The position numbers and the translations under genes were made by a program. From IMG/VR virus record IMGVR_UViG_3300042907_001596, positions 86,441-150,440 of that record: 64,000 nt of DNA; one strand, written 5' to 3'. This document shows, one piece after another, positions 1 through 64,000 of the stretch. This stretch comes from a virus. Within the stretch, counting starts at the first letter, position 1; every line of letters begins with the position of its first letter. The notes below the pieces were generated by a model that was not told where the DNA came from, searched no databases, and saw nothing but the letters and a program-made list of their open reading frames with translations.

Positions 1-1
1 G

Positions 2-145
2 CACGCCTGCGAACTGATGCGCAACACCTGCGACTGCGACGGCCGACACCGCGAATGGATCTTCATCGCCCCGTACTGGACGCACCGCGAACGGTTGGGT
101 GTCGCCGGAATCAACACGGTGCGCCGTGTCCCCAAAACGGCGTGA
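2..145 (+). CDS. 3' end of an unidentified small protein (5' end outside window)
   Basis: The frame is open from base 2 to a TGA at 143-145 and begins outside the window. The 47 visible residues include a cysteine-rich stretch (ACELMRNTCDCDG) followed by REWIFIAPYWTHRERLG and a basic C-terminus, which suggests a small metal-binding or redox protein. It is followed after about 15 bp by the next plus-strand gene. I do not recognise the family. The real extent and start cannot be seen. Confidence 0.5.
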   Translation, partial: HACELMRNTCDCDGRHREWIFIAPYWTHRERLGVAGINTVRRVPKTA

Positions 146-159
146 GGCAAGGCAAAATA

Positions 160-486
160 GTGGCTGTGATGAAAGGCCCTTACTCCCGCGCCAAAGTGTT
201 GCGGAACGCCCTAACCATGCTGGACGAAGACCGGCTACATGCCCAACCGGACGGCACCATCATCGTCGCCGGAATTAAAGAGCACGCCGGAGTCTTCACC
301 CTCGTCAAGAACGGCCCTTTCTGGTTCAGCTTCATCATCGACGGCGACACCTTGGAACTGGAGATGATGTGTACCCCAGAGCCTCCCGGCTTGCTGGTGC
401 TGTACGGCGACGAAGACGACGAAGATATGTACGAGCCGTTCGCCCCCATCCTGGCGCTCCTCCCCGGCGGCAAAGACGAGGAATAA
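160..486 (+). CDS. hypothetical acidic protein, 108 aa
   Basis: The protein has a basic N-terminus (MKGPYSRAKVLRNAL) and an acidic tail with a GDEDDED run near residues 86-92. It looks like a small soluble alpha/beta protein, but I recognise no family. I chose GTG at 160 because a weak purine-rich site (GAGGCAAGG, 144-152) lies about 7 bp upstream. ATG at 169 is the alternative and gives a protein three residues shorter. The frame is open further upstream to 55, but that start would overlap the preceding gene heavily. The stop codon lies inside the GGAATAA box of a class I promoter-like element serving the next gene. Confidence 0.6.
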   Translation: MAVMKGPYSRAKVLRNALTMLDEDRLHAQPDGTIIVAGIKEHAGVFTLVKNGPFWFSFIIDGDTLELEMMCTPEPPGLLVLYGDEDDEDMYEPFAPILALLPGGKDEE

Positions 487-533
487 CCACCCCCTCCCCG
501 GCGTTGTACAAGATGGAGGGAGCGGTTCCCTCC
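480..533 (+). promoter_or_regulatory. class I (GGAAT-N18-GTT) promoter-like element plus 5' hairpin
   Basis: GGAAT at 480-484 and GTT at 503-505 are separated by exactly 18 bp. Seven bases after CGTT comes a purine (A513), a plausible transcription start. A perfect hairpin follows at once: GGAGGGA 515-521, loop 522-526, TCCCTCC 527-533. The ATG of the next gene is at 548. The two boxes match the known SigR/SigH-type ECF promoter consensus. Five other copies with identical spacing occur in this window. Confidence 0.7.
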
Positions 534-547
534 AGAGGGGAGTTCCC

Positions 548-784
548 ATGACAGACCTGGGCCTTCGGATGGACAGAGCCGTCGTAGTCGGCACCAAGTG
601 GACGAAGTACGAAGACGGCTTCTACGCCGACGTGCGCGGCCTGGAGTGCCGCGTCACCGGCGGCGGCGGCTCCTGGTGGACGGCTTACGTCGGAGAAGGA
701 TTCGACGGCAGCATCGGTGCCTACCCCACAGCGGCGGAAGCCAAGAAGGCAATCATCGACTTAGCACTGGAAGGGATGGAGTAA
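548..784 (+). CDS. hypothetical small protein, 78 aa
   Basis: This is a small soluble protein with a glycine-rich turn followed by aromatics (GGGGSWWTAYVGEGFDG) and a C-terminal helix (PTAAEAKKAIIDLALE). That layout resembles the compact beta-sheet plus helix proteins common in actinophage early regions. The start is ATG at 548 with a GAGGGGAG ribosome site. It is expressed from the class I element at 480-505 and abuts the next gene (TAA then ATG), so the two are probably co-transcribed. No function is recognised. Confidence 0.65.
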   Translation: MTDLGLRMDRAVVVGTKWTKYEDGFYADVRGLECRVTGGGGSWWTAYVGEGFDGSIGAYPTAAEAKKAIIDLALEGME

Positions 785-1015
785 ATGAGCTACCACGACT
801 GCCTGGACGGCCCCAAGGGCTGCGAAGGCGAAACCTTTGAGCGACTGACCCGCAGCGGGTCGGGGATGCGATTCCCGCGCTGCGAGAAGCACTACGTCGA
901 GTACGCCGAACGGATGGACGCTGTCCACGCCGAAACCCGGCGGCGCTACCCCCGGTCGGCCCCCGCCGACTTCGACCCGGCCTACGCCGGGGAGCGGTGG
1001 GACGACGACTACTGA
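785..1015 (+). CDS. conserved actinophage small protein with cysteine cluster, 76 aa
   Basis: The layout (a Cys near residue 6, GPKGC, a GSGMRFPRCEKHYVEYAERM block, then RRYPRSAPADFDPAYAGERW) is one I recognise from many small uncharacterised mycobacteriophage and Gordonia phage genes. The three cysteines and the following histidine could bind zinc, which is inference. The ATG at 785 starts immediately after the stop of the previous gene, so the two form a translationally linked pair. It is followed by a 255-bp gap before the Rpf gene. Biochemical role unknown. Confidence 0.65.
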   Translation: MSYHDCLDGPKGCEGETFERLTRSGSGMRFPRCEKHYVEYAERMDAVHAETRRRYPRSAPADFDPAYAGERWDDDY

Positions 1016-1119
1016 GCCACCCATATGCAGGGCTGGGCGTCAAACCAGTACGGGCCACATACCCATCTCCCTGGCAAGCCTAGCTCACGACCCTGACCCC
1101 CTTTCTGAAGGAGAGGTTA

Positions 1120-1911
<792 letters not shown>

Positions 1912-1916
1912 GAGTC

Positions 1917-1952
1917 CCTGTACCCCTCCCTGCCAGCAGCCAGAAGAGATAG
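1917..1952 (+). promoter_or_regulatory. class II (CCTGTA-N21-AAAGG) late promoter-like site
   Basis: CCTGTA at 1917-1922 is followed after exactly 21 bp by AAGAGATAG at 1944. It lies just after a gene end and 60 bp before the ATG of the first large fibre gene (1977). It is one of about fifteen matching sites that precede virion and lysis operons in this window. Confidence 0.55.
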
Positions 1953-1976
1953 AGAGCTTGCTGACCGGAGGATTGC

Positions 1977-4900
1977 ATGCCGCCGACAATCTTGAAACGG
2001 AACCTGGAGTTCCACTTTCCGCGAGCGGTGTCGGCTGTCGGCCAACTTCCGCAGACGCTGGAGGTGGTCGTCGTTCCGCTGTCCGACCCTTCGGGGCCGG
2101 ATCAGGGCACCTACGTTGGTGGACTACAGCGGCAGACGGTGCTGCTGGACGACGACGATAACGTCCTCGTCTTCTCCCTCGTCCCTACCGCTTCGCCGCA
2201 ACTGCTCGCCCCCGTCAGGTATCGGGTGGCCTGGCGCGACGGCGGCGTCGTCGGGCGCACCTACACCTACGACTTCGCTATGCCGGATGCTGATACCCGG
2301 TTTGACGAACTAGGCGACCTGGGCCAGATCATCGGTGGGGAAGCCTACCTCCAGCAGACCGACCTGGGTGTCCCCGGCCGGGTGGCCCGCCTCAACTCCT
2401 CCGGTATCCCGATCACCTCCACCGGTGTCGCCTTGGCGACTTCGGCGTCGGTCACCTCGCTGTCTACCAGCCTGACGGCTGAAACCACCGCCCGCACTTC
2501 CGGCGACACCAACACCTTGGCGACGGCCAACGCCTACACCAACCAGCAGACCAGCGCACTGTCCTCGACGCTCACCGCCAGCCAAAGCGCTTTATCGACC
2601 TCGCTGAACACAGCGATCACCAACGAAAGTGCCGCCCGCGCCACCGCCGTCGCCGCCGAAATCACCGCCCGCACCGCCGCCGACACCGCGCTGGGGTACC
2701 GCATTGACGCGCTGGACGCCACCATCACCGGCGACACCTCCACCCTCGACAACAAAGCCGACCTGGACGCTTCCGGCCGTGTCCCGATCAGCCAGATCCC
2801 CCGCGAAGCCATCACCAGCGCCGTCAGTGTGGCCAACCAAGCGGAGATGCTGGCGCTGACCACCGAGCAGGTGCAGCCCGGTGACCTTGCGGTGCGCCCC
2901 GACGGTGTGTACGGGCTGTTCTCCACCAACCCGGCGGTGCTCAGCAACTGGGTGCCGCTGAGCAAAATCAGTTCCGTCAACGGTTACCAAGGCGAGATCA
3001 ACCTGACCGCCGCCGACGTAGGGGCTATCCCCATCGGATCGTCCATTCCCGTCAGTCAAGTCATCGGACTCCAGACGGCGCTAGATGCGAAGGCGTCCAC
3101 GACACAACTGTCGTCGCTGACTACGACCGTCAACGCATTGCAGAACGACTCCACCGTCGTCCGCACCGTCAGCGGCACCATCCCGCCGACGCTGCTGGGC
3201 ACGACGGTGGCGTACATTGACGGCAGCAACAACGTCGTCAACAAAGCCGGAACGATCATTGCGGCCGGAACCGGCAACGTCGCGTCCGTCAACGGCCTCA
3301 CCGGTGCGATCACGCTGACGGCCACGAACGTCGGGGCCATCGCCACCGGCTCCGCCCTGCCGATCAGTCAGATCACCGGCCTTCAGACCGCGTTGGACGC
3401 CAAAGTCGGCACCTCCGACTCCCGGCTGACCAACAGCCGCACCCCGACGGCCCACGCCGCCAGCCACGCCTCCGGCGGCTCCGACGCCCTCACGCTGGCC
3501 GTTACCCAGATCACCGGCCTCCAGACCGCGTTGGACGCCAAGACCGCCGCCACCGCGACCACCGCCCTCACCAACCGGGTGTCGACACTGGAAACGCAGG
3601 TGACCAACCTGACCTCCGGCGGCGGCGGATCCCCGGTCAGCAAGGACGTGTGGTGGGATTCCGCCAGCATCGTGTCCGGCCAGACCACCGCCCCGGCGTT
3701 CAAAACCGCCGGGGTGCGACTGAAGTCGCCGTTCGGCAAAGCCGCCAGCGGACAGTTCTACATCGACCCGGCCGGGGCGGCGGAGAACGAAACCCTCTGG
3801 CCGTACATCACCCCGATGGGCCACCTGGAGCTACGCAAGTGGGATGAGACGGCCGGGGCGGATGTCGTCTACGCCCCGCAGGCCGCGCTGGACGCCACTA
3901 ACACCACCGTTAACCTCAAAGCCAGCAAGGTCGACCTGGCGCTGGTCGACACCGCCGTCCGCGCCAAAGCCAACCAGGCCGACCTGGAGGCGATGCAGGC
4001 CGCGCTGGCAGCCAAAGCGACCGTCATTTCCGTCAACGCTCTGTCTACCGCAATCACCGGCCTGGCGACCCAGGCTTCCGTCAACGCTTTGACGACGACC
4101 GTCACGAACAAAGCCAGCACCGCCGAGGTCAACACTTTGACAACCACGGTGGCCACCAAGGCGTCGCAAGCCGAACTGGACACGGCGAAGGCCGCGATCG
4201 TCACCCTCAACACCGCGCTCACCAACAAAGCCGACCTGATCACCGTCGGTGTGGACAAGAAGATCCCGCTAGCCCAGATCCCCATCGGCATCCCGGTGTC
4301 GTCCGTCAACGGTCTTACTGAAGCCCTCGTCGCCAAGGCATCGCTGGTGAGCGGCAAAATCTTGGTCGACCAGATCCCCACTTTGCCGATCAGCCAGATC
4401 ACCGATTTGCAAACCACCCTCGACGGCAAAGCCTCGCTGGTCAACGGCAAGCTGGCGAGCAGCCAGATCCCGGCCATCGCGACCCACGAGACGTTCGCGG
4501 TGGCCTCCAGGGCAGCCATGATGGGCCTCAGTAGCTCGCAGGTGCAGATCGGTGACCAGTGCATCATCACCAGCGGCACCGACGCGGGAACCTACACCCT
4601 TATCGCGAGTGACCCGTCGCAGTTCGGCAACTGGCTGTACAACACGGTGCGCGGCACGGTGTCGTCGGTCAACACCCAGACCGGTGCCGTCAACCTGACC
4701 GCCGACAACGTCAACGCCTGGTCGAAAGACAGCCTCATCCCGATTGCCAGCATCAACGGGCTGACCGGGCGACTCGACGGCTTGGCGACGACCAGCGCAC
4801 TGACCACCGGCCTGGCCGACAAGCAGTCAGCCGAAGGGGTGCGCAGCATCATTTCCGGCAGCCCGCAGATCAAGCAGGCAGCCGATTACGTCGCTACCAC

Positions 4901-5525
4901 CGCCGTCGGAACCCTCAGCGGTGCGCAGACCATCGACGGCGTCTCCACCGTTCCCGGTAAGGTTGTCTTGCTGACCGCCCAGGTCGACCCGATCGCTAAC
5001 GGGGTGTATGTCACCGGCACCAGTGCGTGGACGCGGGCCACCGATATGTCGACCGGATCCTATCTGGTGCGCGGCACCATCGTGAACGTCACCGGCGGGT
5101 CGGTGTTCGCCAACACCGTCTGGCAAGTCACCTCCGCGTCCGGTGTGGTCGGCACGAACGTCACCAACTGGGTCAAGGTGCTTCAGTCCGGCACCGGCGG
5201 GGCGTACACCGCCGGGAATGGTGTAGCACTGACTGCCGGAGCTTTCTCCGCCAAACCCGACCGGGGCATCACTGTCGGGCCGTCGGGCATCGCCACCAAC
5301 CCGGCCGTCGTCGCCCACAAGTTCATCGGGGACATCCCCGGCGGCTCGACGGTCTGTTCGGTCAACCATGGACTGAACACCCAATGGCCGCTAGTGCAGG
5401 TGATCTCCGTAGCCTCCGGTGCCGCCGTTCTCGTCGGGTGGACAGTCACCGGCCCCAACACCGTCTCCTTTGAGTTCGCCACCACGCCGCAGTCCGGCCA
5501 GTGGAAGGTCGTCGTCCTTGGCTAG
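1977..5525 (+). CDS. large tail fibre / receptor-binding protein, 1182 aa
   Basis: The protein is low-complexity, rich in Ala, Thr, Ser and Val, with repeated fibre cassettes of the form ISQITGLQTALDAK and SSVNGLTGAITLTATNVGAI. These are typical of trimeric phage fibre shafts. An N-terminal ~110 residue globular part may be the particle-attachment domain. The C-terminal ~75 residues (NHGLNTQWPLVQVISVASG, ending QWKVVVLG) form a small beta domain seen at the ends of other phage fibres. A similar one closes the protein at 61226. Start ATG 1977 has GGAGG 7 bp upstream. It heads a run of four fibre-like proteins. Precise role inferred from composition and context. Confidence 0.75.
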   Translation: MPPTILKRNLEFHFPRAVSAVGQLPQTLEVVVVPLSDPSGPDQGTYVGGLQRQTVLLDDDDNVLVFSLVPTASPQLLAPVRYRVAWRDGGVVGRTYTYDFAMPDADTRFDELGDLGQIIGGEAYLQQTDLGVPGRVARLNSSGIPITSTGVALATSASVTSLSTSLTAETTARTSGDTNTLATANAYTNQQTSALSSTLTASQSALSTSLNTAITNESAARATAVAAEITARTAADTALGYRIDALDATITGDTSTLDNKADLDASGRVPISQIPREAITSAVSVANQAEMLALTTEQVQPGDLAVRPDGVYGLFSTNPAVLSNWVPLSKISSVNGYQGEINLTAADVGAIPIGSSIPVSQVIGLQTALDAKASTTQLSSLTTTVNALQNDSTVVRTVSGTIPPTLLGTTVAYIDGSNNVVNKAGTIIAAGTGNVASVNGLTGAITLTATNVGAIATGSALPISQITGLQTALDAKVGTSDSRLTNSRTPTAHAASHASGGSDALTLAVTQITGLQTALDAKTAATATTALTNRVSTLETQVTNLTSGGGGSPVSKDVWWDSASIVSGQTTAPAFKTAGVRLKSPFGKAASGQFYIDPAGAAENETLWPYITPMGHLELRKWDETAGADVVYAPQAALDATNTTVNLKASKVDLALVDTAVRAKANQADLEAMQAALAAKATVISVNALSTAITGLATQASVNALTTTVTNKASTAEVNTLTTTVATKASQAELDTAKAAIVTLNTALTNKADLITVGVDKKIPLAQIPIGIPVSSVNGLTEALVAKASLVSGKILVDQIPTLPISQITDLQTTLDGKASLVNGKLASSQIPAIATHETFAVASRAAMMGLSSSQVQIGDQCIITSGTDAGTYTLIASDPSQFGNWLYNTVRGTVSSVNTQTGAVNLTADNVNAWSKDSLIPIASINGLTGRLDGLATTSALTTGLADKQSAEGVRSIISGSPQIKQAADYVATTAVGTLSGAQTIDGVSTVPGKVVLLTAQVDPIANGVYVTGTSAWTRATDMSTGSYLVRGTIVNVTGGSVFANTVWQVTSASGVVGTNVTNWVKVLQSGTGGAYTAGNGVALTAGAFSAKPDRGITVGPSGIATNPAVVAHKFIGDIPGGSTVCSVNHGLNTQWPLVQVISVASGAAVLVGWTVTGPNTVSFEFATTPQSGQWKVVVLG

Positions 5526-6852
5526 CTACACTGCCGCCGCCACGCTGGCTGTCACGGCGGGCAGGATCACCGACACCTATCCCACCGCGAAGATCGCGGT
5601 ACGTTCCGCCAACCCCGCGCTGGCGGTGACAGCAACGCCGACCGCTATCGACGTGTCGACGGCAAACATCTTGCGATTCGTCGGGCCGTCGGCATCCGGC
5701 GATAACGATCTGATCACGCAAGGAAACTTGCTGGCTTTGCTGCCCGACACCGTCGATGTGCCGCAAGCGCAGACACTGATCAACGCCGCTTTGGCGACGT
5801 ACGCCGACGACACTTACGTCGACACCCGCGATGCGCTGCTGGCCACCTCCGAATACATCGACACCGCCGACGCCACCCGACTGGCCAAAGCTAACCTCAA
5901 CAAGCCGGGTTTTCCGTTCACACTGGACTCCGCCGGGAAAGTACCGGCATCACTGGCTGCAAGCCTGCAACGCTATCCCCGCACTGCGATGATTGCCACC
6001 ACCGGCTCCGGCTCCACCACGTCGGAGACGACGATCGGCAGCCTCATCCCCATCCCCGACCCCGGCTACAACTACAAGCTGATGGTCACCGGCACAGTGC
6101 ATGCCCAGATCAACCGGGACAACGGGGAGTACCCGAAGATCGTGGCCGTCCGCGCCGACAACACTGTCGTCGGCATCGGCTACGGCATCGCGGAAGGCTA
6201 CCAAACCCCAGTACCAGACGGTCAATCCAGCCAGATCTACCTGGCCACCGCCGTCACGCTGGACGCCAACAACACCTGGACAAACCTTCCGAACTGGACT
6301 CCGGTCAGCACCGGGATCTACACCGCCTCCCTCAGCGGCAACGGCATTTTGGTGAACAAAACCATGAAAGCTGCGACAATCTCCGCGTCGCTGGCCTTTA
6401 CCGGCGCGGCAGCCCCGCTGGGCGGAGCGACTGCCTCGCAGATCCGCATCGTCAACGTGTCTACCCAAACCATCGTGGCGACCTCCGCCGCCGTTACCGC
6501 CGCCAGCGGCACCGCCACGGTCACTGCGACTATCGCCCCCCTCGCCGGACAGGTGTACGTCGTGCAGGCGTTGACCAGAAACTCCGGCACGCTCTACAAC
6601 CCCACCCTCAACGCCGGGAGCCTAGCCACCTGGACGGCAGGCTCGACAAGAACCCTGACCATCACTGCCGCCACCGCGACCGGGCAGACCTCCTCCGATA
6701 TCCCGATCATCCCGCAGATCACCAACCAGTCCACGATCGCCGCCGGAACCTCCACGACCGTGTCGCTGCGCATCCAGAACCCCGCCTCCGGCGGCACCGT
6801 GTCCACCGTCAACTACAGCCCGTATCTGTGGGTTGTCCCGATTCCGGCATAG
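5518..6852 (+). CDS. fibre-like minor tail protein, 444 aa
   Basis: The frame is open further upstream inside the previous gene, but the preferred start is TTG at 5518 (GGAAGG six bases upstream), which overlaps the preceding stop. The N-terminus carries two copies of the ALAVTA-type module that is massively repeated in the 1964-aa fibre at 49383. Next comes a helical segment (YVDTRDALLATSEYIDTADATRLAKANL) and a linker LDSAGKVPASL, shared in pattern with the genes at 9092 and 10839. The C-terminal half is Thr/Ala-rich beta structure. I infer a virion fibre or adhesin; receptor unknown. Confidence 0.7.
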   Translation: MASYTAAATLAVTAGRITDTYPTAKIAVRSANPALAVTATPTAIDVSTANILRFVGPSASGDNDLITQGNLLALLPDTVDVPQAQTLINAALATYADDTYVDTRDALLATSEYIDTADATRLAKANLNKPGFPFTLDSAGKVPASLAASLQRYPRTAMIATTGSGSTTSETTIGSLIPIPDPGYNYKLMVTGTVHAQINRDNGEYPKIVAVRADNTVVGIGYGIAEGYQTPVPDGQSSQIYLATAVTLDANNTWTNLPNWTPVSTGIYTASLSGNGILVNKTMKAATISASLAFTGAAAPLGGATASQIRIVNVSTQTIVATSAAVTAASGTATVTATIAPLAGQVYVVQALTRNSGTLYNPTLNAGSLATWTAGSTRTLTITAATATGQTSSDIPIIPQITNQSTIAAGTSTTVSLRIQNPASGGTVSTVNYSPYLWVVPIPA

Positions 6853-6855
6853 ACC

Positions 6856-9090
6856 ATGGACGCACCGACAAGGAAGATGTACCGGGGGCTGAGGCTGAAC
6901 AACCTCCCGCCGGAACTGCTGGAACACGTTAAGCGGCACACGCGCATGCCGTACGACGAGTCTGAGGTCGGCCAGCACTTCAAGATCGGCCCCGTCCTGC
7001 TCGACCACATTGAGAACAGCCACCACGACCCCGAACTCAGCCTGGGTCAGAACTGGACGATCAACAGGGACTTCGCGGGGAAAGCCGGATGCTCGCAGAC
7101 CGGCCCCTGCCAGCTAGGCGTGGTACTAGAAGCTGACATCCCGACCGACGAGCACAGCTTCGACCCCAAGAATAGGGGGCAGAACCCCGGCACAATGCAG
7201 TCAGAGCAGCAGGTCACCATCCTGCCGGATGTGCCGCTGAACATCACCGGACTCAAGCTGGTGGGGTATGGCAACGGTGGCCCCGGCGGACACGATCTAG
7301 AAGTCCTCAACGACCCCCGCTATGTCACCCGCCAAAAAGAGTTCCCCAGTGTCGCCCAGTTCCATTCCGGCCCGCAGATTCGGATCGCCTACCTCCGCAA
7401 CAAGACCGCTGCACGCGGCGTCCCCGGCTACAACCTGGACGACTGCGAGCCGTCCGGTCGCTACCTGACCGCCGACACCATCCCCAACCAGCCCGCCCCC
7501 GCCGGGTGGGAGCGCGGCACCGTATCTTTCGTCAACCCGCTGCGCTTAGAGCATCTGCACGGCGGCTGGCGGCAGGCGCTGTCGGCGCACTACGACGGGC
7601 GCACCGGGAAGGAACTCACCGCCAGCCTGGTGGCCGACGGCTACGACGGCATCATCACCGCCGACCATCACGGCTACGGCGAGATCGTCGCGTTCAGCCC
7701 GCCGACCTACAAGAAGCTGGATCTGAAGATCCGCTACCCCGAAACCATCAGGGATCCGCAGAAGGACACCAGCGACTACAACTTCACCGGCAGCCCCGAA
7801 ACGCAGTACCACCACCGGGCGCTGGACGACGACGACTTAGAAGACATCGACACCCGCAAAGACAGCGCAGATGACTGGTATGCCGAGATGGCGACCCGCC
7901 GCGCCCAAGGGCTGCCGGAGATCGACTGGAACACCTGGATCAACAAGCGGATCTCGTATCGTCTCGCCATGGCGTGGGATGAGTGGGCACCGAAGGTTAA
8001 AGGCGGCTGTCTGCTGGACGGTTGCTACTGGGACAAAAATGGTGGCAACGACAGTCGCTACACCATCCCCCAGGCCGGTGCGTTCCTCCATTACAGTCAC
8101 GGACAGCGGTGGGGCAAGCCTGCACTGAACGTCATCGGCATCTACACCCACCCCGACAACCGCAACGACGGCGTAGCCGAAGCGTTGATGCGGCGGCTCG
8201 CCGAAGACCATCCCGGCGTCCACATCGACACCGGCTACATGACACCCGACGGCCAACGCTTCCACGACCGTGTGCTGGAGAAGGAGCCGTCTGCGCGGGA
8301 ACTCGTGACAGCCGTGCGGTTGGCCATGGCCTGGGATGAGTGGAAAGACAAGATTCAGCACCATGAATATGGCGATGACTTTCTTCAAGGAACAGACAAC
8401 ACTGGAACGTACAAGATTGACCACGGCCCAGACCCCGATGAGCCAGACTTTACGCATGAGTCATGGCTCAATTACGGATGGGGCCGGGACGACAATGGAG
8501 AGCCAGTATTAGATATTCACGATTTAGGTACTGCCGCGCCATTTCGTAATCGTGGAGTAGCTGAAGCACTGATGCGAAGGCTACATCAAGATAACCCAGG
8601 TATCCGAATTAACCCCGGCGGCATGACCGATATGGGCCAAGCCTTCCATGACCGGATGCTGGAGAAGGAACCCGACGCCCGCGCTTTGGTCACCGCCGCT
8701 TCCCTGCTCGTCGGGCCGTATGACGCTTACGACGAAAACGACTGGTTCCAACGCCATATGGATCATCCGCCCCTGGAGAACCCCGACACCGCCGACTGGT
8801 ACCACGTCTCGCCGCACCGCATGCAGGTCGGCACCATCCTGGCCCCGATGCGCGGCGAAACACCGTGGGATGACGAACCGTACGACAACGGCTTGCAGAA
8901 CCGGGCCAACTGGGTGTGGATCGAATACGACGAGCGCAAAGCCCGCGAGTGGCAGCAGTGGGTTCTCAAGCACCAGCCGCAATGCCACCTCTACCGGGTG
9001 CAACCCCACCTTGGCCCGTTCGCCTGGAACGGTACCGCCGACGAAGGCTGGGTCACCGACTGGGCCGAGATCCTTGAGGAAATGACCTGA
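6856..9090 (+). CDS. multidomain effector: putative ADP-ribosyltransferase and tandem GNAT domains, 744 aa
   Basis: Residues ~1-140 look like an ADP-ribosyltransferase (ART): MYRGLRL (Arg10), LGQNWTINRDFAG, then MQSEQQVTIL with a QxE motif (Glu117). Residues ~183-290 (GRYLT, FVNPL, ADGYDGIITADHHGYGEIVAFSP) resemble a second ART-like fold of the phage polyvalent type. Two GNAT acetyltransferase-like repeats follow (~378-488 and ~500-615), each with an RNDGVAEALMRRL or RNRGVAEALMRRL acetyl-CoA loop and preceded by RLAMAWDEW. The last ~100 residues (WYHVSPHRMQVGTIL, CHLYRVQPHLGPF) resemble rifampin ADP-ribosyltransferase Arr. The second GNAT unit is visibly AT-richer. It lies in a fibre operon, so it may be virion-borne like T4 Alt. 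Domain calls are by eye. Confidence 0.6.
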   Translation: MDAPTRKMYRGLRLNNLPPELLEHVKRHTRMPYDESEVGQHFKIGPVLLDHIENSHHDPELSLGQNWTINRDFAGKAGCSQTGPCQLGVVLEADIPTDEHSFDPKNRGQNPGTMQSEQQVTILPDVPLNITGLKLVGYGNGGPGGHDLEVLNDPRYVTRQKEFPSVAQFHSGPQIRIAYLRNKTAARGVPGYNLDDCEPSGRYLTADTIPNQPAPAGWERGTVSFVNPLRLEHLHGGWRQALSAHYDGRTGKELTASLVADGYDGIITADHHGYGEIVAFSPPTYKKLDLKIRYPETIRDPQKDTSDYNFTGSPETQYHHRALDDDDLEDIDTRKDSADDWYAEMATRRAQGLPEIDWNTWINKRISYRLAMAWDEWAPKVKGGCLLDGCYWDKNGGNDSRYTIPQAGAFLHYSHGQRWGKPALNVIGIYTHPDNRNDGVAEALMRRLAEDHPGVHIDTGYMTPDGQRFHDRVLEKEPSARELVTAVRLAMAWDEWKDKIQHHEYGDDFLQGTDNTGTYKIDHGPDPDEPDFTHESWLNYGWGRDDNGEPVLDIHDLGTAAPFRNRGVAEALMRRLHQDNPGIRINPGGMTDMGQAFHDRMLEKEPDARALVTAASLLVGPYDAYDENDWFQRHMDHPPLENPDTADWYHVSPHRMQVGTILAPMRGETPWDDEPYDNGLQNRANWVWIEYDERKAREWQQWVLKHQPQCHLYRVQPHLGPFAWNGTADEGWVTDWAEILEEMT

Positions 9091-9091
9091 C

Positions 9092-10825
9092 ATGGCCGTC
9101 ACTTACGATTCGGTCGGCGGCGGAGTCGCAACCACCAGGGGCGTCACCTCCACGTCGTGGCAGCACGTCATGGGCGTCTCCGCGACCGCACTCATCGTTG
9201 CCGTCAACTTCTCCGGCTCCAGCAACGTCAACAACTCTTTGACTCGCACCGTGAAGGTTGGCACGAAAACCTTGACCCCACTAGGGTCGATCATCAACCG
9301 CTACAACCTCTTCTTCGCCCCGGTGGGCTGGATTGAACTGTTCGGCATCATCGGCCCGCCGACGGGAGTGCAGAGTATCTTCGTCACCTGCTCCGCTTCC
9401 GAGCAGATCACCGCGAACTCCGTTGCCTACAACGGCGCATCAGCGTTCGGTGCTTTTGCCGGAGGCGTCAACCTGGCGGGCACTGGACAGACGTTGCCGT
9501 CCGTCACCGGCCCCACTAAGGGCATGGTGGTAGCGGCGTTCGGGGTGACTTCCAATAGGACGCTGACCGCCGGATCCGGCCAGACGATGCGGTGGACGGC
9601 ATCCGCTGCCGCGTCGGTCGGCATTGAAGACACCGCCGCCACCGGGTCGGTGAGTATGTCGATGAACGTCACCGGCCCCCTCCCGGCGACGTGGGGTGGA
9701 GTGACCGTCGCGCTGGTACCGGCCACCGTCGCCAGCATCGGTCACACCACCGCCGCCAACCTCGTCGCCGCGAAAACCACCCTGGCCGCTGCGGTCACCG
9801 GCAGTCTTAAGGGAGCGGCATCGCGCACCACTACGGCCACCGTCACGGCCAGCGCCACCGCCGTAGAGCCGATCGGCCCAAAGACCGCTGGGTCTTCGCG
9901 CATCATTACCGCCACCCCGACGGCGTCGGCGTTCTCCTTTACCCCGCCGCCCCCGAACGCTGCTGCGCTGCCGGTCACTGTTACCCGCACTGCGGATGCG
10001 ACCCGCACGCTCGCGCCGACCACGGCGGCAGCCTCCCCGCTGATGTACGTCGGGCGCTACCCTGACGAACCCGATGCCGTGGTGCCGAAAAGGTACGTCG
10101 TCTCCCTCAACTCTACGAGCGCATTGACGACCAGCTTCATTGACCAAGTTGTGGGATCCCGCGCCCAGTATTTAGCGACGACCGCATTTGTCGACCAAGA
10201 AGACGCCAAGCGGGCGACAAGAACCGAAGTGACGGCGGCGGACGCTAACTACTTCCCGGCGACCGGGCACGGCCTTGCGGTCACCGACTCGACCGGAAAA
10301 CTTCCGGCGTCGGCTATTCCTTCGTCGGGCCTCGTCACCGACCGTACCGCCCGCTACTATCCGTGCGCCGCCCCGTCGATCAGCACACCGACCCGCGTGG
10401 TGACGGCCACTCCGACCGAGTTGCTGATCGGAACCGTCACAGTGACAGATCAAGGGTATCCGTGGACACCGCTGGTGTTCGCGTATGTAAAGGGGTACGA
10501 CCGCATCGGAGCCAGCCCCACCCGCTGGGCGGGGACTGGAGTGGCCGACGCCGCCGGACAGATCCTCGTCAACAACGTCGGTATCCTCACCGTGCAGGGC
10601 AGCAACGGAACGGTCTACGGATCCGGCCAATGTACCGCCAGCACGAAGGACACCTATTCGGTGGTGCTGCCCGCCTCTACTAGCACTACCGCCACGCCCC
10701 TTTCTGGTGCGCTGACATTCAACCTTTACGGGTCGTGCCGCGACGGCGCGGGGCGCACCGGCGAGGGGTACACCTTCACCGGGGCGGATCTGATCTTTTA
10801 CGTCATCGCCATGCCAGCAGGATAG
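9092..10825 (+). CDS. fibre-like minor tail protein with N-terminal beta-sandwich, 577 aa
   Basis: Residues 1-~210 form a beta-rich domain starting MAVTYDSVGGG and ending WGGVTVALVPA. A domain of the same pattern makes up the whole gene at 56707 and opens the 1964-aa fibre at 49383. A stretch of Ala/Thr LPVTVTRTADATRTLAP modules follows. Then comes a helical linker with DSTGKLPASAIPSS and a C-terminal beta domain ending in YVIAMPAG. The ATG at 9092 starts 2 bp after the previous stop. I infer a virion fibre; the modular build suggests exchange between the fibre genes of this phage. Confidence 0.7.
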   Translation: MAVTYDSVGGGVATTRGVTSTSWQHVMGVSATALIVAVNFSGSSNVNNSLTRTVKVGTKTLTPLGSIINRYNLFFAPVGWIELFGIIGPPTGVQSIFVTCSASEQITANSVAYNGASAFGAFAGGVNLAGTGQTLPSVTGPTKGMVVAAFGVTSNRTLTAGSGQTMRWTASAAASVGIEDTAATGSVSMSMNVTGPLPATWGGVTVALVPATVASIGHTTAANLVAAKTTLAAAVTGSLKGAASRTTTATVTASATAVEPIGPKTAGSSRIITATPTASAFSFTPPPPNAAALPVTVTRTADATRTLAPTTAAASPLMYVGRYPDEPDAVVPKRYVVSLNSTSALTTSFIDQVVGSRAQYLATTAFVDQEDAKRATRTEVTAADANYFPATGHGLAVTDSTGKLPASAIPSSGLVTDRTARYYPCAAPSISTPTRVVTATPTELLIGTVTVTDQGYPWTPLVFAYVKGYDRIGASPTRWAGTGVADAAGQILVNNVGILTVQGSNGTVYGSGQCTASTKDTYSVVLPASTSTTATPLSGALTFNLYGSCRDGAGRTGEGYTFTGADLIFYVIAMPAG

Positions 10826-10838
10826 GAAGGACACACTT

Positions 10839-11573
10839 ATGCCTGCACTCTTTTATGTCGGGGCCGTCCCTGCGGCGTGGCGGGACATCGCCACCTACGC
10901 TTCTGTCGATGCCGCCGTCGCGGCCAGCCGGACGGAAGTCGAAGAGTTGGTGTCGACGGCAGTGGCCGACAAAGCGGCGGCGGCGGAAGTCCGCGCTAAA
11001 GACAACTATTACGCTTTGGACACCGAATACAAAAGCAAAGACGCCACCCGCAACGTGCCGCTAAACCCCGTCAACGTCGCCGGTGCCCCGGCAACACTAG
11101 AAGGTGACGGCACCATCGCCGCCGCCAAGTTCCCGCTGATGGGTGCCGGATACCTGTACGGGCCGTGGGGTGTCGGCGTCGCCACCAAAGCCACAGGGGT
11201 TGGCCTTTCCCCTGTGGCCGTCGCAACCTTCACCACCTCCGCGATTCCCGCCCGATACCTGTACCGGCCGATGTGCTTCGCCACCATCCTGGTCAAATCG
11301 TCCAGCACCGCCGGACGCCCGGTGGTGGAGGTGCGGATGGGCACCACCAACCAGGGTGAACTGGTGGCGGTCGGCAGGGGTCGGACGATGTTCACCGGCT
11401 TACAGTCCATTGCCGTGATGCCGGTGGCCAGCACCGCCGCCTGGTTGGTCGGCACCGGAAGCGCGGCCACGTTGACGATGTGGCTGTCCGACGCCGCCGG
11501 GGTGCCGGTGTCGATGGACGCCAGCGAAGACGTGACCGGCGCAGCCTACCTGCTCCAAGCCCCGCCGGTCTGA
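10839..11573 (+). CDS. fibre-like minor tail protein, 244 aa
   Basis: It has a helical N-terminus (SVDAAVAASRTEVEELVSTAVADKAAAAEVRAKDNYYAL), a short linker, and a C-terminal beta-rich head of about 130 residues with PVVEVRMGTTNQGELVAVGRG. It shares the helix-linker-head plan with the genes at 5518 and 9092 but is shorter. The start at 10839 has an AGGAAGGA ribosome site. It is the last gene before a class II promoter-like site at 11574, so it ends the fibre operon. Specific receptor or partner cannot be read from sequence. Confidence 0.7.
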   Translation: MPALFYVGAVPAAWRDIATYASVDAAVAASRTEVEELVSTAVADKAAAAEVRAKDNYYALDTEYKSKDATRNVPLNPVNVAGAPATLEGDGTIAAAKFPLMGAGYLYGPWGVGVATKATGVGLSPVAVATFTTSAIPARYLYRPMCFATILVKSSSTAGRPVVEVRMGTTNQGELVAVGRGRTMFTGLQSIAVMPVASTAAWLVGTGSAATLTMWLSDAAGVPVSMDASEDVTGAAYLLQAPPV

Positions 11574-11610
11574 CCTGGATTTTGGCCTTCCTCGTCCCCT
11601 AAAAGATGAG
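11574..11610 (+). promoter_or_regulatory. class II late promoter-like site
   Basis: CCTGGA (11574-11579) directly follows the stop codon of the fibre gene. It is followed after 21 bp by AAAAGATGAG at 11601. The kinase gene starts 47 bp from the first box, the commonest distance in this motif family. Confidence 0.5.
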
Positions 11611-11620
11611 GAGGATGAGC

Positions 11621-13270
11621 GTGGCGAGACGGATCCAGCGGCAAGCTGAAGTGTATTCCTGGCGTACCGCCGACCCGGTGTGGCGTCGGGTCGCACGCTT
11701 CCCCGTCCCGGCGGAGTGGGCCAGCGACCCCGAGATGCAAGGTACCCTCGCCGCCCCTCGCGGGCACAGCGGCAGGCGCTGGGACGAACACATCCAGAAC
11801 CTCGACACCCTCCTCAACGAGTACCACGACAACAAGATCGACAGCCGGTCGATGTTCGGCCAGCACGACCCGATCACCAAAACCACCCGGTGGAACGCCG
11901 ACCGGGTGAAGATGCACCAAGACATCGTCAACGAACTCGTCGCGCAGATGGCGAACATCCCCCGGCAGAAACGGGCCATCCTGATGGCCGGACTGGGCGG
12001 GGCGGGCAAAACCTGGGTGCAAAACCAGCCCTTCTTCGGGGTGGATGCGAAGCAGTTCTTCGTCCTCAGCGCCGACAACATCAAAGAGATGATGGCCGCA
12101 CGCGGCATGATGCCCACCGCGAAGCACGACCCGCGCTTTGCCGGACACTCCCCGATGGAATTGAGTTCCCTCATCCACCTGGAGTCCGACGAGATCGCCA
12201 AGCGGGTCGCGGAGATCGCCACTGAGCAGGGCACCAACGTCATCTGGGACTACCGGATGGCCAACCTGCCTTCGGCACTAGAGCGCATCGGCCGGTTGCG
12301 CAGCAACGGCTACAAAGACATCGGGGCGTTCCTGGTCAACGTCGACCCGCAACGGGCACTGAAGTCCGCGATCAGCCGACACAAAGACGGCCAACAGGCG
12401 TGGCTGGACTCCGGCGGGTCGGATCCGGCGAAGCAGGGTGGCCGTTGGCTACCCAGTTTTGCCCACCATGAAGGCAGCCCCACCCCCGGCTCCGGCATGA
12501 TGAGCAGCAGCCAGGAAGCGTTCAACCAACTCATCACTCAGCACGCCGACCTGCTGCCGATGGGGTACGGCTCCATCGACAACCGGGTGCGCGGCAAGCC
12601 GGTGTTCCAAGGCGGCAGCGGACAGTGGGCTAACCTCAACATTCCGCAGGGCCACCCCGACACCCTGGCCCCGACACCACCGACGCCGACGCTGGTCAGC
12701 GCGAGGAGATGGTTCATGGCCGACGAGCACAACCTCTACGAAACTGACCCATACAGCGTGCGCGGAATCCTCAACGCCTACAGGGCCGAGCAGATCGACT
12801 ACCCCACGTTGGTGTCGGAAATCGTCAACCGATTCATGGCGATCACCCCGATTGCCGACGACCCGGCCCGCGCCGGATGGTCGCAGTACATGCACAGCGA
12901 AATGATGCCGGGGGACGACGACGGCTTCTGGTTGTCGTGTGCTGTCAGCTTGGGCGTTCTGACTCCCGAGCAGCTAGATGAAATCCTCGACGCCATCCAC
13001 CAGTCCGTCCACAACGAGCCGCCGCCGGTGCGTCAAGCCAACTCCGTCACTGTCAACTATCCGGCCGAGTCGGTGGTGTATCACAGCAACTACATCAAAG
13101 CCGTCGGGGATCAACTGGTGGAGTGGTTCGATTCGCGCCGCCAGCCGGGGGAGACGATCGACCACTTTATGAAGCAGTACGCCTCCAACCCTGACGAGGT
13201 GGCTGTCGCCAAGCCGTATGTAGAGCGTTTTTTGGGGCGCACTGACATCTATCCCCAATCCGGCGTGTAG
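11621..13270 (+). CDS. zeta-toxin-like P-loop kinase fused to a C-terminal domain, 549 aa
   Basis: A P-loop GLGGAGKT lies near residues 124-131 inside RAILMAGLGGAGKTWVQNQ. It is followed by an LSADNIKEMMAARG stretch and GTNVIWDYRMANLPSALERI, the layout of zeta-toxin/PezT kinases. Known members phosphorylate UDP-N-acetylglucosamine and block cell-wall synthesis; whether this one does is inference. After an SARRWFMADE junction, the C-terminal ~180 residues form an unrecognised helical domain. Preferred start is GTG 11621, six bases after AGGAGG (ATG at 11606 and 11615 lie on or before the ribosome site). No epsilon-like antitoxin is visible next door. It sits between fibre genes and the endolysin. 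Confidence 0.65.
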   Translation: MARRIQRQAEVYSWRTADPVWRRVARFPVPAEWASDPEMQGTLAAPRGHSGRRWDEHIQNLDTLLNEYHDNKIDSRSMFGQHDPITKTTRWNADRVKMHQDIVNELVAQMANIPRQKRAILMAGLGGAGKTWVQNQPFFGVDAKQFFVLSADNIKEMMAARGMMPTAKHDPRFAGHSPMELSSLIHLESDEIAKRVAEIATEQGTNVIWDYRMANLPSALERIGRLRSNGYKDIGAFLVNVDPQRALKSAISRHKDGQQAWLDSGGSDPAKQGGRWLPSFAHHEGSPTPGSGMMSSSQEAFNQLITQHADLLPMGYGSIDNRVRGKPVFQGGSGQWANLNIPQGHPDTLAPTPPTPTLVSARRWFMADEHNLYETDPYSVRGILNAYRAEQIDYPTLVSEIVNRFMAITPIADDPARAGWSQYMHSEMMPGDDDGFWLSCAVSLGVLTPEQLDEILDAIHQSVHNEPPPVRQANSVTVNYPAESVVYHSNYIKAVGDQLVEWFDSRRQPGETIDHFMKQYASNPDEVAVAKPYVERFLGRTDIYPQSGV

Positions 13271-13306
13271 CTGTATCCCCCCTCCGCCCGCCCCTAAAAG
13301 GATGAG
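13270..13306 (+). promoter_or_regulatory. class II late promoter-like site before endolysin
   Basis: GCTGTA (13270-13275) begins at the last base of the upstream stop codon. After 21 bp it is followed by AAAGGATGAGG at 13297. The endolysin start is 46 bp from the first box. Confidence 0.55.
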
Positions 13307-13315
13307 GAGGGTGTG

Positions 13316-14995
13316 ATGAGCTTTCGCGTGGTGTACGGCCAATCCCGCAGCGAGAATGGCTGGCGGATGTGCAACGCCGACGAAACCGATTCGTTGCCTA
13401 TCCCCGGCAGTAGCGTGCGGATCCCGCTGCGCTCCGGCGTCCCCAGCACCATCCTGCGAGCGTTCGCGTCCCGATTCAACCAGTTGATCGAACCGCTGGA
13501 TCAGACCCAGTGCGGCGGCTGGACGCCGACGAACTCCGTCGCTACGTCGAACCACCTCGCCGGTTCCGCCGTCGATCTGAACTGGAGGCTGCACCCCTTC
13601 AGGGTCAAAGGAACCTTCGGGGACAAGCTGCCGGTGCTGCGCAACATCCTCCGCGAGTTTGAGGGCACCGTCTTTTACGGCGGCGACTGGGCGAACCCGA
13701 TAGATGAGATGCACTTCCAGATGAACTACGACTGCTTTGAGGGGTCGAAGAAAGCAGAAGACTTTGCTCAGCGCCTCCTCAACGGACATCTGGGAATCTA
13801 TGCCTCCGCTAACCCGAACGATTTCCCGCTGCCGCTGGGGTACTACTACGGCCCGCTCAGCGGCCCGAACGAGTCGGTATCCGGCGAGTGGGCGGGGGAG
13901 CGGCCGGAGTGGAGGGCGGGCCTGAAGCGGTGGCAGAAAGCGTTGGGTCTGAAGCAGACCGGCAAGTGGAATGACGGCGTCACCGCGAAGGCCGCGACGA
14001 CACTCCAGCTAGCTAAGCGGTGGCCTCCGCACCCTGACTTCGGCTACGGCGGGGTGTACCTGGGTGAGTGGGATGCCGTCATCAAGAACGGTTGGCGTCT
14101 GCCGGACGGCTGGAAGCCCGACGCGGTGCCCGCGACCCGCGTCAAGTGGGCGGATGTCAGCCAGTACCAAACTGCCACCCTCGACGCCACCTACCCCTAC
14201 CCGGTGGTGGCGTTCCGTGCGTCCGTCGCTGACCGGCGCGACACAAAGTTCCTCGCCAACATGACCGCCGCCCGCAAGCTGGTGGCTGCCGGGAAGCTCC
14301 AGAAAGTCATCGCCTACCACTTTTGGGTTCCCGGCTACGACAACGTCGGCACCTTCATGTCGGCGCTGGAGAGCAGCGGCGGGATATTCCCCGAACTGGC
14401 TTTTATGATCGACGTAGAAGACGGCGGCACGAAGTGGAATATCACCGGTGACCAGTCCGACGGCGTCAACGACTTCATCGACCGCGTGTCGGAGCGCTTC
14501 GGCAACCCGGCGGCGGCGGTCGGCTATCTCAACTTCCGCTCCAACCAAGACTTGTGGAAGACCATCCCGCACGGACTGAAGCTCATCGTCCCGGCGTACA
14601 GCGGGCCGGAAAGCAAGCCGTGGGTGCCGGAAGGCTACACGGCGTTCGGGCATCAGTATGCCGACAACGAAGACACCCCGCCGTTCGGGCCGTGCGACAT
14701 CAACCAGGCGCACATGACGCTGGCCGACTTCATCTCCGCGTTCGGCGTACAAGCTGTACCAGATCTTGTACCAGATTCTGGTACCACTCCGGTACCTCCC
14801 CCGACCGGCGCGGGGAGCCTTACCCTCACCGGCCGACCGCTAGACCCCCGCATCCCCGACGACCTGGCAGGTCACGTCTTGTCGATGCGGATGGAAGGAC
14901 TGCGCACCCAAGCCTTGGTTGCTGCGCTGTGCGAAGCCAACAACATCGACGTGAGCGACGTGTTTAACAAGGTAAAGGATGCCGTGACGCCATGA
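13316..14995 (+). CDS. lysA: endolysin: M15-type peptidase, peptidoglycan-binding segment and GH25 muramidase, 559 aa
   Basis: Residues ~66-138 carry an M15/VanY-like metallopeptidase signature: SNHLAGSAVDLNW (His and Asp ligands) and DEMHFQMN (second His). Residues ~190-255 look like a peptidoglycan-binding helical repeat (GLKRWQKALGLKQTGKWNDGVTA). Residues ~275-475 are a GH25 lysozyme with VKWADVSQYQ and the acidic FMIDVEDGG centre. A short helical tail follows. The enzyme should cut both stem peptides and glycan strands of the host wall during lysis. ATG 13316 is preferred over GTG 13313 because GAGGAGG lies 5 bp upstream. It overlaps the holin-like gene by 4 bp. Confidence 0.9.
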   Translation: MSFRVVYGQSRSENGWRMCNADETDSLPIPGSSVRIPLRSGVPSTILRAFASRFNQLIEPLDQTQCGGWTPTNSVATSNHLAGSAVDLNWRLHPFRVKGTFGDKLPVLRNILREFEGTVFYGGDWANPIDEMHFQMNYDCFEGSKKAEDFAQRLLNGHLGIYASANPNDFPLPLGYYYGPLSGPNESVSGEWAGERPEWRAGLKRWQKALGLKQTGKWNDGVTAKAATTLQLAKRWPPHPDFGYGGVYLGEWDAVIKNGWRLPDGWKPDAVPATRVKWADVSQYQTATLDATYPYPVVAFRASVADRRDTKFLANMTAARKLVAAGKLQKVIAYHFWVPGYDNVGTFMSALESSGGIFPELAFMIDVEDGGTKWNITGDQSDGVNDFIDRVSERFGNPAAAVGYLNFRSNQDLWKTIPHGLKLIVPAYSGPESKPWVPEGYTAFGHQYADNEDTPPFGPCDINQAHMTLADFISAFGVQAVPDLVPDSGTTPVPPPTGAGSLTLTGRPLDPRIPDDLAGHVLSMRMEGLRTQALVAALCEANNIDVSDVFNKVKDAVTP

Positions 14996-15492
14996 CCGAT
15001 TTCGTCCCCCCATGGGTGAAGTACGACACCCCCGAAGCTGTCCCGCCGGTGCCGGTCACCTCCTCGACGGCCGCACCGGCGGGACTCTCCTGGGCCGCTC
15101 AACTGGAGCAGGCCGCAGTAGAGGCCGCACAGTCGGCGCTGACCGATGCGGCACCGAAGATTCAGGATCAGGTCGCGAAGTACACCCAGGACTACATCAC
15201 CGGCATCCTGACGGGAAACACCCCCAGCCCGACGATCACCGGCACCACCCTGTCGGGAACCAAACTGGACATCGCGTCGGCCAAGAACCGCAGTTGGCGC
15301 ACCTTCCTGGCCGGGATGGGCTTGGACGTGATGTTCGCGCTGGTGGCCGTCGTCGGCACCCTCAGCCATGTTGACTTCTTTACCCAAGCCGGGTGGATCA
15401 CCTTCGGCGTGTTGATCACCAAGACTGTCATTCAGACAGTAATCTCTTACATTGCGCGGCTAAAAATTGCTCCGCCGTACGAGAAAAAGTAG
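14992..15492 (+). CDS. holin-like membrane protein, 166 aa
   Basis: A soluble N-terminal half (Pro-rich start, then a long Ala/Gln helix) is followed by a basic turn and two hydrophobic segments near residues 106-124 (FLAGMGLDVMFALVAVVGTL) and 130-152 (WITFGVLITKTVIQTVISYIA), ending in a charged YEKK tail. The ATG overlaps the stop of the endolysin (ATGA), the usual position of an actinophage holin. Two membrane segments fit a class II holin, but topology is only predicted. No second holin is visible nearby. It closes the lysis operon. Confidence 0.75.
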   Translation: MTDFVPPWVKYDTPEAVPPVPVTSSTAAPAGLSWAAQLEQAAVEAAQSALTDAAPKIQDQVAKYTQDYITGILTGNTPSPTITGTTLSGTKLDIASAKNRSWRTFLAGMGLDVMFALVAVVGTLSHVDFFTQAGWITFGVLITKTVIQTVISYIARLKIAPPYEKK

Positions 15493-15554
15493 CTCAGCCG
15501 AGGCGTGCTTCTACTGCGGGCAGCCAAGGCCGTATCGGTGGATCGGTAGCTTTC

Positions 15555-15587
15555 ACTGTACCCAAGAGGGTCGCTCCCCAAGGCGAA
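15555..15587 (+). promoter_or_regulatory. class II-like site before terminase operon
   Basis: ACTGTA at 15555-15560 is followed after 19 bp by AAGGCGAAG at 15580, 69 bp before the start at 15624. The spacing differs from the 21 bp seen elsewhere, so this is a weaker member. It sits in the 131-bp gap between the lysis genes and the terminase operon. Confidence 0.35.
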
Positions 15588-15623
15588 GTCTCCCCCTTTG
15601 GCTTGACCAGCAGGAGGCGGACA

Positions 15624-15848
15624 ATGCCGGAATGTAAGGTCACCTGCTACACCTGTCGTTCCGATACCAACCAGCCCAAAGTGTGGCGCTGGCTGTGTGA
15701 AGACTGCGCCGCCGACTGCCTCGACGGCCACCGCCGCAGCACCGGACACACCGACCTGAACCTGGCGGTCGTCACCGCGCCGACGATCAGCGGCTTGGGC
15801 AGCCAGATCCGCCAGGCACACCGCCAAGTAGTTCAGATGGGATGGTGA
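15624..15848 (+). CDS. small zinc-finger-like protein upstream of terminase, 74 aa
   Basis: Two CxxC pairs, CYTCRSD and LCEDCAADC, plus nearby histidines (DGHRRSTGHTD) suggest a single structural zinc site. The rest is a short helix (LGSQIRQAHRQVVQMG). ATG 15624 has AGGAGG seven bases upstream. It ends one base before the terminase GTG, so the two are translated together. Its position is where small terminase or terminase-accessory proteins are often found, but 74 residues and a zinc knuckle are not enough to call it the small subunit. Confidence 0.6.
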   Translation: MPECKVTCYTCRSDTNQPKVWRWLCEDCAADCLDGHRRSTGHTDLNLAVVTAPTISGLGSQIRQAHRQVVQMGW

Positions 15849-15849
15849 C

Positions 15850-18027
15850 GTGGCTTTTCATCCAGGCCAGCAGCAGCGGCTCGTCACCGACCGGCCTTAC
15901 AGTCCTCAAGCGGCGTTCTCGTCGGGCATCATCACCAAAGCTCCGTGGGATTCAGTCATCGACTTCGCTACTCACCCATCGTTCTGCGGGATGACGCTCT
16001 ACCCCCGCCAGCAGACGCTGCTGCGGTTGATGTTTCTGGAAACCGACCAGATGACCGACTTCGACCGCGACGTGATCGAAGAGTGGCGACGCGGCTTTAC
16101 GCAGCGCCGCGAAGTCTTCGGGGTGCAGCCCGACATCTGGGAGCGGGTGGCTTACCTTAAGGAGCGGGGCTTTCGGCGGTTCCCCGAGATCCAAGCCGTC
16201 CTGGGGCGACGGGCCTCTAAAGGGATGATCGGCGGCATTTTGGGCGCGGAGCAGATGGCGTATCTGTTCAGCTTGGACGACTGGCAGTCCCACTACGGCG
16301 TCGTCCCCGGCAAGGATGGCTACCTCACGGTGGTGGCCACCAGCCAGTCCCAGGCGAAGCGCCACCAGTTTCGCGACATCGCGATGGCCATCGAAAACTG
16401 CGCCTACCTCCAGCCGCACATCGCCAGTTCTAAAGACTACGAACTGTCCATCCGCACCCCCGCCGACCTCCGGCGGATCGGCTCGCTGAAGGCGGCGGGC
16501 ATGGTGCCCGACCACGAGATCGCGACGCTGCACGCCATCGCGATGGCGTCCAACTCCGACGTAGTGCGCGGCGCGGCGTCGTTCGCGCTGTTTCTGGATG
16601 AGTTCGCGTTCATGGTGCAAGGCACCGGGTCATCGAAGTCCGGCGAAGAAGTGTACGAGTCGGCGGTGCCCTCCCTCGACCAGTTCGACCCTGACGCCCT
16701 GATCTACATCCCTTCCTCGCCGTGGACGAAGATCGGACAGTTCTTCGCCCTCTATAAGCAGGGGTCGGTGCTGATGCGCTCCTACACCGAAAAGGAAGGC
16801 GTCACCTACACCCGGCAGACCGAAGAGAGCTTAGGTGTCGACGCCGAAGCGGAGATTGCCGACCTCACCGCCGACCCGGTCAAGCTGGTCTTCCAAGGCC
16901 CCAGTTGGATCCTGTACCAAGATTGGGAACGCGGGCCGGAGCTAGTCGGGCGAGCCTTCAAGCGTGCCATCCAGCCGGATCTGACCAGCGAGGTGCAGCA
17001 GCGCAGGATGCGGCGCAACCCCGAGAAGTTCCGCGTGGAAAGGATGGGGCAGTTCGCGGAGGTGGCCGCGCAATACCTCGACCCCGACAAGGTGGAAGCG
17101 ATGTTCGCCCCGCTGGATTGGCGGGAACCGCTGGTGTCGCAAAGTCAAGGCCGCTTCGACCGCAGCTACCGGATTCACTGCGATCCAGGCCGAACAGGAG
17201 CTAACTTCGCGATGGCTGTCGGCCACCTGGAAGATGCCCCCTGCAACGGCTGCGGCTGGACGAAAGCCGACGGCGGCACCGGCTGGGCCAGTAACGCCCA
17301 CATCTGCCCCGAAGGCGGATCGGTGTGGCCGCACGTCATCATAGATCTGCTGCATGTCTGGAAGCCCTCAGACTTCCCGGCTGACGCCGAGAGTGGACGG
17401 CGCACGATCGACTACATCCAAGTCGGCAACGACATCAAAGATGTCCTCACCCGGTTCCGCTCGACGGAGAAGATCTCCTTCGACCAGTGGAACTCCGCAT
17501 ACTTCCTGGCGGATCTGAAGCAGCAGTTCTCCCCCGGCATCCGCGTCACCGAAGTGACCTTCACCGACAAAGTCAACCAGGAGCGGTACGAAAAGTTCAA
17601 GTCGGCCATGAACCTGGGCTGGGTGTCGTCGTATCGCGACCACTTCTTCGACAACGGCTCGCTGCTGGAACAAGAGTTGAAGTTCTTGTCGGAGAAGAAC
17701 GGCAAAGTCGTCAAGCAGGATTTCGGCCCAGTCACGACGAAAGACCTCGCGGACTGCGTCCAGGTGGTGACCGTCGATCTGCTGCACGAAGCGCTGGATC
17801 GGTGGGCTGCGGGCACGTTGACGGCGTCGGCGTACGGATCTTCTGACACAGCGGGGCTGCGCACCGGCCGGGAGTTTGAGCGGATGGGATTCGGCCAACC
17901 CGGCGGCGGTGGTGGTGCCCGCCGTACCGGGCGGGCCTGGCAGGACTTGGAGCGTCAGCGCAAAGAGCGCGGGCGTAGTGGATTCTCGCCCGACCGGGCG
18001 TCGTCTATTCGATCACGAAGAGGATGA
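15850..18027 (+). CDS. terL: terminase large subunit, 725 aa
   Basis: This is the DNA-packaging motor: an N-terminal ATPase pumps DNA into the prohead and a C-terminal nuclease cuts concatemers. The P-loop region near residues 117-126 reads GRRASKGMIG, a variant Walker A. Walker B with the catalytic acid is LFLDEFAFM near residue 247. The RNase H-like nuclease starts with HCDPGRTGANFAMAVG near residue 443, and its insert carries a C-x2-C plus H-x-C zinc-like motif (CNGCGWTK...HICPEGG). Length is usual for large myovirus terminases. GTG 15850 follows the previous gene directly. The C-terminus is Gly/Arg-rich. Confidence 0.9.
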   Translation: MAFHPGQQQRLVTDRPYSPQAAFSSGIITKAPWDSVIDFATHPSFCGMTLYPRQQTLLRLMFLETDQMTDFDRDVIEEWRRGFTQRREVFGVQPDIWERVAYLKERGFRRFPEIQAVLGRRASKGMIGGILGAEQMAYLFSLDDWQSHYGVVPGKDGYLTVVATSQSQAKRHQFRDIAMAIENCAYLQPHIASSKDYELSIRTPADLRRIGSLKAAGMVPDHEIATLHAIAMASNSDVVRGAASFALFLDEFAFMVQGTGSSKSGEEVYESAVPSLDQFDPDALIYIPSSPWTKIGQFFALYKQGSVLMRSYTEKEGVTYTRQTEESLGVDAEAEIADLTADPVKLVFQGPSWILYQDWERGPELVGRAFKRAIQPDLTSEVQQRRMRRNPEKFRVERMGQFAEVAAQYLDPDKVEAMFAPLDWREPLVSQSQGRFDRSYRIHCDPGRTGANFAMAVGHLEDAPCNGCGWTKADGGTGWASNAHICPEGGSVWPHVIIDLLHVWKPSDFPADAESGRRTIDYIQVGNDIKDVLTRFRSTEKISFDQWNSAYFLADLKQQFSPGIRVTEVTFTDKVNQERYEKFKSAMNLGWVSSYRDHFFDNGSLLEQELKFLSEKNGKVVKQDFGPVTTKDLADCVQVVTVDLLHEALDRWAAGTLTASAYGSSDTAGLRTGREFERMGFGQPGGGGGARRTGRAWQDLERQRKERGRSGFSPDRASSIRSRRG

Positions 18028-18233
18028 CTGTGCGCGACTCAAAGAACTTCACGGCGGTGTGCGACGACGCTGAAGAGCCGTCGGAAGTAGAGAAGGCCGC
18101 AGCGCGGCTGACGGTGTGCGGGAACGCCCTCGACGCTGAGGACGCCGTCGATCTGTTGCAGATGTTAGGGCTGTATCCCGGCAACGACTCTGCGTCGCTG
18201 CTCACCTCGCCGCTGCGGAACTCGTTTTCGTGA
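18024..18233 (+). CDS. hypothetical acidic small protein, 69 aa
   Basis: ATG 18024 overlaps the terminase stop (ATGA), and the gene ends overlapping the WhiB start (GTGA), so it is tightly coupled to both. The sequence has a VEKAAARLTVCGNALDAEDAVDLLQMLGLYPG helix pair reminiscent of a small helical adaptor. No family is recognised. It could be a packaging accessory or a regulatory partner; position alone cannot decide. Confidence 0.6.
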   Translation: MTVRDSKNFTAVCDDAEEPSEVEKAAARLTVCGNALDAEDAVDLLQMLGLYPGNDSASLLTSPLRNSFS

Positions 18234-18538
18234 AGCGTCCCGCCCAGCCCGGTCTGCACAGCCACCTTCCTGCGGTCGGAACCGACGACGAAGAGTGGCG
18301 GCTGCACGGACTCTGCCGGGGACACCACGATCCCGACCCGCTGTGGTGCCCCAACGACCCGCGTGACGCCGGAGCCGGGGTGGCGATCTGCAACACCTGC
18401 CCGGTCAGGATTCGCTGCGCCGAGTACGCGATGGTGCGCCGGGAGAAGCACGGCACCTGGGGCGGCATCACCGAATGGGAGCGCGAGTATCTGCTCACCG
18501 GCCGCTACCGCCGCCCCTTGAAGCCGCCGAAGGAATAA
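18230..18538 (+). CDS. whiB: WhiB-family iron-sulfur regulator, 102 aa
   Basis: The four conserved cysteines of the [4Fe-4S] domain are present: LCRGHHDPDPLWCP, then CNTCPVRIRCAEYAM (CxxCx5C). They are followed by the GTWGGITEWERE turn that binds the principal sigma factor in known WhiB proteins. A basic C-terminus (RYRRPLKPPKE) may touch DNA. WhiB proteins act as redox- or NO-sensitive partners of host SigA; phage homologues such as TM4 WhiB repress host whiB genes and cause superinfection exclusion. GTG 18230 overlaps the previous stop. Its own stop region carries the class I element driving the next gene. Confidence 0.9.
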   Translation: MKRPAQPGLHSHLPAVGTDDEEWRLHGLCRGHHDPDPLWCPNDPRDAGAGVAICNTCPVRIRCAEYAMVRREKHGTWGGITEWEREYLLTGRYRRPLKPPKE

Positions 18539-18584
18539 TCGACCGCTCTGTGGCGTTCTTGTAGGTGGAGGGGAAAGGATCCCC
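18532..18584 (+). promoter_or_regulatory. class I (GGAAT-N18-GTT) promoter-like element plus hairpin
   Basis: GGAAT 18532-18536 overlaps the end of the WhiB gene. GTT is at 18555-18557, spacing exactly 18. The predicted start is G18565, followed by a GGGG/CCCC hairpin (570-573 with 581-584) and the ribosome site AAAGGAG before ATG 18601. A TCTGTG-N21-AAAGGATC pair resembling class II also overlaps it (18547-18581), probably by chance. Confidence 0.7.
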
Positions 18585-18600
18585 CGCTGAAAGGAGCCGT

Positions 18601-19101
18601 ATGTACGAGCGAAGTTACGGTGCCCGGTACGACGAGCCTGGCAAGTATGCCCGCGTAGCCGACATCGCCAAACTGATTCGGCGCGACATCAAAGAGGCCA
18701 TCGGCCGGGGTGACCTGCCGGGGCGTGCGTCGAACTACAGCGTGCGCAGCGAGTCCTACTCCGGTGGCTCCGCCATCCGCGTGAAGGCGATCGGCCTGGA
18801 CGGGCTGTACCAGCAGTGCGAGGGATTCGTCCCCGCCGCAGACAGCGAGTACAAACGCTCCTGCGGGAACCCCTGGTGCAAAGCCGGAGGGCGGCACGCC
18901 GACCTGCCGCACGCCCAGTACCACGACGTGCTGTCCGTCGAAGGACAGCGGGTCGAGAAAGTCCTCAAGGGCATCCACTCCGCGTACAACCACGACGGGT
19001 CGGAAGTCCAATTCGACTACTTCGACGTGCGCTACTACGGCGAGGTCGACATTGAGCGCCCCGACGAGGCGGCGTACCGACTTCGGCGCAAAGCCGGATA
19101 A
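18601..19101 (+). CDS. LPD29-domain protein, 166 aa
   Basis: The N-terminal half (ADIAKLIRRDIKEAIGRGDLP, then SNYSVRSESYSGGSAIRVKA) is a clear match to the Large Polyvalent Protein-associated Domain 29 pattern common in actinophages. It is followed by a segment with cysteines and histidines (CGNPWCKAGGRHADLPH) and an acidic-aromatic beta part (VQFDYFDVRYYGEVDIE). The molecular role of LPD29 is unknown. ATG 18601 is placed by AAAGGAG upstream. It is the first gene behind a class I element. Soluble, probably cytoplasmic. Confidence 0.8.
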   Translation: MYERSYGARYDEPGKYARVADIAKLIRRDIKEAIGRGDLPGRASNYSVRSESYSGGSAIRVKAIGLDGLYQQCEGFVPAADSEYKRSCGNPWCKAGGRHADLPHAQYHDVLSVEGQRVEKVLKGIHSAYNHDGSEVQFDYFDVRYYGEVDIERPDEAAYRLRRKAG

Positions 19102-19107
19102 CCGTGA

Positions 19108-19124
19108 GAGGGGATCCTCCCCTC
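19108..19124 (+). promoter_or_regulatory. 5' hairpin before ribosome site
   Basis: GAGGGG (19108-19113), loop ATCCT, CCCCTC (19119-19124) form a perfect 6-bp hairpin 18 bp before ATG 19143. It resembles the hairpins that follow class I elements, but no GGAAT/GTT pair is present, so it may mark an mRNA processing or translation-control site inside the operon. Confidence 0.4.
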
Positions 19125-19142
19125 CACAGGAAGGAGACACCA

Positions 19143-19456
19143 TGACCACCCTGACCCGCGAGGAGTACACCTCCCTCCGCGACCGCTTCGACGGCGTCCG
19201 CGCCGACTACAGCGGCCGGGGAATGTACGGGGACGCCTGCCTCGCCTACACCGGCGACGAGCCGTACCTGTTCGTCTTCGATCTGGCCGAACTCCTGGCG
19301 GAGCGCGACAGCGATGACCCCAGCCCCAGCGACATCCGCTACGAACTGAGCAGCCTCAGCGCGTCCGGCGACTCCATGGGCCGGGGCAGCGTCATCTACT
19401 TCACCGGGATCGACGTGGAACCCGGCGACGACGATGACGACGAGGATGACGACTGA
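19143..19456 (+). CDS. hypothetical protein with acidic tail, 104 aa
   Basis: This is a small soluble protein (TREEYTSLRDRFDGVRADYSG, PYLFVFDLAELLAERD) ending in an almost pure Asp/Glu run (about ten residues), a feature seen in DNA-mimic and small regulatory proteins. ATG 19143 has AAGGAG upstream. It lies between the LPD29 gene and another class I element. I do not recognise the family; DNA mimicry is only a suggestion from charge. Confidence 0.65.
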
Positions 19457-19457
19457 C

Positions 19458-19511
19458 GGAATAATCCCCCTCCACTGAGCGTTACAGCTAGTGGAGGGGG
19501 CAGTTCCCTCC
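19458..19511 (+). promoter_or_regulatory. class I (GGAAT-N18-GTT) promoter-like element plus hairpin
   Basis: GGAAT 19458-19462 and GTT 19481-19483 are 18 bp apart. The predicted start is G19491, followed by a GGAGGG/CCCTCC hairpin (493-498 with 506-511) and AAGGAG before ATG 19526. This copy is nearly identical in its core (GTTA.AGCTAGTGGAGGGGG) to the one at 22199. Confidence 0.75.
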
Positions 19512-19525
19512 GGCAAGGAGACACC

Positions 19526-20473
19526 ATGATCGACCTCAGAGCCGCGACACCGCCGGTGATCGACGCCGCCCTCGCGGAGTTGGACTACGAACGCTACGCC
19601 GCCATGGTTCGCAAGATCGACCTGTGGCAAGCCGCCGACAAGGCTCGCAACCACATCCACTACGACTGGCGCACCCGCGTGAAGACTCCCCGCCCCGACC
19701 TGGAGCGGGCGGCAAAGCTGGAAGCTCTGGCGGTAGAGCAAGCGGCCATCGAAGAAGCCAAGCTGGACGAGATGGCCCCCTACATCGCTGAGTTCCAGCG
19801 GCGGGGCGGCTGGACGCGGGCCTTCCTGGTGGTCACCAACGGCGACGGCCACGTTCACCGCAGCCAGGCGTGCCACACCTGCTACCCCACCACCCAGTTC
19901 CACTGGGTGACCGACTTCTCCGGCCACGACGAAGCGGAGATTGTCGACGCGGCCGGTGAGCGTGCCTGCACCATCTGCTACCCCACTGCTCCGGCCGAGG
20001 TGCTGAACCGGCCAACCGCCATCTTCAGCAAGGACGAAGAGGCGAAGCGGGCAGCCCGCGAGGAGCGGGAAGCCAAGCGGGCGGCGAAAGCGGCCCTGGA
20101 GGTCATCGACCCCGACACCGGCAAGACCCTCTTCAAGACGGAGCGGGGCGCGACCAACGAGATCGCCTCGCACCTGGATGCCTACGCCCGGTACGAGAAC
20201 GACGAGTACCTGGAGAAGGCGAAGAAGATCGTCGCCGCCGTCGCCGTCAAGCGGGGCACCGACCCGGCAGACCTGCTGGATGAGCTTCTGGCCAAAGCGA
20301 CCGCGAAGTTCCGCAAGGAAGCCATCAAAAGCATCAAGGAACTGAGGCAGGGGCCAAAGGGTCTGCACTACGACCAGACTGACCCGGCCAACTGGCATGC
20401 CAGCTACCGCCGGATCGCGGAGGAGGAGGGCCTGATCGCCTCTACCCCCGCACTGGCCAAGAAGCTCCACTGA
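19526..20473 (+). CDS. hypothetical zinc-binding actinophage protein, 315 aa
   Basis: The N-terminal ~90 residues are a long Ala/Glu-rich helix. A compact centre follows with HRSQACHTCYPTTQFHWVTDFSG and GERACTICYPTAP, two H/C-rich pairs that should form one zinc site. A charged linker (EEAKRAAREEREAKRAAKAA) leads to a C-terminal helical part ending DPANWHASYRRIAEEEGL. I have seen this layout in many uncharacterised mycobacteriophage genes. ATG 19526 has AAGGAG upstream. It is followed by a strong hairpin at 20480. Role unknown. Confidence 0.7.
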   Translation: MIDLRAATPPVIDAALAELDYERYAAMVRKIDLWQAADKARNHIHYDWRTRVKTPRPDLERAAKLEALAVEQAAIEEAKLDEMAPYIAEFQRRGGWTRAFLVVTNGDGHVHRSQACHTCYPTTQFHWVTDFSGHDEAEIVDAAGERACTICYPTAPAEVLNRPTAIFSKDEEAKRAAREEREAKRAAKAALEVIDPDTGKTLFKTERGATNEIASHLDAYARYENDEYLEKAKKIVAAVAVKRGTDPADLLDELLAKATAKFRKEAIKSIKELRQGPKGLHYDQTDPANWHASYRRIAEEEGLIASTPALAKKLH

Positions 20474-20479
20474 CTGGCG

Positions 20480-20501
20480 GGGGCCGGAGCTAACCGGCCC
20501 C
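20480..20501 (+). terminator. strong GC hairpin after 315-aa gene
   Basis: GGGGCCGG (20480-20487), six-base loop, CCGGCCCC (20494-20501) form a perfect 8-bp stem just after the stop at 20473. The following bases are TAAAAGTTATAG, with no T-run, so it is a weak intrinsic terminator candidate or an mRNA-end stabiliser. Confidence 0.5.
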
Positions 20502-20568
20502 TAAAAGTTATAGAACTTCCCAGCGTGGCTCCCCCACGTTGCGGTCAGCCGCAAGTAGAAAGTGATGT

Positions 20569-20883
20569 ATGAAGATTATCGCTGTACTCTCATCGCTCCT
20601 TGCCGCCACCTTCGTGGGGGCCGGAGTTGCGCACGCCGATCTGTCCCCCAGCGAAGAGGCTTTGGGGGACTTTATGAGTGAGGCCGTCTGCGAGTTCCTT
20701 GATGACCAAGGAGTCAACACCGCCAGCATGCTGGATCTGTTCGCCGTCGTCTATCGACAACAGGCTGTTCGCACCGAACAAGACGCCGCCGACGTGGTTA
20801 ACTACGTCGTCTACACCTACTGCTACAGCCACTGGAGTGAGCTTGTCGCGTTCGGTGAAGGCGTCAGGGCGGGAGGAGGGTGA
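20569..20883 (+). CDS. secreted DUF732-like protein, 104 aa
   Basis: A typical Sec signal peptide (MKIIAVLSSLLAATFVGAGVAHA, cleavage after AHA) is followed by a ~75-residue helical domain with two conserved cysteines (EAVCEFLDDQG and VYTYCYSHW) and repeated DxxDVVNYV spacing, as in DUF732 proteins of mycobacteria. These are exported and of unknown function. ATG 20569 is the start that gives the signal peptide. The upstream gap holds two further small hairpins (CGTGG/CCACG and GCGG/CCGC). It overlaps the next gene by 1 base. Possible role: changing the envelope of the infected cell. Confidence 0.75.
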   Translation: MKIIAVLSSLLAATFVGAGVAHADLSPSEEALGDFMSEAVCEFLDDQGVNTASMLDLFAVVYRQQAVRTEQDAADVVNYVVYTYCYSHWSELVAFGEGVRAGGG

Positions 20884-21185
20884 TGGCGACCTACCTGATC
20901 ACTTCAGCATCCGTTGAACCCCGCCGGGTGCAAGAGCATTTTGATGCTCGCGGCTGGCCGGGTGAGGCCCGCAGTCACGCCGAAGTTGCTCAAGTCTTCC
21001 GGCGCGGCGAAGGGTGGAAGATCCTGCCGGGACGCACGAAGATCAGCCACGACTGGCTCCTGAAGGCCCAAGCCGACGACATCACGTCGATCGCGCTGCG
21101 CGTGCGCTACGCCGACCGCCGCACGGTGACGGCCGACTTCTCCGTCAAAGAGTTGTTGAAGATGGCCGGTCTGCGCGGGGAATAG
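20883..21185 (+). CDS. hypothetical protein, 100 aa
   Basis: ATG 20883 uses the last base of the upstream TGA, with GGGAGGAGG immediately before. GTG 20880 is a less likely alternative. The sequence is basic and soluble, with a central WKILPGRTKISHDWLLKAQADDITSIALRVRYADRRTVTADFSV stretch that reads as beta strands, then a helix. No family is recognised. It ends within the GGAAT box of a class I element. Confidence 0.6.
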   Translation: MATYLITSASVEPRRVQEHFDARGWPGEARSHAEVAQVFRRGEGWKILPGRTKISHDWLLKAQADDITSIALRVRYADRRTVTADFSVKELLKMAGLRGE

Positions 21186-21231
21186 CCCCGCCCGCTCCGG
21201 CGTTACACCAGATGAAGGGGCATCCGCCCCT
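21179..21231 (+). promoter_or_regulatory. class I (GGAAT-N18-GTT) promoter-like element plus hairpin
   Basis: GGAAT 21179-21183 overlaps the upstream stop. GTT is at 21202-21204, 18 bp later. The predicted start is A21212, followed by hairpin AGGGGC/GCCCCT (216-221 with 226-231). This stem uses a different sequence from the other copies but keeps its pairing, which supports a real RNA structure. Confidence 0.75.
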
Positions 21232-21244
21232 GGTAAGGAGACGC

Positions 21245-21559
21245 ATGAAAATCAAGCTGTTCAACAAAGAGGTGCTTGCCGCCGCCGCTGCGCAGGGTGC
21301 GAAGCGGAACTACAACCGGCAGGTACCATCGGAAGTCATCGCAGGATTACCGGACGACATGGTGTTCCCGGTGACGCTGTCCATGCTCCACGAGCACGCC
21401 GGTGGTGAACGGGTGGAGCCGCACATCCGCGCAATCGTCGCTGTCGACCCCGATGGGGAGACGCTGATTCTCGACGTGAGCATGGCGGTCTTCCTGGCCC
21501 TGCCCGAAGTGGAAGTCAAAGACGGGGAGATCGTGCATGACGTACCGCAACATCACTGA
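21245..21559 (+). CDS. hypothetical protein, 104 aa
   Basis: The start is ATG 21245 with AAGGAG upstream. The protein begins MKIKLFNKEVLAAAAAQGAKRNYNR and contains HAGGERVEPHIRAIVAVDPDGETLILDVSM, a beta-rich core, then an acidic tail. It runs 23 bp into the next gene, whose ATG lies within it. No family is recognised. It leads a group of three overlapping small genes behind one class I element. Confidence 0.6.
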   Translation: MKIKLFNKEVLAAAAAQGAKRNYNRQVPSEVIAGLPDDMVFPVTLSMLHEHAGGERVEPHIRAIVAVDPDGETLILDVSMAVFLALPEVEVKDGEIVHDVPQHH

Positions 21560-21857
21560 GGTCAAGCGGGCCAACAAAGCCGCCGGATACTTCTGGTTCA
21601 GCCCCGCCACCAGGAAGCACTGGGGTGCGCGGGTGGAGACGCCAGTCATGGACGGCCGGTTCTGGGTCGAGTCTGCCCGCACTTACGACGACGAAGGCCG
21701 CGAGTACAAGCTCGTCTACGCCACCGACGACGCCGGGGCCGTGGACTACTTCCGCGCCGGGGGCACAGACATCCTGCGCTTCCCTACCCGCGCCGAAGCC
21801 ATCGACGCCCTGGTCGAATACATCGCAAAAGAGAAGGAGGCAGCAGATGCCGGTTAA
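21537..21857 (+). CDS. hypothetical protein, 106 aa
   Basis: It overlaps the previous gene by 23 bp and the next by 11 bp, so the three are translationally coupled. The sequence suggests a small alpha/beta fold: YFWFSPATRKHWGARVETPVMDGRFWVESARTYDDEGREYKLVYATDDAG, then a C-terminal helix (AEAIDALVEYIAKEKEAADAG). No known domain is recognised. Confidence 0.6.
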   Translation: MTYRNITEVKRANKAAGYFWFSPATRKHWGARVETPVMDGRFWVESARTYDDEGREYKLVYATDDAGAVDYFRAGGTDILRFPTRAEAIDALVEYIAKEKEAADAG

Positions 21858-22122
21858 AGAAAAGTGGAAGCTGAGAGTCAACGGCTGGGGCAAAGTCATC
21901 TTCGATGACAGCCTCTCCCTGGTGGCCAAGCGCGACAAGCTGATCGCGCTGCTGCGCGACTCCGACTGGCACATCGTCAGCGGAGGCGACGACGGCGAGT
22001 TGGAGGACAGGATCCAAGACTGGCTGTTCGCGGACGAAACCGAAAGCGAACTCCAGTACGGGATGGATCGGATCTACGACCTAGCCGACGACGACGGTGT
22101 CTGGCTGGATCCGCGAGCATAG
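21847..22122 (+). CDS. hypothetical acidic protein, 91 aa
   Basis: ATG 21847 lies 8 bp after GAGAAGGAGG within the end of the previous gene. The protein is acidic, with KLRVNGWGKVIFDDSLSL, WHIVSGGDDGELEDRIQDWLFADETESELQYGMDRIYDLADDDGVWLDP. No family is recognised. It is followed by a large inverted repeat that probably ends the transcript. Confidence 0.6.
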   Translation: MPVKEKWKLRVNGWGKVIFDDSLSLVAKRDKLIALLRDSDWHIVSGGDDGELEDRIQDWLFADETESELQYGMDRIYDLADDDGVWLDPRA

Positions 22123-22126
22123 CTAA

Positions 22127-22191
22127 GGCCGGGGGAGGGCAGTTGGCCCCTTTCGGCTATGCCTCAACAGCGAAGATCCCCTCCCCCGGCC
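22127..22191 (+). terminator. 13-bp inverted repeat with 39-nt loop
   Basis: GGCCGGGGGAGGG (22127-22139) and CCCTCCCCCGGCC (22179-22191) are perfectly complementary, enclosing 39 nt. It begins 5 bp after a stop codon and ends 8 bp before a class I element, so it is well placed to insulate two transcripts. There is no T-run, so the mechanism of any termination is unclear. Confidence 0.55.
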
Positions 22192-22198
22192 TGTCCAG

Positions 22199-22251
22199 GG
22201 AATAACTCCCCCTCCACCAGCGTTATAGCTAGTGGAGGGGGAGTTTCCCCC
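22199..22251 (+). promoter_or_regulatory. class I (GGAAT-N18-GTT) promoter-like element plus hairpin
   Basis: GGAAT 22199-22203 and GTT 22222-22224 are 18 bp apart. The predicted start is G22232. The hairpin is GGGGGA (237-242)/TCCCCC (246-251). ATG 22268 follows a GGAAGGGAG site. Unlike most copies, the GGAAT box here is not part of a coding end, so its conservation is not explained by a C-terminal codon pattern. Confidence 0.75.
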
Positions 22252-22267
22252 CTGGAAGGGAGTTCGC

Positions 22268-22516
22268 ATGGATCCCCGCAAGTACGCCGAAGCCGCCCTG
22301 GAGCGCCAGATCGCGGAGCTAGACGAGATGATCGGCCTGTTGGATCCCTTCGCTGGTGCCCCCAGCGAGTTGGGTCGGCTCTACTCCGAGTCTGCTGCCC
22401 TCGCCGCCGTCGCGGCGGTGTGGGACGACGCTGCTGAAGACATCTACGCCGCACGGATCAAGGCGCTGGAAGACCACGAGTACGGCCTCAAGAAGCTCGA
22501 CCACCTCTACGTCTGA
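22268..22516 (+). CDS. hypothetical helical protein, 82 aa
   Basis: The sequence is almost wholly helical by composition (RKYAEAALERQIAELDEMIGLLDPF, SAALAAVAAVWDDAAEDIYAARIKALEDHEYGLKKLDHLYV). It is probably a small coiled-coil or helical-hairpin protein. ATG 22268 is chosen from the strong ribosome site. It is first of three short genes before the DUF2786 gene. No family is recognised. Confidence 0.6.
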   Translation: MDPRKYAEAALERQIAELDEMIGLLDPFAGAPSELGRLYSESAALAAVAAVWDDAAEDIYAARIKALEDHEYGLKKLDHLYV

Positions 22517-22528
22517 GAAAGGACGACC

Positions 22529-22771
22529 ATGGCCAAGAAAGCCCCCCGCTACGAACTGTTCAAGACCTGCGTGGCCGACGCCAAAAAGCGGGCCGGTGGC
22601 GACTACGGCTTCAACCTCATCGGGCCGAACTTGCGCCGCGCCTTGGTGGCCGAACGCATCTTGATGCTGCAACAGCAGTTCCGTCGCCAGTTCGACGCCG
22701 CCGTCGTGGTGGACACCATCGGGGAGTTGTGCGACCTGCTGGCCGACGAGTTCCCCGCCGAAGACATCTAG
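22529..22771 (+). CDS. hypothetical protein, 80 aa
   Basis: This is a basic N-terminal half (MAKKAPRYELFKTCVADAKKRAGG) with an acidic C-terminal helix (DTIGELCDLLADEFPAEDI), probably all-helical. It starts 12 bp after the previous gene with GAAAGGA upstream. Two cysteines are present but no clear metal site. Function unknown. Confidence 0.6.
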   Translation: MAKKAPRYELFKTCVADAKKRAGGDYGFNLIGPNLRRALVAERILMLQQQFRRQFDAAVVVDTIGELCDLLADEFPAEDI

Positions 22772-22784
22772 GAAGGATGACCCC

Positions 22785-22982
22785 ATGATTGAGGTTCACG
22801 ACTACTCCACCGGCACACCGCCCAGTGGTGACACCTGGACAACGGAGGAGTTGCAGCGCGACTACGAAGTCGTGGGCTTCGCCGCCCCGTTCGTCGTCGT
22901 CCGGCGCAAAGCCGACGGCGTAAAAGGCACGCTGGAGTTCACCCACTCCCCAAGGGTGTACTTCGGATTCCGGCCGGAATAA
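22785..22982 (+). CDS. hypothetical small beta protein, 65 aa
   Basis: The short protein alternates beta-prone segments (YEVVGFAAPFVVVRRKADGVKGTLEFTHSPRVYFGF). The central VVRRKADGVKGTLEF is like the small KTSC/RNA-binding-style beta modules of phages, but the match is not firm. GGAAGGA precedes the ATG. The last codons overlap a class I GGAAT box. Confidence 0.55.
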   Translation: MIEVHDYSTGTPPSGDTWTTEELQRDYEVVGFAAPFVVVRRKADGVKGTLEFTHSPRVYFGFRPE

Positions 22983-23009
22983 TAACCGGCCGGGTTGCGT
23001 TACACCTAA
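22976..23009 (+). promoter_or_regulatory. class I (GGAAT-N18-GTT) promoter-like element
   Basis: GGAAT 22976-22980 overlaps the end of the 65-aa gene; GTT is at 22999-23001, 18 bp later. The predicted start is A23009. No clear hairpin follows in this copy. The DUF2786 gene starts at GTG 23044 after GAAGGAG. Confidence 0.65.
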
Positions 23010-23043
23010 CGTAAGCCCACCAACCACGAAGGAGACACCCGAC

Positions 23044-23907
23044 GTGACATCCCCGAATGACCGCTCGCTGGAGCGCATCGCTGCGCTGCTCGCCCAGGCG
23101 GAGAACACCGACAACGAAGCCGAAGCCACCGTCTTCATGGAGAAGGCGCAGGCGCTGGCTACCGCGCACTCCATCGACCTCGCCGTGGCCCGCTCCCACA
23201 CCAAAGGTAAAGAGCGCACCGTCCCGATCCAGCGGAGCATCCGCATTGGGGAGCGCCGCACCAAAGGGCTGGGCACTTACGTCACGCTGTTCAGCGGGAT
23301 CGCCGGAGCCAACGAGGTCAAGATCGACATCGCCCACGACTCGACGGTCGTCTACGCCTTCGGGTTCGCAGAGGACATCGACCTGGCCGAACAGATCTAC
23401 ACCAGCGTCCTGGGTCAGATGGTCACCGCATCTGCCGCCTTCAAGAAGAAGGGCGAGTGGAAGCAGGACACCGTCTACACCAAGGTGCGCTACGCCAACG
23501 ACGGCTGGTACGGGAACCGGTACGACTACGGGTACGAAGAGCGCCCCGTCTCGTGGCTGTCGGCGCGGCTGTCCTTCCAAGACGGCTACGCCCGCCGGAT
23601 CGGGGAGCGCCTGCGCATCGCCCGCGTCGAAGCGGAGCAGCAGCGCATCGCTGAGGACGCCGCTAAGGCTCCGGTGATCACCGACGACGCCACCGAAGAG
23701 CCGGGTACCGACTTGGTGCTGGCCAACAAGCAGGTGGAGGTCAAAGACTTCTACAAGGCAACCAGCCGCGCACGCGGAAGCTGGAGGGGTGCCTACTCCG
23801 GCAACCGCTCGCACACCGCCAGCAGCGCGGGACGCAGCGCCGCCGACAAAGCACGGCTGTCCGGCCAGGGCGAGATCGGCGGACGGCGCGGGGAGTTGAC
23901 GGCATGA
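23044..23907 (+). CDS. DUF2786-type protein, 287 aa
   Basis: The N-terminus (RSLERIAALLAQAENTDNEAEATVFMEKAQALATAHSIDLAVA) is the characteristic helical DUF2786 motif. It is followed by the usual central domain (TYVTLFSGIAGANEVKIDIAHDSTVVYAFGF) and a Gly/Ser/Arg-rich tail. DUF2786 proteins are common in actinophages and some plasmids, and their function is unknown. GTG 23044 is supported by GAAGGAG. It overlaps the metallopeptidase-like gene by 4 bp, a pairing also frequent in actinobacteria. Confidence 0.85.
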   Translation: MTSPNDRSLERIAALLAQAENTDNEAEATVFMEKAQALATAHSIDLAVARSHTKGKERTVPIQRSIRIGERRTKGLGTYVTLFSGIAGANEVKIDIAHDSTVVYAFGFAEDIDLAEQIYTSVLGQMVTASAAFKKKGEWKQDTVYTKVRYANDGWYGNRYDYGYEERPVSWLSARLSFQDGYARRIGERLRIARVEAEQQRIAEDAAKAPVITDDATEEPGTDLVLANKQVEVKDFYKATSRARGSWRGAYSGNRSHTASSAGRSAADKARLSGQGEIGGRRGELTA

Positions 23908-24443
23908 GCCGCGACTTCCAGCGGGCCAAGGTCTACGCGGCGGAGAACATCCTCGCCCGCATGTACGACCGCGCTGCGGAGTCGGGCAGCCCAGAGGTGA
24001 GCCTGCACGGCGTGACAGTCACGCTGCCTCCCGAAGCGAAGTTCGGGTGCGTCGACTCCGTGCAGGCGTACATCGACCGGGTGATGGCGATGCCGACGGT
24101 GGCGGCGGCGTTCGGCGGCAAGTCGACTCCGACTGTGCGCCACCGCCAGGGCACGAAGGCGGCGCACTATTGCAACGACACCATCGCCATTCCGACGGAT
24201 CGCGACGGGCGCTGGGCAATGCGGGAGTTGGTCGTGCTCCACGAACTGGCTCACCATTTAGCGTGGGGAGATCGCCACGGCCCGCGATTCGTCTCCAGCT
24301 TCATCACTTTGCTGGGGCTGGTCTTGGGGCCGGAGATCGAACTGCTGGCCCGCATGTTGTTTACCGACGGCGGAGTGCAAACCATTCCGCCCAGAGTGGC
24401 GTGGGAGAAATCCGCCGCCCGAACAAGAAAGGATCCACAATGA
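23904..24443 (+). CDS. putative zinc metallopeptidase (HELAHH), 179 aa
   Basis: The sequence VVLHELAHHLAWGDRHGPRFVSSF carries an HExxHH-type zinc motif near residues 113-118, with a third ligand likely in the following GDRHGPRF. The N-terminal half (RAKVYAAENILARMYDRA, then VQAYIDRVMAMPTVAAAFG) is as in the TIGR04338 putative metallohydrolases of mycobacteria. The substrate is unknown, and no signal peptide or membrane segment is visible, so it acts in the cytoplasm. ATG 23904 overlaps the DUF2786 stop, and its own end overlaps the next start. Confidence 0.8.
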   Translation: MSRDFQRAKVYAAENILARMYDRAAESGSPEVSLHGVTVTLPPEAKFGCVDSVQAYIDRVMAMPTVAAAFGGKSTPTVRHRQGTKAAHYCNDTIAIPTDRDGRWAMRELVVLHELAHHLAWGDRHGPRFVSSFITLLGLVLGPEIELLARMLFTDGGVQTIPPRVAWEKSAARTRKDPQ

Positions 24444-24706
24444 AAGCATTACGCGCCCTCTTGGTGGCGGCAACTGGAGTGTTCGCCATTCTTGCCCTGC
24501 CCGCCCAAGCGCAGGCCGCTCCAGGTCAGTGCTGGAACAGTCCGTTCGGCGGCTTCTGCGACCAGATGCCCGAAGCCGACGGGAGCTTTATGCACTGCGA
24601 ATACACCGGCTTCGGGAGTTCGACGTACCGGAACTGCTTCCAGGTGTGCATGGGCGTCAATGGCGGCATCTTCCCAACGGACTACAACTTTCAAACTCCG
24701 TGCTAA
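24440..24706 (+). CDS. secreted cysteine-rich mycobacterial-type protein, 88 aa
   Basis: A signal peptide (MKALRALLVAATGVFAILALPAQAQA) is followed by ~60 residues with six cysteines (GQCWNSPFGGFCDQMP, MHCEYTGFG, NCFQVCMG, and a C-terminal PC), implying disulfides outside the membrane. The NSPFGGFCD...GSFMHCE pattern resembles small exported proteins of mycobacteria. ATG 24440 overlaps the upstream stop. It is likely host-derived cargo; the role in infection is unknown. The DNA after it becomes AT-rich and carries a SigA-type promoter. Confidence 0.7.
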   Translation: MKALRALLVAATGVFAILALPAQAQAAPGQCWNSPFGGFCDQMPEADGSFMHCEYTGFGSSTYRNCFQVCMGVNGGIFPTDYNFQTPC

Positions 24707-24713
24707 GTGAGTA

Positions 24714-24742
24714 TTGCTGATTTCCCAATGTGCGTATATCAT
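24714..24742 (+). promoter_or_regulatory. SigA-like promoter
   Basis: TTGCTG (24714-24719), 17-bp spacer, TATCAT (24737-24742) fit a host principal sigma factor promoter in an unusually AT-rich gap. It lies about 38 bp upstream of the winged-helix gene. It is the only housekeeping-type promoter I could support in this region. Confidence 0.5.
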
Positions 24743-24779
24743 CGCTGACATAAGCAGTCTTGAAGGAGACACCCCAGTG

Positions 24780-25163
24780 ATGAAAATCAGTTACGAACTC
24801 ACCGCAGAGCAGTTCATGGCAGTGCATGAAGAGTTGGCGATACTCAACGCCAAGCTGGCCGGACAGGCAGCACCAGAGCCGGAGATCGAAGAAGTGATCG
24901 GCGGACTGGAAGGGCCGGAGGCTTCCCTCACCGCCAGCCAGTACCGCACCTGGAACTATCTTCGGGCGCGGGAGAACGACTGCCCGAACGGCGTCAGCAT
25001 CTCTTCGGTCGCTCGCCACTTCGGCATCAACGCCTCCGCCGCGTCGCAGCGGCTGAACGTCCTGAAAAGGCTGGGGTACGCCGACCAGATCAAAAAGGGC
25101 TACTACCGGGTGGCGATGCCGACGGTGCGCAGCCGCCGGATCCTGACCGGCGTCAGGAGCTAG
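24780..25163 (+). CDS. winged-helix DNA-binding protein, 127 aa
   Basis: The C-terminal ~70 residues form a winged helix: SQYRTWNYLRARENDCPNGVSISSVARHFGINASAASQRLNVLKRLGYADQIKKGYYRV, with the recognition helix in NASAASQRLNVLKRL. The N-terminal ~55 residues are a helix plus acidic linker, possibly for dimerisation. It is a transcription regulator candidate of MarR/ArsR-like shape, targets unknown. GTG 24777 and ATG 24780 are both possible with AAGGAG; I list the ATG. It has its own SigA-like promoter, and its stop overlaps that of the convergent redoxin gene. Confidence 0.75.
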   Translation: MKISYELTAEQFMAVHEELAILNAKLAGQAAPEPEIEEVIGGLEGPEASLTASQYRTWNYLRARENDCPNGVSISSVARHFGINASAASQRLNVLKRLGYADQIKKGYYRVAMPTVRSRRILTGVRS

Positions 25164-25405
25164 GCGGCAGCCAACTCTTCGGCCAGCGCGTCGATCGCGT
25201 CGGAGCGGTATCCATCCCACACGTCGTCGTCACCGACCAAGACGACCGGTGCCGTCGTGAAGCCCAACGCACGAACTTCCTCCGCCAAGCTGGGGTTCTC
25301 GTCCAGACGAACCTCCTCAAATGCGATGCCTCGCTTCGTCAAGTGCATCTTGGTGATGCGGCAAAGGTGGCATGCGGGGCCGGTGGTGAAGACGGTGATG
25401 GACAT
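25160..25405 (-). CDS. glutaredoxin/NrdH-like redoxin, 81 aa (only minus-strand gene)
   Basis: This is a small thioredoxin-fold protein: MSITVFTTGPACHLCRITKMHL with a CHLC active site, VRLDENPSLAEEVRALGF, and the cis-Pro motif TAPVVLVGDD, then a C-terminal helix. It probably donates electrons to ribonucleotide reductase or reduces disulfides. The start at 25405 has AGGAA six bases upstream on the minus strand. Its stop codon overlaps that of the convergent winged-helix gene by 4 bp. It is the only minus-strand gene I accept in the window, so it must have its own promoter to its right. Confidence 0.85.
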   Translation of the reverse strand: MSITVFTTGPACHLCRITKMHLTKRGIAFEEVRLDENPSLAEEVRALGFTTAPVVLVGDDDVWDGYRSDAIDALAEELAAA

Positions 25406-25611
25406 TAGGGTTCCTGTCTGATCTGTGCCCAGGCGAGTGCCTGGCCGAGAGATATTTGCAAGCCGGACACCTTGGTGCAACCTTCCTAGACCAGCCGCTC
25501 GTGTTGCTCTCAACGTGAGTAAAGTCCCTTCCCCATCGGATGGTTTCGACACTCCAACCGGTGATGCCCCAGCCTGTAAAGGGTGAGGTCGCAAGTGTGG
25601 GAGGTGAGCAG
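25406..25611. promoter_or_regulatory. divergent intergenic region with a palindrome
   Basis: This ~206-bp gap separates the minus-strand redoxin gene from the plus-strand gene at 25612. A perfect hairpin/palindrome CCAGGC-GAGT-GCCTGG lies at 25429-25444, about 25-40 bp upstream of the redoxin start, where an operator or leader structure would be expected. AT-rich patches (GATATTTGC) lie at its centre. I could not fix clear -35/-10 boxes. Confidence 0.4.
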
Positions 25612-25878
25612 GTGCCGGAGATCCAGCTAATGGGTGGCGAGCAGGATGGCCACACCGTGACTACCAACACCGAAAACTGCCCCGAAGTGTTTTATGCTGT
25701 GCCGTTGGCTGACGCGGAACTGATCCGCACCACCAAGGGGAACCTGAAAAAGCTGACGCTCCGCGACAAACTAGCAACGCTGGCGTACCGCTTTGATTGT
25801 GTCATTGCTACTGAAGGTCGCGTGGAGTTGCGCTACGTCCGCGATCCCGGCATGGACAAAAAGCGGTCATCCCTGTGA
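25612..25878 (+). CDS. hypothetical protein, 88 aa
   Basis: The frame is open from 25540, but GTG 25612 is preferred because GGGAGGTGA lies 5 bp upstream. The product has VFYAVPLADAELIRTTKGNLKKLTLRDKLATLAYRFDCVIATEGRVELRYV, a small alpha/beta or ferredoxin-like pattern. No known family. Its last codons overlap the CCTGTG box of a class II site, so it sits at the edge between accessory and head regions. Confidence 0.5.
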   Translation: MPEIQLMGGEQDGHTVTTNTENCPEVFYAVPLADAELIRTTKGNLKKLTLRDKLATLAYRFDCVIATEGRVELRYVRDPGMDKKRSSL

Positions 25879-25908
25879 ACACCCTGCCGCTGACAAAGAA
25901 GGTGTAGG
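25872..25908 (+). promoter_or_regulatory. class II late promoter-like site before head module
   Basis: CCTGTG (25872-25877) overlaps the upstream stop. AAGGTGTAGG starts at 25899, exactly 21 bp later. The first head-module gene starts 45 bp after the first box. Confidence 0.5.
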
Positions 25909-25916
25909 AGGTCTAG

Positions 25917-27518
25917 ATGTTCTACTCGACTGCACGCTCCATCGACAACCAGGCTACCGCCACGACGTTCCGCGCCGCTTATGTGCGCTACGCCGGTGAG
26001 ACGGAAGCCTGGTTCGACGGCACCCCCCAGTCCATCGACGGCCGGATCGCTCGCGCCAACCGGCTGCTGCACCTGGCGAAGGAGTCCGTCGCCCGCCAAG
26101 GCATGGACGCTGAGAAGCTGGCGTCGATCGGGGAGCTTCAGGCCGACGTGCAAGCACTGACCGCGCTGCGCCACGACCTGCTGACCGCCGGGGCTGACCG
26201 CGAGGACAACTCGCCCATCGCCGGAGTCCACATCGCCTCTGAGTGGAGTGAGAGAGAGCGCATTTACGCTCCCGACGACGACTACGACCCGGCCTTCGAC
26301 ATTGACTACAACGACCCCGACTGGGAAGAGCATTTTGAAAATGCTATGAAGATGCGCGACGAGCTAAAGGCCAAGGGTGTGCCGACGACGCGGCGAGAAG
26401 TCCGCGAAAAGAAGGAGCGAGAGAGGGCGTTGCAGTCCGGTGAGTTGTCGTCCGCTGAGTCGGGACTTACCGTTGCCTACCGCGAGGCTTACTTCCGTCG
26501 CCTGGCCGCTGAGTACACAGAGACTCACCCCCTCAACGGGATGACCGTCGAGGAACTGATTGAACTGCTCAAAGCCAGCGTGGCTGCTCAGGCGAGCAGT
26601 GCTCGCCACGGCAACTCGCGTACCGCCGACTGCGGCGACGACGAAGAGTACAAGGGCGGCGAGCACGACGAAGACGGCGAGCAGCCCAACGACTATCTGT
26701 TCGATGAGCAGGGCCGGTACCGCCGCGAGCGGTTCAAGGGCAAAGAGGCCGGATACTTCGGGGACGGCCAGGACAACGACTGGCGCGACGAAGGCTACTA
26801 CGACGACGAAACCGACGACAAGCGTGACAAGCGCGGCAAGCACCGCATGGACGAGGTCGGCGGATCCGGCCGTCCGGTCACCAACCCCTACACCGGCGAC
26901 GACGGGGGCAGCTTCAGCGGCAACCCGAAGGGGCGCGGGCACTGGGACAAAGCGTCCAGGCGAATGGTCGCTGGATCTGAGTGGCGCAGCATTGAGTGCC
27001 CTGAGTGTGGATCCAGGCCGGGAGACAACTGCACCGAAGGTTCAGGTCATTGGGCTGATGAAGGTCGGTTTGATCGCACACCGCATGAACTGCGCACCGA
27101 CCCCGACGTGATTGCCGAGTACCTGGAGGAGTTCTCGCCGGAGAACGTCCAGCGCGGCGAGGATCAGCGCAACGAAGGGCTGCGCGAACTGGCTGACGCG
27201 ATCGTGCGAGGTGGGCCACGCGAAGCGGGCCTCTCCCCCGATGACCGCCGCTTCGTGGTGCTGGAGTCCGCGAAGTTCTTAGCCGACAACACCGACACCG
27301 ACAATGTCCGCGAGCTAGCCACCCGCGCCCAGCACTTCGCGCAGCAGGTCACCTCCACTTACTCCGACGATCGCTCTCAGGCCGTCACCACCGCGTTCGT
27401 CCGGCGGGTGGCTTCTGCTGCTGCGCAGCGTCGTGACGCTGTCCGGCGCGAGCCGTCCGGCATGAGCAGACAGGCTTCGACCGTCAATGCCTTACCGCCC
27501 GAAGCACTGTTTTTGTAA
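25917..27518 (+). CDS. large modular virion-type protein with phage zinc finger, 533 aa
   Basis: The N-terminal ~110 residues are helical (RAAYVRYAGETEAWFDG, RIARANRLLHLAKESVARQG). A charged middle with an acidic low-complexity region follows (residues ~235-330, rich in Asp, Glu, Gly, Arg). Then comes a zinc-binding motif SIECPECGSRPGDNCTEG...HWADEGRFDRTPHELR, like the CxxCx(4)Gx(2)C...H zinc finger common in actinophage proteins. The C-terminus is helical. An SRTADCGDDEE junction resembles the RTA-type junctions in neighbouring capsid-module proteins. ATG 25917 has TAGGAGG. A virion or capsid-internal role is inferred from location. Confidence 0.6.
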   Translation: MFYSTARSIDNQATATTFRAAYVRYAGETEAWFDGTPQSIDGRIARANRLLHLAKESVARQGMDAEKLASIGELQADVQALTALRHDLLTAGADREDNSPIAGVHIASEWSERERIYAPDDDYDPAFDIDYNDPDWEEHFENAMKMRDELKAKGVPTTRREVREKKERERALQSGELSSAESGLTVAYREAYFRRLAAEYTETHPLNGMTVEELIELLKASVAAQASSARHGNSRTADCGDDEEYKGGEHDEDGEQPNDYLFDEQGRYRRERFKGKEAGYFGDGQDNDWRDEGYYDDETDDKRDKRGKHRMDEVGGSGRPVTNPYTGDDGGSFSGNPKGRGHWDKASRRMVAGSEWRSIECPECGSRPGDNCTEGSGHWADEGRFDRTPHELRTDPDVIAEYLEEFSPENVQRGEDQRNEGLRELADAIVRGGPREAGLSPDDRRFVVLESAKFLADNTDTDNVRELATRAQHFAQQVTSTYSDDRSQAVTTAFVRRVASAAAQRRDAVRREPSGMSRQASTVNALPPEALFL

Positions 27519-27535
27519 CCCAGAAGGGCACCCCG

Positions 27536-27988
27536 ATGATGGGTCAACCGCTGACAATAGATGACGAGTACGTTTCCTTTCGGCCCTTCCTCTATGTGTT
27601 CACCTGGGTTTCCACCCTGCTGCTGCTGTTCAACGGAGACTTTGCCTCCGTCCCCGAAGAGCTACGCGACAACACCGACGGCATCTTCTGGGTGTGGGGC
27701 GGGCTATCGCTGTGGGCACCGCCGGTCGCGCTGCTGGCCTCCGTCCTCATCCGCAAGTCCCCGCAGTGCAAATACCGTGCCTTGTGGCTTCGGCTCAGTG
27801 CCGACTTCTGCCAGTTCATCGCCATCTTGGTGTACCTGATCATGCGGATCTACGTCGGGGATTACCACGTCTACTCCATGGCCTTCCAGTTCGCAGCGCT
27901 GGGGTATATGGCCCACCTCGTGATGGGGGACTCCGTCAAGCTGATGGGTATTGAGGCTCTTGCCGCCAAGCTCCGGCGAGAGGGGTAA
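27536..27988 (+). CDS. four-helix membrane protein, 150 aa
   Basis: Four hydrophobic segments are visible: FLYVFTWVSTLLLLF (~20-34), IFWVWGGLSLWAPPVALLASVLI (~50-72), FCQFIAILVYLIMRIYVG (~92-109) and YSMAFQFAALGYMAHLVMG (~114-132), with a charged C-terminus. It is probably an inner-membrane protein of the infected cell. It precedes another membrane protein by 5 bp. The pair could be holin/antiholin-like or involved in superinfection control; a structural role is unlikely. Start ATG 27536 or 27539. Confidence 0.7.
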   Translation: MMGQPLTIDDEYVSFRPFLYVFTWVSTLLLLFNGDFASVPEELRDNTDGIFWVWGGLSLWAPPVALLASVLIRKSPQCKYRALWLRLSADFCQFIAILVYLIMRIYVGDYHVYSMAFQFAALGYMAHLVMGDSVKLMGIEALAAKLRREG

Positions 27989-27993
27989 GCCCC

Positions 27994-28329
27994 GTGAGTG
28001 CATCCATGAGCGGATTCCTCGCCGCTCTCGCTTACGCTGGCGTCGGGGCCGGTGTCGGAACGATCGGAGCTTCCATCGTGACCGCCCGCTCCGGCCGGGG
28101 TGAATCCCGCGCCCACGCCGCCGAACTCCTCAGTAACGCCGCCGGAGGTCTAGCCGACCGGCTCTCTACCCTGAATGAGAAATTGGACAAAGACAACCGC
28201 GAACTGCGGGATGCCGTCGGTTCGCTCATCGAAGTCATCGACCTGCTGCTGCCGTACATCAAGGACGCCCCGCCGGGAGTGATCTCCAAGGCTGAGAAGA
28301 TGAGCCAGCACGCCAGGCGAGCTATCTAG
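27994..28329 (+). CDS. membrane-anchored coiled-coil protein, 111 aa
   Basis: One N-terminal hydrophobic segment (FLAALAYAGVGAGVGTIGASIV, ~8-29) is followed by a coiled coil (AELLSNAAGGLADRLSTLNEKLDKDNRELRDAVGSLIEVIDLLLPYI) and a short basic tail. This single-span-plus-coil layout recurs in small actinophage membrane proteins near lysis or head genes. GTG 27994 follows the preceding membrane gene by 5 bp, so they probably act together. It could be a spanin-like or accessory holin protein; not proven. Confidence 0.65.
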   Translation: MSASMSGFLAALAYAGVGAGVGTIGASIVTARSGRGESRAHAAELLSNAAGGLADRLSTLNEKLDKDNRELRDAVGSLIEVIDLLLPYIKDAPPGVISKAEKMSQHARRAI

Positions 28330-28338
28330 CCACGCTGA

Positions 28339-28373
28339 CCTGTAACCGACACGCCCCGCGCCGGGAAAGAGGG
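28339..28373 (+). promoter_or_regulatory. class II late promoter-like site
   Basis: CCTGTA (28339-28344), 21 bp, AAAGAGGGAAG from 28366. The gene start is 77 bp from the first box, so the second box is well separated from the ribosome site, which argues that the motif is not simply part of translation initiation. Confidence 0.6.
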
Positions 28374-28415
28374 AAGAAGCAAGTTCCGTCCAAGGCTGGA
28401 AGCAGGGAGCCGAAC

Positions 28416-31400
28416 GTGGCTGACGTTTTTGAGGTGTTGACCGCCTCTGAGTCCGAGCAGAGCATCGCGAAGAAAGCAGCGGCCGACACCCTCGCCGCCG
28501 CGATCTACGACGTACGCGAGCAGTTCGGGGAGCATCTGTTCATCGCCAAGAGCAAAGACGAGTTCCACGACCGTCTGGCCTTGTGCAAAGACGACATGAT
28601 GAAGACGGTCAACGCTCACCTCATGCCGGTGACCGGCGTGATGCGCCGGGTCTGCAAGACGATGGAGCGCGAATGGCGTGAGCGCACCGCCAATCGTCCG
28701 CTGCACGAGATCGCCCGCGACATCAAGACCAACTGGCCGAAGGTCAACTACGCCGCCCAGCCGTACTTAGATGCCCTCCACGAACTGGAGAGCGTCGATG
28801 ATATGTACTACGCGGATCCGGCCAGCCATATCGTCAACTACTTCCTCTCCAACGCCAGATCGTGGCGCGGGCCGGAAGCCAAGCGCATCAAGGACGAACT
28901 GAAGGGCTTGGTCAGCCGCCGCGCCAACCGGCTGGCCTATTCCGACGAAGAGTTGGAAGCCTACAAAGAGACGGTGAGCAGCGACGAGAAGCCGCCGCGC
29001 CCGAAAGCCAAGCCGTTCCCCGACACCGACGGCGAGTGGAAGAAGGCCGACAACACCGGCCCGGTGCAAAGCCTGGAGCAGACCTACTCCCCCTCTGACG
29101 GCCCGCTCGTCCCCGAAGGTGACTTCCACGCCTACCAGAACTCCGTCGACCAGAACGCCGACTCGACGGTGTCGGGAAACTTCACTCCCGGCGAGGACTC
29201 CGGCTCCGACAAGCACGGCTACCGCACCGCCAACGAGGTGATGGGGTACCCGGCCGACGGCGGCATGCCCGACGCAGGCATGGCGACTCCGCCGCCCGCT
29301 CCCGGTATGGATCCGACCACCGGTGCGGGCATGGTTGCCGCCCCGCCAGGAACCGGCGGCAGCGGCCCCGAAATGATGACCGCCGCGATCATCAAGCGGT
29401 ATGCCCAGTGGTGTGTCGCCAACTTGGCGCGGCCGTCGGTGCAGACGCTGGAGTATTACGCCGCCAACCGTCCCGACCTGGACTATTTCGTCCTGACGGC
29501 GGCGTTGCAGAAGCACGCTGAAGTTCCCGGTGGTTCAGCATCGGAGGGGCTTGGTCATATCATTAACCCCTTTGAGCCATCCCCTGAACCCAAGGCTCTT
29601 GATCCGAACCCCTACGCTGGCCTGACCATCCCCGAAAACTTCGATTACAGTGGAGGCAGCGGGGGATCAACCGGCCAGTTTACGGGTGCCTACCTGAAGC
29701 TGTGCCGCCAACAGGGTGTTCAGCCAACGCTACAGGGCTACCAGCGTTTTGCTAACCTCCATACCGCCGCCGGTAAGGGCAAGGACTACCTGCTGCAAGC
29801 CGACGAGGCCATCACCAACCTGCTCAACGAGAAAGCTGAAGAGTTCCAAGAGAGCATTACGCCGCTCCAGCAGGCACTCCAGACCATCCAGTACGCGGAG
29901 CAGGTGCAGCAGGCGCAGAACCCGATGGGCGTCATGCCTCCGGCCGGAACCGTCAACGTCATGCCCCAGACCCAAGGCCCCGCAGGGCCTGCCCCGGCGG
30001 GTGTAGATCCGTCCGGCCAGGTCGACCCGGCGATGCTCGCCCAGCTTATGGGCATGGGTGGCGGGGATCCGTCGCAGATGCAGGATCCCAACGCAGGCAT
30101 CCCTCCGGCAGCCGCCCAGCAGGGTGCGGTGCCGCCGGAGATGCAGATGCAGGCTCGCCGTCGCCGTGCGCAGATCAGCTTGTCTGATGTCCGCATCGAA
30201 GACCGGGGTGCCGGTCTGTGCAGCGGGACAGACCCCGCCGGTCACCGGGTGATGTTCCAGGCTTCGCCGGAAGACATGAAGGATCTCCTGCATGTGATGC
30301 AGGGCGACCTGGCCCAGAACTTCTCTGGGGTGTCGGTGGATGAAGAAGACATTGTCGATATGGGGCCGCAGGAAAAGGTTCCTTCCCACGGCGAGCAGGA
30401 TCCTTACGGTGGCGGTGATGGCGACATCAACCGCAGCTTTACGGGAACCCGCCGCACCGCCAGCAGAACTTCCGACCTCATCGCGGAGTACGAAAGCACT
30501 CCGCACGACGACGTGAAGAGCTTTGAGCTTGAGGAAGCCATCCACCGTCTGGCGGAGCAAGGTGACCCCGAAGCCCTCGCGTTCCTGAACGGTCACGACG
30601 AGCAGGCTCACGACGCGGAAGGGCACGACTACCCTCCGACGGGACACATGGCCCGCCGACGCACCGCCATGCCGATGACCGAAGACGGCTACGACGGAGG
30701 TGACGGCTGGGTTCCCGGCCAGGACTTCGATCCCCATGATCCAGACGAGATGGAAATCATGGAGCACATCTGGGAAGGCGAAAAGCTGAACCGGATGCAG
30801 CAGCTTGAGGAAGAGAACGCGAGACTGCGCAGTCAGCTTGACCCCGGCGGTGAACGTCAGGACTACGAGAACTATCACGATAACCACCGTGAGGGTGCCG
30901 TCTCCGAACTGGGCTACCCCGAACCCGAAGAGGGCTTTGAGGAAAACCACAAGAAGGTACGCAAAGAGAACGACTGGCCAGAACCGGAGTCGCGCTCAAG
31001 CGAAAAGCGTGGTGGTCGGGGAAAAGCACGAGGGGCCGCTAGGCCCCAGAGCCGGGGCCGCACCGCCAGCGGCGACCTGGGCCACTGCCAGATGGGATCG
31101 GGCTGCGGCAACCAGGCCGACCTGACCTTGCCGCTGCGCATCCTGGGGGATGTGCCGTTCTGCCGCCCCTGCGCAGAGCGGTACGTCCGCGTCAAAGACC
31201 GCTACCGCAAAGAAACCCAAGAGAAGAACCGGGCGCAGCAGAAATCCGGCGGCATCTTGGAGGAATGGCAGAAGTGGCAGCAGCGCCGCAGCCAAAGCGG
31301 CAAGCTGGGTATCGGCGGAGACAAAGACATTGAGGACTTCGCCGCCGAGCGCGGCTACGGCAGCCGGGGTGTGGCCACACTCCGCAAGCACCTTTACGGC

Positions 31401-32327
31401 CAGCGCACCGGCTGGTATGAGTCTTACGGTGAGCGCAAAAAGGCTCTCCGCAAGCAAGCCTGGTCAGGCTGGGGGCCGAGCCAGGTCAAGCGCAACCATG
31501 CTGTCGACGGCTGGGACTGGGACAAGCGGCTGTCGGCGTACGTCGCCTCCAGTCCGCCGGAGCACTTCATCTGCAAGTGCGGATCCAAGCTCGCGGTACC
31601 GGGCTACCACAACTGCAAGTGCGGCAAGATCTGGAACTCGTACGTCATCGGCACCGGCGGGGAGAACCGTCAGGCTGCTGTGGAGAAGTTTTTGTGCCGC
31701 GAGATCGCGGTGCGCGACAACGTCATCGTGGCGAACAACAGAACCGCCGGTCGCCCTGTTCGCGACAGCCAGGGCAACCCAATAGAAACGGAATCAGACG
31801 GGTACGTCGAGCGCAAAGTAGTTCGTCAGCCCCAAAGGCCAGAAAAAGACCCAGACCGTCGCCCGTCTGATTTCCAAAGGCAATCTCTCAGTCCTGAAGA
31901 CTTGAGGGATTGGTGGGATTCAGTGAAGCATCTGCACGACAACTCTGAGTTTGATCCAAGACGGTACAACCCAACCACCGGCAAGTATTGGACAGGCAAG
32001 GATGCGCCAGAGATCGGGGCCAGCCGCGAAGCCGCCAAAACCGCCAAAGACGGCGGCTGCACCTGCTGGGAAGGCTACGAGCGTGTCCCCGGCACCGAGC
32101 CGTGCGCGTCTGGCTCCTGCCGGAAGAAGACTTCCGGCCGCGACACGCCAGCAGCGCAGCCGTCCCGGCGGGGCGATTCGTGGAAGTATCGGGAGATGCT
32201 TGCCGCCGATGAAGACGACTCCGACGAGTGGCCATCTGAGCACCACCCCAATGCCGGGAAGTCCACGATGAGCAAGCCCCCCGCCGATTGGCATCACCGC
32301 GATCGTGGAGGGAAGTGGACGGCGTGA
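28416..32327 (+). CDS. very large modular head-region protein, 1303 aa
   Basis: The N-terminal ~190 residues (MADVFEVLTASESEQSIAKKA, HIVNYFLSNARSWRGPEAKRIKDELKG) form a helical domain familiar from large actinophage capsid-region proteins. Later parts include a Pro/Gly/Ala/Met-rich stretch, short helical modules around LKLCRQQGVQPTLQGYQRFA, acidic segments, and two zinc sites (CQMGSGCGN...CRPCAERY near 890-925; CKCGSKLAVPGYHNCKCGK near 1050-1070). Basic junctions such as GTRRTASR, MARRRTAMP and SRGRTASGD punctuate it, suggesting proteolytic processing. Segments near residues 369-430 and 1120-1190 are AT-richer. A packaged internal protein or polyprotein is inferred; no enzyme identified. Confidence 0.6.
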   Translation: MADVFEVLTASESEQSIAKKAAADTLAAAIYDVREQFGEHLFIAKSKDEFHDRLALCKDDMMKTVNAHLMPVTGVMRRVCKTMEREWRERTANRPLHEIARDIKTNWPKVNYAAQPYLDALHELESVDDMYYADPASHIVNYFLSNARSWRGPEAKRIKDELKGLVSRRANRLAYSDEELEAYKETVSSDEKPPRPKAKPFPDTDGEWKKADNTGPVQSLEQTYSPSDGPLVPEGDFHAYQNSVDQNADSTVSGNFTPGEDSGSDKHGYRTANEVMGYPADGGMPDAGMATPPPAPGMDPTTGAGMVAAPPGTGGSGPEMMTAAIIKRYAQWCVANLARPSVQTLEYYAANRPDLDYFVLTAALQKHAEVPGGSASEGLGHIINPFEPSPEPKALDPNPYAGLTIPENFDYSGGSGGSTGQFTGAYLKLCRQQGVQPTLQGYQRFANLHTAAGKGKDYLLQADEAITNLLNEKAEEFQESITPLQQALQTIQYAEQVQQAQNPMGVMPPAGTVNVMPQTQGPAGPAPAGVDPSGQVDPAMLAQLMGMGGGDPSQMQDPNAGIPPAAAQQGAVPPEMQMQARRRRAQISLSDVRIEDRGAGLCSGTDPAGHRVMFQASPEDMKDLLHVMQGDLAQNFSGVSVDEEDIVDMGPQEKVPSHGEQDPYGGGDGDINRSFTGTRRTASRTSDLIAEYESTPHDDVKSFELEEAIHRLAEQGDPEALAFLNGHDEQAHDAEGHDYPPTGHMARRRTAMPMTEDGYDGGDGWVPGQDFDPHDPDEMEIMEHIWEGEKLNRMQQLEEENARLRSQLDPGGERQDYENYHDNHREGAVSELGYPEPEEGFEENHKKVRKENDWPEPESRSSEKRGGRGKARGAARPQSRGRTASGDLGHCQMGSGCGNQADLTLPLRILGDVPFCRPCAERYVRVKDRYRKETQEKNRAQQKSGGILEEWQKWQQRRSQSGKLGIGGDKDIEDFAAERGYGSRGVATLRKHLYGQRTGWYESYGERKKALRKQAWSGWGPSQVKRNHAVDGWDWDKRLSAYVASSPPEHFICKCGSKLAVPGYHNCKCGKIWNSYVIGTGGENRQAAVEKFLCREIAVRDNVIVANNRTAGRPVRDSQGNPIETESDGYVERKVVRQPQRPEKDPDRRPSDFQRQSLSPEDLRDWWDSVKHLHDNSEFDPRRYNPTTGKYWTGKDAPEIGASREAAKTAKDGGCTCWEGYERVPGTEPCASGSCRKKTSGRDTPAAQPSRRGDSWKYREMLAADEDDSDEWPSEHHPNAGKSTMSKPPADWHHRDRGGKWTA

Positions 32328-32674
32328 CCGTGTGCTTCACCTGTAAGCATCTGCGGGAGATTGTCCACACCGACGAACTGGAGCGGGGCTTCTGCGCCCA
32401 GTGCTACCGGCCGTCGTGGGATCTCCTCTTCGCCAACAGCTTCATGGCGCTGACCGTCCCCTTCGCGGTGGGCGATCGGGTGCAGTGCCGCACCGCCGGA
32501 GTGATCTACGACGGCATCGGCGTGGTGGAGGAAGTCTCCACCGACTTGAAGGACGGAGGAACCTGGGTGTATCCGGCGTTCCGCGTCCGCTTCGATGAGA
32601 AGGCATACTCATCGGTGCCCGACGTGCAGTTGTACACCGAAGCCTGCCTGACGAAGGTGGGCAGCGATGAGTGA
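32324..32674 (+). CDS. zinc-ribbon plus small beta-barrel protein, 116 aa
   Basis: GTG 32324 overlaps the previous stop (GTGA). Residues ~4-27 hold a zinc ribbon, CFTCKHLREIVHTDELERGFCAQC. The rest has an SH3/KOW-like pattern (FAVGDRVQCRTAGVIYDGIGVVEEVSTD, TWVYPAFRVRFDEKAYSSVPD). It may be a small nucleic-acid- or protein-binding adaptor for the portal, which starts 8 bp before its end. Exact role unknown. Confidence 0.6.
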   Translation: MTVCFTCKHLREIVHTDELERGFCAQCYRPSWDLLFANSFMALTVPFAVGDRVQCRTAGVIYDGIGVVEEVSTDLKDGGTWVYPAFRVRFDEKAYSSVPDVQLYTEACLTKVGSDE

Positions 32675-35063
32675 CTTCTCCATCTCCGACCGGCGCGGGC
32701 GCACCGCGTCCGGCCTCTACGTCGGCAACGCCAACACCGAGATGCACCGGCTGCGCCAGGCCGGGTACACCCTGCCCAACTCCCCGGTGCAGGCCCGCAT
32801 CGAATCCCGCCGGGTAGCCGACACCGCCACCGCCGGATCGCTGGCCGACTCCACCAACAAAGCTATCGCCGCGCAGATGCGCCGCAGCCGGATGGGCAGC
32901 ATGCGGGCGTCCACCGGCGGATCTACGATGATGCGTACCGGATCCAATACCCAGATGGCGATGCCGAAGGTGCGCCAGCCGATGGGGTCGCTGGCCGACA
33001 AAGGCATCCCCTTCAACGTCCAAGACCCCAAAGAGCTTATTGAGCTTCGCCGGTGGTGCCGGTTGTTCTATTCGACCCATGACTTGGTGCCGTTGTTGAT
33101 CGACATCTACGCGAAGTTCCCGGTCGTCGGCTTGGAGTTCCAAAGCAAAGACCCGAAGATCCAAGAGTTCTACGAGCAGATGTTTATGCAGGATCTGAAC
33201 TACTCCGAGTTTCTGCCCGAAGGGCTGGGCCGGGAATACTTCACCGTCGGTGAGGTCACCTCGCTGGCGCACTTCAACGAGTCGCTGGGCATCTGGTCGT
33301 CCGAAGAGATCCTGAACCCCGACATGGTGCGCGTCAGCAAAAGCCTCTTCGTCGGCCAGGAGCGGGTGCAGCTTCTCGTCAAAGACTTGGTGGACTCGCT
33401 GCGCACCGGCCCGCAAGGGTCAACCTCCGGCGAAGAGTCGCCCAGCGAGAAGCTGGAGCGCACCTGGGAGTACCAGCAACTGGTCAAGCACTACCCCGAA
33501 ATCGTCAAGGCGGCAGCCCAAGACGACGGCCTCGACATCTCCGACGCGCTCTGCTCACGCCTAGTCAACAAGTCCTCCTGGTGGGATCTGCGGGGCACCC
33601 CGCACCTGCTGCGCTCCTTCCGCACCCTGATGATGGAAGAGTCGCTGCACGCCGCCCAGGACGCCGTGGCCGACCGGCTGTACGCCCCGCTCATCCTCGC
33701 CACGATGGGTATTGAAAATATGGGCGACGGCGAGCCGTGGATCCCCGACCAAGGCGAATTGGACGATCTGCGCGACGACATGCAGAACGCTTTGTCGGCC
33801 GACTTCAAGCTGATGGTGCATAACTTCGGCGTGAACATCCAGTCGGTGTTCGGCCGCGAGCAGGTGCCGCGCTTCGACACCGACTACGACCGCATCGACG
33901 CCAAGCTCCTCCAGGCGTGGGGCATCGGCCAAGCTCTCATCGCCGGTGGCTCCGGTGCCGGTGGTGCCTACGCTTCGTCCGCGCTGAACCGCGAGGTGTG
34001 CGAGCAGTTGATGCTCACCTTCCAGAACAAGGTTCACCGCCACATTATGAAGCGGGCCGAAGTCATTGCCGAAGCCCAGGAGCATTACGACTTTGAGCTA
34101 AAAGGCGGCATCCGCCGCCCGATCTACCGGGAGATCGTGCAGTACAACGAAGAGACGGGCGAAGAAGAGATCGTCCGCGTCCCCAAGCTGCTGCTGCCCG
34201 AAGTCAAGTTCGCTACCCTCAACCTTCGCGACGAAGCCCAAGAAAGGGCGTTCATCGCCCAACTCAAGCAGATGGGTGTGCCCGTCTCCGACGGCAGCTT
34301 GGCGGTCAACATCCCGATTGAGTTCGACCAGGAGCTAGAGAAGCAGGCCGAAGAGACGGTCGCTAAAGGGCTGGCGAAAGCCCAGGCGATGGACAAGCTC
34401 CAGAAGATGTGCGACGCCCAAGGCATCCCGTACCCCGACGATCTGGTGGCTGCACTATCAGCCACACTGCAACTGCGTCAGGGTTTGGCCCAGACCGAAA
34501 TGGTCGAGGGTCAGGCGGAGATGCAGGAGCAGCAGATGAAGGCGATGTCTCCCGCCGGACAGATGGGCCTTATCCCCGGCGTCGCTGCGCCTCCGCCGCC
34601 GCCGGAAGGTCAGCAGAAAGCTGCCTCGACCGGCCCGCACGGATCCCCGCCGTTTGCGTCCGGCCCCGGCGGTGTGCAGGAAGTAGAAGAGGAAGGGACT
34701 CCGCCGGAGCTTCCCCGCAACCGGCAGCGTCCGGCGGAGTCCGACGAGCAGCGCGGCTCCATGCCGAAGAAGTCACGGTTTGAGCAGGGGCCAAGCTCCT
34801 ACGGCAAAGCGATGCGGGCCAACACCAACCGGGTGGAGCAAGCAGTGCGCCGCCGGGAGGCGGTCGCTCGCGGAGTGTCCGTCAGCGATCTGGTCAACGA
34901 CCCCGAGTCGTACTTCTTGACTAATATGGGTGGCTACGAAGCGCAGATCCGCGCCGACTGGCCGGAGATTCAAGCCGGGGGTGCCCCCGACAGTCGCAAG
35001 CTGTTAGAGGAGTTGGTGGAGCAATATGAAGAAGTCACCGGTATCACGCCCCGATGGGACTAA
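32667..35063 (+). CDS. portal protein, 798 aa
   Basis: The central region (KELIELRRWCRLFYSTHDLVPLLIDIYAKFPVVGLEF, then FLPEGLGREYFTVGEVTSLAHFNESLGIWSSEEILNPDMVRV) has the hallmarks of large-phage portals: early helical stem, wing domain and a long helical crown (ALSADFKLMVHNFG...). It forms the dodecameric DNA gate at one head vertex. The N-terminus begins with an RGRTASGLYVGN junction like those in neighbouring large proteins, so the first residues may be cleaved. The C-terminal ~200 residues are Pro/Gln/Met-rich and low complexity. It overlaps the previous gene by 8 bp. Confidence 0.8.
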   Translation: MSDFSISDRRGRTASGLYVGNANTEMHRLRQAGYTLPNSPVQARIESRRVADTATAGSLADSTNKAIAAQMRRSRMGSMRASTGGSTMMRTGSNTQMAMPKVRQPMGSLADKGIPFNVQDPKELIELRRWCRLFYSTHDLVPLLIDIYAKFPVVGLEFQSKDPKIQEFYEQMFMQDLNYSEFLPEGLGREYFTVGEVTSLAHFNESLGIWSSEEILNPDMVRVSKSLFVGQERVQLLVKDLVDSLRTGPQGSTSGEESPSEKLERTWEYQQLVKHYPEIVKAAAQDDGLDISDALCSRLVNKSSWWDLRGTPHLLRSFRTLMMEESLHAAQDAVADRLYAPLILATMGIENMGDGEPWIPDQGELDDLRDDMQNALSADFKLMVHNFGVNIQSVFGREQVPRFDTDYDRIDAKLLQAWGIGQALIAGGSGAGGAYASSALNREVCEQLMLTFQNKVHRHIMKRAEVIAEAQEHYDFELKGGIRRPIYREIVQYNEETGEEEIVRVPKLLLPEVKFATLNLRDEAQERAFIAQLKQMGVPVSDGSLAVNIPIEFDQELEKQAEETVAKGLAKAQAMDKLQKMCDAQGIPYPDDLVAALSATLQLRQGLAQTEMVEGQAEMQEQQMKAMSPAGQMGLIPGVAAPPPPPEGQQKAASTGPHGSPPFASGPGGVQEVEEEGTPPELPRNRQRPAESDEQRGSMPKKSRFEQGPSSYGKAMRANTNRVEQAVRRREAVARGVSVSDLVNDPESYFLTNMGGYEAQIRADWPEIQAGGAPDSRKLLEELVEQYEEVTGITPRWD

Positions 35064-35358
35064 GGTGTCCGACGACGAAACTGTGTCGGTACGCATGGAG
35101 TGGGGCCTGTCTTTGCCTAGCGGAGAAGTGATGTGGAATGAGTACCGGGGACACCCGACTCATACCCCTGAACACCGATGGGTGTTGTGGCAGGTTCTTC
35201 GTAAGACAGCCGGAGAAGTCGGCTTCGATGAGCGCGAGTTTCTGTCCCGTTATGGATGGGTATCGCGTAGCGTTACCACTACTATCCGTGGGCGAAACAC
35301 CTACACGATTAACGACGAGAAAATATGCGCTGAACCTACTGACACGGAGCCAGCCTAG
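35026..35358 (+). CDS. hypothetical protein overlapping portal end, 110 aa
   Basis: ATG 35026 lies 38 bp inside the portal gene with a GGAG site. The product has RMEWGLSLPSGEVMWNEYRGHPTHTPEHRWVLWQVLRKTAGEVGFDEREFLSRYGWVSRSVTTTIRG, which looks like a small folded alpha/beta protein similar in layout to accessory actinophage proteins. The gene is clearly AT-richer than its neighbours, suggesting recent insertion. No function is recognised. Confidence 0.6.
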   Translation: MKKSPVSRPDGTKVSDDETVSVRMEWGLSLPSGEVMWNEYRGHPTHTPEHRWVLWQVLRKTAGEVGFDEREFLSRYGWVSRSVTTTIRGRNTYTINDEKICAEPTDTEPA

Positions 35359-35417
35359 CTATAGAGTGGCTATCAACTTTCCCCTCCCCCAGACCCAGGA
35401 ACGAGGCTGCTCGCCTA

Positions 35418-35666
35418 ATGGAAACCGCCCCCAGCATCTTCTACATGACCTTGCCGACGGAGAACGCCGACGAGGCGGTGTCGCTGATGGAGTATCTGAA
35501 TCAGCATGGGGTGCTGGCAGCAAGGGAAGGCACCGAGATGGTGACCTGCCCGATGGAGCATCACTCCATGGCGGAGACGGTCTACAACCTTCACCAAAGC
35601 TGGCGTCGATTTTGGGAGCACTCCGACTCCGGCCTGTTCGGTCTTCCCGTTTACACTAAAGGTTAA
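35418..35666 (+). CDS. hypothetical small protein, 82 aa
   Basis: This is a short ferredoxin-like pattern (IFYMTLPTENADEAVSLMEYLNQHGVLAAREGTEMVTCPMEHHSMAETVYNLHQSWRRF). Two histidines and a cysteine (CPMEHHS) might bind metal. There is no clear ribosome site; the 60-bp gap upstream contains GCTATAGAGT and a C-run. The gene ends one base before a class II site. Function unknown. Confidence 0.55.
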   Translation: METAPSIFYMTLPTENADEAVSLMEYLNQHGVLAAREGTEMVTCPMEHHSMAETVYNLHQSWRRFWEHSDSGLFGLPVYTKG

Positions 35667-35667
35667 A

Positions 35668-35704
35668 CCTGTAACCACCTCGCTGTCCTGCCGGAAAGGG
35701 TAGG
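35668..35704 (+). promoter_or_regulatory. class II late promoter-like site
   Basis: CCTGTA (35668-35673) starts one base after the stop codon; AAAGGGTAGG starts at 35695, spacer 21. The start codon of the 1270-aa gene is 48 bp from the first box. Confidence 0.6.
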
Positions 35705-35715
35705 AGGTAGCGACG

Positions 35716-38700
35716 ATGGTGAAAATCGGCAGCGCGGTACAGACTGCCCACGGTTTGGGCACGGTTACCGACACCGAAACGGTGCGCGGCCGAACCCAGT
35801 ACAAAGTGGCCGGAGATGGCTTCGCTGTCTGGCTGGACGACGTGAAGGTTGCCGCTTCCAGCCCAAGCTCAGAGGATTGGGTTGACGAGCGTCGGAGATG
35901 GGAAAACTCTCACCCCGAATGGAGTCCGTTTAAAGAAGATGAGGATTCTCAGCGTCGGCTGAATACAAAAGAGTCCTCGCTAGGTGACGTAGACGAGTCC
36001 AACTCCACCACGCTGCCGTACGACTACGAGCCGCAGCACCCGGTGGAGATGTACAACCAAGAGTCCACCATCATCCCCGCCGAGCACGACGATGTCGACG
36101 CAGAAGAGCGCACCCACCCCACCAACTCCGTGACCGGCGAGAGCGAAGAGGGTGGCCCCTACCCCGGCCCCGCCCCGCACCTGTTCGCCAGGGTCATGGA
36201 CTACCCCGCCGACTACGACCTGGGCGATGAGCCGTCCGAAGAGGAAGTCGCCGCCGACGAGCGCAGGAACCGCGAAGAGGAAGAAGCTCTTTACGAGCAG
36301 TACCTCCTTGAGCATCGCCCTCACTTCCACGGCGACGAAGAGTACGAAGGACGGATGTCCTTTGAGGGCGCAGCCGAAGGCGCAGCCTCTCAAGACTGCG
36401 ACTATTGCGGTGAGTCGGGACACGACTGGCAGGAGCATCCCGAAGCGTGGGCCGACGTTGCAGTATGGAATTACGAGAAGAAACAGCATGACTTCCCGTT
36501 CGGGGATCACCACGAAGGCGAGCCTGCTGAGGACTTTGACGGCTACGAGCATTTCGCTGCACGCACCGCCGCCGGAGCGTGGGGCGACCTGGCCGACGAA
36601 CCCGAAGCTGGCGGAGGACACCACGCCAAAGGCAGCGCAGGGCACTATCAGCAGTACGCGCTGCGCAACGGATTAAACCCCGGCAGCAGCCTCGCCGCCG
36701 ATCAGTATTCCCGCGAACACAACATCCCGCTGGAACGGGCTGAAGGCTTCGCTATGAAGCAGAGCCACCGCCCCGCCGGTCTGAGTGACAAGTACATCGA
36801 CATCCAGGCTGCCGCCGACGACATTCACGACCCGATCGTCCAGTTCCGCCGCGACCCCATCGCCTTCCTTCAGCGCAAAGCCTACGAGGCGGAGTGCGAA
36901 GAAGGGCTGGATCCGCGTGTCGGGCAGTACATGGATCTGGTCAACGCCGACACCAGCATCCGCACTGCCGCCTGGAACGATGTCCGCACCAAAGCTCTGC
37001 GGCTGCGCCGCGAAGGCAAGGTGTATGTCAAGTCCTCCACGCCGGAAGCCATCTACGCCACCGTCGAGGGCGACAACAACGTGTACGACTCCATCATCGT
37101 CCAAGGCAACGCCTTGAACATCGGTGGCCAGTCGGTCACCGAATGGCACTGTGGCTGCCCATGGGGCAAGTGGGCGTTCAAGCGCAAGATCTCTTACGTC
37201 GGCCGGTTCTGCTCCCACGCTTACGCCACCTACCTGGAGATGCAGTCCCGCCACACCACCGGCCAGGGTGGGGTCAAGCAGACCCCGAACCGCAACCGCA
37301 ACAAGCCGTGGCTGAGTGTGCCGCAAAACAAGAAGGCTGCCGCCGACGACATGAAGACCCGGTCGGAGCGCGACTACGACGTGGACGGCTACGGCTTCGA
37401 TGACGACGGCGGATCCGGTGGCCCGAAGACCCTGAAGAGCCAGCCCGAAAGCATGGAGCCGGACTTCTACGAAGTACCCGTCGGCACCCAACAGGGGTAT
37501 ACGTTCGACAATGGCAAGGGCACGGTCACGAACTTAGGCGACGACCGCAAGACCACCGGGCCGGATCAGATCATGGCCAAAGTCGACAAGAAGTGGGCCG
37601 ACGACCACGCCAAGCTGGACGACGAAGAGCACGAGCCGATCGTTCACTTCAGCATGCGCAAGCAGGCGCTGACCTACACCGCCGATGAGAACCTGCTGGA
37701 GAAGCTGCGCGACCTCAGCCTGGAAGCCCCGTCCGACAGCAACGGCCACAAGCGGGAGCGCAACCGCGAGGTGTCGGAGATCGTGGACGAACTCCACGAC
37801 CGGGGCTATGACGCCAGCCAGTTCGTCGCATCGCTGCGTACCGCCGAGGACGGCGAGGGTGGTATTTTTGACTGGCTAGGGCAGGCAACCCGTAGCCCTT
37901 TTGAGCGCAACCTGGATGGTGGCAGCGACAGCTTTTCGGACGCATTTGATCTTCGTAATCCGTTCTACAATGACGACGCACCTTCACAGACAAACCCGCA
38001 AGGATCTGGTGCTTACGTCAAGAGGGACGAGCCATCGTCGCCCACCGGAAGCTCCGACCCCGATGCTTTCGCGGATCTGAGCAATATCGGAGAAGATCCC
38101 GCTGACCCCGCTCCCGCCCCGGCAGCAGCCGCCGCCGCATCCGGTACCGGAGTCAGCGAAGTCAGCAGTGACGCCGGAGGCGGCGGCGGTGGTGGTGCAG
38201 GCGGCGGCGGTGGTGCAGGTGGCTATGTGTCCCCTCCCGGCGGCACTCGCGGCCCCGTCACCGACGGTGGCGTTCCCGGCGCGGAGAACGGCGACAACTC
38301 GCTGATCAACACCGAGAGCTACACCACCCAGGCGGGGGACACCCTGACCGACATCGCGCAGCGGACGTACGGCGACATGAACCGTTACGAAGAGATCGCT
38401 ACGAACAACAACATCACCAACACCGACCAGCTTGATGTTGGGACGACCCTGAACCTTCCCGGCGCGGGAGGGGCTTCCCCCGCCCCGGCGGCAGCGGACG
38501 CTCCGGCTTTGGCCGCAGAAGCCCCAACCCCGGCTCAGGCCAACGCTGGCCCCCCGCCGGACAACGCCGCATCGGCAACCTTCGCGCCGGGTGCCCCGGT
38601 GCCGCCGGTCGGCACTGTGGCCCGCCGCCGGTACAGTGGCCCCGGCCACGACCACGGCAGCGAGGCTACCGACGACGACGACGAAACCAAAAAGACTGCC

Positions 38701-39528
38701 CCGCCAGCATCCACCACCACGACACCGTCGTCGTCAACGCCCCCGGCGTCCACGCCAGTAGACAGCCGCTCCCCGGCGGCGGGCGCATCCGGCGGGATGA
38801 CCGCGCAAGGCATCCCCATCCCGACGGAAACGCAAGACCAGATAACGCAAGACAACTTCGGCTCCGCCAAGTCCCAGCCGAAAACACAAACCTTAGAGGA
38901 TCGGCTACCCCAGCCGGGGCAGTCCACCTCAACCGGCGACGGCGGCATGGGTGACTTCGGATCGGTGATGGGCGAAATCGGCCCCGCGCTGTCCGGCCTG
39001 ACGACGGGCCTTGGCCCACTGGTGGGCGAGATCGGATCCGCTGTGGCTCCGGCCATCAGTGGCTTGGCCAGCGGTTTGGGCGGCGCACTCAGCGGGCTGT
39101 TCAGCATGGCGTCTGCACCGAATGAAGGATCTGACCACGACGCGGGCCTGCCCGCTGAGGACTTCGGCACCTCCGAAGAGTGGATCAACGCCAACGAGAG
39201 CGGCTGCCGGGAAGACGTGACCGACGGCGACGGCGACATCACCAGTTACACCCCGCCGCGCCAGCAGCCCAAGCAGGCTAGCTACGACGACAACGACATC
39301 GTCCGGCAGTTCCAGGCCAACATCGGTAATACCGCGCTGGCATCGGTCGGCGGCGGCGGCGGATACAGCGACGACGCGATCTCGCAGGCTGCCCAAGGCT
39401 TTCTGCGGACAGCGGGTCGGGTGTACTCCCTAGCCGAGCAGCAGGAACTGATTGACGAGTCCCACCCGCAGGGTGCCCGCAACCTGCCTGGCCTCGACCT
39501 TCGGGGCACCCACTACCTGGAGGGCTGA
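35716..39528 (+). CDS. very large modular head-region protein with SWIM zinc finger and LysM domain, 1270 aa
   Basis: Visible parts in order: a small beta domain (~1-50), an acidic region (~60-290), helical modules, a SWIM zinc finger near 474-510 (WHCGCPWGKW...GRFCSHAYATYLE), more acidic/helical segments, a Gly/Ala/Pro linker, a LysM domain near 868-916 (YTTQAGDTLTDIAQRTYGD), a Ser/Thr/Pro-rich linker, and a C-terminal part ending LPGLDLRGTHYLEG. LysM binds N-acetylglucosamine polymers such as peptidoglycan. Junctions FAARTAAGA, SIRTAAWND, ASLRTAEDG, TVARRRYSG and FLRTAGRVY suggest processing. Located between portal and prohead protease, so a virion-internal polyprotein is likely; inference. 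Confidence 0.65.
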   Translation: MVKIGSAVQTAHGLGTVTDTETVRGRTQYKVAGDGFAVWLDDVKVAASSPSSEDWVDERRRWENSHPEWSPFKEDEDSQRRLNTKESSLGDVDESNSTTLPYDYEPQHPVEMYNQESTIIPAEHDDVDAEERTHPTNSVTGESEEGGPYPGPAPHLFARVMDYPADYDLGDEPSEEEVAADERRNREEEEALYEQYLLEHRPHFHGDEEYEGRMSFEGAAEGAASQDCDYCGESGHDWQEHPEAWADVAVWNYEKKQHDFPFGDHHEGEPAEDFDGYEHFAARTAAGAWGDLADEPEAGGGHHAKGSAGHYQQYALRNGLNPGSSLAADQYSREHNIPLERAEGFAMKQSHRPAGLSDKYIDIQAAADDIHDPIVQFRRDPIAFLQRKAYEAECEEGLDPRVGQYMDLVNADTSIRTAAWNDVRTKALRLRREGKVYVKSSTPEAIYATVEGDNNVYDSIIVQGNALNIGGQSVTEWHCGCPWGKWAFKRKISYVGRFCSHAYATYLEMQSRHTTGQGGVKQTPNRNRNKPWLSVPQNKKAAADDMKTRSERDYDVDGYGFDDDGGSGGPKTLKSQPESMEPDFYEVPVGTQQGYTFDNGKGTVTNLGDDRKTTGPDQIMAKVDKKWADDHAKLDDEEHEPIVHFSMRKQALTYTADENLLEKLRDLSLEAPSDSNGHKRERNREVSEIVDELHDRGYDASQFVASLRTAEDGEGGIFDWLGQATRSPFERNLDGGSDSFSDAFDLRNPFYNDDAPSQTNPQGSGAYVKRDEPSSPTGSSDPDAFADLSNIGEDPADPAPAPAAAAAASGTGVSEVSSDAGGGGGGGAGGGGGAGGYVSPPGGTRGPVTDGGVPGAENGDNSLINTESYTTQAGDTLTDIAQRTYGDMNRYEEIATNNNITNTDQLDVGTTLNLPGAGGASPAPAAADAPALAAEAPTPAQANAGPPPDNAASATFAPGAPVPPVGTVARRRYSGPGHDHGSEATDDDDETKKTAPPASTTTTPSSSTPPASTPVDSRSPAAGASGGMTAQGIPIPTETQDQITQDNFGSAKSQPKTQTLEDRLPQPGQSTSTGDGGMGDFGSVMGEIGPALSGLTTGLGPLVGEIGSAVAPAISGLASGLGGALSGLFSMASAPNEGSDHDAGLPAEDFGTSEEWINANESGCREDVTDGDGDITSYTPPRQQPKQASYDDNDIVRQFQANIGNTALASVGGGGGYSDDAISQAAQGFLRTAGRVYSLAEQQELIDESHPQGARNLPGLDLRGTHYLEG

Positions 39529-39530
39529 AA

Positions 39531-39567
39531 CCTGTTAACCCAGGTGAGTCCGTGCAGTAATAAGCGG
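39531..39567 (+). promoter_or_regulatory. class II late promoter-like site (imperfect)
   Basis: CCTGTT (39531-39536) three bases after the stop codon is followed after 22 bp by AATAAGCGG at 39559. The protease start is 51 bp from the first box. The second box deviates from consensus. Confidence 0.45.
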
Positions 39568-39581
39568 AAGGGAGCATCGTT

Positions 39582-42500
39582 GTGATAACGCCGCCCCGCC
39601 GCTTCTCTGCGGCGCAATCCCGCAGCCTTTCCGGCGACGGTGTCCGGCAGCTACTCGCTTCGTATCGGGGTGGTGCCGCCGACAACGCTGCCGTCGTTCC
39701 TGGCTTCACGATTGAGCCGGGGATGATCTACACCCAGGTGCGGGCCATCAGTGCGCGGATCAACCAGAACTACGATGCGTGGCCCAGCGGCGAACTGAAG
39801 AAGAGCTACAAGACCTTTTTGGGCAAGCCGGTCTTCGTCAATCACGCCAACTTCGACCCAGAGAAGGCACGCGGCCGGGTTGTCGCCGCCCGCTATGTCG
39901 AAAGCGGCAACGACAAATACGTTGAGGTCATCCAAGAGATCGACGCCCAACGCTTCCCGAAGCTCGCCAAAGAGATCCACGAAGGTGGACTGGATTCGGT
40001 GTCGATGGGTGTGGAGGCCGGGTTCACGAAATGTTCAATCTGTGACAACCGCGCCACCGACATGACCGATATGTGTGACCACATCAAGTTCCACAAAGGC
40101 GAGTTTATGCGCCACGCCAAGACCGGCGAAGACACCATGGTCTACGAGAACTGCTACAAGCTGGGATTTTTTGAGTTGAGCTACGTCTTCGACCCGGCCG
40201 ATGAGACGGCCGTCGTCAGCCGCGTCGTGGTAGCCAGCCGCCCACAGGCGTCGCGCCGCCAGGAGCGCGACCGCAAGATCCGCGAATACCGCGACTTCAT
40301 CAAGCAAAACCCCGGCAGCCTTAAGGCAGCCCGCCTCATCGTGGCCACCGAGATCGCCAGGACGGACTGGTCAGATCTGGGTCGGCGGGCATACGGGGAG
40401 GGCGCACCGGCGAAAGCTGCTAGCCATCCCGAAGTTGCCGCCGCCTTGAAGCACTTAGATCCGCGCAGCGACACCGCCCGGTGGATCAGCAACGAATACC
40501 AGCAGGGCTACGACACCGCCAGGAAGACCAGCCGCCGTCGGCTGGCGGCGGGCGAAGACGAACTCAACCGGGGCATGATCTCTCCCGCGACCTCACCGGC
40601 ACCGCCTCCCGCCATGAAGCCGGATGAGAACACCTCCACCATGAGCGAACTGGCCAACACCCCGCTGGGTGATCTGCCCTATCGGCCGACCTCGTTCCCC
40701 ACCGCGATCCCCGGCGCACCGTCGGGCGGAAGTTCATCCGGCGGCGGTGTCAGCGGCGCGGGCTACGTCTCCCCCGGCGGCGGGACGGCCGACGCGGCAG
40801 GTCTGATGGACAACAACCGGGGCCTGCACACCCTGCTGAAGCAGACCTTCCCCGACCTAGAAATCGGCGGCTACCGCCCACCGGGGGATGGCTTCGATGA
40901 ACACGCCAAAGGCGCGTTGGACATTATGACCACGGACAACGACATAGCGGCACAGATCCGCCAGATCGGCTTCGACAACGGTGTGCCCTACGCCTTGTGG
41001 CAGCAGCAGCAGTTCAACGCACCGTGGTACAACGGCGGAGGAGTATCACAAATGGAAGATCGGTTCAGTCCGACCCAAAACCATTTCGATCACGTCCACC
41101 TCGCGCCGCCGGATATGTCTTTGATGCCGCGCTCCGCGTCTCGCCGTCGCGCCTGGGGAGAAACCGAAGCCCCCGAAGACATCGACACGCTGCGCGACCA
41201 AAGCGAAGACGACGGGCAGGACGAGTTCCACCACTATGTGGACTCCCCCGAAGAACTTCAGACACCCGACTTCGACCAGGCTAAGCGGCTGGATCGGGCA
41301 CAAGAACAGCAGGGCCTCGACGCCGACCGGCGGGTAGAGGACATCGAAGAGGTCGGAACCCCCGGCCAACAAGGAAGAGGAAGAGCCGTGGCCGGACGAC
41401 GCCGTTACGCCGAAGACATGCCGATGATGGCCCCCGAAGAAGAAGGCATGATGCCTCCTGAAGAAGGCATGGCCCCCGAAGAGAGCATGATGCCGTCCGA
41501 AGGGATGCCGCCCGCTGAAGCCATGCCTCCCGGCGCGATGGGCAGCCTCAGCCCCGCCGACGAGTTGGCTCTCCTCAACCAGGCGGAGCAAGACCTGGAG
41601 TACGCCGAATCCGAGTTAGTCGAAGACTATGTCGGAGTGCCCAGCGCGGGGCCGCAAATGCCCCCGCAAGAAGAAGGTGGGCAAATGCCTCCCCAGTTAG
41701 CTTCCCGTCGCCCTGTGAGAAGCACCGCTTCACGACGGAATGTACGAGAGACACAGAAAGGACGACCAATGGGAATCAACCTGTCCGAGCGCGGGAGGGT
41801 CGCTTCTCGTGGTCGACGCCTTCATGCCGACGAAAGCGGCCTCACTGACGGCGGGCCTTACGGCCGTAACGACCTGGGTGAGTCCGAAGAAGTCCACATC
41901 TCCGATCAGTTCGGTGGAGACGGTGTGCCGTCGGCGGAAGCCGTAGCCAACCCGCACGCCGGTGAGACGATCTCCAACACGGAGAACACCCTCGTCGCCC
42001 GCGTCCAGCATGGCACCGCGCAGTTGCGCCGGGATGCCGCCGCGCTGGCCAGTCTGCGTCAGAAGAAGTCCGCCGCCGCCGCTACCCCCGAAGCAATCAG
42101 TCGGCGGTACGTCGCGCTGTGCCGTCAGGCCAACGTCCGTCCGACCCAGGACGGTTTCCGCCGCTTCTACGCGGAGTGCTGCGACGACAACATCATCGAA
42201 CCCACGACGGTCAACCCCGAACTGTCGGGCACCGACGACCAGACCATCAAGGGTGACGACTTCGACAACATCGCCCTCGACAACGTCGCCACCCAGCCGA
42301 AGGACGCGAGCATCCACGCTTTCGCCGCGTTCGATGACTGGCTGGCCCGCTCGACCGGCCGGACTGCTCGCCAGCACGGCAATGCGAACTTCATCCGGCG
42401 CGAAGCGGCACGGTACATCCGCGCCACCGGGCTGCCGCTGAACAACTTGTTCCCCACCCTGGAAAAAGTTCTGGTGGAAGCCAGAAAGGCTGAGGACATC

Positions 42501-43055
42501 ACCAACCGGAAGGCAGCCATGAGGCGAGTCGCTGACACGAAGCTGGAAGTTGCAGCACCAGGCGACCGCATCGACGTGGAGCGTCCGGTCAAGAACGTCA
42601 CCGACGCCGAAGCCCAAGCGTCTCAGTACGACCTGAGCGACTACGGCTCCAACGCCGGTGACAACCTTGCCGACCCCGACCTCAGTACGGATTCACAGAT
42701 CTGGGCACCGGGCGAAGGCAGCAAGACATCCAACCGGATGGCGGATGCGGTAGCGGCGGTTCGTTGTGCCGAAGCCTACATTCGCGCTGGCATGGCGGAC
42801 GCGGACGACAAGTGGAAACTCATCGCCCGATTCCAGACCATGCGCCACGCGACGGTCGTTGACCGTACGCGACTGCTGGAGGCCAAGAACGAGTTGGACT
42901 CACAGCGCACATCACGACGTTCCGCCGGTGTTTCTCGCGGTGCGACCAGCAGAAGCATCCCTCCAGGCTTGGGCAGCGGCCAACGCACCGCCCAGACCCA
43001 GCGGGTTGCCGACAACAGCGATCCCCGTAACGACTCACTTCTGTTCTTCAAGTAA
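39582..43055 (+). CDS. prohead protease fused to a long multidomain tail, 1157 aa
   Basis: Residues ~45-215 are a capsid maturation protease of the His-Ser herpesvirus-assemblin type: FLGKPVFVNHANFDPEKARGRVVAARY (catalytic His) and GGLDSVSMGVEAG (catalytic Ser). A zinc-like insert follows (CSICDNRATDMTDMCDH). After linkers, residues ~405-510 carry a peptidase-like cell-wall domain (GGYRPPGDGFDEHAKGALDIM...FDHVHLAPP). Then come acidic and Met-rich scaffold-like stretches with RRR-containing junctions, a helical module (ALCRQANVRPTQDGFRRFYAE, as in the 28416 protein), and a C-terminal helical part. It likely matures the head and may be self-cleaved into pieces. GTG start. Confidence 0.75.
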   Translation: MITPPRRFSAAQSRSLSGDGVRQLLASYRGGAADNAAVVPGFTIEPGMIYTQVRAISARINQNYDAWPSGELKKSYKTFLGKPVFVNHANFDPEKARGRVVAARYVESGNDKYVEVIQEIDAQRFPKLAKEIHEGGLDSVSMGVEAGFTKCSICDNRATDMTDMCDHIKFHKGEFMRHAKTGEDTMVYENCYKLGFFELSYVFDPADETAVVSRVVVASRPQASRRQERDRKIREYRDFIKQNPGSLKAARLIVATEIARTDWSDLGRRAYGEGAPAKAASHPEVAAALKHLDPRSDTARWISNEYQQGYDTARKTSRRRLAAGEDELNRGMISPATSPAPPPAMKPDENTSTMSELANTPLGDLPYRPTSFPTAIPGAPSGGSSSGGGVSGAGYVSPGGGTADAAGLMDNNRGLHTLLKQTFPDLEIGGYRPPGDGFDEHAKGALDIMTTDNDIAAQIRQIGFDNGVPYALWQQQQFNAPWYNGGGVSQMEDRFSPTQNHFDHVHLAPPDMSLMPRSASRRRAWGETEAPEDIDTLRDQSEDDGQDEFHHYVDSPEELQTPDFDQAKRLDRAQEQQGLDADRRVEDIEEVGTPGQQGRGRAVAGRRRYAEDMPMMAPEEEGMMPPEEGMAPEESMMPSEGMPPAEAMPPGAMGSLSPADELALLNQAEQDLEYAESELVEDYVGVPSAGPQMPPQEEGGQMPPQLASRRPVRSTASRRNVRETQKGRPMGINLSERGRVASRGRRLHADESGLTDGGPYGRNDLGESEEVHISDQFGGDGVPSAEAVANPHAGETISNTENTLVARVQHGTAQLRRDAAALASLRQKKSAAAATPEAISRRYVALCRQANVRPTQDGFRRFYAECCDDNIIEPTTVNPELSGTDDQTIKGDDFDNIALDNVATQPKDASIHAFAAFDDWLARSTGRTARQHGNANFIRREAARYIRATGLPLNNLFPTLEKVLVEARKAEDITNRKAAMRRVADTKLEVAAPGDRIDVERPVKNVTDAEAQASQYDLSDYGSNAGDNLADPDLSTDSQIWAPGEGSKTSNRMADAVAAVRCAEAYIRAGMADADDKWKLIARFQTMRHATVVDRTRLLEAKNELDSQRTSRRSAGVSRGATSRSIPPGLGSGQRTAQTQRVADNSDPRNDSLLFFK

Positions 43056-43092
43056 CAGAGTCAATCAACCTCTTTTAGAAAGGAGGCGAGAA

Positions 43093-43620
43093 ATGTTCCG
43101 TGCCACAATCACCAACCCCAGCCAGAAGCGCACGCTGCGTCCGATCTACGCGCAGCACCAAGCGACCACCTGGGGCGGGTTCCTGAACCCCGCCTGGACG
43201 AAGTCCTTCGACATTCTTCCCGGTACGGTTATGGCCAGGCTTTCCGCCGAAGTCTTCACCCCGTTCACCGGCGCAGGAGGACAGAAGCCGTTCGGCCTGT
43301 CTGCCCTCTTCGTCGCACCCAACCTGGGCATTGACGAGGTTACCGCCACCGGTACCAACCTCTTCACCGTCTGGGTCGGTGGCAACCAGGCCACGTTTGA
43401 GGTGTTGGCTCCGGCCTTCGACACCACAGCCACCTGGACTGCCCCCGTCAACGGTGGCAGTGTCCTGCTGACCGGCAACGCTCAAGGCAAGCTCACCCCC
43501 GTCGGGGCGACCAACGCTAACGGCATTGCGGAACTGCTGGATGTCTTGTCACCCGACAAGATCCTCATCCGCCTCAATCCGTACAACCTGGGTGCTGTCA
43601 CCTTGGGTGCGGGAAGCTAA
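43093..43620 (+). CDS. head decoration / capsid-stabilising-like protein, 175 aa
   Basis: A basic, beta-rich protein (MFRATITNPSQKRTLRPIYAQHQATTWGG, then GTVMARLSAEVFTPFTG, VLLTGNAQGKLTPVG, ILIRLNPYNLGAVTLGAGS) directly precedes the major capsid gene, the classical place of a head decoration protein. Its length also fits. The ATG at 43093 has AGGAGGCGAG. It ends 15 bp before the capsid gene. The role is from context and composition; a scaffold is less likely because it is not helical. Confidence 0.65.
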   Translation: MFRATITNPSQKRTLRPIYAQHQATTWGGFLNPAWTKSFDILPGTVMARLSAEVFTPFTGAGGQKPFGLSALFVAPNLGIDEVTATGTNLFTVWVGGNQATFEVLAPAFDTTATWTAPVNGGSVLLTGNAQGKLTPVGATNANGIAELLDVLSPDKILIRLNPYNLGAVTLGAGS

Positions 43621-43635
43621 GGAAGGAAAAGAACA

Positions 43636-44637
43636 ATGAGCCTTCCAGTTGCAACCGGATCCGGTTTTCAGCGGATCGCCCGCTCGTCCGACGAGTACGT
43701 CTCCGACATCCAGGGCGTCATGTCCAAGATGGCGGGCCGCAAGCTCTCCGTCAGGGAGAAGCAAGCCAAGCTCGCTAGCATCCTGGGTGACCGCCAGAAC
43801 GGCATGATCCGCTTGGGTCAGTCGATGATCGGCCCCATCCAGCTTCAGCTTCGTTACCAGGGCATCCTGCGTAACGTCCTGCTGGAGGACACGCTGACCC
43901 CCGGCGTGCCGATTGAGTACGACGTGTTGGACGATTTGGGCCAAGCCTACCTCCTCCACGGCGACGAGGGTGAGGTCAAAATCACCGCGTTTGAGGGCAA
44001 GCGCGTACCCGTCAGTCTGTTCCGCATCGCTACCTTCCCGAAGATCAAGAAGGAAGACCTGTACTACCTCCGCAGCAACATCGTGGAATATGTGCAGGAT
44101 ATGTCGAAGCAGGCCATCATGCGGCAGGAAGACAGCCGCCTGATCACGCTGCTGGAGGTTGCTGCCGCTCAGTACCGTACGGTCGATTCGACAGCCACAC
44201 CGGGTACCGGCTCACTGCCGAACGAGATCCAGGTCGCAGGTAACTACCTTCAGCCGGACGATCTCTACACCGCTGTGACCTTCACCGATCAGCGTCAGTT
44301 GGACTCCTCGCGCCTCCTGTGCAATCCCCAAGAATATCGGGATTTTTACAGGTGGGACATCAACACGACCGGGTGGGCGTTCAAAGACTCTGTCGTTGCT
44401 GGCGAGCGCATCGTCCAGTTCGGTGAGTTCCAGATCGGCAAGTCGATCATCATCCCGCCGGGTACCACCTACCTGACGCCGGAGCCGTCCTTCTTGGGCG
44501 TCTTCCCCGTCATGTACTCCCTCGACGTGGAGGAGAACAACCAAGTGGAGCAGTTCCACAAAGGATGGGTTATGGACGAACTCGTCGGCCTAGCTATCCT
44601 AAACGCAAGGGGCATAGTTATCCTCCGCAAGGCGTAG
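43636..44637 (+). CDS. major capsid protein, HK97-like fold, 333 aa
   Basis: The order of segments fits the HK97 fold: helical N-terminal arm (RSSDEYVSDIQGVMSKMAGRKLSVREKQAKLASIL), E-loop region with basic patches, the long spine helix (YYLRSNIVEYVQDMSKQAIMRQEDSRLITLLEVAAAQY), and the A-domain sheets (FGEFQIGKSIIIPPGTTYLTPEPSFLGVFPVMYSLDV), ending in LNARGIVILRKA. It follows the decoration-like protein and precedes a strong terminator, as is usual for highly expressed capsid genes. GGAAGGAA ribosome site at the start. No clear N-terminal processing site is obvious. Confidence 0.85.
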   Translation: MSLPVATGSGFQRIARSSDEYVSDIQGVMSKMAGRKLSVREKQAKLASILGDRQNGMIRLGQSMIGPIQLQLRYQGILRNVLLEDTLTPGVPIEYDVLDDLGQAYLLHGDEGEVKITAFEGKRVPVSLFRIATFPKIKKEDLYYLRSNIVEYVQDMSKQAIMRQEDSRLITLLEVAAAQYRTVDSTATPGTGSLPNEIQVAGNYLQPDDLYTAVTFTDQRQLDSSRLLCNPQEYRDFYRWDINTTGWAFKDSVVAGERIVQFGEFQIGKSIIIPPGTTYLTPEPSFLGVFPVMYSLDVEENNQVEQFHKGWVMDELVGLAILNARGIVILRKA

Positions 44638-44660
44638 ACCTGCAAGGATGCTGCCACAGC

Positions 44661-44711
44661 AAACAAGTTTCCCCCCTTCCAGCAAACACTGGTTGGGGGG
44701 ATTCTTGTTTT
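44661..44711. terminator. strong bidirectional-type intrinsic terminator after capsid gene
   Basis: CCCCCC-TT-CCAG (44671-44682) pairs with CTGG-TT-GGGGGG (44689-44700) around a short AAACA-type loop. The flanks AAACAAG (44661-44667) and CTTGTTT (44704-44710) extend the stem, giving a T-rich tail downstream and an A-rich lead upstream. It is the best intrinsic terminator in the window, 24 bp after the capsid stop codon. Confidence 0.9.
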
Positions 44712-44724
44712 GCCAAACATCCTC

Positions 44725-44760
44725 CCTGTATGGAACTGCTCAACATGACAGAAAAGGTGA
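44725..44760 (+). promoter_or_regulatory. class II late promoter-like site, consensus copy, right behind terminator
   Basis: CCTGTA (44725-44730), spacer of exactly 21 bp, AAAAGGTGA (44752-44760). It lies 14 bp after the terminator tail, where a promoter for the next transcription unit is expected. No good open reading frame begins within 100 bp, so a long leader or a small RNA could be made from it. Confidence 0.65.
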
Positions 44761-44808
44761 ACCAACAGGACGCTTCTGCCGCTCCCCCTAGGTCGGCGTC
44801 CTGTCCCT

Positions 44809-44855
44809 GGAAGGCCCTGCCCGCGCCGCGATCCGGCCGCTGGGCGGGGCCTTCC
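44809..44855 (+). repeat. 14-bp inverted repeat between two class II sites
   Basis: GGAAGGCCCTGCCC (44809-44822) and GGGCGGGGCCTTCC (44842-44855) pair with a single G-T wobble across a 19-nt loop. It lies between two class II sites in a 267-bp gap with no convincing gene. It could be the body of a small structured RNA, a leader hairpin or a protein-binding site. Confidence 0.5.
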
Positions 44856-44856
44856 C

Positions 44857-44893
44857 CCTGTGCGGGGTGCGATAGCCCGTCAGAAGGGATGAG
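44857..44893 (+). promoter_or_regulatory. class II late promoter-like site
   Basis: CCTGTG (44857-44862), 21 bp, AAGGGATGAG (44884-44893). The next gene starts 48 bp from the first box with GAGGGAGG as ribosome site. It is the second of two class II sites in the same gap. Confidence 0.6.
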
Positions 44894-44904
44894 AGGGAGG
44901 TCTA

Positions 44905-45609
44905 ATGGCCCGTCGGATCGTCACGCACCGTGACCAGATGTCGATGAACGCTCAGCTTCGTTGGGCCTACTCCGATCAGACCCGATTCCAGCAGGACTTC
45001 GCGGAGGACATGAAGTCCGGCGAGCCGTTGGACGAACAGCAACTGCGCCTGATCGACTACTTCCGCCGGTTCCACGACATGACCCAAAACGCGACCAACG
45101 ACTACCATCCCAGGCCGACGCTCAACACCGCCGGGATCCAAGACGACACCTACCCGCCGGAGTGGAAGGCCAAAGCTGAACAGCTAGCCCGCGACACCGG
45201 CGGCTTCAGCATCCACGACGACCCCACCCTGCCAGGGGACGGCCCGTCGTCGGGCTATCAAGTTGCGATCCCCGGCCACGAGCGCACCGACATCTCCACC
45301 GGCGACGGCTGGGCCGACTACGCCCGCGAGAAGCAGGATGTCCTGCGGGGGAACTCGCTGGGGACGTGGCGGGGCGAAGACGACCTGTACTACACCGAGC
45401 CGTCGCAGACGATCGGGGACTACGACGACGCCGCCCGCGCTACCGTGGATCGCAACCAGTGGTCGATGTGGGATAACGGGGCGTTCCACACCGACCCGGC
45501 GACGGGGGAGAAAGTCTTCCTCCCTCAAGCCGACATTCCTCGCACTGATATAATCAACCAAGGATTAGCCGGGGCAATCGGCTTCACCCTCGCGAGGAGA
45601 CACCGATGA
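44905..45609 (+). CDS. hypothetical acidic virion-region protein, 234 aa
   Basis: The N-terminal ~65 residues are helical (RRIVTHRDQMSMNAQLRWAYSDQTRFQQDFAEDMKSG, LIDYFRRFHDMTQNAT). The rest is acidic, Gly/Asp/Pro-rich with aromatic residues (GEDDLYYTEPSQTIGDYDDAARATVDRNQWSMWDNGAF) and ends ARRHR. It resembles an extended adaptor rather than an enzyme. First gene behind the capsid terminator and two class II sites. It overlaps the next small gene by 4 bp. No family is recognised. Confidence 0.65.
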   Translation: MARRIVTHRDQMSMNAQLRWAYSDQTRFQQDFAEDMKSGEPLDEQQLRLIDYFRRFHDMTQNATNDYHPRPTLNTAGIQDDTYPPEWKAKAEQLARDTGGFSIHDDPTLPGDGPSSGYQVAIPGHERTDISTGDGWADYAREKQDVLRGNSLGTWRGEDDLYYTEPSQTIGDYDDAARATVDRNQWSMWDNGAFHTDPATGEKVFLPQADIPRTDIINQGLAGAIGFTLARRHR

Positions 45610-45755
45610 GCGACACCGAGAACCGTAAAGCGCAGGCCGTCAGCGGCTGGATCGGCACACCGCCGGATCCGCAGCCCGAAAACCCGCCGTCGCACGCTAC
45701 AAAATGGTACAAGATCATGGGTGCGCGACACCTTCTCGACAACTCTGAGCAGTAA
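45606..45755 (+). CDS. hypothetical 49-aa protein
   Basis: ATG 45606 overlaps the stop of the previous gene (ATGA), with GAGGAGA immediately upstream. The 49-residue product starts MSDTENRKAQAVSGWIG, has a Pro-rich middle (TPPDPQPENPPSHAT) and ends HLLDNSEQ. The strict stop-start coupling and ribosome site support it as real despite its size. Function unknown. Confidence 0.55.
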   Translation: MSDTENRKAQAVSGWIGTPPDPQPENPPSHATKWYKIMGARHLLDNSEQ

Positions 45756-45774
45756 AATCGTTACCTGCGTCAGC

Positions 45775-45825
45775 ACTGGTTAGTAGCACTGTCCGATCCT
45801 GAATAGGTGGAAGCTGCCTTCCACC
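45775..45825 (+). promoter_or_regulatory. class II late promoter-like site with overlapping hairpin
   Basis: ACTGGT (45775-45780), 21 bp, AATAGGTGG (45802-45810). A perfect 8-bp hairpin, GGTGGAAG (45806-45813) with CTTCCACC (45818-45825), overlaps the second box. The next gene starts at 45841. The overlap of hairpin and box is unusual in this family. Confidence 0.45.
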
Positions 45826-45840
45826 GAAGGGGATTGAGGC

Positions 45841-46092
45841 ATGTCGTTAGCCGAAGAACTGGACAAAGAGCGGCAGGATCAGCGGGGCCGCAAGTGCGCG
45901 GTCTGCGACTGGCTGGCCCGCCAAAGCCAGGATGACCGGGACTCTTTCGATGAATGGGTTGATCAAGAGGGCAACTTCTCCAAGCTCTGGCGGGCGTGCC
46001 GCCGCCGCCCCGACCCCCTGCCCTGTCAGTACGCCCACTTGACCCGGCACATTCGCGGGGGATGCGGACGGCTAGACGATGTCTCTTCGTGA
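45841..46092 (+). CDS. small zinc-finger-like protein, 83 aa
   Basis: Cysteines in KCAVCDWLARQ, RACRRR, PLPCQYAHLTRHIRGGCG, together with two histidines, suggest one zinc site in a small helical protein. It resembles short actinophage proteins with a CxxCxWL start followed by an FDEWVD motif that I know only as conserved hypotheticals. AAGGGGA ribosome site. It overlaps the metallophosphoesterase gene by 14 bp, so it may assist that enzyme; inference. Confidence 0.65.
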   Translation: MSLAEELDKERQDQRGRKCAVCDWLARQSQDDRDSFDEWVDQEGNFSKLWRACRRRPDPLPCQYAHLTRHIRGGCGRLDDVSS

Positions 46093-47230
46093 CGAACTGA
46101 ACGCCTACCCGGCCGCAGAAGAACCGCAGTACAGCCCGCACTTTGAGTTCGACGGCAACGGCGGCGTCGTGCAGACCGGGCCGATGCCGATCACCGACGG
46201 CTTCGACTTTGAGGACACCCTGCGCCGGTTTGGCAAGGATCCCGAACACTACGAGGTGGCAGGGGAGCCGCAGGAGTCCATCTGGGAGCAGCGTTCCCGC
46301 AACCGGGAAACCAACGAGTTTGAGACGACGCTGCTGCACGCCTGGAAGGCCCGCTTCCGGCGCAAAGCGTCGCACACCGCCGCCGACCTGGAGTCGCTGA
46401 TCGCCAAAGTCCGCAAGACTCCGCCGGAACCCGTCAAGGACGGGCACTGGTTCGTCTTCCAGGCGGGGGATCAGCAGCTAGGCAAGCGCAGCCAGGGCGG
46501 CGCGACGGAAGAGATCATCGAACGCTACCTCCAGTCCGTGGAGGCTGCGGTGGTGGAGTTCAAAAACCTGAAGCGGCACGGCATCGCCGGGATCCAACTC
46601 TCCTTCCCCGGCGACTGCCTGGAGGGGAATCAGAGCCAGGCGGGGCGCAACCTGTGGCTGACCGATACGACCATCACCGAAGGTGTCCGCATCTTCCGGC
46701 GGCTGCTGTACCAAACCATCGAACGGCTCTCCCCGCTGGCCAGCCAGTGCCTGGTGACCGTCGTTAACGGCAACCACGACGAATCACAGCGCAGCCAGAA
46801 CACCTGGCCGGGAGACGGCTGGGCGACGGAGTGCGCCATCGCGGTGTCCGACCAGATCAAAATGAACGACGCCGCCTTCGGGCATGTGGACATCTTGGTG
46901 CCGGACAAATGGCGAGCCGCCATGACCGTGCCGGTCGGGGACACGATCGTCACCGTCGTCCACGGCAACCAGTGGCAGAAAGGCAAGGCTTTCGATTGGT
47001 GGGCGGCGCAGAGCGTCAACAACCACTCCCCCGGCGCGGCCCAAGTCCTCCAACACGGCCACTGGCACCAGTGGGCGATCGGCTCCAACGCGAAGCGCAC
47101 CGTCGTGTCCAGCCCTACCTTTGAGGTGGGCAGTGACTACCTCATCAACGCCAAAGGATCCACCGCCAAGCGTGGGGCGCTGGTGTACCTGATGAAGTCC
47201 GGCGAAGTCAGTCGAATGAGCGTGGTGTGA
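46079..47230 (+). CDS. metallophosphoesterase (calcineurin-like), 383 aa
   Basis: The five metal motifs of the calcineurin-like family are visible in order: AGDQQLGK, FPGDCLEGN, VNGNHDESQ, TVVHGNQWQKG and LQHGHWHQW. The N-terminal ~90 residues are acidic and unassigned. Known relatives include Mre11/SbcD nucleases and other phosphodiesterases; the lack of an SbcC-like partner in the window leaves the substrate open. It is in a late transcription unit among virion genes, unusual for a replication nuclease. ATG 46079 overlaps the previous gene. Confidence 0.8.
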   Translation: MSLRDELNAYPAAEEPQYSPHFEFDGNGGVVQTGPMPITDGFDFEDTLRRFGKDPEHYEVAGEPQESIWEQRSRNRETNEFETTLLHAWKARFRRKASHTAADLESLIAKVRKTPPEPVKDGHWFVFQAGDQQLGKRSQGGATEEIIERYLQSVEAAVVEFKNLKRHGIAGIQLSFPGDCLEGNQSQAGRNLWLTDTTITEGVRIFRRLLYQTIERLSPLASQCLVTVVNGNHDESQRSQNTWPGDGWATECAIAVSDQIKMNDAAFGHVDILVPDKWRAAMTVPVGDTIVTVVHGNQWQKGKAFDWWAAQSVNNHSPGAAQVLQHGHWHQWAIGSNAKRTVVSSPTFEVGSDYLINAKGSTAKRGALVYLMKSGEVSRMSVV

Positions 47231-47233
47231 ACC

Positions 47234-47437
47234 ATGATATTTCGGCTCACCATCTTGGGCCACGAGGTGTGGTGCTTAGAGCTTGCCTTCGCCTCCGTCG
47301 AAGAAGTTGAGGCCGAAGACTCTCGCCGCATCGGCGGCGGGGAAACCCACAATTTTGAGCGAGACGCTTCCCCGCTGAACCCCGCCGACCACTACGGGGA
47401 GTGGGAAGATCGTCACCGTCCGTTTGGTTTTCGGTGA
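47234..47437 (+). CDS. conserved small actinophage protein, 67 aa
   Basis: It begins MIFRLTILGHEVWCLEL, a beta-strand start followed by an acidic helix and a disordered polar tail. I recognise the RLTILG-x-E-V-x-x-LEL opening from many tiny conserved genes of mycobacteriophages, all of unknown function. ATG 47234 lies 3 bp after the previous stop and has no clear ribosome site, suggesting translational coupling. Confidence 0.6.
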   Translation: MIFRLTILGHEVWCLELAFASVEEVEAEDSRRIGGGETHNFERDASPLNPADHYGEWEDRHRPFGFR

Positions 47438-47476
47438 CCTGTATTCGGGCCGGAGTGGGCAGAGAAAGGATGGAGG
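47438..47476 (+). promoter_or_regulatory. class II late promoter-like site
   Basis: CCTGTA (47438-47443) begins at the first base after the stop; AAAGGATGGAGG starts at 47465 after 21 bp. Gene start 46 bp from the first box. Confidence 0.6.
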
Positions 47477-47483
47477 AGGGGAC

Positions 47484-48065
47484 ATGAACTGGCAGGTAGC
47501 TACTGTGGTGTTAGCTTTCTTAGTGGCTCTTCTAGCCCTGCTGCTCGCTAGCTGGACGTACTGGTGGTCAGACGACATCAGTCACGCCCTCTTAGCTCCC
47601 TTCCAAGAAACCGACCGCAAGATCCTCTCCCGAATTGGAGTCCTCATGTCCCTCGCTTCCCAGATCGAAAACGCCGTCGCCAAGCTCAACCTGGCGGTGA
47701 CCGAGAACAACATCAACGTCGGCGCACTCAAGGACAGCCTCGCGTCCTTGACCGCTCAGGTCACCGACCTGAAGACTCAGGTCGACACGCTGACCGCCGC
47801 CGGTACCGACACCGACCCGGCCCTGGTCGCTGCCGTCGATGACCTGTCCGTTGCCGCCGACGCGGTGCTGGCCCAGGCCGACGCCGTCAACCCGCTCGAC
47901 ACGCTGGTCGTTCCGGCCGTCGTGGTTGAGTCCGACACCCCGGCTGCCATCGTGGCTGACGGCGGAGTCATCGACGCCACCATCACCCCGGTCGAGGATC
48001 CCGCCCCGGTCGAGGTCGAGGTTCCGGTCGAGGTCGAGGTTCCGGTCACCGACGACACCGTCTAA
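47484..48065 (+). CDS. membrane-anchored coiled-coil protein with repeat tail, 193 aa
   Basis: Residues 5-27 (VATVVLAFLVALLALLLASWTYW) form one membrane segment. A long coiled coil follows (LMSLASQIENAVAKLNLAVTENNINVGALKDSLASLTAQVTDLKTQVDTLTAAG), then an Ala/Val/Asp-rich stretch ending in tandem PVEVEV repeats. ATG 47484 is chosen for its GGAGGAGGG site. ATG 47646 (MSLASQ) has a weaker GGAG and would give a soluble form without the membrane segment; both may be used. Function unknown; it ends at a terminator. Confidence 0.6.
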   Translation: MNWQVATVVLAFLVALLALLLASWTYWWSDDISHALLAPFQETDRKILSRIGVLMSLASQIENAVAKLNLAVTENNINVGALKDSLASLTAQVTDLKTQVDTLTAAGTDTDPALVAAVDDLSVAADAVLAQADAVNPLDTLVVPAVVVESDTPAAIVADGGVIDATITPVEDPAPVEVEVPVEVEVPVTDDTV

Positions 48066-48084
48066 GCCCCACCTACATCCACAC

Positions 48085-48111
48085 AGTGGGCCAGGTCACC
48101 CCTGGCCCACT
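48085..48111 (+). terminator. intrinsic terminator hairpin
   Basis: AGTGGGCCAGG (48085-48095), loop TCACC, CCTGGCCCACT (48101-48111), followed by TTGTGCTGT. The 11-bp perfect stem begins about 20 bp after the stop at 48065. The T-tract is short. Confidence 0.65.
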
Positions 48112-48156
48112 TTGTGCTGTGGGCCATAAGCCCCTGTCGTTATCCCAGGCAAGAGA

Positions 48157-48179
48157 GTTACATTGTGGATAGCAACCAC
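48157..48179 (+). promoter_or_regulatory. GTTACA element with hairpin, class I-like downstream half only
   Basis: GTTACA (48157-48162) followed by GTGG-ATAGCAA-CCAC (165-179) matches the downstream half of class I elements (GTTACA...GTGGA plus hairpin). The expected GGAAT box is missing 18 bp upstream. It lies between a terminator and a small gene with AAAGGGGA as ribosome site. Confidence 0.35.
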
Positions 48180-48194
48180 GAAAGGGGAGCCACC

Positions 48195-48389
48195 ATGCAC
48201 TCCTACCTTGTCACCCTGTCCAACGGCTCTGGGGACATCCAGAAGATCGTTGTCCAAACCCCGGTGAACTGCATCCACGACATGCAAGAGTTCGTAGACG
48301 GCCTTACGGATCTTCAGATCCAGAACGCCATCGTCATCGACATCGACGCCGAAGCGGCCCAGCATGTGCCGATCAGGGAGACTTCCTAA
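48195..48389 (+). CDS. hypothetical small protein, 64 aa
   Basis: This is a small alpha/beta protein (MHSYLVTLSNGSGDIQKIVVQTPVNCIHDMQEFVDGLTDLQIQNAIVIDIDAEAAQHVPI) with a beta-beta-helix-beta feel. ATG 48195 with AAAGGGGA upstream is better supported than the upstream ATG at 48114. It is the only gene between a terminator and a class II site, so it is probably transcribed alone. No family is recognised. Confidence 0.6.
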   Translation: MHSYLVTLSNGSGDIQKIVVQTPVNCIHDMQEFVDGLTDLQIQNAIVIDIDAEAAQHVPIRETS

Positions 48390-48392
48390 CCC

Positions 48393-48430
48393 CCTGTAGC
48401 CAGGCCCTCTCGCCCCCAGAAGGGGTGAGG
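48393..48430 (+). promoter_or_regulatory. class II late promoter-like site
   Basis: CCTGTA (48393-48398), 21 bp, AAGGGGTGAGG (48420-48430). Start codon GTG 48439 is 46 bp from the first box. CCCC/GGGG around the second box could form a small hairpin. Confidence 0.6.
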
Positions 48431-48438
48431 AGGCTTTC

Positions 48439-48777
48439 GTGACTCGCAAGGATCTAGGCCCGACTCCGGTCGGCGTCAAGGACGGAGCCACGCTGGGATG
48501 GGTCAGGACGACCTACCCCTCTTACAGCAACTACGTTGCCAGCCCGCAAGACCTGAACCTCACCCTTCCCGCCAATCCGGTGGAACACCAGATGGAACTC
48601 TTTGAGGTCAAAGCCGACGGCAACCAGATTCTGGTGTTCATGCCCAGCCTGGCGAGGCTGACCCTTGGCTCCAGCCGGGGCGTCACCGTCCAGGCCAACA
48701 AGACGGCCTTCTTCGGTTTCCGTTATTCTAGTCATGCTCAGGCGTGGTTCCTGTTATCCGCGACCTTTGAGTCCTAA
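48439..48777 (+). CDS. small structural-type protein, 112 aa
   Basis: A beta-rich protein (VEHQMELFEVKADGNQILVFMPSLARLTLGSSRGVTVQANKTAFFGFRYSSHAQAWFLLSATFES) of the compact sandwich type seen in small virion proteins. GTG start with GAGGAGG upstream. It opens a late operon that continues with tail-region genes, so a minor virion protein is likely. No specific match. Confidence 0.55.
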   Translation: MTRKDLGPTPVGVKDGATLGWVRTTYPSYSNYVASPQDLNLTLPANPVEHQMELFEVKADGNQILVFMPSLARLTLGSSRGVTVQANKTAFFGFRYSSHAQAWFLLSATFES

Positions 48778-48790
48778 AAGAGGGAGAGAC

Positions 48791-48913
48791 ATGAACATCA
48801 TCGGACAGATCGTAAGCGAGGCGTCGGCATCCGTCGTCCGCGCACCGCAGAACCTCTGGTTGGACAAGACCGACAAGGTCGAGGCCGAAGAGAAAAAAGA
48901 GGGGGACTCCTAA
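48791..48913 (+). CDS. hypothetical 40-aa protein
   Basis: This short ORF starts at ATG 48791 with AGGGAGAG upstream and encodes MNIIGQIVSEASASVVRAPQNLWLDKTDKVEAEEKKEGDS, a helix plus charged tail. Tight spacing on both sides (13 and 29 bp) within an operon and a good ribosome site support it. Function unknown. Confidence 0.5.
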   Translation: MNIIGQIVSEASASVVRAPQNLWLDKTDKVEAEEKKEGDS

Positions 48914-48942
48914 TGCCCCGCACCCATTAGAAAGGTAGCACC

Positions 48943-49326
48943 ATGACCGTAGGACTCTCCACGGTAAACCTGGCGAACGCCATGCTCAACGGGATCCGTG
49001 GCACTGCGTTCAACAACGCCGCCACCCACATCGCCCTGCACGTTGGCGACCCCGGTGCTGCTGGGACAACCAACCCGTCGGCCGTCACTGTCCGGCAGGC
49101 TGCGACCTTCGCGGCGGCAGCGACCGGCGCGATTGCGCTGTCGGCCTCTCCGACTGCGTGGAACATGACTGCGTCCGAGTCGATCACGCACATCAGTGTG
49201 TGGTCGGCTTCGACCGCCGGTTCCTTCCTCTGGTCGGCAGCACTGTCGGTGAGCAAGACGGTGGCCAACGGCGACACCCTCACCCTAAACACCTGCGGCT
49301 TGTCCCTCGCACCTTTGGCGGCGTAA
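48943..49326 (+). CDS. tail-associated structural protein, 127 aa
   Basis: The protein matches a common actinophage structural pattern: LANAMLNGIRGTAFNNAATHIALHVGDPGAAGTTNPSAVTVRQAATFAAAATG, then SITHISVWSASTAGSFLWSAALSVSKTVANGDTLTL. Such proteins are small beta-structured tail or fibre-associated components. ATG 48943 has AAAGG upstream. It precedes the giant fibre gene with only a UUCG-type hairpin between. Virion location inferred. Confidence 0.7.
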   Translation: MTVGLSTVNLANAMLNGIRGTAFNNAATHIALHVGDPGAAGTTNPSAVTVRQAATFAAAATGAIALSASPTAWNMTASESITHISVWSASTAGSFLWSAALSVSKTVANGDTLTLNTCGLSLAPLAA

Positions 49327-49333
49327 CTCCGCC

Positions 49334-49349
49334 GGTGCCTTCGGGCACC
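49334..49349 (+). terminator. UUCG-loop hairpin between two tail genes
   Basis: GGTGCC-TTCG-GGCACC (49334-49349) is a perfect 6-bp stem with a very stable tetraloop, 8 bp after a stop codon. There is no T-run, so it may only weaken readthrough or protect an mRNA end. Confidence 0.45.
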
Positions 49350-49382
49350 ACAGAATGACCGGTGGAGAGGCGGAGGTGAGCT

Positions 49383-52300
49383 ATGGCAGTCGCTTTCGTC
49401 TCCACCGGCCCTGGTGGAACCGGCACTGCGGCCAGTTTGTCGTGGACGCACTCGCTCGCTTCGGTGAGCAACGGTTACGTCATCGTCTACGCCATGGCAG
49501 GGGGGTCGACCCCGACCTCGACGGCGACAGTCGGCGGCGTCAGCATGACAAGGCTGTGCGACTACGTCACATGGTCTGACGGTGGCATCTACGCCCTGAC
49601 GGCGTTCGGTTTGGCGACCAGCCTGACGGGCAATCAAACGGTTGTGGTCACCTATTCTTCATCGACCGAAGCCAGCGCGTCGTCTGTCTTTTACTCCGGC
49701 GTCAACTCCGCACAGCTTCCGCCAACCATCGCAACGGGCACTACCGTTTCAACGCTGTTCTCCAACAGCAGCACGGCCTGGTCTAGCGCAGTCACCCGGC
49801 CTGCTGGCGGATATGTTTCGCACTCCTTCGGCTCGCGTGTCGCGGCGGTCAGTCTCACCGGCGGAACACTGCGGTGGCAGCGATCAACAACCGGTGTGGC
49901 CGACACGGTGACCAGCAGAAACTTCCTATACGTCCAAGACGCGGCGGCGACAACAACATTCTCAGGATCCGCTACCGGGCGCGGCTGGGGAGCCGTCCGT
50001 ATCCAGTTAAATCCCGCCCCCGTCACCGCCAACGCTTCGCTGGCAGTCACTGCAACGCCGACAGCGGGCGTCATAAAAAATCCTGCCACAGTTAAGGGCA
50101 CTGCGGAATCAGCGTTAGCGTCGAGTGTTGCGATCCCCGCGCATGCCGTGGGTGATGTAATTGTCATCTTTGGGTATCTGAATGGCCTCGCCACCCCACC
50201 CACGGCACCAACCGCTTCAGGCACCGTTCCGGCGTGGGTTCCGATTCAAAGCGGCGGCGGTAACTCTAATGGCGGCGGCGCATGGTATTTCGTCGCCACC
50301 AGCAACAATCATACGTCGGGGACGTGGGGTAGCTGCTCCGGCCTTACTGCGGTAGTGATTCAAGGCGCAAAAACCACGTCGTCACCCATAGGTGGTTTTG
50401 CACTATCGAACGCTAACGTAGTCAACTCTGTTACCGCGCCTGCAATTACACAACGTGTGACCGACGGCTCTAGCTGCCTGCTGTATTTCCACGGCCACCG
50501 GAACTGTACGGCCTGGGGATCTGCGCCTACCGGATTTACTAGGCGCACCGCCGTGGCAGGCACGTCAGGCTTATGCCTCAACACCAAAGATGATCCAAAG
50601 TCTGACGGTGCCGCGACGCAAACAAATACCGGCAACGGCGGCGCTTTGGGTCAGACAATCGAAATTATGGCGGCTTCGGCCCCAACCTTAGTTGACGCCT
50701 CTGTGCCGGTCACGGCAACGCGGACGGCAGCCGCAAGCAATGCTGCTCGCGCCAACGCTACCCCAGCCGTCACCGCTACCCTGACGGCGGGCGTTGTAAA
50801 AAGTGGCGTCGACTTCAACAGTCAAACAAGTACTCTCACCGGAACATCCGGTGCTGCTTCTGCCTCAATTCCTTTCACCGCCTTATTGGGTGCAGATGTT
50901 TTTGTAGCTATCTCAACCGCAACGGCTGTGCAGCGAACAATCACGTCGTGCAGCTATGGCGGCGTGGCAATGACGCTTATCGCCAACATAGGCCATGGCA
51001 GCGACACAAGTACGCTCTATGGCACTACGGCCCTGTACCGTTTGGCCGGATCGGGTTCGGGCGCGTCAAAAACAGCCGCATTTACGTTCAATGCGAACAC
51101 GGCTCATTCCGCAACTGTTTTTTCTTACAGTGGAGTCGGAAGTGTAGGCACTGCAACAACTTCATTCGGCAGTGCTTCGCCGTCAATCGGCCCGATTGCG
51201 TGCGCCAGCGGGGATGTGATTGTTGGTGTTATCGGAACCGGCGTAAGCAACCTTGGTTCTGCTATCACGGCGACTAGCGGCGGCACTAACCGTGCCATTA
51301 CAAACAGCGTCGCCAACTATGCCGGGTTAGCAGTTTCTGATTCAGCCGCGACAGGCACCACGTTTAGCGCTACGCAATCATCCGCTTTGGGCTGGTCTGG
51401 TATCGCACTCGTCCTTAGTACCGGGACGGTTACCGCCGCCGCCGCCGATGCCACCCTGGCCGTTACTGCTAATCGCACCGCGAACGCTGTTGTCGTTACC
51501 CAAGTAAGCTCCACTACTCTGGCAGGAACCGCCACTCGTACAGCAACAGCGACCCGCAATCACGCCGCCGACGCTTCGCTCCCGGTCACCGCCACCCTCA
51601 ACGGGGTGTTCCCCTACATCTTCCCGTTTGCCCTCGACGGCAGTCCGTCGGTGGCCCGCAACGCCGTCGTCAACGCCCCCCTGGCCGTCACCGCCACGCC
51701 GACCGCAACGGCCAGCATCCAGGCTCGCGCCAACGTCAGCCTGCCTGTCACGGCCAGTCGGCCATCTGCTGCTACCCGCAATCAGTTCGCCACCACTACC
51801 ACGCTGGCGGCGACGGGAACCTTAACGGGATCGGCCGGACTCCAATTCGTCGCCAACGCCAGCCTCCCGGTCACCGCCACCGTTACTGCTGCCGCTTCCC
51901 TCGCCGCCGCCGGAGCAGCCACCAGGGCTGTCACCGCCACCTTTACGGCAACAGCAACCCGCAACGCCGTCGTCAACGCTAATGCCCCCTTTACCGCTAC
52001 CTTTAATGCCACCGCCAGAAGCCAGACCGCAGCCAACTCCAGCTTGGCTCTGACGGCAGCGTTCACCGCCACCAGTACCCGCAACCACGTCGCCAATGCG
52101 TCCTTCGCAGCAACGACGAATCGGGCCGGAGCCGCCAGCGCCCAAGCCTCCGCCAGCACCGCCGTAGCGGTCACCGCCGCACCTTCTGCCACCGCCGCCG
52201 TCGCCGGAATAGCCGCTGCACTTCTGACTCTCGTTGACACCCCGACCTCCGCCGCTATTCGCAACCAGTTCGTCAACTCGACCACGCTGGCCCTCACTGC

Positions 52301-55277
52301 CGTCCTTGCCGGGGCTGCTAACGCTCAGGCCGTCGCCAACACCAGCTTGCCGGTCAGCATCGCACCGACCTCCGCCGCAACCCGCAACCAGTTCGTCACC
52401 TCCACCACCCTGGCCGCTACCGCTACCCGCACGGCTGCGGTCAGCAATCAAGCCGTCGCGGCTGCTGCGCTGCCGGTCACCGCCACCCTGACCGCAGCGG
52501 CATCTACCGCCAGAATCGCAGCCGGTTCACTTGCCACTACTGCGACCCTGACTTCAACAGCGACCCGTAACGCCATCGTCAACGCCGCACTCCCGTTCAC
52601 CGCCACCCCGACGGGGGCTATCAGCAACCAGGCCGTTGCTAACTCCAGCCTGCCAGTTACGGCGTCAACCCCCGCGACCTCGACACGCAACCATTTCGCC
52701 AACGCCGCCTTGGCCGTCACCGCCACTCGCACCGGGGTGATCTCGCAGAACTACGTCACCTCAACATTTCTGTCGGTCACTGCAAATCTCACCGCCACCA
52801 GTACCCGCAACCACGTCGCCAATACGTCATTAGCCGCCACCGCCGTTCTCAACGGGGTGTTCCCCTACATCTTCCCGTTTGCCTTGGATGGCAGCCCGTC
52901 GGTCATCCGCACTATGAACATGCTGGCGGCACAGGCTGTCACCGCCACGCGGGAAGCGGCAACCACCGTCCAGGCTGTCGCCAACGCCACTACCTTGTCG
53001 GTGACGGCGGGCATCACTTCCGCCGCAGCCCGCAACCATTTCACCGCCGCTTCGCTGCCGGTAACAGCCACGCTGTCGGGGGCGGCACGCAACCAAGCCG
53101 CCGCCAACGCCAACCTCCCGGTCACCGCTACACGGACTGCTGCTAGCACCCGCAGCCAGTTCGCCAGCGCCGCCCTGCCGGTCACCCTCAACGGTGTCTT
53201 CCCGTACATCTTCCCGTTCTTGCTGGATGGCACATCAGCGATCCGCAACGCCAACGCACTGTCAGCACTGGCGGTCACGGCGACTCCGACGGCTGCGGCG
53301 ACGATTACTACCTCCGCTGCGTCCGCAATCACGATCACCGCAACACCGTCAGCCCAGCCCAAACTCCAGGCGGTGGTCAACGCCAGCCTGCCGGTGGGCG
53401 TCACCTTCACCGCCTCTACTACCCGAAGTCAGTTCGCGAACTCCTCCTTGGCGCTGACGAGCACCACCATCAATGCCGGAAACTTCTCCCCGGCGGCGGG
53501 GAACACCCCGATGGTGATCACCGCGACTTTGACGGGAAGCGGAACCCGCAACGCCGTCGTCAACGCAGCGCTGGCCCTCACCTCCACCCCCACCGGCCTG
53601 CTCAACCAGGGCCAGCCCTTCAGTGCCTCCCTGGCGGTGACCTCCACGCTGGTCGGGGTGGCCAGTCGCGGACAAAGAATAGATGCGTCCCTAGCGGTGA
53701 CCGCTGCCCGTCCGGCTACCGGGATCCGCAACGCCGTCGTTAATGCGGCTTTGGCTGTCGCCGCGACGACGACCTCCGCCCTCGCCGTGGCGGCACAGAT
53801 AGCGGCTGATGTTGCCAGCACCGCGACCCTGACCTCGACGGCGACCCGCACCGCCGTAGGAAATGCTCTGCTGGGCGTCACCGCTTCCCGTACTGCCGCC
53901 GCCCGACAGAACTATGCGACCTCCGCCAACCTTGTGGTCACAGCCAGCATGATTGCTGTGGAGCAGGCGTCCGTCGTCGCCAACCAGAACTTGACGGCGA
54001 CCTCGACGGCGACGGCGACGGCCACCCGCAACCGATTTGTCGCGTCAACATTGGTGATCACCGGAACCCCGGCCGCAGCGGTATCGCAGCGGTACGCGGC
54101 TAATGCCGACCTCGACCTGGCGGCGACGGCCGACGGATCGGGCACCCGCAACCAGTTCGCCGCCGCCGCTTTGGCGGTGACCGCGACACCGTCATCAACC
54201 GCAGGCCGGGGCCAGCCCATCCTGGCGGCATTGGCGGTGACGGCGTCCCCAACTGCTTCCGCCGTCCGCAGCGCCATCGCCACTACGGCTTTGTCGGTTA
54301 TCGCCACCCCGATCGCGGCGGTGTCACAGAACTATGCGACCAACACGTCACTAGCCGTCACGGCGATTCTGACGGCGACCGATACCCGCAACCAGTTCGC
54401 TAACGCCTCCCTAGCGGTCACCTCAACGACGACGAACACCGTCGCGATGTCGGCCCGCATTGACGCCCCGCTGGTCATCACCGTCACCCGCAGCGGAACC
54501 GTGACCCGCAACCAGTTCTCCGCCGCCAGTTTGGCTGTCACCGCCAGCCCGACGGCCACCATCTTCTGGGGCTTCGGGGCGCAAGCCTATCTCGTCGTTA
54601 CCGCCACCACGGCCGGATCCTGCACGAGGAATCACTTCACCGGGGCGTTCACCATCCCGATCACCGCCACGACTTCGGCAGCCGGAATCGGCAGCGGTCA
54701 ACTTTCCACCTTCACCACCGGCACCGCGTCCCTCACCGCCGATGTCGGGAGGGGGCAGCCCTTCGCTGCCGCTTTGACGGCGACCGCTACCCCCACGGCT
54801 ACCCCGTCGAAAGGGCAGTCGCTCGCGGCAAGCCTCCCGGTCACCGCCGCCGTGTCGTCGTCCGGTACCCGCAACCAGTTCATCAACGCCAGCCTGGCAG
54901 TAACGGCAACCCCTGCGGCGCTAGCCAACACCAGCACGTCCTTCAGCGCGACCCTGCCGGTCACAGCCAGCCGGACGGCTGCGCTGACCCGAGGACAGGC
55001 CCTCAATGCCGCCCTGGTCGTGACCAGCAGCCGCCCCACTTCTGTGGGTGTGGCCTACGCAGTCAGCGCCAACACGCTGGCGGTGACCGGCACTTTCTTG
55101 TGCGGAGTGACTTTATCGCGGATCATCAATGCCAATCAGAGCATCAACTGCTCCGTGCCGGAAATGAGGTTGAAGCTCGACGCCAGTGTCATCGCCGTCT
55201 TGGTCGTCACCGAAACGTCCGACCCCACCAACATTACCGAACTACGACCGGGCAACTTCTTTGCCTACTATCTCTGA
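49383..55277 (+). CDS. giant repeat fibre/adhesin, 1964 aa
   Basis: Residues 1-~680 consist of three beta-sandwich domains of the same kind as the genes at 9092 and 56707 (first MAVAFVSTGPGG...RGWGAVRIQLN, last SSALGWSGIALVLSTG). From ~680 to ~1900 the protein is a tandem array of ~20-residue units of the form L-x-V-T-A-T-x-T-A-x-x-T-R-N-Q-x-x-N-A-S. A cassette NGVFPYIFPFALDG is inserted three times. The last ~60 residues form a non-repetitive cap (ADPTNITELRPGNFFAYYL-like end). It is probably a long flexible virion fibre for cell-surface contact. GGCGGAGGTGAG ribosome site. Confidence 0.7.
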   Translation: MAVAFVSTGPGGTGTAASLSWTHSLASVSNGYVIVYAMAGGSTPTSTATVGGVSMTRLCDYVTWSDGGIYALTAFGLATSLTGNQTVVVTYSSSTEASASSVFYSGVNSAQLPPTIATGTTVSTLFSNSSTAWSSAVTRPAGGYVSHSFGSRVAAVSLTGGTLRWQRSTTGVADTVTSRNFLYVQDAAATTTFSGSATGRGWGAVRIQLNPAPVTANASLAVTATPTAGVIKNPATVKGTAESALASSVAIPAHAVGDVIVIFGYLNGLATPPTAPTASGTVPAWVPIQSGGGNSNGGGAWYFVATSNNHTSGTWGSCSGLTAVVIQGAKTTSSPIGGFALSNANVVNSVTAPAITQRVTDGSSCLLYFHGHRNCTAWGSAPTGFTRRTAVAGTSGLCLNTKDDPKSDGAATQTNTGNGGALGQTIEIMAASAPTLVDASVPVTATRTAAASNAARANATPAVTATLTAGVVKSGVDFNSQTSTLTGTSGAASASIPFTALLGADVFVAISTATAVQRTITSCSYGGVAMTLIANIGHGSDTSTLYGTTALYRLAGSGSGASKTAAFTFNANTAHSATVFSYSGVGSVGTATTSFGSASPSIGPIACASGDVIVGVIGTGVSNLGSAITATSGGTNRAITNSVANYAGLAVSDSAATGTTFSATQSSALGWSGIALVLSTGTVTAAAADATLAVTANRTANAVVVTQVSSTTLAGTATRTATATRNHAADASLPVTATLNGVFPYIFPFALDGSPSVARNAVVNAPLAVTATPTATASIQARANVSLPVTASRPSAATRNQFATTTTLAATGTLTGSAGLQFVANASLPVTATVTAAASLAAAGAATRAVTATFTATATRNAVVNANAPFTATFNATARSQTAANSSLALTAAFTATSTRNHVANASFAATTNRAGAASAQASASTAVAVTAAPSATAAVAGIAAALLTLVDTPTSAAIRNQFVNSTTLALTAVLAGAANAQAVANTSLPVSIAPTSAATRNQFVTSTTLAATATRTAAVSNQAVAAAALPVTATLTAAASTARIAAGSLATTATLTSTATRNAIVNAALPFTATPTGAISNQAVANSSLPVTASTPATSTRNHFANAALAVTATRTGVISQNYVTSTFLSVTANLTATSTRNHVANTSLAATAVLNGVFPYIFPFALDGSPSVIRTMNMLAAQAVTATREAATTVQAVANATTLSVTAGITSAAARNHFTAASLPVTATLSGAARNQAAANANLPVTATRTAASTRSQFASAALPVTLNGVFPYIFPFLLDGTSAIRNANALSALAVTATPTAAATITTSAASAITITATPSAQPKLQAVVNASLPVGVTFTASTTRSQFANSSLALTSTTINAGNFSPAAGNTPMVITATLTGSGTRNAVVNAALALTSTPTGLLNQGQPFSASLAVTSTLVGVASRGQRIDASLAVTAARPATGIRNAVVNAALAVAATTTSALAVAAQIAADVASTATLTSTATRTAVGNALLGVTASRTAAARQNYATSANLVVTASMIAVEQASVVANQNLTATSTATATATRNRFVASTLVITGTPAAAVSQRYAANADLDLAATADGSGTRNQFAAAALAVTATPSSTAGRGQPILAALAVTASPTASAVRSAIATTALSVIATPIAAVSQNYATNTSLAVTAILTATDTRNQFANASLAVTSTTTNTVAMSARIDAPLVITVTRSGTVTRNQFSAASLAVTASPTATIFWGFGAQAYLVVTATTAGSCTRNHFTGAFTIPITATTSAAGIGSGQLSTFTTGTASLTADVGRGQPFAAALTATATPTATPSKGQSLAASLPVTAAVSSSGTRNQFINASLAVTATPAALANTSTSFSATLPVTASRTAALTRGQALNAALVVTSSRPTSVGVAYAVSANTLAVTGTFLCGVTLSRIINANQSINCSVPEMRLKLDASVIAVLVVTETSDPTNITELRPGNFFAYYL
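51430..55100 (+). repeat. coding tandem array of ~60-bp units
   Basis: About 3.6 kb within the fibre gene encodes degenerate ~20-residue units; by length there is room for some 50-60 units. Near-identical DNA is visible in places, e.g. the cassette coding for NGVFPYIFPFALDG near 51598 and 52850 (identical over more than 30 bp), with a diverged third copy near 53188. The array could expand and contract by recombination. Confidence 0.75.
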
Positions 55278-55286
55278 AAGGAAATC

Positions 55287-56705
55287 ATGGTACTCAAGTC
55301 CACCTGGGCCTCCGGCGAAGTGCTGACCGCCGCCAACTTCAACGAGGTGGCCACCGACATCAACACGTTGTCCAACGCCGTCCAGTTCGCCACCAACGTC
55401 ACGGCTAACGGAACCACCACCCTGACCGTCGCCAGCGCGGGTGTTCAGGAGTTCACCGGCACCGCCAACCAGACCGTGGTGCTGCCGACTACGTCGGTGC
55501 TTGCTGGTGAACGCCACCGCATCATCAACAACTCGACCGGCGCGGTGACGGTACAGTCCTCCAACCTGACGACCGTCACTGTCTTGGCGACGAACACCAG
55601 CGGCTTATTCATCGCACTGGTTGCCACGCCGACGGCTCCGACCCACTGGGATGCCCAGTACTTCGCGGGCAAGTATGCGGCTGGCAAGGCGGTGACCTTC
55701 AACAACTCGCTGACGCTGGCCGGTACTGACGCGACCACGATGACGTTCCCCGGCGCGTCCGACACCGTGGTAACGCTGGCTGCGGCCCAGGCACTTACCA
55801 GCAAGACCCTGACCACCCCGACCCTGACGACCCCGGTGATTACCGGAACGGTGACCGGCACCTACACCCTTGGTGGCACCCCCACCTTCCCCACTCTGAA
55901 CCAGAACACCACCGGCACCGCAGCGAACGTCACCGGCACCGTCGCGGTGGCCAACGGCGGCACCGGCTCCACCTCCTTGGTCACTGCCGCTACCGCTTCC
56001 AGTGTGGCTGCGCGAGATGCCAACGCCAACCTTTTCGCTGACAACTTCATCAGCGTGGTGGAGTCCACCGCGACGGCGGCAGGCACGACGACCCTCACCA
56101 TCGCCAGCGGTGGTGTTCAGGTGTTCACCGGCTCTCTAATACAGACGGTGGTTTTGCCCAGCACCTCAGTCACCGCAGGCATGTCATGGACGGTCATCAA
56201 CCAGTCCACCAATTACATCCAGGTGGCTTCCTCCTTGGGCAACTCCATCTCGACGCCGTGGCCTAACGGCCGCATCAACCCTTCCGTAGCGATGATGTTC
56301 ACCGCGACGGCGGCGACCCCCACGACGGCAGCACACTGGAGGGCGACCTCCTTGTCCGACGCGGATCGCCGGACGATTCCGCGTATAGGCACTGTCGCCT
56401 CTGCTGCCGCCCCGGCCATCAACACCGACCTCTTCGATCAGTTCAACATCACCGCGCTGGCGACGGCGATCACGTCAATGTCAACCAACCTGTCGGGTCA
56501 GCCCGCTGACGGTCAAAAGTTGACGATCCGCATCACCGGGGATGCGACTCCGCGTGCGATCACCTGGGGTTCCGGCTTCATCAATTCCGGTGTAGCGACC
56601 CTGCCGACCACGACTGTAGCCTCTAAAACCCATCTGGTCGGTCTGATATACGACGAGTCAAAAACCAAGTGGGTTTGTGCCGCCTCCGACGTGATCGGAT
56701 ACTGA
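55287..56705 (+). CDS. tail fibre protein, 472 aa
   Basis: It starts with the fibre opening STWASGEVLTAANFNEVATDINTLSN. Two related beta blocks follow (TLTVASAGVQEFTGTANQTVVLP and TLTIASGGVQVFTGSLIQTVVLP, an internal duplication) separated by a shaft segment with TLTTPTLTTPVITG and the phage-fibre motif VAVANGGTGSTSL. The C-terminal ~120 residues form a distinct head (FDQFNITALATAITSMSTNLSGQPADGQKLTIRITGD). Typical of adhesins displaying a head on a trimeric shaft. GAAAGGA precedes the ATG. Receptor unknown. Confidence 0.8.
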   Translation: MVLKSTWASGEVLTAANFNEVATDINTLSNAVQFATNVTANGTTTLTVASAGVQEFTGTANQTVVLPTTSVLAGERHRIINNSTGAVTVQSSNLTTVTVLATNTSGLFIALVATPTAPTHWDAQYFAGKYAAGKAVTFNNSLTLAGTDATTMTFPGASDTVVTLAAAQALTSKTLTTPTLTTPVITGTVTGTYTLGGTPTFPTLNQNTTGTAANVTGTVAVANGGTGSTSLVTAATASSVAARDANANLFADNFISVVESTATAAGTTTLTIASGGVQVFTGSLIQTVVLPSTSVTAGMSWTVINQSTNYIQVASSLGNSISTPWPNGRINPSVAMMFTATAATPTTAAHWRATSLSDADRRTIPRIGTVASAAAPAINTDLFDQFNITALATAITSMSTNLSGQPADGQKLTIRITGDATPRAITWGSGFINSGVATLPTTTVASKTHLVGLIYDESKTKWVCAASDVIGY

Positions 56706-56706
56706 T

Positions 56707-57375
56707 ATGGCCGTCACGTTTGATGCGAGTGCGTCTGATAACGGCAGCAAAGGACTCTTTGACGGCAGTACGTTAAGCACGCAGTTCACGCACGTCAGTG
56801 GTGCTGGCACTGACCGCATGGCAATCGTCCTGGGCAAATACCACGATTCAAGTTCGACCGCATCCGGCAGCATCACCATCGGTGCGTCGTTTGGTGTACA
56901 GCCCATGACCGCGCTGGGGTCGGTGATGTTCAACAACGGCACAGGCGACAAGGCCACCCTGTTCTACCTGGCCAACCCGCCCACCGGAAACCAGACGGTG
57001 CTTGTGACGGCCACCGCGCCCCAGGTCAATCGCGGGATAATCGGGATTTCGATGACGTTCGCGGGAGTGAAAGGACTTGGCCCCCTGGCCAGCAGCGCCG
57101 GTACAGGGTCTGTTAATGCCACAATAACCTACGGCGGGTTTGCCAACGGACTCGTGGTAACCGCAATGGGCTGGGCCTCCCCAGGCATGTTTTCCGGCCC
57201 CGGCAGTGTTGGCGTTGCCTACAAGGCGCAGGCAGAAGGCACCCGTGACAGTCATATGGTGGCGGATACAGCGAATGGCCCCTACACCCAAACCGGCACC
57301 GCGCAAGACGCAACTCCGTGGGGGATTCTTGGAGTTTCCCTGGTCGGGGATTCTCCGTTTTTTGCGATGATGTGA
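56707..57375 (+). CDS. beta-sandwich fibre-associated protein, 222 aa
   Basis: The whole protein is one copy of the domain that opens the fibres at 9092 and 49383: MAVTFDASASDNGSK, QFTHVSGAGTDRMAIVLG, NPPTGNQTVLVTATAP, ending WGILGVSLVGDSPFF. It starts 2 bp after the previous stop. It may be a stand-alone tip or a duplicated head domain. Its DNA is somewhat less GC-rich than its neighbours. Function inferred only from homology within the window. Confidence 0.65.
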   Translation: MAVTFDASASDNGSKGLFDGSTLSTQFTHVSGAGTDRMAIVLGKYHDSSSTASGSITIGASFGVQPMTALGSVMFNNGTGDKATLFYLANPPTGNQTVLVTATAPQVNRGIIGISMTFAGVKGLGPLASSAGTGSVNATITYGGFANGLVVTAMGWASPGMFSGPGSVGVAYKAQAEGTRDSHMVADTANGPYTQTGTAQDATPWGILGVSLVGDSPFFAMM

Positions 57376-57441
57376 TGCTCCTACTGCCCTGCCTTCTTCC
57401 CCTTGATGTGACAAAAGAGATGAACGACGAAAGGAACCACG

Positions 57442-57759
57442 ATGGCCAAGTTTGATGAGGTTTTTGCCGACCTCCAAGCCAAGATGAACGCCGCGATGGC
57501 CGTGATCGCCCAAGACCCGGTGATGGCTGCTCAGGTTCGGGAAGCCATCGACAACGCCCAGACCGCCGCCGAAATCGAAGAGGCGGCTGCCCAAGACGAC
57601 GCTCGCGCCAACGCTTTGAACGCGATGGTGGTCAACGTGCGCGGCATCCTGGCTGAGGCCGTAGGCGAGGAGCCTCCCGTCGAGGAGCCGGTGGAGGAGC
57701 CTCCCGTCGAGGAGCCGGTGGAGGAGCCTCCCGTCGAGGAGCCGCCCGTCGAGGAGTGA
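57442..57759 (+). CDS. helical protein with PPVEEPVEE repeat tail, 105 aa
   Basis: The N-terminal ~70 residues are helical (MAKFDEVFADLQAKMNAAMAVIAQDPVMAAQVREAIDNAQTAAEIEEAAAQDDARANALNAMVVNVRGILAEAVG). The C-terminal ~35 residues are tandem E-E-P-P-V/E-E-P-V units, encoded by near-perfect 15-30 bp DNA repeats (57661-57755). A similar charged-proline tail (PVEVEV) ends the protein at 47484. AAAGGAA ribosome site. Likely a virion spacer or assembly protein; unproven. Confidence 0.6.
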   Translation: MAKFDEVFADLQAKMNAAMAVIAQDPVMAAQVREAIDNAQTAAEIEEAAAQDDARANALNAMVVNVRGILAEAVGEEPPVEEPVEEPPVEEPVEEPPVEEPPVEE

Positions 57760-57767
57760 CCCCCGAC

Positions 57768-57807
57768 CCTGTACCTCCCCGATCCTCAGCCCTGAAAAGG
57801 TGTAAGG
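57768..57807 (+). promoter_or_regulatory. class II late promoter-like site
   Basis: CCTGTA (57768-57773), 21 bp, AAAAGGTGTAAGG (57795-57807). The gene start is 70 bp downstream, so the second box is 43 bp from the start codon and far from the ribosome site (GAGGAGG). Confidence 0.6.
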
Positions 57808-57837
57808 GTCAATCCACGCCTAGTCGAGGAGGAACAG

Positions 57838-58440
57838 ATGGCGACCACCACTGCACGGAAACAGCAGGACAAGAAGCTCACCCTGGCCGAACTGCGCAAG
57901 CACGACGGCACGCTGTACATCAAGAACAACACCCCGCATGTCCAGAGCTTCCACCAGAAGATCGGTGAGGGCACCGTCGACTTTGAGCTTTCCCCTACCG
58001 GCACCCCCGACTCCGTCGCCCACCTCCCCCGGCTGGCACTGGAGATGCGCGGCTTGCAGAAGCTGTGGCTGCGCGGCGCGGTGACCGTCTCCACCGACGA
58101 AGAGATGGAAGACCAGATCACCCTGCTGATCGGGCAATCCATCCAGGCGTCCGACGAGCAGATGGCCAGCCTGCGGGGCGAGGTCGTGGAGAGCAACACC
58201 GGCAAGGATCTGGTGGAGAAGGCATGCCTCCAGTGTGGGCAGGTCGACGCGCAGTCCGGCGTCGTCATTCGCGGCCGGGTATTCCAGTCGGCCCGCGACA
58301 TCAAAGAAGGCACCCCGCCTTTGTGCTCCGATCACGCCGGGATGACCGCGATGTTCCCCGGCACCCTAACCTCCGATGCTCAAGGCAACGAGGTCTGGAA
58401 GTTCAGCAGCGTCACCATCACCGCCCCCCGCAAGACATAA
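57838..58440 (+). CDS. small virion protein with zinc-like pair, 200 aa
   Basis: Opening helix (TTTARKQQDKKLTLAELRKHDG), then a beta part (TLYIKNNTPHVQSFHQKIGEGTVDFELSP) and a C-terminal domain with CLQCGQVD and LCSDHAG, a possible zinc site. It has the look of conserved actinophage structural proteins encoded between fibre and connector genes. ATG 57838 has GAGGAGG. It heads the operon behind a consensus class II site. Exact place in the virion unknown. Confidence 0.6.
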   Translation: MATTTARKQQDKKLTLAELRKHDGTLYIKNNTPHVQSFHQKIGEGTVDFELSPTGTPDSVAHLPRLALEMRGLQKLWLRGAVTVSTDEEMEDQITLLIGQSIQASDEQMASLRGEVVESNTGKDLVEKACLQCGQVDAQSGVVIRGRVFQSARDIKEGTPPLCSDHAGMTAMFPGTLTSDAQGNEVWKFSSVTITAPRKT

Positions 58441-58452
58441 GGAGTCACCCGC

Positions 58453-58713
58453 ATGACCGCACCCGCACCGCAGCCAGGATCGACCAACCCGTTCCTGCTG
58501 GCCTACCAGACCCGGCAGTTCGACACCGTCAACGTCGGCAACCCGACCTCCGTCGGTGGCCCCGAGAACCTCGTGTCCGACTACCTCGCTACGGTGCCTG
58601 CGGTCACCATCACCACCACGACCACCACTGGCGGCGTGACCACGACGGTGTCCAAAGAGTCCAGCATCCCGGCCGCAGCCCAGGCCGACTGGAACAAGTA
58701 CAAGAGGGCCTGA
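58453..58713 (+). CDS. small YQTRQF-motif protein (paralogue 1), 86 aa
   Basis: It contains NPFLLAYQTRQFDTVNVGNPTSVGGPENLV followed by a Thr-rich stretch and a helical end. The next two genes share the (Y/F)Q(T/K)RQ core, so the three form a small paralogous family. GGAG ribosome site. Probably a minor virion protein made in quantity; unproven. Confidence 0.6.
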   Translation: MTAPAPQPGSTNPFLLAYQTRQFDTVNVGNPTSVGGPENLVSDYLATVPAVTITTTTTTGGVTTTVSKESSIPAAAQADWNKYKRA

Positions 58714-58716
58714 CGC

Positions 58717-58884
58717 ATGGCACTGAGCGTGGATCCTGGCGGTGCGTACTTCGTCGCCTCCTTCCAGAAGCGGCAGTTCGGGGTGGCCGGTGAGCGCGTC
58801 ACCTCCGCGCTGGCCAACGCCCCCGCCAAGATGACGGCAGCAGCCGCCAAAGCCATCACCAACAACAACCTTCCGCATCCCTAG
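58717..58884 (+). CDS. small YQTRQF-motif protein (paralogue 2), 55 aa
   Basis: ATG 58717 lies 3 bp after the previous stop. The 55 residues MALSVDPGGAYFVASFQKRQF plus an Ala-rich helix ending ITNNNLPHP keep the FQKRQF core of its neighbours. Too short for automatic calling but supported by the shared motif and tight operon spacing. Function unknown. Confidence 0.55.
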   Translation: MALSVDPGGAYFVASFQKRQFGVAGERVTSALANAPAKMTAAAAKAITNNNLPHP

Positions 58885-58898
58885 AAAAGGAAAACGCC

Positions 58899-59204
58899 AT
58901 GACCGCTCCTTACTCGCAGACCGGCCCGGTTGTCACCGGCCTGTATCAGACCCGGCAGTCCAACGCCGGTGTCCCCGGTGGCCCGTCGGTGTTCGCCGCG
59001 CTGCACCAAGTGCAGTCGGCCGTCATCGGTGGCCAGACTCGCAGCGGTGCCACCGCCGAGGCGGGGTCAGCGACTCGCGCCCGCGCTAAAGGCGTCATCA
59101 ACGCCAACGGCCGGGGTGCCGTCAGCGGGGCGAAGCAGCGGACGCTCGCCGTCCGTAACGCAGACTTCCTGCGCGACTTCTACGACTCCGCGTCGATCAT
59201 CTAG
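58899..59204 (+). CDS. small YQTRQF-motif protein (paralogue 3), 101 aa
   Basis: It begins MTAPYSQTGPVVTGLYQTRQSNAGVPGGPSVFAALHQVQSAVIGG, sharing the MTAP start and YQTRQ core with the gene at 58453, then has a basic Ala/Gly-rich helix. AAAAGGAAAA upstream. It closes the paralogous trio. Its basic tail might contact DNA or a partner in the virion; inference only. Confidence 0.6.
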   Translation: MTAPYSQTGPVVTGLYQTRQSNAGVPGGPSVFAALHQVQSAVIGGQTRSGATAEAGSATRARAKGVINANGRGAVSGAKQRTLAVRNADFLRDFYDSASII

Positions 59205-59213
59205 CCGATCCCT

Positions 59214-59247
59214 CCTGCCCGCGTCAGGAGCAGGGCGCTAAGAGAGG
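59214..59247 (+). promoter_or_regulatory. weak class II-like site with hairpin
   Basis: CCTGCC (59214-59219), 20 bp, AAGAGAGG (59240-59247), 40 bp before the fibre start. CTCCTG/CAGGAG also form a 6-bp hairpin here. Spacing and boxes both deviate, so this is a tentative member. Confidence 0.25.
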
Positions 59248-59253
59248 GGTCGC

Positions 59254-60243
59254 ATGGCCATCAACTATCCCGCCGGGATAGACGTATTCTCCGTTCCGTC
59301 ACTGCCCGAAGAGACTTCCCTCTCTTCGGCCGGTGCGGGCGGCAACACCCGTAACCACACCCAGCTTCACGACGACATCAACAAAGCGGTCGTTGCGTTA
59401 CAGACGCACGCCGCCCAGAAGACCCACGACCACTCCGGCATCGACAACAACATCCACGGCCCCAAGCTCGCCCAAGCCAACACCCACCAGAGTGCCGACA
59501 CCGACTCCTCCCCCACCGCGATTCATCACACGCTAGGGCCGGGGGCGAACCAGGCCGCACCGGGCAATCACACCCACGACCAGACGGCTATCCCGCAGAA
59601 CTACCAGATCTGCACCTCCACCACCCGGCCCGCGCCGTGGCTGGGGATGCTGATCTTTGAGACGGACACCAACCAACTCAAGATCTGGGCTAAGCCGACC
59701 ACCCAAACCTCCCCGTCGTGGCACATTCTGTTCGGCGCTTCCGCCGCCGTCGCGCCGGACACCGCCGTGGCCTGCCGATTGCGCCAGGGCGTCAAGCAAA
59801 AGCTGGGGACGGGCGGAACGATCATCGAATGGCACGAAGAGCTTGAGGACACCCTCAACTACTTTAACCCGGCCAGCAGCCTGACCTCCATCGTCATCCG
59901 CAGGCCGGGACTGTATCAAGTCGACTGCGCTATCCAGTGGGATCCGCAGTTGGTGCCCGATGAAGCCCACGCGGTGCTGTGCATCAACGGCGTGGAAACC
60001 GCCGTCCGCTCCCAGGCGTACATGCGGGGCAACCTTTACACCCCGAACTTCTCCCAAACCCTGTCCCTCTCCGGCAAGCTGCGGTTCACCACCGACCAAG
60101 TCCTGACCGTCAAGGTCAGCTACACCGCGAACAACAACATCGTGGAGAAGGTCTTCAGCTTCGTGGAGGCTGCCGTCGACACGATCTTGGGGACGGGATC
60201 CCGCATCACCAGCCGCATCGACGTTGTGTATGTGGGGTCATAA
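59254..60243 (+). CDS. tail fibre with histidine-rich shaft and C-terminal jelly-roll head, 329 aa
   Basis: The N-terminal half has repeated His pairs (THDHSGIDNN, TAIHHTLGPGANQAAPGNHTHDQ), the HxH signature by which trimeric phage fibres coordinate iron along their axis. A short linker leads to a C-terminal beta domain (PGLYQVDCAIQWDPQLVPDEAHAVLCINGVE, LRFTTDQVLTVKVSYTANNNI) resembling a C1q/TNF-like jelly roll. AGAGAGGGG ribosome site. Overlaps the next gene by 1 base. Probable receptor-binding role. Confidence 0.75.
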   Translation: MAINYPAGIDVFSVPSLPEETSLSSAGAGGNTRNHTQLHDDINKAVVALQTHAAQKTHDHSGIDNNIHGPKLAQANTHQSADTDSSPTAIHHTLGPGANQAAPGNHTHDQTAIPQNYQICTSTTRPAPWLGMLIFETDTNQLKIWAKPTTQTSPSWHILFGASAAVAPDTAVACRLRQGVKQKLGTGGTIIEWHEELEDTLNYFNPASSLTSIVIRRPGLYQVDCAIQWDPQLVPDEAHAVLCINGVETAVRSQAYMRGNLYTPNFSQTLSLSGKLRFTTDQVLTVKVSYTANNNIVEKVFSFVEAAVDTILGTGSRITSRIDVVYVGS

Positions 60244-61226
60244 TGCCGATCACCAACCCCAGCGGCGTCGAGGTCTACAGCCCTAAAATCCGTGACCAGT
60301 CAATCGTCCGCAAGTTTTTGTCCCAAGGCGGGCGGGGCTATGTCGCAATCGACATCACCAACGGCGCGGTATCGGTGGAGCCGGACGCCAACAGCCTGAA
60401 CCTCCAGGTGTGGTTCAAAGATCCCGCCGCCCACCAGGGGGACGATCCTCGCGGCAGCCGGATCCTCAACATCCCGATGGCCCAGATCCATCGGGAAGAT
60501 GTCGGCAAATACGACTACGCCATCGGCCCGCCCAACACCTCTTACCGGGGCACCCTGACGGCCCAGTGGAGCTACACCGTCGGCGGCGTCGCCTTCACCT
60601 ACAACGACCACCTCCAGGTTCTCAACCCGATGCCGCTGTACGACTCGTGCAGCGAATCGGAGAAGTCCATCGTGGAGCAGGTCAGTTGGATGCTGGGCGA
60701 TATGTTCGACTCCACCGAAGGGGGGCCGTACCTCATCGAACCTTTCCAGACCCACTTCGACTACGAGCGCATCGCGCAAATGCAGAAAATGGCTGCCACC
60801 CGCATGGGGCTGACCGGATTCCCGATCCGCAACTGGAGCATCGGGCCGGGAGTGGAGCCAATCCCGCAGGACTTCGGTGGGCTGATGGTGCTGGGCACCT
60901 ACTACGAAGTCGTCCGGCATCTGGTGCGCAGCTACACCGAGATCCCCGCCCTCCAAGGCATGAACGTCACCTTCGCTGACCGGCGGGACTACTCCATGCG
61001 GTGGCAGCAGATCCTCTCCACCGAATGGCCGGAGTATGTGCAGATGGTCAAGATGGCTAAGCGCAAGCTCCTCAGCCTGGGCCGTGGCTCGCTGCTGGTG
61101 GCCGGAGGCATCTACGGCGGCGGGGCGACCGGTATCTTCAAGGCCGGAACCTACGCCGCGCAGGTGCGCTCCTGGCGGTTCTACCCGGCAGCCCCGGCCA
61201 TCTCGTGGGGGGCGACCCAGCACTGA
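60243..61226 (+). CDS. conserved connector/neck-region virion protein, 327 aa
   Basis: It begins MPITNPSGVEVYSPKIRDQSIVRKF. A beta-rich middle (VWFKDPAAHQGDD, TAQWSYTVGGVAFTYND) is followed by a helical second half with FPIRNWSIGPGVEPIPQDFGGLMVLGTYYEVVRHLVRSYTEIP and a Gly-rich end. The ATG uses the last base of the preceding stop. Its place upstream of terminator-like and sheath genes suggests a connector or neck protein. I recognise it as conserved in large actinophages but cannot name it. Confidence 0.6.
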   Translation: MPITNPSGVEVYSPKIRDQSIVRKFLSQGGRGYVAIDITNGAVSVEPDANSLNLQVWFKDPAAHQGDDPRGSRILNIPMAQIHREDVGKYDYAIGPPNTSYRGTLTAQWSYTVGGVAFTYNDHLQVLNPMPLYDSCSESEKSIVEQVSWMLGDMFDSTEGGPYLIEPFQTHFDYERIAQMQKMAATRMGLTGFPIRNWSIGPGVEPIPQDFGGLMVLGTYYEVVRHLVRSYTEIPALQGMNVTFADRRDYSMRWQQILSTEWPEYVQMVKMAKRKLLSLGRGSLLVAGGIYGGGATGIFKAGTYAAQVRSWRFYPAAPAISWGATQH

Positions 61227-62089
61227 TGGCGATCAAGCTCGTTGAAAACTATGCGGTCAGCATGGCCCGACATGACGTGCGCGACTCGCTCCAGATGCAC
61301 GGCGAACGGTGCATCGTGCTGGCGATGTACCACAACTACGCTGACAAAGAGGACTTCCCGGCCTGCCCGTACTGCACCGACGACGTGTACACCGGATCGG
61401 GGAAGCTCTGCACCGTCTGCTTCGGCACCTCCATCCAAGGCGGGGTCAAGCAGGCCGCGCTGGTGTGGGGGATGTTCACCGACGATGTCAAAGACGAGAA
61501 GGCCAGCAGTCGCGGCTTGTGGAAGACCGACGAGCGGGAGTTCCACACCCAGCACACGCCGCTGCTGGTGGAGCACGACTACGTCGTGCGCGTCCGACGG
61601 TGGAATGACGACTACACCCCCGCCGAGATCGAAGGGTATTACGGCATCAGGGCGGTGACCCAGAACAGCTTGCGCACCGGCGACCGCTTCGGCCAGACCA
61701 CCGCCGACATCGTCGGCCAGCGTGCCCAGATCAGTCGGGTGTCCGATGCCGTCGACATCGCGAAGTATCCGGTCATCGGCGTGAGCTTCAGTGCCGCCAC
61801 TGACGCCAACCCCACCCCGCTGCCGCCGCCGATCGTCGCCCCCAACAGCATGGTCGTCATCCCGCCGGTATCCACCGCGAAATACGCCTACACCATCGGG
61901 GATGGGGCGTCGACCACCATCACCATCAACCACATGCTGGGCACCAAAGAGCTTGTTGTCCAACTCTACGACGTAGCGTCCGGCGAGCAGGTCGACACCA
62001 ACGTCTACGCCAGCACCATCTCGTCGGTCACCCTGACCTTTCAGGATCCGCCGCCGACCGACTCGCTGCGGGCGGTGATCTTCGCATGA
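61226..62089 (+). CDS. virion protein with zinc ribbon and C-terminal beta domain, 287 aa
   Basis: A zinc ribbon, CPYCTDDVYTGSGKLCTVC, lies near residues 47-68. The rest is beta-rich (VEHDYVVRVRRWNDDYTPAEIEGYYGIRAVTQ). The C-terminal ~75 residues (YTIGDGASTTITINHMLGTKELVVQLYDVASGEQV...LRAVIFA) match the end domain of the fibre at 1977. The start codon overlaps the previous stop. It is likely part of the neck, collar or a fibre-attachment ring; the C-terminal domain could hold a fibre or receptor. Confidence 0.6.
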   Translation: MAIKLVENYAVSMARHDVRDSLQMHGERCIVLAMYHNYADKEDFPACPYCTDDVYTGSGKLCTVCFGTSIQGGVKQAALVWGMFTDDVKDEKASSRGLWKTDEREFHTQHTPLLVEHDYVVRVRRWNDDYTPAEIEGYYGIRAVTQNSLRTGDRFGQTTADIVGQRAQISRVSDAVDIAKYPVIGVSFSAATDANPTPLPPPIVAPNSMVVIPPVSTAKYAYTIGDGASTTITINHMLGTKELVVQLYDVASGEQVDTNVYASTISSVTLTFQDPPPTDSLRAVIFA

Positions 62090-62559
62090 CCCGCATCCCC
62101 GTCCCCGCCCCGATCTGCCAGCGCATTTCCGACAAAGCCGCCCAGTACGCCCGCGAAGACGTTGCCAGTCGCGGCTGGAGCAACCAGGCGATGGGTGCCC
62201 TCACCGCCTTCCCCGGCGACAGCAAAGTGGGGATCCGCACCAGCCTGAAGTATCTGATGCGCCAAAACGAAGGCTTCAAGCCGTTCATCATGTGGTGGGT
62301 CAACAAAAAGGGCGGGCCGATCCCGATCGGGTGCAAGCAAGGCGACGGCCCGCACTTCCGGCGCGGTGGGCAGGCCGGTCAGCCCGGTTACGTCGACATC
62401 CCCCACGTCGGCCGGAAATGGCGCGACCAAAAGTGGCGGCACCCCGGCCTGAAGCCGAAGAACTTCATGCAAGACGCCATCCTCAAAGCGATCGGTGAAG
62501 AAAAGATCAGCGTCCAGCGGGACATCATGTCGGCGCTGAAGGGCGAATACAGTGGCTAG
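62086..62559 (+). CDS. neck / tail-completion candidate, 157 aa
   Basis: This is a basic protein (REDVASRGWSNQAMGALTAFPGDSKVGIRTSLKYLMRQNEGFKPFIMWWVNKKGG, HFRRGGQAGQPGYVDIP) with a helical end (NFMQDAILKAIGEEKISVQRDI). Its size, charge and place between connector and sheath genes fit a gp10/tail-completion type minor protein. It overlaps both neighbours by 4-8 bp. Assignment is by context. Confidence 0.5.
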   Translation: MTRIPVPAPICQRISDKAAQYAREDVASRGWSNQAMGALTAFPGDSKVGIRTSLKYLMRQNEGFKPFIMWWVNKKGGPIPIGCKQGDGPHFRRGGQAGQPGYVDIPHVGRKWRDQKWRHPGLKPKNFMQDAILKAIGEEKISVQRDIMSALKGEYSG

Positions 62560-63490
62560 TCAGACCGCTGCGGCCAGCCTTGCCGTCACCGCCACCTCCA
62601 GCCCCAGCCCCCAAGTCGGCCGCACCCTCAGCGCCAGCCTGGCCCTCTCCGCCAACCCACCCCAGACTGCGCTGTCGACGGGCCGGACGATCGCCGCCGC
62701 GCTGGCCACCACCGCCAGCCGGGACTCAGGGGTGCAGTGGGTAGCCAACCGGTTTGCTTCCAGCATCTTCTCCTCCGACTTCGATCAGCCCGAACCCGGC
62801 TCCGAAATGCCCGAAAACATCCCCGGCTCCGAAGGTGGGGTGATCGAAGCCGTGAAGCGGGCTGTGGTCATGGCACTTCGCGAAGCCCTGATCCGCACCA
62901 ACATCACCATCAACGGATCCCCGGTCTACGTCGACCTGGAGTATCCAATGAAGAAGGAGCAGTACCCCGGCATTTGGGTGCAGTTCTCCGTCGTCAAGCT
63001 CAATCGCGCCGGGATCTCCCACGAAGTGTGGGTGCAAGACGCCAACCTGAACTGGACGCCCATCCAAGAGTGGATGTTCAACGGCCGGGTGACCCTGACC
63101 ATCGTGGCCCTCAAGAGCTTGGAGCGCGACCGGATCGCGGATTCGATCATCAGTATGTTCGCCTTCAGCCGGACGCCGGAGTTGGTCATCACCCAGCCCA
63201 ACGCCAACACCAAGCAGTACCGGGCGCTGCTGACCGCGCTAGACCAGAACCCGTATGTGGCGATGACCCTCAATACCGACACCATCACCCCCGGCGGGCA
63301 AAGCGCCAGCATGGACGTTCCGTGGCAGCAAGATGTTTTGGCTTACGAAGACTCCTACAGCTTCGATTTGCTGGGCAACTTCAACATCAAGTTCACCCGC
63401 GACGGTGCCTACACCTTGTCGCGGGTCGACACCGCCCCGGTCATCGACTACGAAAGACTCAACCAGCCGTACTGGCCGAGGTCACTGTGA
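62552..63490 (+). CDS. tail terminator-like protein with LAVTA-module N-terminus, 312 aa
   Basis: The first ~65 residues (QTAAASLAVTATSSPSP, LSASLALSANPP, IAAALATTASRDSG) are the same Ala/Thr module repeated in the giant fibre, here grafted onto a different protein. Residues ~95-312 form an alpha/beta domain (VIEAVKRAVVMALREALIRTNITINGSPVYVDLEYP, FQFSVVKLN, IVALKSLERDRIADSIISMF) with the size and place of a tail terminator next to the sheath gene. GTG 62552 overlaps the previous stop. The last codons overlap a class II box. Confidence 0.55.
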   Translation: MASQTAAASLAVTATSSPSPQVGRTLSASLALSANPPQTALSTGRTIAAALATTASRDSGVQWVANRFASSIFSSDFDQPEPGSEMPENIPGSEGGVIEAVKRAVVMALREALIRTNITINGSPVYVDLEYPMKKEQYPGIWVQFSVVKLNRAGISHEVWVQDANLNWTPIQEWMFNGRVTLTIVALKSLERDRIADSIISMFAFSRTPELVITQPNANTKQYRALLTALDQNPYVAMTLNTDTITPGGQSASMDVPWQQDVLAYEDSYSFDLLGNFNIKFTRDGAYTLSRVDTAPVIDYERLNQPYWPRSL

Positions 63491-63520
63491 AAACCTGGGG
63501 TGGCCACCAGAAAGAGAGAG
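63484..63520 (+). promoter_or_regulatory. class II late promoter-like site before sheath
   Basis: ACTGTG (63484-63489) lies within the end of the previous gene; AAAGAGAGAG starts at 63511, exactly 21 bp later. The sheath ATG is 71 bp from the first box. Confidence 0.5.
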
Positions 63521-63554
63521 AAGGGGCCTGTTGTGACAATGGAAGAGGCGCACA

Positions 63555-64000
63555 ATGACTGAATCGTCAATCACTGACTTCAGCCGGTATCACCCTCCTG
63601 GCGTCTACACCAACCCGCAGCGCGGGCCGCAGTTGTCGGTCAACACGACGCTGCCGACCGCTGTGGCGCTGTTCGGGGCTTCCGTCGGCTACCGCACCAA
63701 CGTGGAGAGCGTCCAGATCGAAGCCGACACCCAGAACGGCACCGTCGCCACCCCGACCCGCGTCCTGGCTCACAGTGGCATCGTCACCGACTCCGACACC
63801 TCCAACTCCGCGCTCAACCCCGTCCCCTTCCTCGTCAAGCGGATCAGCACCGGGTACGTCTACCAGGAAGGTTCGGACTACGAAGTCGTGCTGGACAGCG
63901 GCACCGAAGGAACCGCGCAGGCGACCTACCGCATCAAGCGGATCATCGACGGCGACATCGCCGCCGGGGAGGTCATCCAGGTGTCCTACCGCTACACCGA
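63555..64000 (+). CDS. tail sheath protein, N-terminal part (continues beyond window)
   Basis: The frame from ATG 63555 to the window end gives 148 residues: TDFSRYHPPGVYTNPQRGPQL, TTLPTAVALFGASVGYRTNVESVQIEAD, then PFLVKRISTGYVYQEGSDYEVVLDSGTEG. The opening YHPPGVYT and the following VALFG are the hallmark of contractile tail sheath proteins of phages and related systems. It fixes the tail type as contractile. The C-terminal domains needed for contraction lie outside. A GGAAGAGG site precedes the ATG. Confidence 0.85.
   Translation, partial: MTESSITDFSRYHPPGVYTNPQRGPQLSVNTTLPTAVALFGASVGYRTNVESVQIEADTQNGTVATPTRVLAHSGIVTDSDTSNSALNPVPFLVKRISTGYVYQEGSDYEVVLDSGTEGTAQATYRIKRIIDGDIAAGEVIQVSYRYT

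What the first reader, a model, noticed from the sequence alone, without database searches (positions are those of the whole stretch)
25917..43055. Recurring RTA / RRR-x-A junctions in all giant head-module proteins: predicted maturation cleavage sites
Short basic motifs followed by a small residue and then acidic or new-domain sequence recur: NSRTADC (25917 protein); GTRRTASR, MARRRTAMP, SRGRTASGD (28416); RGRTASGLY (portal N-terminus); FAARTAAG, SIRTAAW, ASLRTAED, TVARRRYSG, FLRTAGRV (35716); SASRRRAWG, VAGRRRYAED, TSRRRLAAG, ASRGRRLHAD (39582). They sit at domain borders. I infer that the prohead protease cuts these polyproteins into many internal proteins.
Basis: partly seen in the sequence, partly recalled or inferred. 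Interest (0 to 1): 0.75.

Follow-up and report, generated by a model that had tools for sequence, protein, structure and literature searches.

The report
Basic-x-alanine cut sites in phage heads
In a large family of bacterial viruses related to mycobacteriophage Bxz1 and Bacillus phage G, the long proteins built inside the virus head are dotted with a short basic-any-alanine signal that is very probably where the virus's own head protease cuts them, a different cutting rule from the ones known in phages T4 and SPN3US.

Summary
The window is part of a 150-kb Bxz1/cluster-C-like myovirus. In its three giant head proteins [RK]xA occurs 69 times against 42 expected (0 of 2000 shuffles); the rest of its proteome shows none of this (0.99x). 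Only the +2 spacing is specific. The excess recurs in six relatives, Eggerthella phage LE2-3 and Bacillus phage G. It lies in tails and linkers and is absent from folded cores. The same blind test, run on T4 core proteins, returns T4's known cleavage motif (I.E and L.E, ranks 1 and 2). A gp21-like protease domain (H88, S141) begins the 39582 protein. The related phage G capsid protein is cut after an Ala, by published N-terminal sequencing.

The best reading is [RK]-x-A = P3-P2-P1 of the prohead protease: a new specificity of a known kind. Not supported: acidic residues after the site. Partly supported: domain borders. Individually non-significant: the 25917 protein and the portal. Untested: that fragments persist as internal proteins instead of leaving as scaffold debris.

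The parts
28416..32327 (+). gpA, 1303-aa head-module protein (phrog_2922 family); RTA at aa 90, 270, 680, 749, 882, 1109 and a dksA/traR-like zinc finger just after RTA-884
   Evidence: PF01258 E 0.0024, below Pfam's cut-off
30453..30461 (+). predicted cut site RTA|S (aa 680-682)
   Evidence: motif plus context score
30660..30668 (+). predicted cut site RTA|M (aa 749-751)
31059..31067 (+). predicted cut site RTA|S (aa 882-884)
31740..31748 (+). predicted cut site RTA|G (aa 1109-1111)
32667..35063 (+). portal protein (phrog_2833); [RK]xA depleted in the core and enriched in the N-tail across 14 portals; RTA|S at aa 12-14
32700..32708 (+). candidate portal N-terminal cut site RTA|S (also RRGRTASG in Phrappuccino)
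   Evidence: single site, not significant alone
35716..39528 (+). LysM/SWIM-like giant protein, 1270 aa (phrog_2940; LysM at aa 869-915)
36961..36969 (+). cut site RTA|AW before the SWIM-like Cys/His domain; R-x-A retained in 85% of 20 homologues with P2 = T/E/Q
37837..37845 (+). cut site SLRTA|E; retained in 50% of homologues, P2 = T/Q/M/L/H
39406..39414 (+). RTA|GR near the C-terminus, retained in 95% of homologues (nearly fixed, so it could also be a structural element)
39582..43055 (+). 1157-aa protein: prohead protease domain fused to a long modular, largely disordered tail
39717..40217 (+). prohead protease domain (aa 46-212), invariant H88 and S141 aligned with T4 gp21 H85 and S140; 39% identical to phage G gp19
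   Evidence: (phrog_18299, E 4.6e-21)
41145..41153 (+). cut site RRA|WGETEAP; [RK]xA retained in 61% of homologues, P2 very variable
41403..41411 (+). predicted cut site RYA|E (poorly conserved, good context score)
42525..42533 (+). cut site RVA|DTKLEV at the end of a predicted helical module; retained in 81%, P2 = R/T/Q/K/Y/F
42735..42743 (+). cut site RMA|DAVAAV before the last module; retained in 89%, P2 = T/K/S/R/L/F
42918..42926 (+). cut site RSA|GVSRG at the end of the last module; retained in 81%, P2 = V/T/L/K
42984..42992 (+). cut site RTA|Q in the C-terminal tail; retained in 73%, P2 = T/V/S/P/I/Q
43002..43010 (+). cut site RVA|DNSDP in the C-terminal tail; retained in 70%, P2 variable
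43093..43620 (+). capsid cement protein (PF23968), start at ATG 43093 after an AGGAGG-like site
43636..44637 (+). major capsid protein (phrog_2522), homologue of phage G gp27
43810..43818 (+). predicted capsid protein maturation site RLG|QSMIGPI (aa 59-61), aligned with the sequenced N-terminus of phage G gp27
   Evidence: PMC5646251 Table 1

Best explanation
[R/K]-x-A is the P3-P2-P1 recognition sequence of the prohead protease carried at the N-terminus of the 39582 protein. During head maturation the protease cuts after the alanine. It cuts at many places in the disordered tails and linkers of gpA, the LysM protein and its own long C-terminal tail, and probably in the portal and capsid-protein N-tails. 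Shown here: the motif, its spacing, its restriction to the head block and to linkers, its recurrence across the family, and the protease domain. Inferred: that the bond is cut, that the cut is after Ala, and what happens to the fragments.
For: (1) With the window excluded, unbiased tripeptide ranking in six relatives puts KTA 34/5.8, RTA 36/8.1 and RQA 28/7.1 near the top, and gapped RR.A 41/9.3 and RK.A 29/6.4. (2) At +2 after R/K, Ala is the most enriched of 20 residues (1.75x, next 1.37x); two before Ala, R (1.75x) and K (1.74x) lead (next 1.21x). (3) The excess is significant in each phage taken alone (z 3.1 to 6.0), including phage G, where K.A is the top pair of 2400 tested, and absent in the rest of the own proteome (0.99x), phage G's other genes (0.94x) and the Eggerthella tail region (0.88x). 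(4) It is in tails, not cores: portal core 0.73x, N-tail 1.59x; protease core 1.09x, C-tail 1.97x; SWIM core 0.81x, LysM-protein N-tail 1.96x. (5) Positive control: the same blind test gives I.E and L.E as the two top pairs in T4 core proteins, and A.E at gap 2 in SPN3US propeptides (1.84x) but not in the mature parts (0.95x); these are the known motifs L/I-X-E and A-X-E (PMC9026906, PMC10052503). (6) Conserved sites keep R/K and A while P2 changes, for example RVA|DTKLEV and RMA|DAVAAV. (7) Protease domain: phrog_18299 E 4.6e-21, phage G gp19 39% identity, H88/S141 in register with T4 gp21. (8) Phage G gp27 shortens from 282 to 255 aa by N-terminal sequencing (PMC5646251), i.e. cut after A27; the aligned window sequence is RLG|Q and the Eggerthella one KVA|Q.
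Against: The one sequenced site in the family (phage G, VALA|Q) has Ala at P1 but Ala, not R/K, at P3, although an R-V-A lies two residues upstream; the window's aligned site ends in Gly, and [RK]xG is depleted in head proteins (0.62x). P2 is not significantly more variable than the middle of other conserved triplets (P = 0.28). No border enrichment in the protease protein. Only about 27 of 69 [RK]xA in the window are in excess, so many individual sites are chance. No proteomic data for this phage or for cluster C were found.
Confidence: 0.83

Rival explanations
1. The cuts are real but the giant proteins are scaffold/core and propeptides: maturation shreds them and most pieces leave the head, as with T4 gp22, gp67, gp68 and SPN3US propeptides. 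They are not a store of internal proteins. (This is a rival only for the fate of the fragments, not for the cutting.)
For: Long disordered, fast-evolving tails (pLDDT below 50 for 615 of 1157 residues) and dense redundant sites; SPN3US propeptides carry several sites each (PMC10052503); T4 core proteins are cut into many pieces that mostly exit (PMC9026906).
Against: Conserved modules lie between sites (LysM, SWIM-like finger, dksA/traR-like finger, segment shared with a tape-measure family), which pure scaffold would not need.
Confidence: 0.4
2. Chance or composition: Arg/Ala-rich low-complexity linkers give many RxA by base composition.
For: RTA is 2.1x over expectation even outside the head block; the tail protein at 49383 has nine RTA in a VTATRTA-type repeat; +3 and +4 spacings are also raised in the protease tail (1.47x, 1.50x).
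Against: Spacing- and residue-specific peak, composition-preserving shuffles 0 of 2000, recurrence in phage G (different host group), no excess in folded cores, T4 positive control.
Confidence: 0.05
3. [RK]-x-A is a short binding motif (capsid, scaffold or DNA contact) that is not cut.
For: The RTAGR element near the LysM-protein C-terminus is nearly fixed (95% of homologues), more like a docking peptide; internal proteins often bind DNA (general knowledge).
Against: A P3-x-P1 pattern is exactly what the T4 and SPN3US proteases read; the motif is also enriched in portal N-tails; P2 is free at several conserved sites.
Confidence: 0.08
4. The sites are cut, but by a host protease, in the cell or after ejection.
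For: Nothing here excludes it; the bond was not tested biochemically.
Against: The motif is shared by phages of Mycobacterium, Gordonia, Rhodococcus, Eggerthella and Bacillus, and tracks the phage's own protease.
Confidence: 0.04

Closest known systems
T4 gp21 prohead protease system (core proteins gp22, gp67, gp68, internal proteins, Alt)
   Same: Protease domain aligned in register with T4 H85 and S140; short P3-x-P1 motif; many cuts in core proteins; the same blind test finds both motifs.
   Different: T4 reads L/I-X-E (P1 Glu) and its protease is free-standing; here P3 is basic, P1 is Ala, and the protease is fused to a long self-substrate tail.
phiKZ / SPN3US (gp175 / gp245) head maturation
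   Same: Large myovirus heads, multi-site propeptides, portal and capsid protein cut, A-X-E read at P3-P2-P1 (PMC10052503).
   Different: P1 Glu instead of Ala; sequence relatedness of the proteases was not tested here.
Bacillus phage G gp27/gp19
   Same: Homologous capsid protein and protease; capsid protein cut after Ala (PMC5646251); K-x-A the top pair in its head block.
   Different: Protease is a separate 300-aa gene; the sequenced capsid site has Ala at P3.
Cluster C / Bixzunavirus and Myrnavirus phages, Rhodococcus phage E3
   Same: Syntenic head module with the same giant proteins and the same motif; E3 gp77 is already annotated prohead protease.
   Different: No cleavage motif was found described for them in the library searched.

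Membership tests
T4 gp21-type (His/Ser) prohead proteases | catalytic His and Ser in conserved order and register | tested here: met
   H88 and S141 invariant in 11 homologues incl. phage G gp19, aligned with T4 H85/S140 by hhalign, E 0.0014 but probability only 17.6; that these are the T4 catalytic residues is from memory
T4 gp21-type (His/Ser) prohead proteases | sequence family match to head maturation proteases | tested here: met
   phrog_18299 head maturation protease, E 4.6e-21; no Pfam family reaches its cut-off; HK97 gp4 not matched
T4 gp21-type (His/Ser) prohead proteases | fold of the herpes/T4 protease | tested here: inconclusive
   AlphaFold model of the whole protein, Foldseek has no hit at E <= 0.001; KSHV protease only at E 0.66
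T4 gp21-type (His/Ser) prohead proteases | cleavage after Glu at [L/I/A]-X-E (T4 and SPN3US specificity) | tested here: not met
   enriched pair in the head block is [RK].A; hence called a variant specificity, not the T4 specificity
Proteolytic head maturation (processed core and shell proteins) | major capsid protein loses an N-terminal arm | tested here: inconclusive
   homology only: phage G gp27 282 to 255 aa (PMC5646251) aligned to RLG|Q
Proteolytic head maturation (processed core and shell proteins) | fragments or neo-N-termini in virions | not testable with these tools
   needs mass spectrometry
Bxz1/cluster C-like myoviruses | syntenic order portal, LysM protein, protease fusion, cement, capsid protein | tested here: met
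   genes between portal and LysM protein (thymidylate synthase, RNA ligase in most relatives) were not checked in the window

The most novel reading that the evidence does not exclude
The three giant proteins are true polyproteins: cassettes (zinc fingers, LysM, a tape-measure-shared segment) separated by [RK]-x-A cut sites, released inside the capsid and ejected with the DNA, with cassettes swapped between phages of this lineage.
Probability: 0.3. Interest if true: 0.75.

Novelty: new variant of a known kind. Interest (0 to 1): 0.58.

Why it matters
It proposes the cutting rule of the head protease for more than 200 sequenced phages (cluster C mycobacteriophages and relatives, phage G), for which I found no described cleavage motif, and a concrete list of bonds to test in virions that already exist in laboratories. 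A P1 Ala/P3 basic rule beside the P1 Glu rules of T4 and SPN3US would show that the P3-x-P1 grammar is conserved while the residues change. The residue-pair spacing test recovers the T4 motif blind, so it may be useful for predicting prohead protease motifs elsewhere.

Tried and rejected
Acidic residues after the site: none. Motif at borders of alignable blocks: supported for the LysM protein (1.63x against 1.01x for a control spacing), not for the protease protein (1.32x against 1.42x). Motif at AlphaFold order/disorder borders: no clear excess. P2 more variable than the middle of other conserved triplets: no (P = 0.28). Retention of exact [RK]xA pairs in the alignment is not clearly above other spacings ([RK]xA 0.376; Ala four before R/K 0.399 in the protease protein). 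Foldseek of both models: nothing significant for the protease; LysM-like matches only, none at E <= 0.001. Copied DNA repeat: rejected, codons vary. RTA in the 1964-aa tail protein as further cut sites: rejected, it belongs to a VTATRTA repeat. HK97 gp4 as closest protease: no match. Distant IMG/VR relatives L014/L015, large ORFs pooled, show only weak peaks (1.14x, 1.33x). Literature: no cluster C virion N-terminal data found.

Full report
What the window is. It is bases 86441-150440 of a 150,440-bp virus record. Portal, capsid protein and giant head genes are syntenic with mycobacteriophages Tonenili, I3, Cane17, Alice, Myrna and Phrappuccino, Gordonia phage CherryTomatoes and Rhodococcus phages Finch and E3. 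Portal identity to named phages is about 56-63% and capsid protein identity about 76-82%. More distant relatives are Eggerthella phage LE2-3 and Bacillus phage G. So this is a Bxz1/cluster-C-like myovirus not closely matched by a named phage; records very near the window may be hidden by the tool.

The observation. The quoted peptides exist. RTA alone is significant in gpA and the LysM protein, not in the portal or the 25917 protein. RTA is also mildly raised in the rest of the proteome (2.1x), partly because a 1964-aa tail protein holds nine copies inside a VTATRTA-type repeat. I therefore asked without a preset motif which patterns are over-represented. In six relatives with the window left out, KTA, RTA and RQA and the gapped forms RR.A and RK.A stand out. 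Pooled over seven phages, R.A and K.A rank 2nd and 5th of 2400 residue pairs; C.C (zinc fingers) and glycine runs take the other top places. At +2 after R/K, Ala is the most enriched residue, and two residues before Ala, R and K lead equally. The motif is [RK]-x-A.

Specificity. The excess is at +2 above all; in the protease tail the +3 and +4 spacings are also moderately raised. It holds in each phage separately: window 69/41.9, Tonenili 66/41.6, Phrappuccino 63/33.7, CherryTomatoes 60/38.8, Myrna 74/41.4, Finch 64/34.4, E3 28/16.8, phage G 61/30.9, Eggerthella 98/63.2. It is missing from the own remaining proteome (0.99x), phage G's other genes (0.94x) and the Eggerthella tail region (0.88x). 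Within head proteins it avoids folded parts: portal core 0.73x, protease core 1.09x and SWIM-like core 0.81x, against 1.59x, 1.97x and 1.96x in the portal N-tail, protease-protein C-tail and LysM-protein N-tail. These sets contain homologues, so pooled P values overstate the independence; the phage-by-phage repetition is the safer argument.

Positive control. The same blind ranking on T4 gp67, gp68, gp21 and gp22 returns I.E and L.E as the two top pairs of 2400, which is the known gp21 motif L/I-X-E (PMC9026906). For SPN3US, A-to-E at gap 2 is 1.84x in propeptides and 0.95x in mature parts, agreeing with A-X-E at P3-P2-P1 (PMC10052503); there the blind ranking itself did not put A.E on top. 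For gp47 and gp75 the propeptide was approximated as the first 200 residues.

The protease. Residues 67-211 of the 39582 protein match phrog_18299, head maturation protease (E 4.6e-21), and the domain is 39% identical to phage G gp19 over 152 columns. H88 and S141 are invariant and fall in register with T4 gp21 H85 and S140 (weak: probability 17.6). HK97 gp4 is not matched. Foldseek of the AlphaFold model is not informative. In phage G the protease is a separate gene; here it is fused to about 940 residues of modular, mostly disordered sequence that is rich in sites.

Capsid protein. Phage G gp27 is reported as 282 residues, 255 after maturation, by N-terminal sequencing (PMC5646251, Table 1). 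Calculated from the gene, residues 28-282 weigh 28.17 kDa against 28.2 in the table, so the cut is VALA|QAMANPI. The aligned window bond is RLG|QSMIGPI and the Eggerthella one KVA|QGVVGPI. This supports a small P1 residue and, in most members, a basic P3; phage G itself has Ala at P3, with R-V-A two residues upstream. The capsid-protein arm carries further [RK]xA such as GRFA|K and KLA|S, but the capsid core shows a similar +2 ratio (1.85x arm, 1.70x core), so the capsid protein gives no tail-specific signal.

Individual sites. Best conserved, with P2 free to change: RVA|DTKLEV (81%), RMA|DAVAAV (89%), RSA|GVSRG (81%), RTA|Q (73%) and RVA|DNSDP (70%) in the protease protein, and R[TEQ]A|AW before the SWIM-like finger (85%) in the LysM protein (these figures allow a few residues of alignment slack); [RK]xA|[YWF]GETEAP is kept in 61%. 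A context score trained on relatives separates head from non-head [RK]xA in the genome (P 1.5e-6), but about 9% of non-head sites still pass the cut that keeps 35% of head sites, so single predictions are uncertain.

What is not shown. No bond has been seen cut in this phage or in cluster C. Border placement is only partly supported. Whether pieces stay as internal proteins or leave as debris cannot be told from sequence; modules between sites (LysM, SWIM-like finger, dksA/traR-like finger, a segment shared with a tape-measure family) favour some retention.

Verdict. Real feature, very probably prohead-protease sites, with a specificity I found in no paper of the library searched. A new variant of a known kind.

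Noticed in passing
L023:9231-12344 (Eggerthella phage LE2-3): The prohead protease gene is interrupted by an intein-like insert (Hint and LAGLIDADG matches, protein residues about 139-526) directly after the catalytic-serine motif TVSMG; the record names the gene tRNA synthetase.
   Followed up: partly
window 49383-55277: 1964-aa minor-tail-like protein with nine RTA inside a recurring VTATRTA element, probably a beta-repeat; a trap for RTA counting.
   Followed up: partly
window 39582-43055, aa 391-508: Segment matching a tape-measure family (phrog_6090) with an H..G..D...DHVH pattern, absent from Phrappuccino, CherryTomatoes, Finch and E3 proteins; it may be an inserted peptidoglycan-enzyme-like cassette flanked by [RK]xA sites.
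   Followed up: partly
window 42766-43620: The mechanical ORF is too long: the cement protein starts at ATG 43093 after an AGGAGG-like site.
   Followed up: yes
L020:13971-17666 (Cane17) and Jaygup/Pio portals: Some cluster C portal genes are a few hundred aa longer and align in three pieces, suggesting inteins in the portal.
   Followed up: no
L018:6105-10084 (Finch): The position of gpA is taken by two adjacent genes in Finch, one gene in the other actinophages.
   Followed up: no
L019:10472-13631 (E3 gp70): The E3 counterpart of gpA is annotated as a pseudogene-like misc_feature although called a structural protein; a frameshift or sequencing error is possible.
   Followed up: no

What the first reader, a model, noticed from the sequence alone, without database searches (positions are those of the whole stretch)
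39582..43055. Cell-wall peptidase-like domain embedded in the prohead protease gene
After the His-Ser maturation protease domain, residues ~405-510 carry GYRPP...DEHAKGALDIM...DHVHLA, the same domain type as the secreted protein at 1570. The HxxGxALD motif is one residue shorter here (HAKGALD), so the site may be altered or inactive. A peptidoglycan-directed domain inside a head-assembly gene is unexpected; if freed by the protease it could be packaged and delivered on infection.
Basis: partly seen in the sequence, partly recalled or inferred. Interest (0 to 1): 0.75.

Follow-up and report, generated by a model that had tools for sequence, protein, structure and literature searches.

The report
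Cell-wall cutter inside phage head-protease gene
A contractile-tailed actinobacterial phage carries a wall-cutting enzyme domain, of a type otherwise built into the tails of long-tailed phages, between the head-maturation protease and its scaffold-like tail in one gene; relatives swap other wall-cutting enzymes into the same slot, which suggests a cargo dock for enzymes shipped inside the virus head.

Summary
Gene 39582-43055 (1157 aa) encodes an assemblin-fold head protease (aa 30-222; nearest solved folds T4 gp21 and herpesvirus proteases). It then carries an LAS metallopeptidase domain (aa 399-513), then a conserved scaffold-like C-terminal part. The LAS domain belongs to the MT3/VldE family: TM4 tape-measure motif 3 and the pneumococcal L-Ala-D-Glu endopeptidase VldE. 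Every residue reported as essential in VldE is present. The one-residue-shorter motif (HX5D) is real, is shared by a head-gene sub-lineage under purifying selection, and was not found elsewhere. The placement is not unique: the same gene in cluster C mycobacteriophages has an exchangeable slot here. Relatives carry two LAS subtypes, a transglycosylase-like or a Cys-peptidase-like domain (all matching tape-measure cassettes), an L5-gp82 domain, a methyltransferase-like domain, or nothing. I3 and Drazdys are over 99% identical on both sides of the slot but have LAS domains only 42% identical. Best reading: an interchangeable muralytic cargo, co-assembled with protease and scaffold, cut out at [RK]-x-A sites, held in the head and ejected to cut peptidoglycan. 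Packaging, cutting, ejection and activity are inferred, not shown.

The parts
39582..43055 (+). head protease / muralytic cargo / scaffold-like fusion gene (1157 aa, GTG start)
   Evidence: homologues in cluster C phages and 69 viral contigs
39669..40247 (+). assemblin-fold head protease domain, aa 30-222 (invariant His88, Ser141; embedded Cys/His cluster)
   Evidence: alignment A5, AlphaFold pLDDT 94, T4 gp21 Z 10.5 and VZV protease Z 10.4, phrog_18299
40212..41150 (+). exchangeable slot between the protease and the conserved C-terminal part (aa 211-523); 12 to more than 700 aa in relatives
40539..40547 (+). candidate upstream cleavage motif R-L-A (aa 320-322)
   Evidence: motif positions; enrichment (inferred site)
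40776..41120 (+). LAS (MT3/VldE-type) metallopeptidase domain, aa 399-513
40875..40877 (+). Arg432, counterpart of VldE R294 (by sequence order in the GYR motif)
40902..40922 (+). zinc-ligand motif H441-x5-D447 (VldE H301, D308; one residue shorter)
41082..41099 (+). H501-F-D503-H504-V-H506 (VldE H370, D372, H373, H375)
41130..41153 (+). candidate downstream cleavage motifs RSA (aa 517-519) and RRA (aa 522-524)
   Evidence: inferred sites
41154..43052 (+). conserved scaffold-like C-terminal part, aa 525-1157
   Evidence: alignment with nine relatives
35716..39528 (+). neighbouring head-module gene with a LysM (peptidoglycan-binding) domain and the same enriched [RK]TA motif
28416..32327 (+). 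large gene upstream of the portal gene with the strongest [RK]TA enrichment
32667..35063 (+). portal protein
   Evidence: phrog_2833
43636..44637 (+). major capsid protein; N-terminal R-x-A before a conserved SxEY segment
1570..1911 (+). separate small protein with a putative signal peptide and a distant MT3-type domain (HX6D)

Best explanation
The gene is a head protease-scaffold fusion, laid out like herpesvirus UL26, with a cargo slot between protease and scaffold. In this phage the slot holds an MT3/VldE-type zinc endopeptidase. Proposed course: the fusion co-assembles inside the prohead; the protease cuts at [RK]-x-A sites, freeing a fragment of roughly aa 323-519; the scaffold part leaves or is degraded; the enzyme stays in the head, is ejected with the DNA, and cuts the L-Ala-D-Glu bond of peptidoglycan stem peptides to ease DNA entry, the job that motif 3 does from inside the TM4 tape measure protein. 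Shown here by sequence and fold: domain identity, kept catalytic residues, the exchangeable slot, replacement by other tape-measure muralytic cassettes. Inferred: cutting sites, packaging, ejection, enzymatic activity of the HX5D form.
For: (1) Fold and family; TM4 gp17 mt3 is the same family (2e-43) and its tested residue W853 falls on the family's invariant Trp (PMC1796659). (2) Residues essential in VldE (PMC11667670) are all present. (3) Protease. (4) Slot: I3 and Drazdys are 99.5% and 99.8% identical on the two sides but 42% in the LAS domain. Phrappuccino, L015 and L044 lack the insert. L015 instead has a free-standing LAS gene just after the capsid gene. (5) The slot holds a transglycosylase-like domain in L056 and a Cys-peptidase-like domain in L048, both matching tape measure proteins. 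(6) RTA and KTA are the most over-represented tripeptides outside the protease domain (86 against 17.6 and 64 against 11.2). They are also enriched in two other head-module genes of the window (z 8.8 and 5.3), with only weak signal in most other genes of this genome. (7) Purifying selection on the HX5D form.
Against: No virion mass spectrometry of any relative was found. HX5D spacing has no characterised member. The same genome has an NlpC/P60 domain in a virion structural protein, so this enzyme is not the only tool for wall entry. Fragments cut from scaffolds usually leave the head. Some relatives carry no hydrolase in the slot, so it is not essential to the type. The [RK]-x-A motif was derived post hoc and one long tail gene (49383-55277) also shows it.
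Confidence: 0.58

Rival explanations
1. The LAS domain is released inside the prohead but then lost with the scaffold fragments, or is a binding or structural relic without activity (the shortened motif spoils the zinc site).
For: HX5D is unlike all 83 scorable cellular members; propeptides of head proteins commonly leave the capsid (PMC10052503).
Against: All catalytic residues are kept across a divergent sub-lineage; dN/dS 0.12-0.25 in close pairs; other phages put unrelated hydrolases in the same slot, which points to hydrolysis as the selected trait.
Confidence: 0.17
2. The domain is not virion cargo but acts late, as a separate product (internal start or cleavage) that helps lysis or wall remodelling.
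For: L015 encodes the domain as a free-standing gene; internal start codons exist in the linker region (sequence).
Against: The domain lies in the head module, fused in frame with protease and scaffold in nearly all relatives examined; the matching domains elsewhere are in tape measure proteins, i.e. virion entry devices.
Confidence: 0.1
3. The domain works during assembly, for example as a second peptidase or zinc-binding element that assists protease or scaffold.
For: It is fused to the protease; VldE can store several zinc ions (PMC11667670).
Against: Relatives with no insert at all (L015, L044, Phrappuccino) keep the protease and C-terminal part, so assembly does not need it.
Confidence: 0.06
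4. The gene product is a tail (tape measure) protein rather than a head protein, as Myrna gp97 is annotated.
Against: Assemblin fold, head maturation protease PHROG, position between portal and capsid genes, and a separate tape measure gene in the same genome (L084:3420-5759, phrog_2836).
Confidence: 0.03

Closest known systems
Motif 3 (mt3) of mycobacteriophage TM4 tape measure protein gp17 (Piuri and Hatfull 2006, PMC1796659)
   Same: Same domain family (profile 2e-43), same invariant Trp; embedded in a virion assembly protein of an actinobacterial phage.
   Different: Carrier is the tape measure of a non-contractile tail, not a head protease-scaffold fusion; HX6D spacing; activity and infection phenotype were measured there.
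VldE (Spr1875) MT3 domain, Streptococcus pneumoniae (PMC11667670; PDB 9FLM)
   Same: Fold (Z 12.8, 105 residues, 27% identity), zinc ligands, catalytic His/Asp residues, Arg; VldE pairs LysM with MT3, while here LysM lies in the neighbouring gene.
   Different: Cellular secreted enzyme; HX6D; E368 of the zinc loop is Gln499 here.
T4 gp21 head protease and herpesvirus assemblin (UL26)
   Same: Predicted fold of the N-terminal domain (Z 10.5 and 10.4); herpes UL26 is likewise a protease-scaffold fusion (own knowledge).
   Different: No enzyme cargo between protease and scaffold; cleavage motifs differ.
T7 gp16 internal-core transglycosylase
   Same: Works like: a muralytic enzyme stored in the head and ejected to the wall (gp16's role in infection is discussed in PMC1796659; head storage from own knowledge).
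   Different: Own gene, podovirus core protein, different fold; not a protease fusion.
Bxz1 gp95 and its cluster C orthologues
   Same: Very probably the same gene: I3 gp103, Drazdys gp97, Myrna gp97 have this architecture; mt3 was reported in Bxz1 gp95 in 2006.
   Different: Annotated as hypothetical; not linked, in the papers found here, to a head protease or an exchangeable slot. The Bxz1 record itself was not available.

Membership tests
MT3/VldE (clan MD, LAS) metallopeptidases | sequence homology over the whole domain | tested here: met
   5.7e-29 to VldE; same profile family as TM4 mt3, 2e-43
MT3/VldE (clan MD, LAS) metallopeptidases | LAS fold | tested here: met
   AlphaFold pLDDT 91; VldE Z 12.8, then Hedgehog Z about 6 and ChiX Z 5.1
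MT3/VldE (clan MD, LAS) metallopeptidases | zinc ligands His, Asp, His and the H-x-D-H-x-H catalytic cluster | tested here: met
   H441, D447, H501, D503, H504, H506; invariant or nearly so in alignments A3 and A4
MT3/VldE (clan MD, LAS) metallopeptidases | HX6D spacing of the first two ligands | tested here: not met
   HX5D in window and head-gene sub-lineage; HX6D in 83 of 83 scorable cellular members and in 36 of the 47 non-redundant viral members. Hence filed as a divergent variant of the family by homology and fold, not as a canonical HX6D member
MT3/VldE (clan MD, LAS) metallopeptidases | peptidoglycan L,D-endopeptidase activity | not testable with these tools
   needs zymography or synthetic substrates
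Assemblin-fold prohead proteases (T4 gp21, herpes) | fold | tested here: met
   Z 10.5 to 5JBL, 10.4 to 1VZV; herpes proteases fill most of the top ranks
Assemblin-fold prohead proteases (T4 gp21, herpes) | catalytic His and Ser | tested here: met
   His88 and Ser141 invariant in 37 homologues; pairing in the active site inferred
Assemblin-fold prohead proteases (T4 gp21, herpes) | head-gene neighbourhood | tested here: met
   portal upstream, capsid gene downstream
Assemblin-fold prohead proteases (T4 gp21, herpes) | proteolysis of head proteins during maturation | not testable with these tools
   only an enriched candidate motif was found
Virion-associated peptidoglycan hydrolases | present in the virion | not testable with these tools
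   no proteomics found

The most novel reading that the evidence does not exclude
Large actinobacterial myophages use the head protease-scaffold polyprotein as a general cargo dock: exchangeable enzymes (three classes of wall hydrolases, an L5-gp82 domain, a methyltransferase-like domain) are co-assembled, cut free at [RK]-x-A sites and injected, a loading route distinct from T4-type capsid-targeting sequences.
Probability: 0.42. Interest if true: 0.85.

Novelty: new variant of a known kind. Interest (0 to 1): 0.66.

Why it matters
The enzyme kind is known from phage tails. A head protease gene that serves as its exchangeable carrier would explain how contractile-tailed mycobacteriophages get a wall-cutting tool without placing it in the tape measure. 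It would also give a genetically simple way to learn which proteins these phages inject, and it predicts concrete cut sites and virion peptides that existing phage stocks (I3, Myrna, Drazdys, Alice) could test at once. The HX5D form may show how far the LAS metal site can be changed.

Tried and rejected
Pfam and NCBIfam do not recognise the LAS domain, so family membership rests on PHROGs, PDB profiles and folds. I first thought that the HX6D LAS types in Drazdys and L040 were a separate acquisition from tape measures; the tree does not support that: head-gene LAS domains lie on one side of a branch, 84/79. The idea that the linker GYVSPxGG shared with the LysM gene marks DNA-level recombination was not supported. 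No proteomics paper on cluster C virions was found. Zinc-site geometry of the HX5D form could not be measured because model coordinates are not exposed.

Full report
WHAT IS THERE. The window is part of a 150,440-base virus record, a relative of cluster C contractile-tailed mycobacteriophages (I3, Bxz1, Myrna) and of Phrappuccino, Pupper and Finch. The gene at 39582-43055 lies between the portal gene (32667) and the capsid gene (43636), after a LysM-bearing gene. Its first 220 residues match head maturation proteases (4.6e-21). A fold prediction from 37 homologues (pLDDT 94) is closest to T4 gp21 (Z 10.5) and herpesvirus assemblins (Z up to 10.4), and most of the named matches among viral models are prohead proteases. 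Residues 399-513 are an LAS metallopeptidase domain (pLDDT 91) whose best solved relative is the MT3 domain of VldE (hmmsearch 5.7e-29; Z 12.8).

WHAT THE DOMAIN DOES ELSEWHERE. VldE cleaves the L-Ala-D-Glu bond of peptidoglycan; H301, D308, H375 (zinc), H370, D372 and H373 are needed for activity and R294 is proposed to stabilise the transition state (PMC11667670). The window has H441, D447, H506, H501, D503, H504 and R432 in the same order; E368, dispensable in VldE, is Q499. TM4 gp17 motif 3 is the same family (2e-43); its tested residue W853 falls on the family's invariant Trp. That motif hydrolyses peptidoglycan and helps DNA injection into stationary cells (PMC1796659). The same paper lists Bxz1 gp95, from a contractile-tailed phage, among mt3 proteins; cluster C orthologues make it very probable that gp95 is this gene (inference; the Bxz1 record was not held).

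THE SHORT MOTIF. HX5D replaces HX6D. In the non-redundant viral set the HX5D form is confined to 8 members, all in head genes or, in L015, a free-standing gene right after the capsid gene; 83 of 83 scorable cellular members are HX6D. The HX5D set groups at 96/92 in the tree. In the closest pairs dN/dS is 0.12 to 0.25; more distant pairs give higher ratios, with synonymous changes near saturation. I read this as a maintained variant, activity unproven.

THE SLOT. Between the protease and the conserved C-terminal part (start 'AYGExEAP..DTLR'), relatives carry anything from 12 to more than 700 residues. I3 and Drazdys are 99.5% identical in the protease and 99.8% in the C-terminal part, but their LAS domains are 42% identical, and nearly all DNA differences lie between codons about 201 and 660. 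L056 has a transglycosylase-like domain there (tape measure PHROGs to 1.2e-19; Pfam SLT only 0.016) and L048 a Cys-peptidase-like domain (tape measure PHROG 7.2e-12; enzyme class assigned by eye from sequence motifs); both find tape measure genes by tblastn. Other contents: Phage_L5_gp82 (1.8e-17), methyltransferase-like (3.5e-4, weak), zinc-binding-looking segments (and the sequences). Phrappuccino, L015 and L044 have no insert. Head-gene LAS domains fall on one side of a branch from tape-measure ones (84/79, moderate), so LAS itself may have entered once and then diverged, with swaps between subtypes.

HOW IT MAY BE RELEASED. In 43 non-redundant relatives RTA and KTA are the most over-represented tripeptides outside the protease (86 against 17.6, 64 against 11.2 expected). 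Testing other genes, [RK]TA is enriched in the window's 28416 gene (z 8.8) and LysM gene (z 5.3) and in several of their counterparts in I3, Phrappuccino and Finch, weakly or not at all in most other genes; exceptions are the low-complexity gene at 49383 (z 4.1) and the small RNA ligase of Pupper. In the window's own protease gene the narrow [RK]TA form is not enriched (z 1.2); the broader [RK]-x-A form is (z 3.4). The LAS domain is flanked by RLA (320-322) and RSA/RRA (517-524). Capsid proteins of several relatives share an N-terminal R-x-A. A P3-x-P1 motif is known for the SPN3US protease (A-X-E; PMC10052503), and herpes assemblins cut after Ala (own knowledge). Cut sites remain inferred.

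SURROUNDINGS. The genome's tape measure (780 aa) has no such domain; a virion structural protein carries NlpC/P60 (2.4e-8) and a minor tail protein a cutinase/LysB-like stretch. So the head enzyme would add to, not replace, tail enzymes.

VERDICT. Observation confirmed; interpretation partly supported. A known muralytic domain in an unusual, exchangeable carrier. New variant of a known kind, interest 0.66. The untested steps that matter most are packaging, cutting and ejection.

Noticed in passing
L056 and L079 (protease domain): Two relatives have intein-like insertions in the head protease: L056 after 'VYEDC', L079 right after the conserved 'GVSMGC' next to the catalytic Ser.
   Followed up: partly
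L028, L037, Pupper (L012) slot: The slot holds a domain of the L5 gp82 family (PF25735, tested for L028 and L037; Pupper by sequence likeness), known as a free-standing mycobacteriophage protein.
   Followed up: partly
L007 (Myrna), L040, L042, L047, L053: Methyltransferase-like domain with GAGLGHS-type motif follows the LAS domain or stands alone in the slot; Pfam match is weak.
   Followed up: partly
window 35716-39528: LysM gene next door has conserved ends and a variable middle; LysM is present in window, I3, Phrappuccino and was not found in Myrna, Finch, Pupper.
   Followed up: partly
BFVD A0A6J5N5R9 and A0A6J5RFH1: Prohead-protease-like models in proteins named as Ferritin/Dps-containing, perhaps other cargo fusions in unrelated phages.
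   Followed up: no
L015:10686-11390: Free-standing LAS gene directly after the capsid gene in a relative whose protease lacks the insert.
   Followed up: yes
G000:C1:17227-22983 (L084/L085): Minor tail protein with a cutinase/LysB-like stretch, a possible virion-borne mycolate esterase.
   Followed up: no
L065-L077: More distant metagenomic relatives encode the protease as a free-standing gene of about 220 aa.
   Followed up: no
window 1570-1911: Small protein with a putative signal peptide and a distant MT3-type domain.
   Followed up: partly

What the first reader, a model, noticed from the sequence alone, without database searches (positions are those of the whole stretch)
49383..55277. A 1964-residue fibre built from ~20-residue repeats: candidate hypervariable adhesin
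About 1200 residues follow one ~20-residue pattern (LxVTATxTA..TRNQ..NAS). Such long, homogeneous coding repeats invite unequal recombination and could let the phage tune fibre length or binding. Three multi-domain heads sit at the N-terminal end, where other fibres have them at the C-terminus.
Basis: partly seen in the sequence, partly recalled or inferred. Interest (0 to 1): 0.7.

Follow-up and report, generated by a model that had tools for sequence, protein, structure and literature searches.

The report
Giant repeat-shafted accessory phage fibre
A mycobacteriophage-like contractile-tailed virus carries a 1964-residue virion fibre with three surface-binding-type domains at one end and a shaft of about 58 diverged 20-residue repeats, an unusually long version of a known kind of minor tail protein rather than a fast-changing adhesin.

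Summary
ORF 49383-55277 (1964 aa) has three β-rich domains (D1-D3), three 20-residue units in the joints between them, then 58 units over aa 689-1915. The repeats are not homogeneous: units average 33% protein and 47% DNA identity, and Tandem Repeats Finder sees no array. Block duplications now only 64-72% identical show that the shaft grew by recombination, long ago. In cultured phages with a shorter cousin (Faithunavirus 'minor tail protein'), five homologues at 84.5-100% DNA identity keep the same ungapped 12-unit shaft. Distant syntenic relatives differ greatly: 0 units (L065), about 34 (L080), 61 here. N-terminal heads are normal for the family; in L080 heads and shaft segments alternate. 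The gene sits beside a GP4-fibre-like small gene, between major capsid and sheath genes, in a variable slot where relatives carry collagen-like shafts, other head-bearing proteins, or none of these heads or repeats. Best reading: an accessory virion fibre assembled by shuffling heads and shaft units. Capsid or tail attachment and ligand are unknown. The repeat has no Pfam or PDB match; AlphaFold gives one strand per unit at low confidence. New variant of a known kind.

The parts
49383..55277 (+). 1964-aa repeat-shafted fibre gene (P0001)
   Evidence: Open frame with RBS; PHROG minor tail protein hits 13352, 553, 2106, 9784
49383..50024 (+). Head D1 (aa 1-214), beta-sandwich-type domain of mycobacteriophage minor tail proteins
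   Evidence: Homologous to L080 N-terminal head; AF2 model pTM 0.70, BFVD hits to minor tail proteins E 6e-9
50031..50090 (+). Single repeat unit at the D1/D2 joint; absent from the syntenic repeat-less relative L065
50100..50693 (+). Head D2 (aa 240-437), phrog_13352 domain
   Evidence: phrog_13352 E 3.7e-40; 66% identical to L065 D2
50694..50813 (+). Two repeat units between D2 and D3
50814..51446 (+). Head D3 (aa 478-688), same family as D1
   Evidence: phrog_553/2106; 41% identical to Minerva gp41 C-terminal domain
51447..55127 (+). Shaft: 58 units of 20 residues (aa 689-1915)
   Evidence: AF2 of 10 units: one ~15-residue strand per unit, low confidence
51597..51653 (+). FP-rich hydrophobic insert copy 1 (LNGVFPYIFPFALDGSPSV)
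52848..52904 (+). FP-rich insert copy 2, 36-bp exact match to copy 1, 1251 bp apart (in frame)
53187..53243 (+). FP-rich insert copy 3
55128..55277 (+). C-terminal tail (aa 1916-1964 and stop), not repeat
48943..49326 (+). Gp80/phrog_240-like small virion protein, upstream partner candidate
   Evidence: Pfam Gp80 E 4e-23; PDB 8jou chain a E 1.2e-9; same gene precedes the repeat protein in L080 and Gardann
55287..56705 (+). 472-aa fibre-like protein with the C-terminal domain shared by other fibre genes of this group
56707..57375 (+). 222-aa stand-alone D1-type head
   Evidence: phrog_9784 positions 1-193; aligns with the heads

Best explanation
The gene encodes an accessory structural fibre of a circularly permuted, roughly 150-kb contractile-tailed phage related to Mycobacterium cluster C (Bixzunavirus) and Phrappuccino. 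Three beta-sandwich-type heads at the N-terminal end carry, by inference, the surface-binding function. The 58-unit segment is an elongated beta-rich shaft (one strand per 20 residues, predicted at low confidence) that holds the heads away from the particle. The small GP4-fibre-like protein next door is the likely adaptor. The gene lies in a module between the capsid and sheath genes whose content is swapped among relatives. Its length evolves by occasional duplication or loss of multi-unit blocks and by head shuffling, not by rapid slippage. Shown: sequence architecture, homology, synteny, divergence of units, block duplications, conservation in Faithunavirus. Inferred: presence in the virion, shaft role, binding role, attachment point.
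For: Heads match minor tail protein PHROGs and predicted folds of mycobacteriophage minor tail proteins (E down to 6e-9). A cultured-phage family annotated as minor tail protein (phrog_9784: Gardann, Faith1, Tourach) has head + Gly-rich domain + 12 units of the same register, preceded by the same Gp80-like gene. L080 has the orthologous slot gene, flanked by homologues of window ORFs 48114, 48439, 48943 upstream and 57838, 58899, 59254, 59979 downstream, with three heads alternating with ~34 units. L065 has D1-D2 joined without a unit. Collagen-like shafts fill the slot in L051 and L057. Sheath gene split across the record ends shows that the record is circularly permuted. Block duplication at 606 nt lag, 454 nt, 64% identity; best segment 74.5 against at most 54 in unit-shuffled controls.
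Against: No proteomics or structure for this virion. The repeat model is low confidence (pLDDT 50, pTM 0.40) and matches no solved fold. The slot is not among the tail-tip genes, which lie at record 3-26 kb and include another fibre candidate, so a tail role is not certain. Head resemblance to solved folds is weak (best Z 7.4 over about 100 residues).
Confidence: 0.7

Rival explanations
1. Capsid (head) fibre: the protein hangs from the head and makes reversible first contact with the cell, like the long capsid fibres of phage 7-7-1. (A finer version of the best explanation.)
For: Gene lies between major capsid and sheath, outside the tail-tip block; the slot in Bxz1-like phages holds genes annotated head fiber and head decoration; 7-7-1, also contractile, has 88-114 nm flexible capsid fibres of unidentified protein (PMC12796354).
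Against: PHROG 'head' labels are unreliable here: phrog_5711 'head fiber protein' also hits a tail-module protein, and Gp80-like genes sit in the minor tail block of siphophages. The heads are minor tail protein domains.
Confidence: 0.4
2. Tail or baseplate-attached side fibre encoded away from the baseplate genes. (The other finer version.)
For: The annotated relatives of the heads and repeats are mostly called minor tail proteins and lie at the tail tip; the C-terminal domain of the neighbouring ORF 55287 lies in a Phrappuccino minor tail protein next to a baseplate gene.
Against: Position between capsid and sheath genes; a separate tail-fibre candidate is present by the baseplate genes.
Confidence: 0.45
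3. Hypervariable adhesin whose repeat number changes quickly by unequal recombination.
For: Repeat number differs among distant relatives (0, 12, ~34, 61); old block duplications exist; two FP inserts share 36 exact bp, 1251 bp apart and in frame.
Against: Units only 47% DNA-identical, neighbours least alike; no TRF array; constant 12-unit shaft in the Faithunavirus homologues inspected.
Confidence: 0.1

Closest known systems
phrog_9784, e.g. Mycobacterium phage Gardann gp24 (YP_009292538.1) and Tourach gp24, 'minor tail protein'
   Same: D1-type N-terminal head; C-terminal 20-residue LxV repeats in register; Gp80-like gene immediately upstream
   Different: About 762 aa, 12 units, a Gly_rich_2 domain and a distinct C-terminal region; lies in a siphophage tail-tip block
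L080: IMG/VR 3300036831_000067 slot gene (1450 aa)
   Same: Same slot, same flanking genes, heads plus the same repeat
   Different: Heads interspersed, about 34 units, no FP insert found
L065: IMG/VR 3300032279_000443 slot gene (416 aa)
   Same: D1-D2 order, D2 66% identical, downstream of a capsid gene 83% identical
   Different: No repeat unit at all; its D3-like head is in the next gene
Phage GP4 fibre I protein gp80 (PF23140; PDB 8jou chain a)
   Same: Homologue of the small neighbouring ORF 48943-49326
   Different: Not the repeat protein; GP4 is a podophage
Tweety gp54-type repeat proteins
   Same: Mycobacteriophage gene with coding repeats (PMC2884959)
   Different: Tetrapeptide repeats in a high-GC core, described there as resembling unstructured proteins, not a beta shaft

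Membership tests
phrog_9784 minor tail protein | N-terminal D1/56707-type head | tested here: met
   Head HMM built on D1 and relatives finds Gardann gp24, E 2.6e-25; the direct phrog_9784 head hit in the window is in the separate gene 56707
phrog_9784 minor tail protein | 20-residue LxV repeat shaft | tested here: met
   P0001 vs phrog_9784 positions 419-678, E 6e-9 to 3e-4
phrog_9784 minor tail protein | Gly_rich_2 domain between head and shaft | tested here: not met
   No Pfam hit in P0001; present in Gardann gp24, E 5.5e-23
phrog_9784 minor tail protein | Located in the tail-tip gene block | tested here: not met
   Lies between major capsid and sheath genes
Recently homogenised, copy-number-variable repeat adhesin | Near-identical tandem DNA repeats | tested here: not met
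   Mean unit DNA identity 47%, max 78%; no TRF array
Recently homogenised, copy-number-variable repeat adhesin | Repeat number varies among close relatives | tested here: inconclusive
   Constant in Faithunavirus cousins; no close relative of this phage found
Capsid (head) fibre | Attached to the capsid | not testable with these tools
   Needs cryo-EM or labelling
Trimeric beta-shaft fibre (triple beta-spiral type) | Trimer with shaft repeats of known fold | tested here: inconclusive
   Monomer AF2 only, pLDDT 50; no fold match

The most novel reading that the evidence does not exclude
The 20-residue unit is an undescribed beta-shaft fold (possibly with a two-unit, 40-residue structural repeat, as the alternation suggests) used as an interchangeable spacer in a swap slot where related phages put collagen-like shafts, so that one lineage exchanges whole shaft types and heads on a capsid or tail fibre.
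Probability: 0.35. Interest if true: 0.55.

Novelty: new variant of a known kind. Interest (0 to 1): 0.37.

Why it matters
It shows how a mycobacteriophage-type fibre can be lengthened and re-headed by modules (0 to 61 shaft units, different head sets, collagen-like alternatives) in one genomic slot. It also gives a defined 20-residue repeat without a Pfam or solved-structure match that could be solved and used to ask what long accessory fibres do on mycobacterial surfaces.

Tried and rejected
Pfam gave no family for P0001; phmmer against PDB gave only a chance hit. tblastn of the repeat tract in phages found nothing, possibly because of the low-complexity filter and strong divergence. The search for related loci with P0001, D2 or L080 found no closer relative. 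A repeat-motif DNA scan of viral and genome collections gave 7 and 115 stretches; the loci it stored held no other repeat array. The alignment A1 was too diverged to seed a collection scan. Foldseek with the repeat model gave no credible match (probability at most 0.08); suggestions of solenoids or ice-binding proteins there were discarded because the model is poor. C1q/TNF, CBM36 and baseplate matches of the head (Z 6-7.4) were taken only as 'common beta-sandwich arrangement'. No paper on repeat-number change in phage fibres was found.

Full report
OBSERVATION. The ORF at 49383-55277 is real, 1964 codons, in a dense + strand gene block. A 20-residue period is unmistakable: identity at lags 20, 40 and 60 is about twice the compositional expectation. 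A profile refined on the protein itself recovers 58 units in aa 689-1915, and single or paired units in the joints D1/D2 and D2/D3. The units are old: mean 33% protein and 47% DNA identity, adjacent units least alike. TRF finds no array in the gene. Units two apart are slightly more alike than neighbours (permutation p about 0.005 for the whole tract, but 0.14 in its longest gapless stretch), which hints at a 40-residue structural repeat. Three copies of LNGVFPYIFPF(A/L)LDG interrupt the tract; among all ORFs of the loci then in hand the same kind of FP-rich element appears only in the repeat-bearing protein of L006.

HOW THE SHAFT GREW. A self-comparison of the tract finds a 454-nt block copied 606 nt away at 64% identity and a 187-nt block copied 1251 nt away at 72%. 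Shuffling the order of units gives best scores of 37-54 against 74.5 observed. So the array grew in multi-unit blocks, but the copies have since diverged to a point where recombination between them should be rare (inference). The exception is the FP insert: copies 1 and 2 share 36 identical bases, and a deletion between them would be in frame.

SETTING. The window is the end of a 150,440-bp virus record. The tail sheath gene runs across the two record ends, so the record is circularly permuted. Major capsid protein is 80% identical to Bixzunavirus I3 and 76% to Phrappuccino. Tape measure, baseplate and a tail-fibre candidate lie at record 3-26 kb. P0001 lies between capsid and sheath genes. 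In relatives this interval differs in size and content: 3.1 kb from capsid gene to the 57838 homologue in L048, 4.4 kb in Phrappuccino, 6.5 kb in L043, 9.8 kb in L080, 13.2 kb here and 15.5 kb in L260 (my subtraction). Collagen-like proteins are found there in L051 and L057, and D1-type heads without repeats in L260 and L262.

RELATIVES. L080 has the orthologue in the same gene neighbourhood with three heads separated by shaft segments, about 34 units. L065 has D1-D2 without any unit; in P0001 a unit sits exactly at that joint. The cultured cousin is phrog_9784: Gardann gp24 and its homologues, head + Gly-rich domain + 12 units, right after a Gp80-like gene. In 39 records with 84.5-100% DNA identity the 3.2-kb region changes by no more than 15 bp, and in five inspected proteins, including isolates from the USA, Argentina and Madagascar, the shaft aligns without a gap; the gap in the part of the gene that carries the length difference is in the Gly-rich domain.

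STRUCTURE. The D1 head model (pLDDT 68, pTM 0.70, nine sequences) matches predicted mycobacteriophage minor tail proteins, E to 6e-9, and only generic beta-sandwiches among solved structures. The ten-unit shaft model gives one ~15-residue strand per unit but with pLDDT 50; it should be used only as a hint that the shaft is beta-structured.

FUNCTION. Best reading: accessory virion fibre with N-terminal binding heads and a beta shaft; Gp80-like protein as adaptor by analogy with GP4 fibre I. Whether it hangs on the capsid or the tail is open: gene position favours the capsid, homology favours the tail. Phage 7-7-1 shows that long capsid fibres used for first contact exist in contractile phages (PMC12796354). 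Binding, adaptor role and virion location are inferences, not shown.

VERDICT. Observation confirmed with two corrections; adhesin-type fibre supported; hypervariability not supported on the evidence available; N-terminal heads ordinary for the family. New variant of a known kind, moderate interest.

Noticed in passing
57667-57744 (in ORF 57442-57759): A truly homogeneous DNA array: 2.9 copies of a 27-bp unit at 100% match, coding EEPPVEEPVEEPP at the C-terminus of a 105-aa protein. This, not the fibre, is the slippage-prone coding repeat nearby.
   Followed up: no
48006-48047 (in ORF 47424-48065): 2.3 copies of an 18-bp unit at 100% match inside a spanin-like or coiled-coil ORF.
   Followed up: no
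51597, 52848, 53187: FP-rich hydrophobic insert LNGVFPYIFPF(A/L)LDG, three copies in the shaft; similar elements (FPIIIPYSFG, LPFVLPLTFGG) in the L006 repeat protein 12917-14740 and in no other ORF of the loci then in hand. Role unknown; could be an interaction or membrane-active patch.
   Followed up: partly
46079-47230: phrog_284 exonuclease / Mre11-like gene between the capsid gene and the fibre slot; a distant Mre11 homologue lies downstream of the lysis genes in L004.
   Followed up: no
L257 10783-12975: 731-aa protein next to baseplate genes with ten stretches matching phrog_5711 'head fiber protein'; likely a collagen-like or repeat tail fibre, showing that this PHROG label does not mark head location.
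   Followed up: no
record G000, ends: The tail sheath gene is split across the record ends although the record is classed linear: a circularly permuted, probably near-complete genome.
   Followed up: partly
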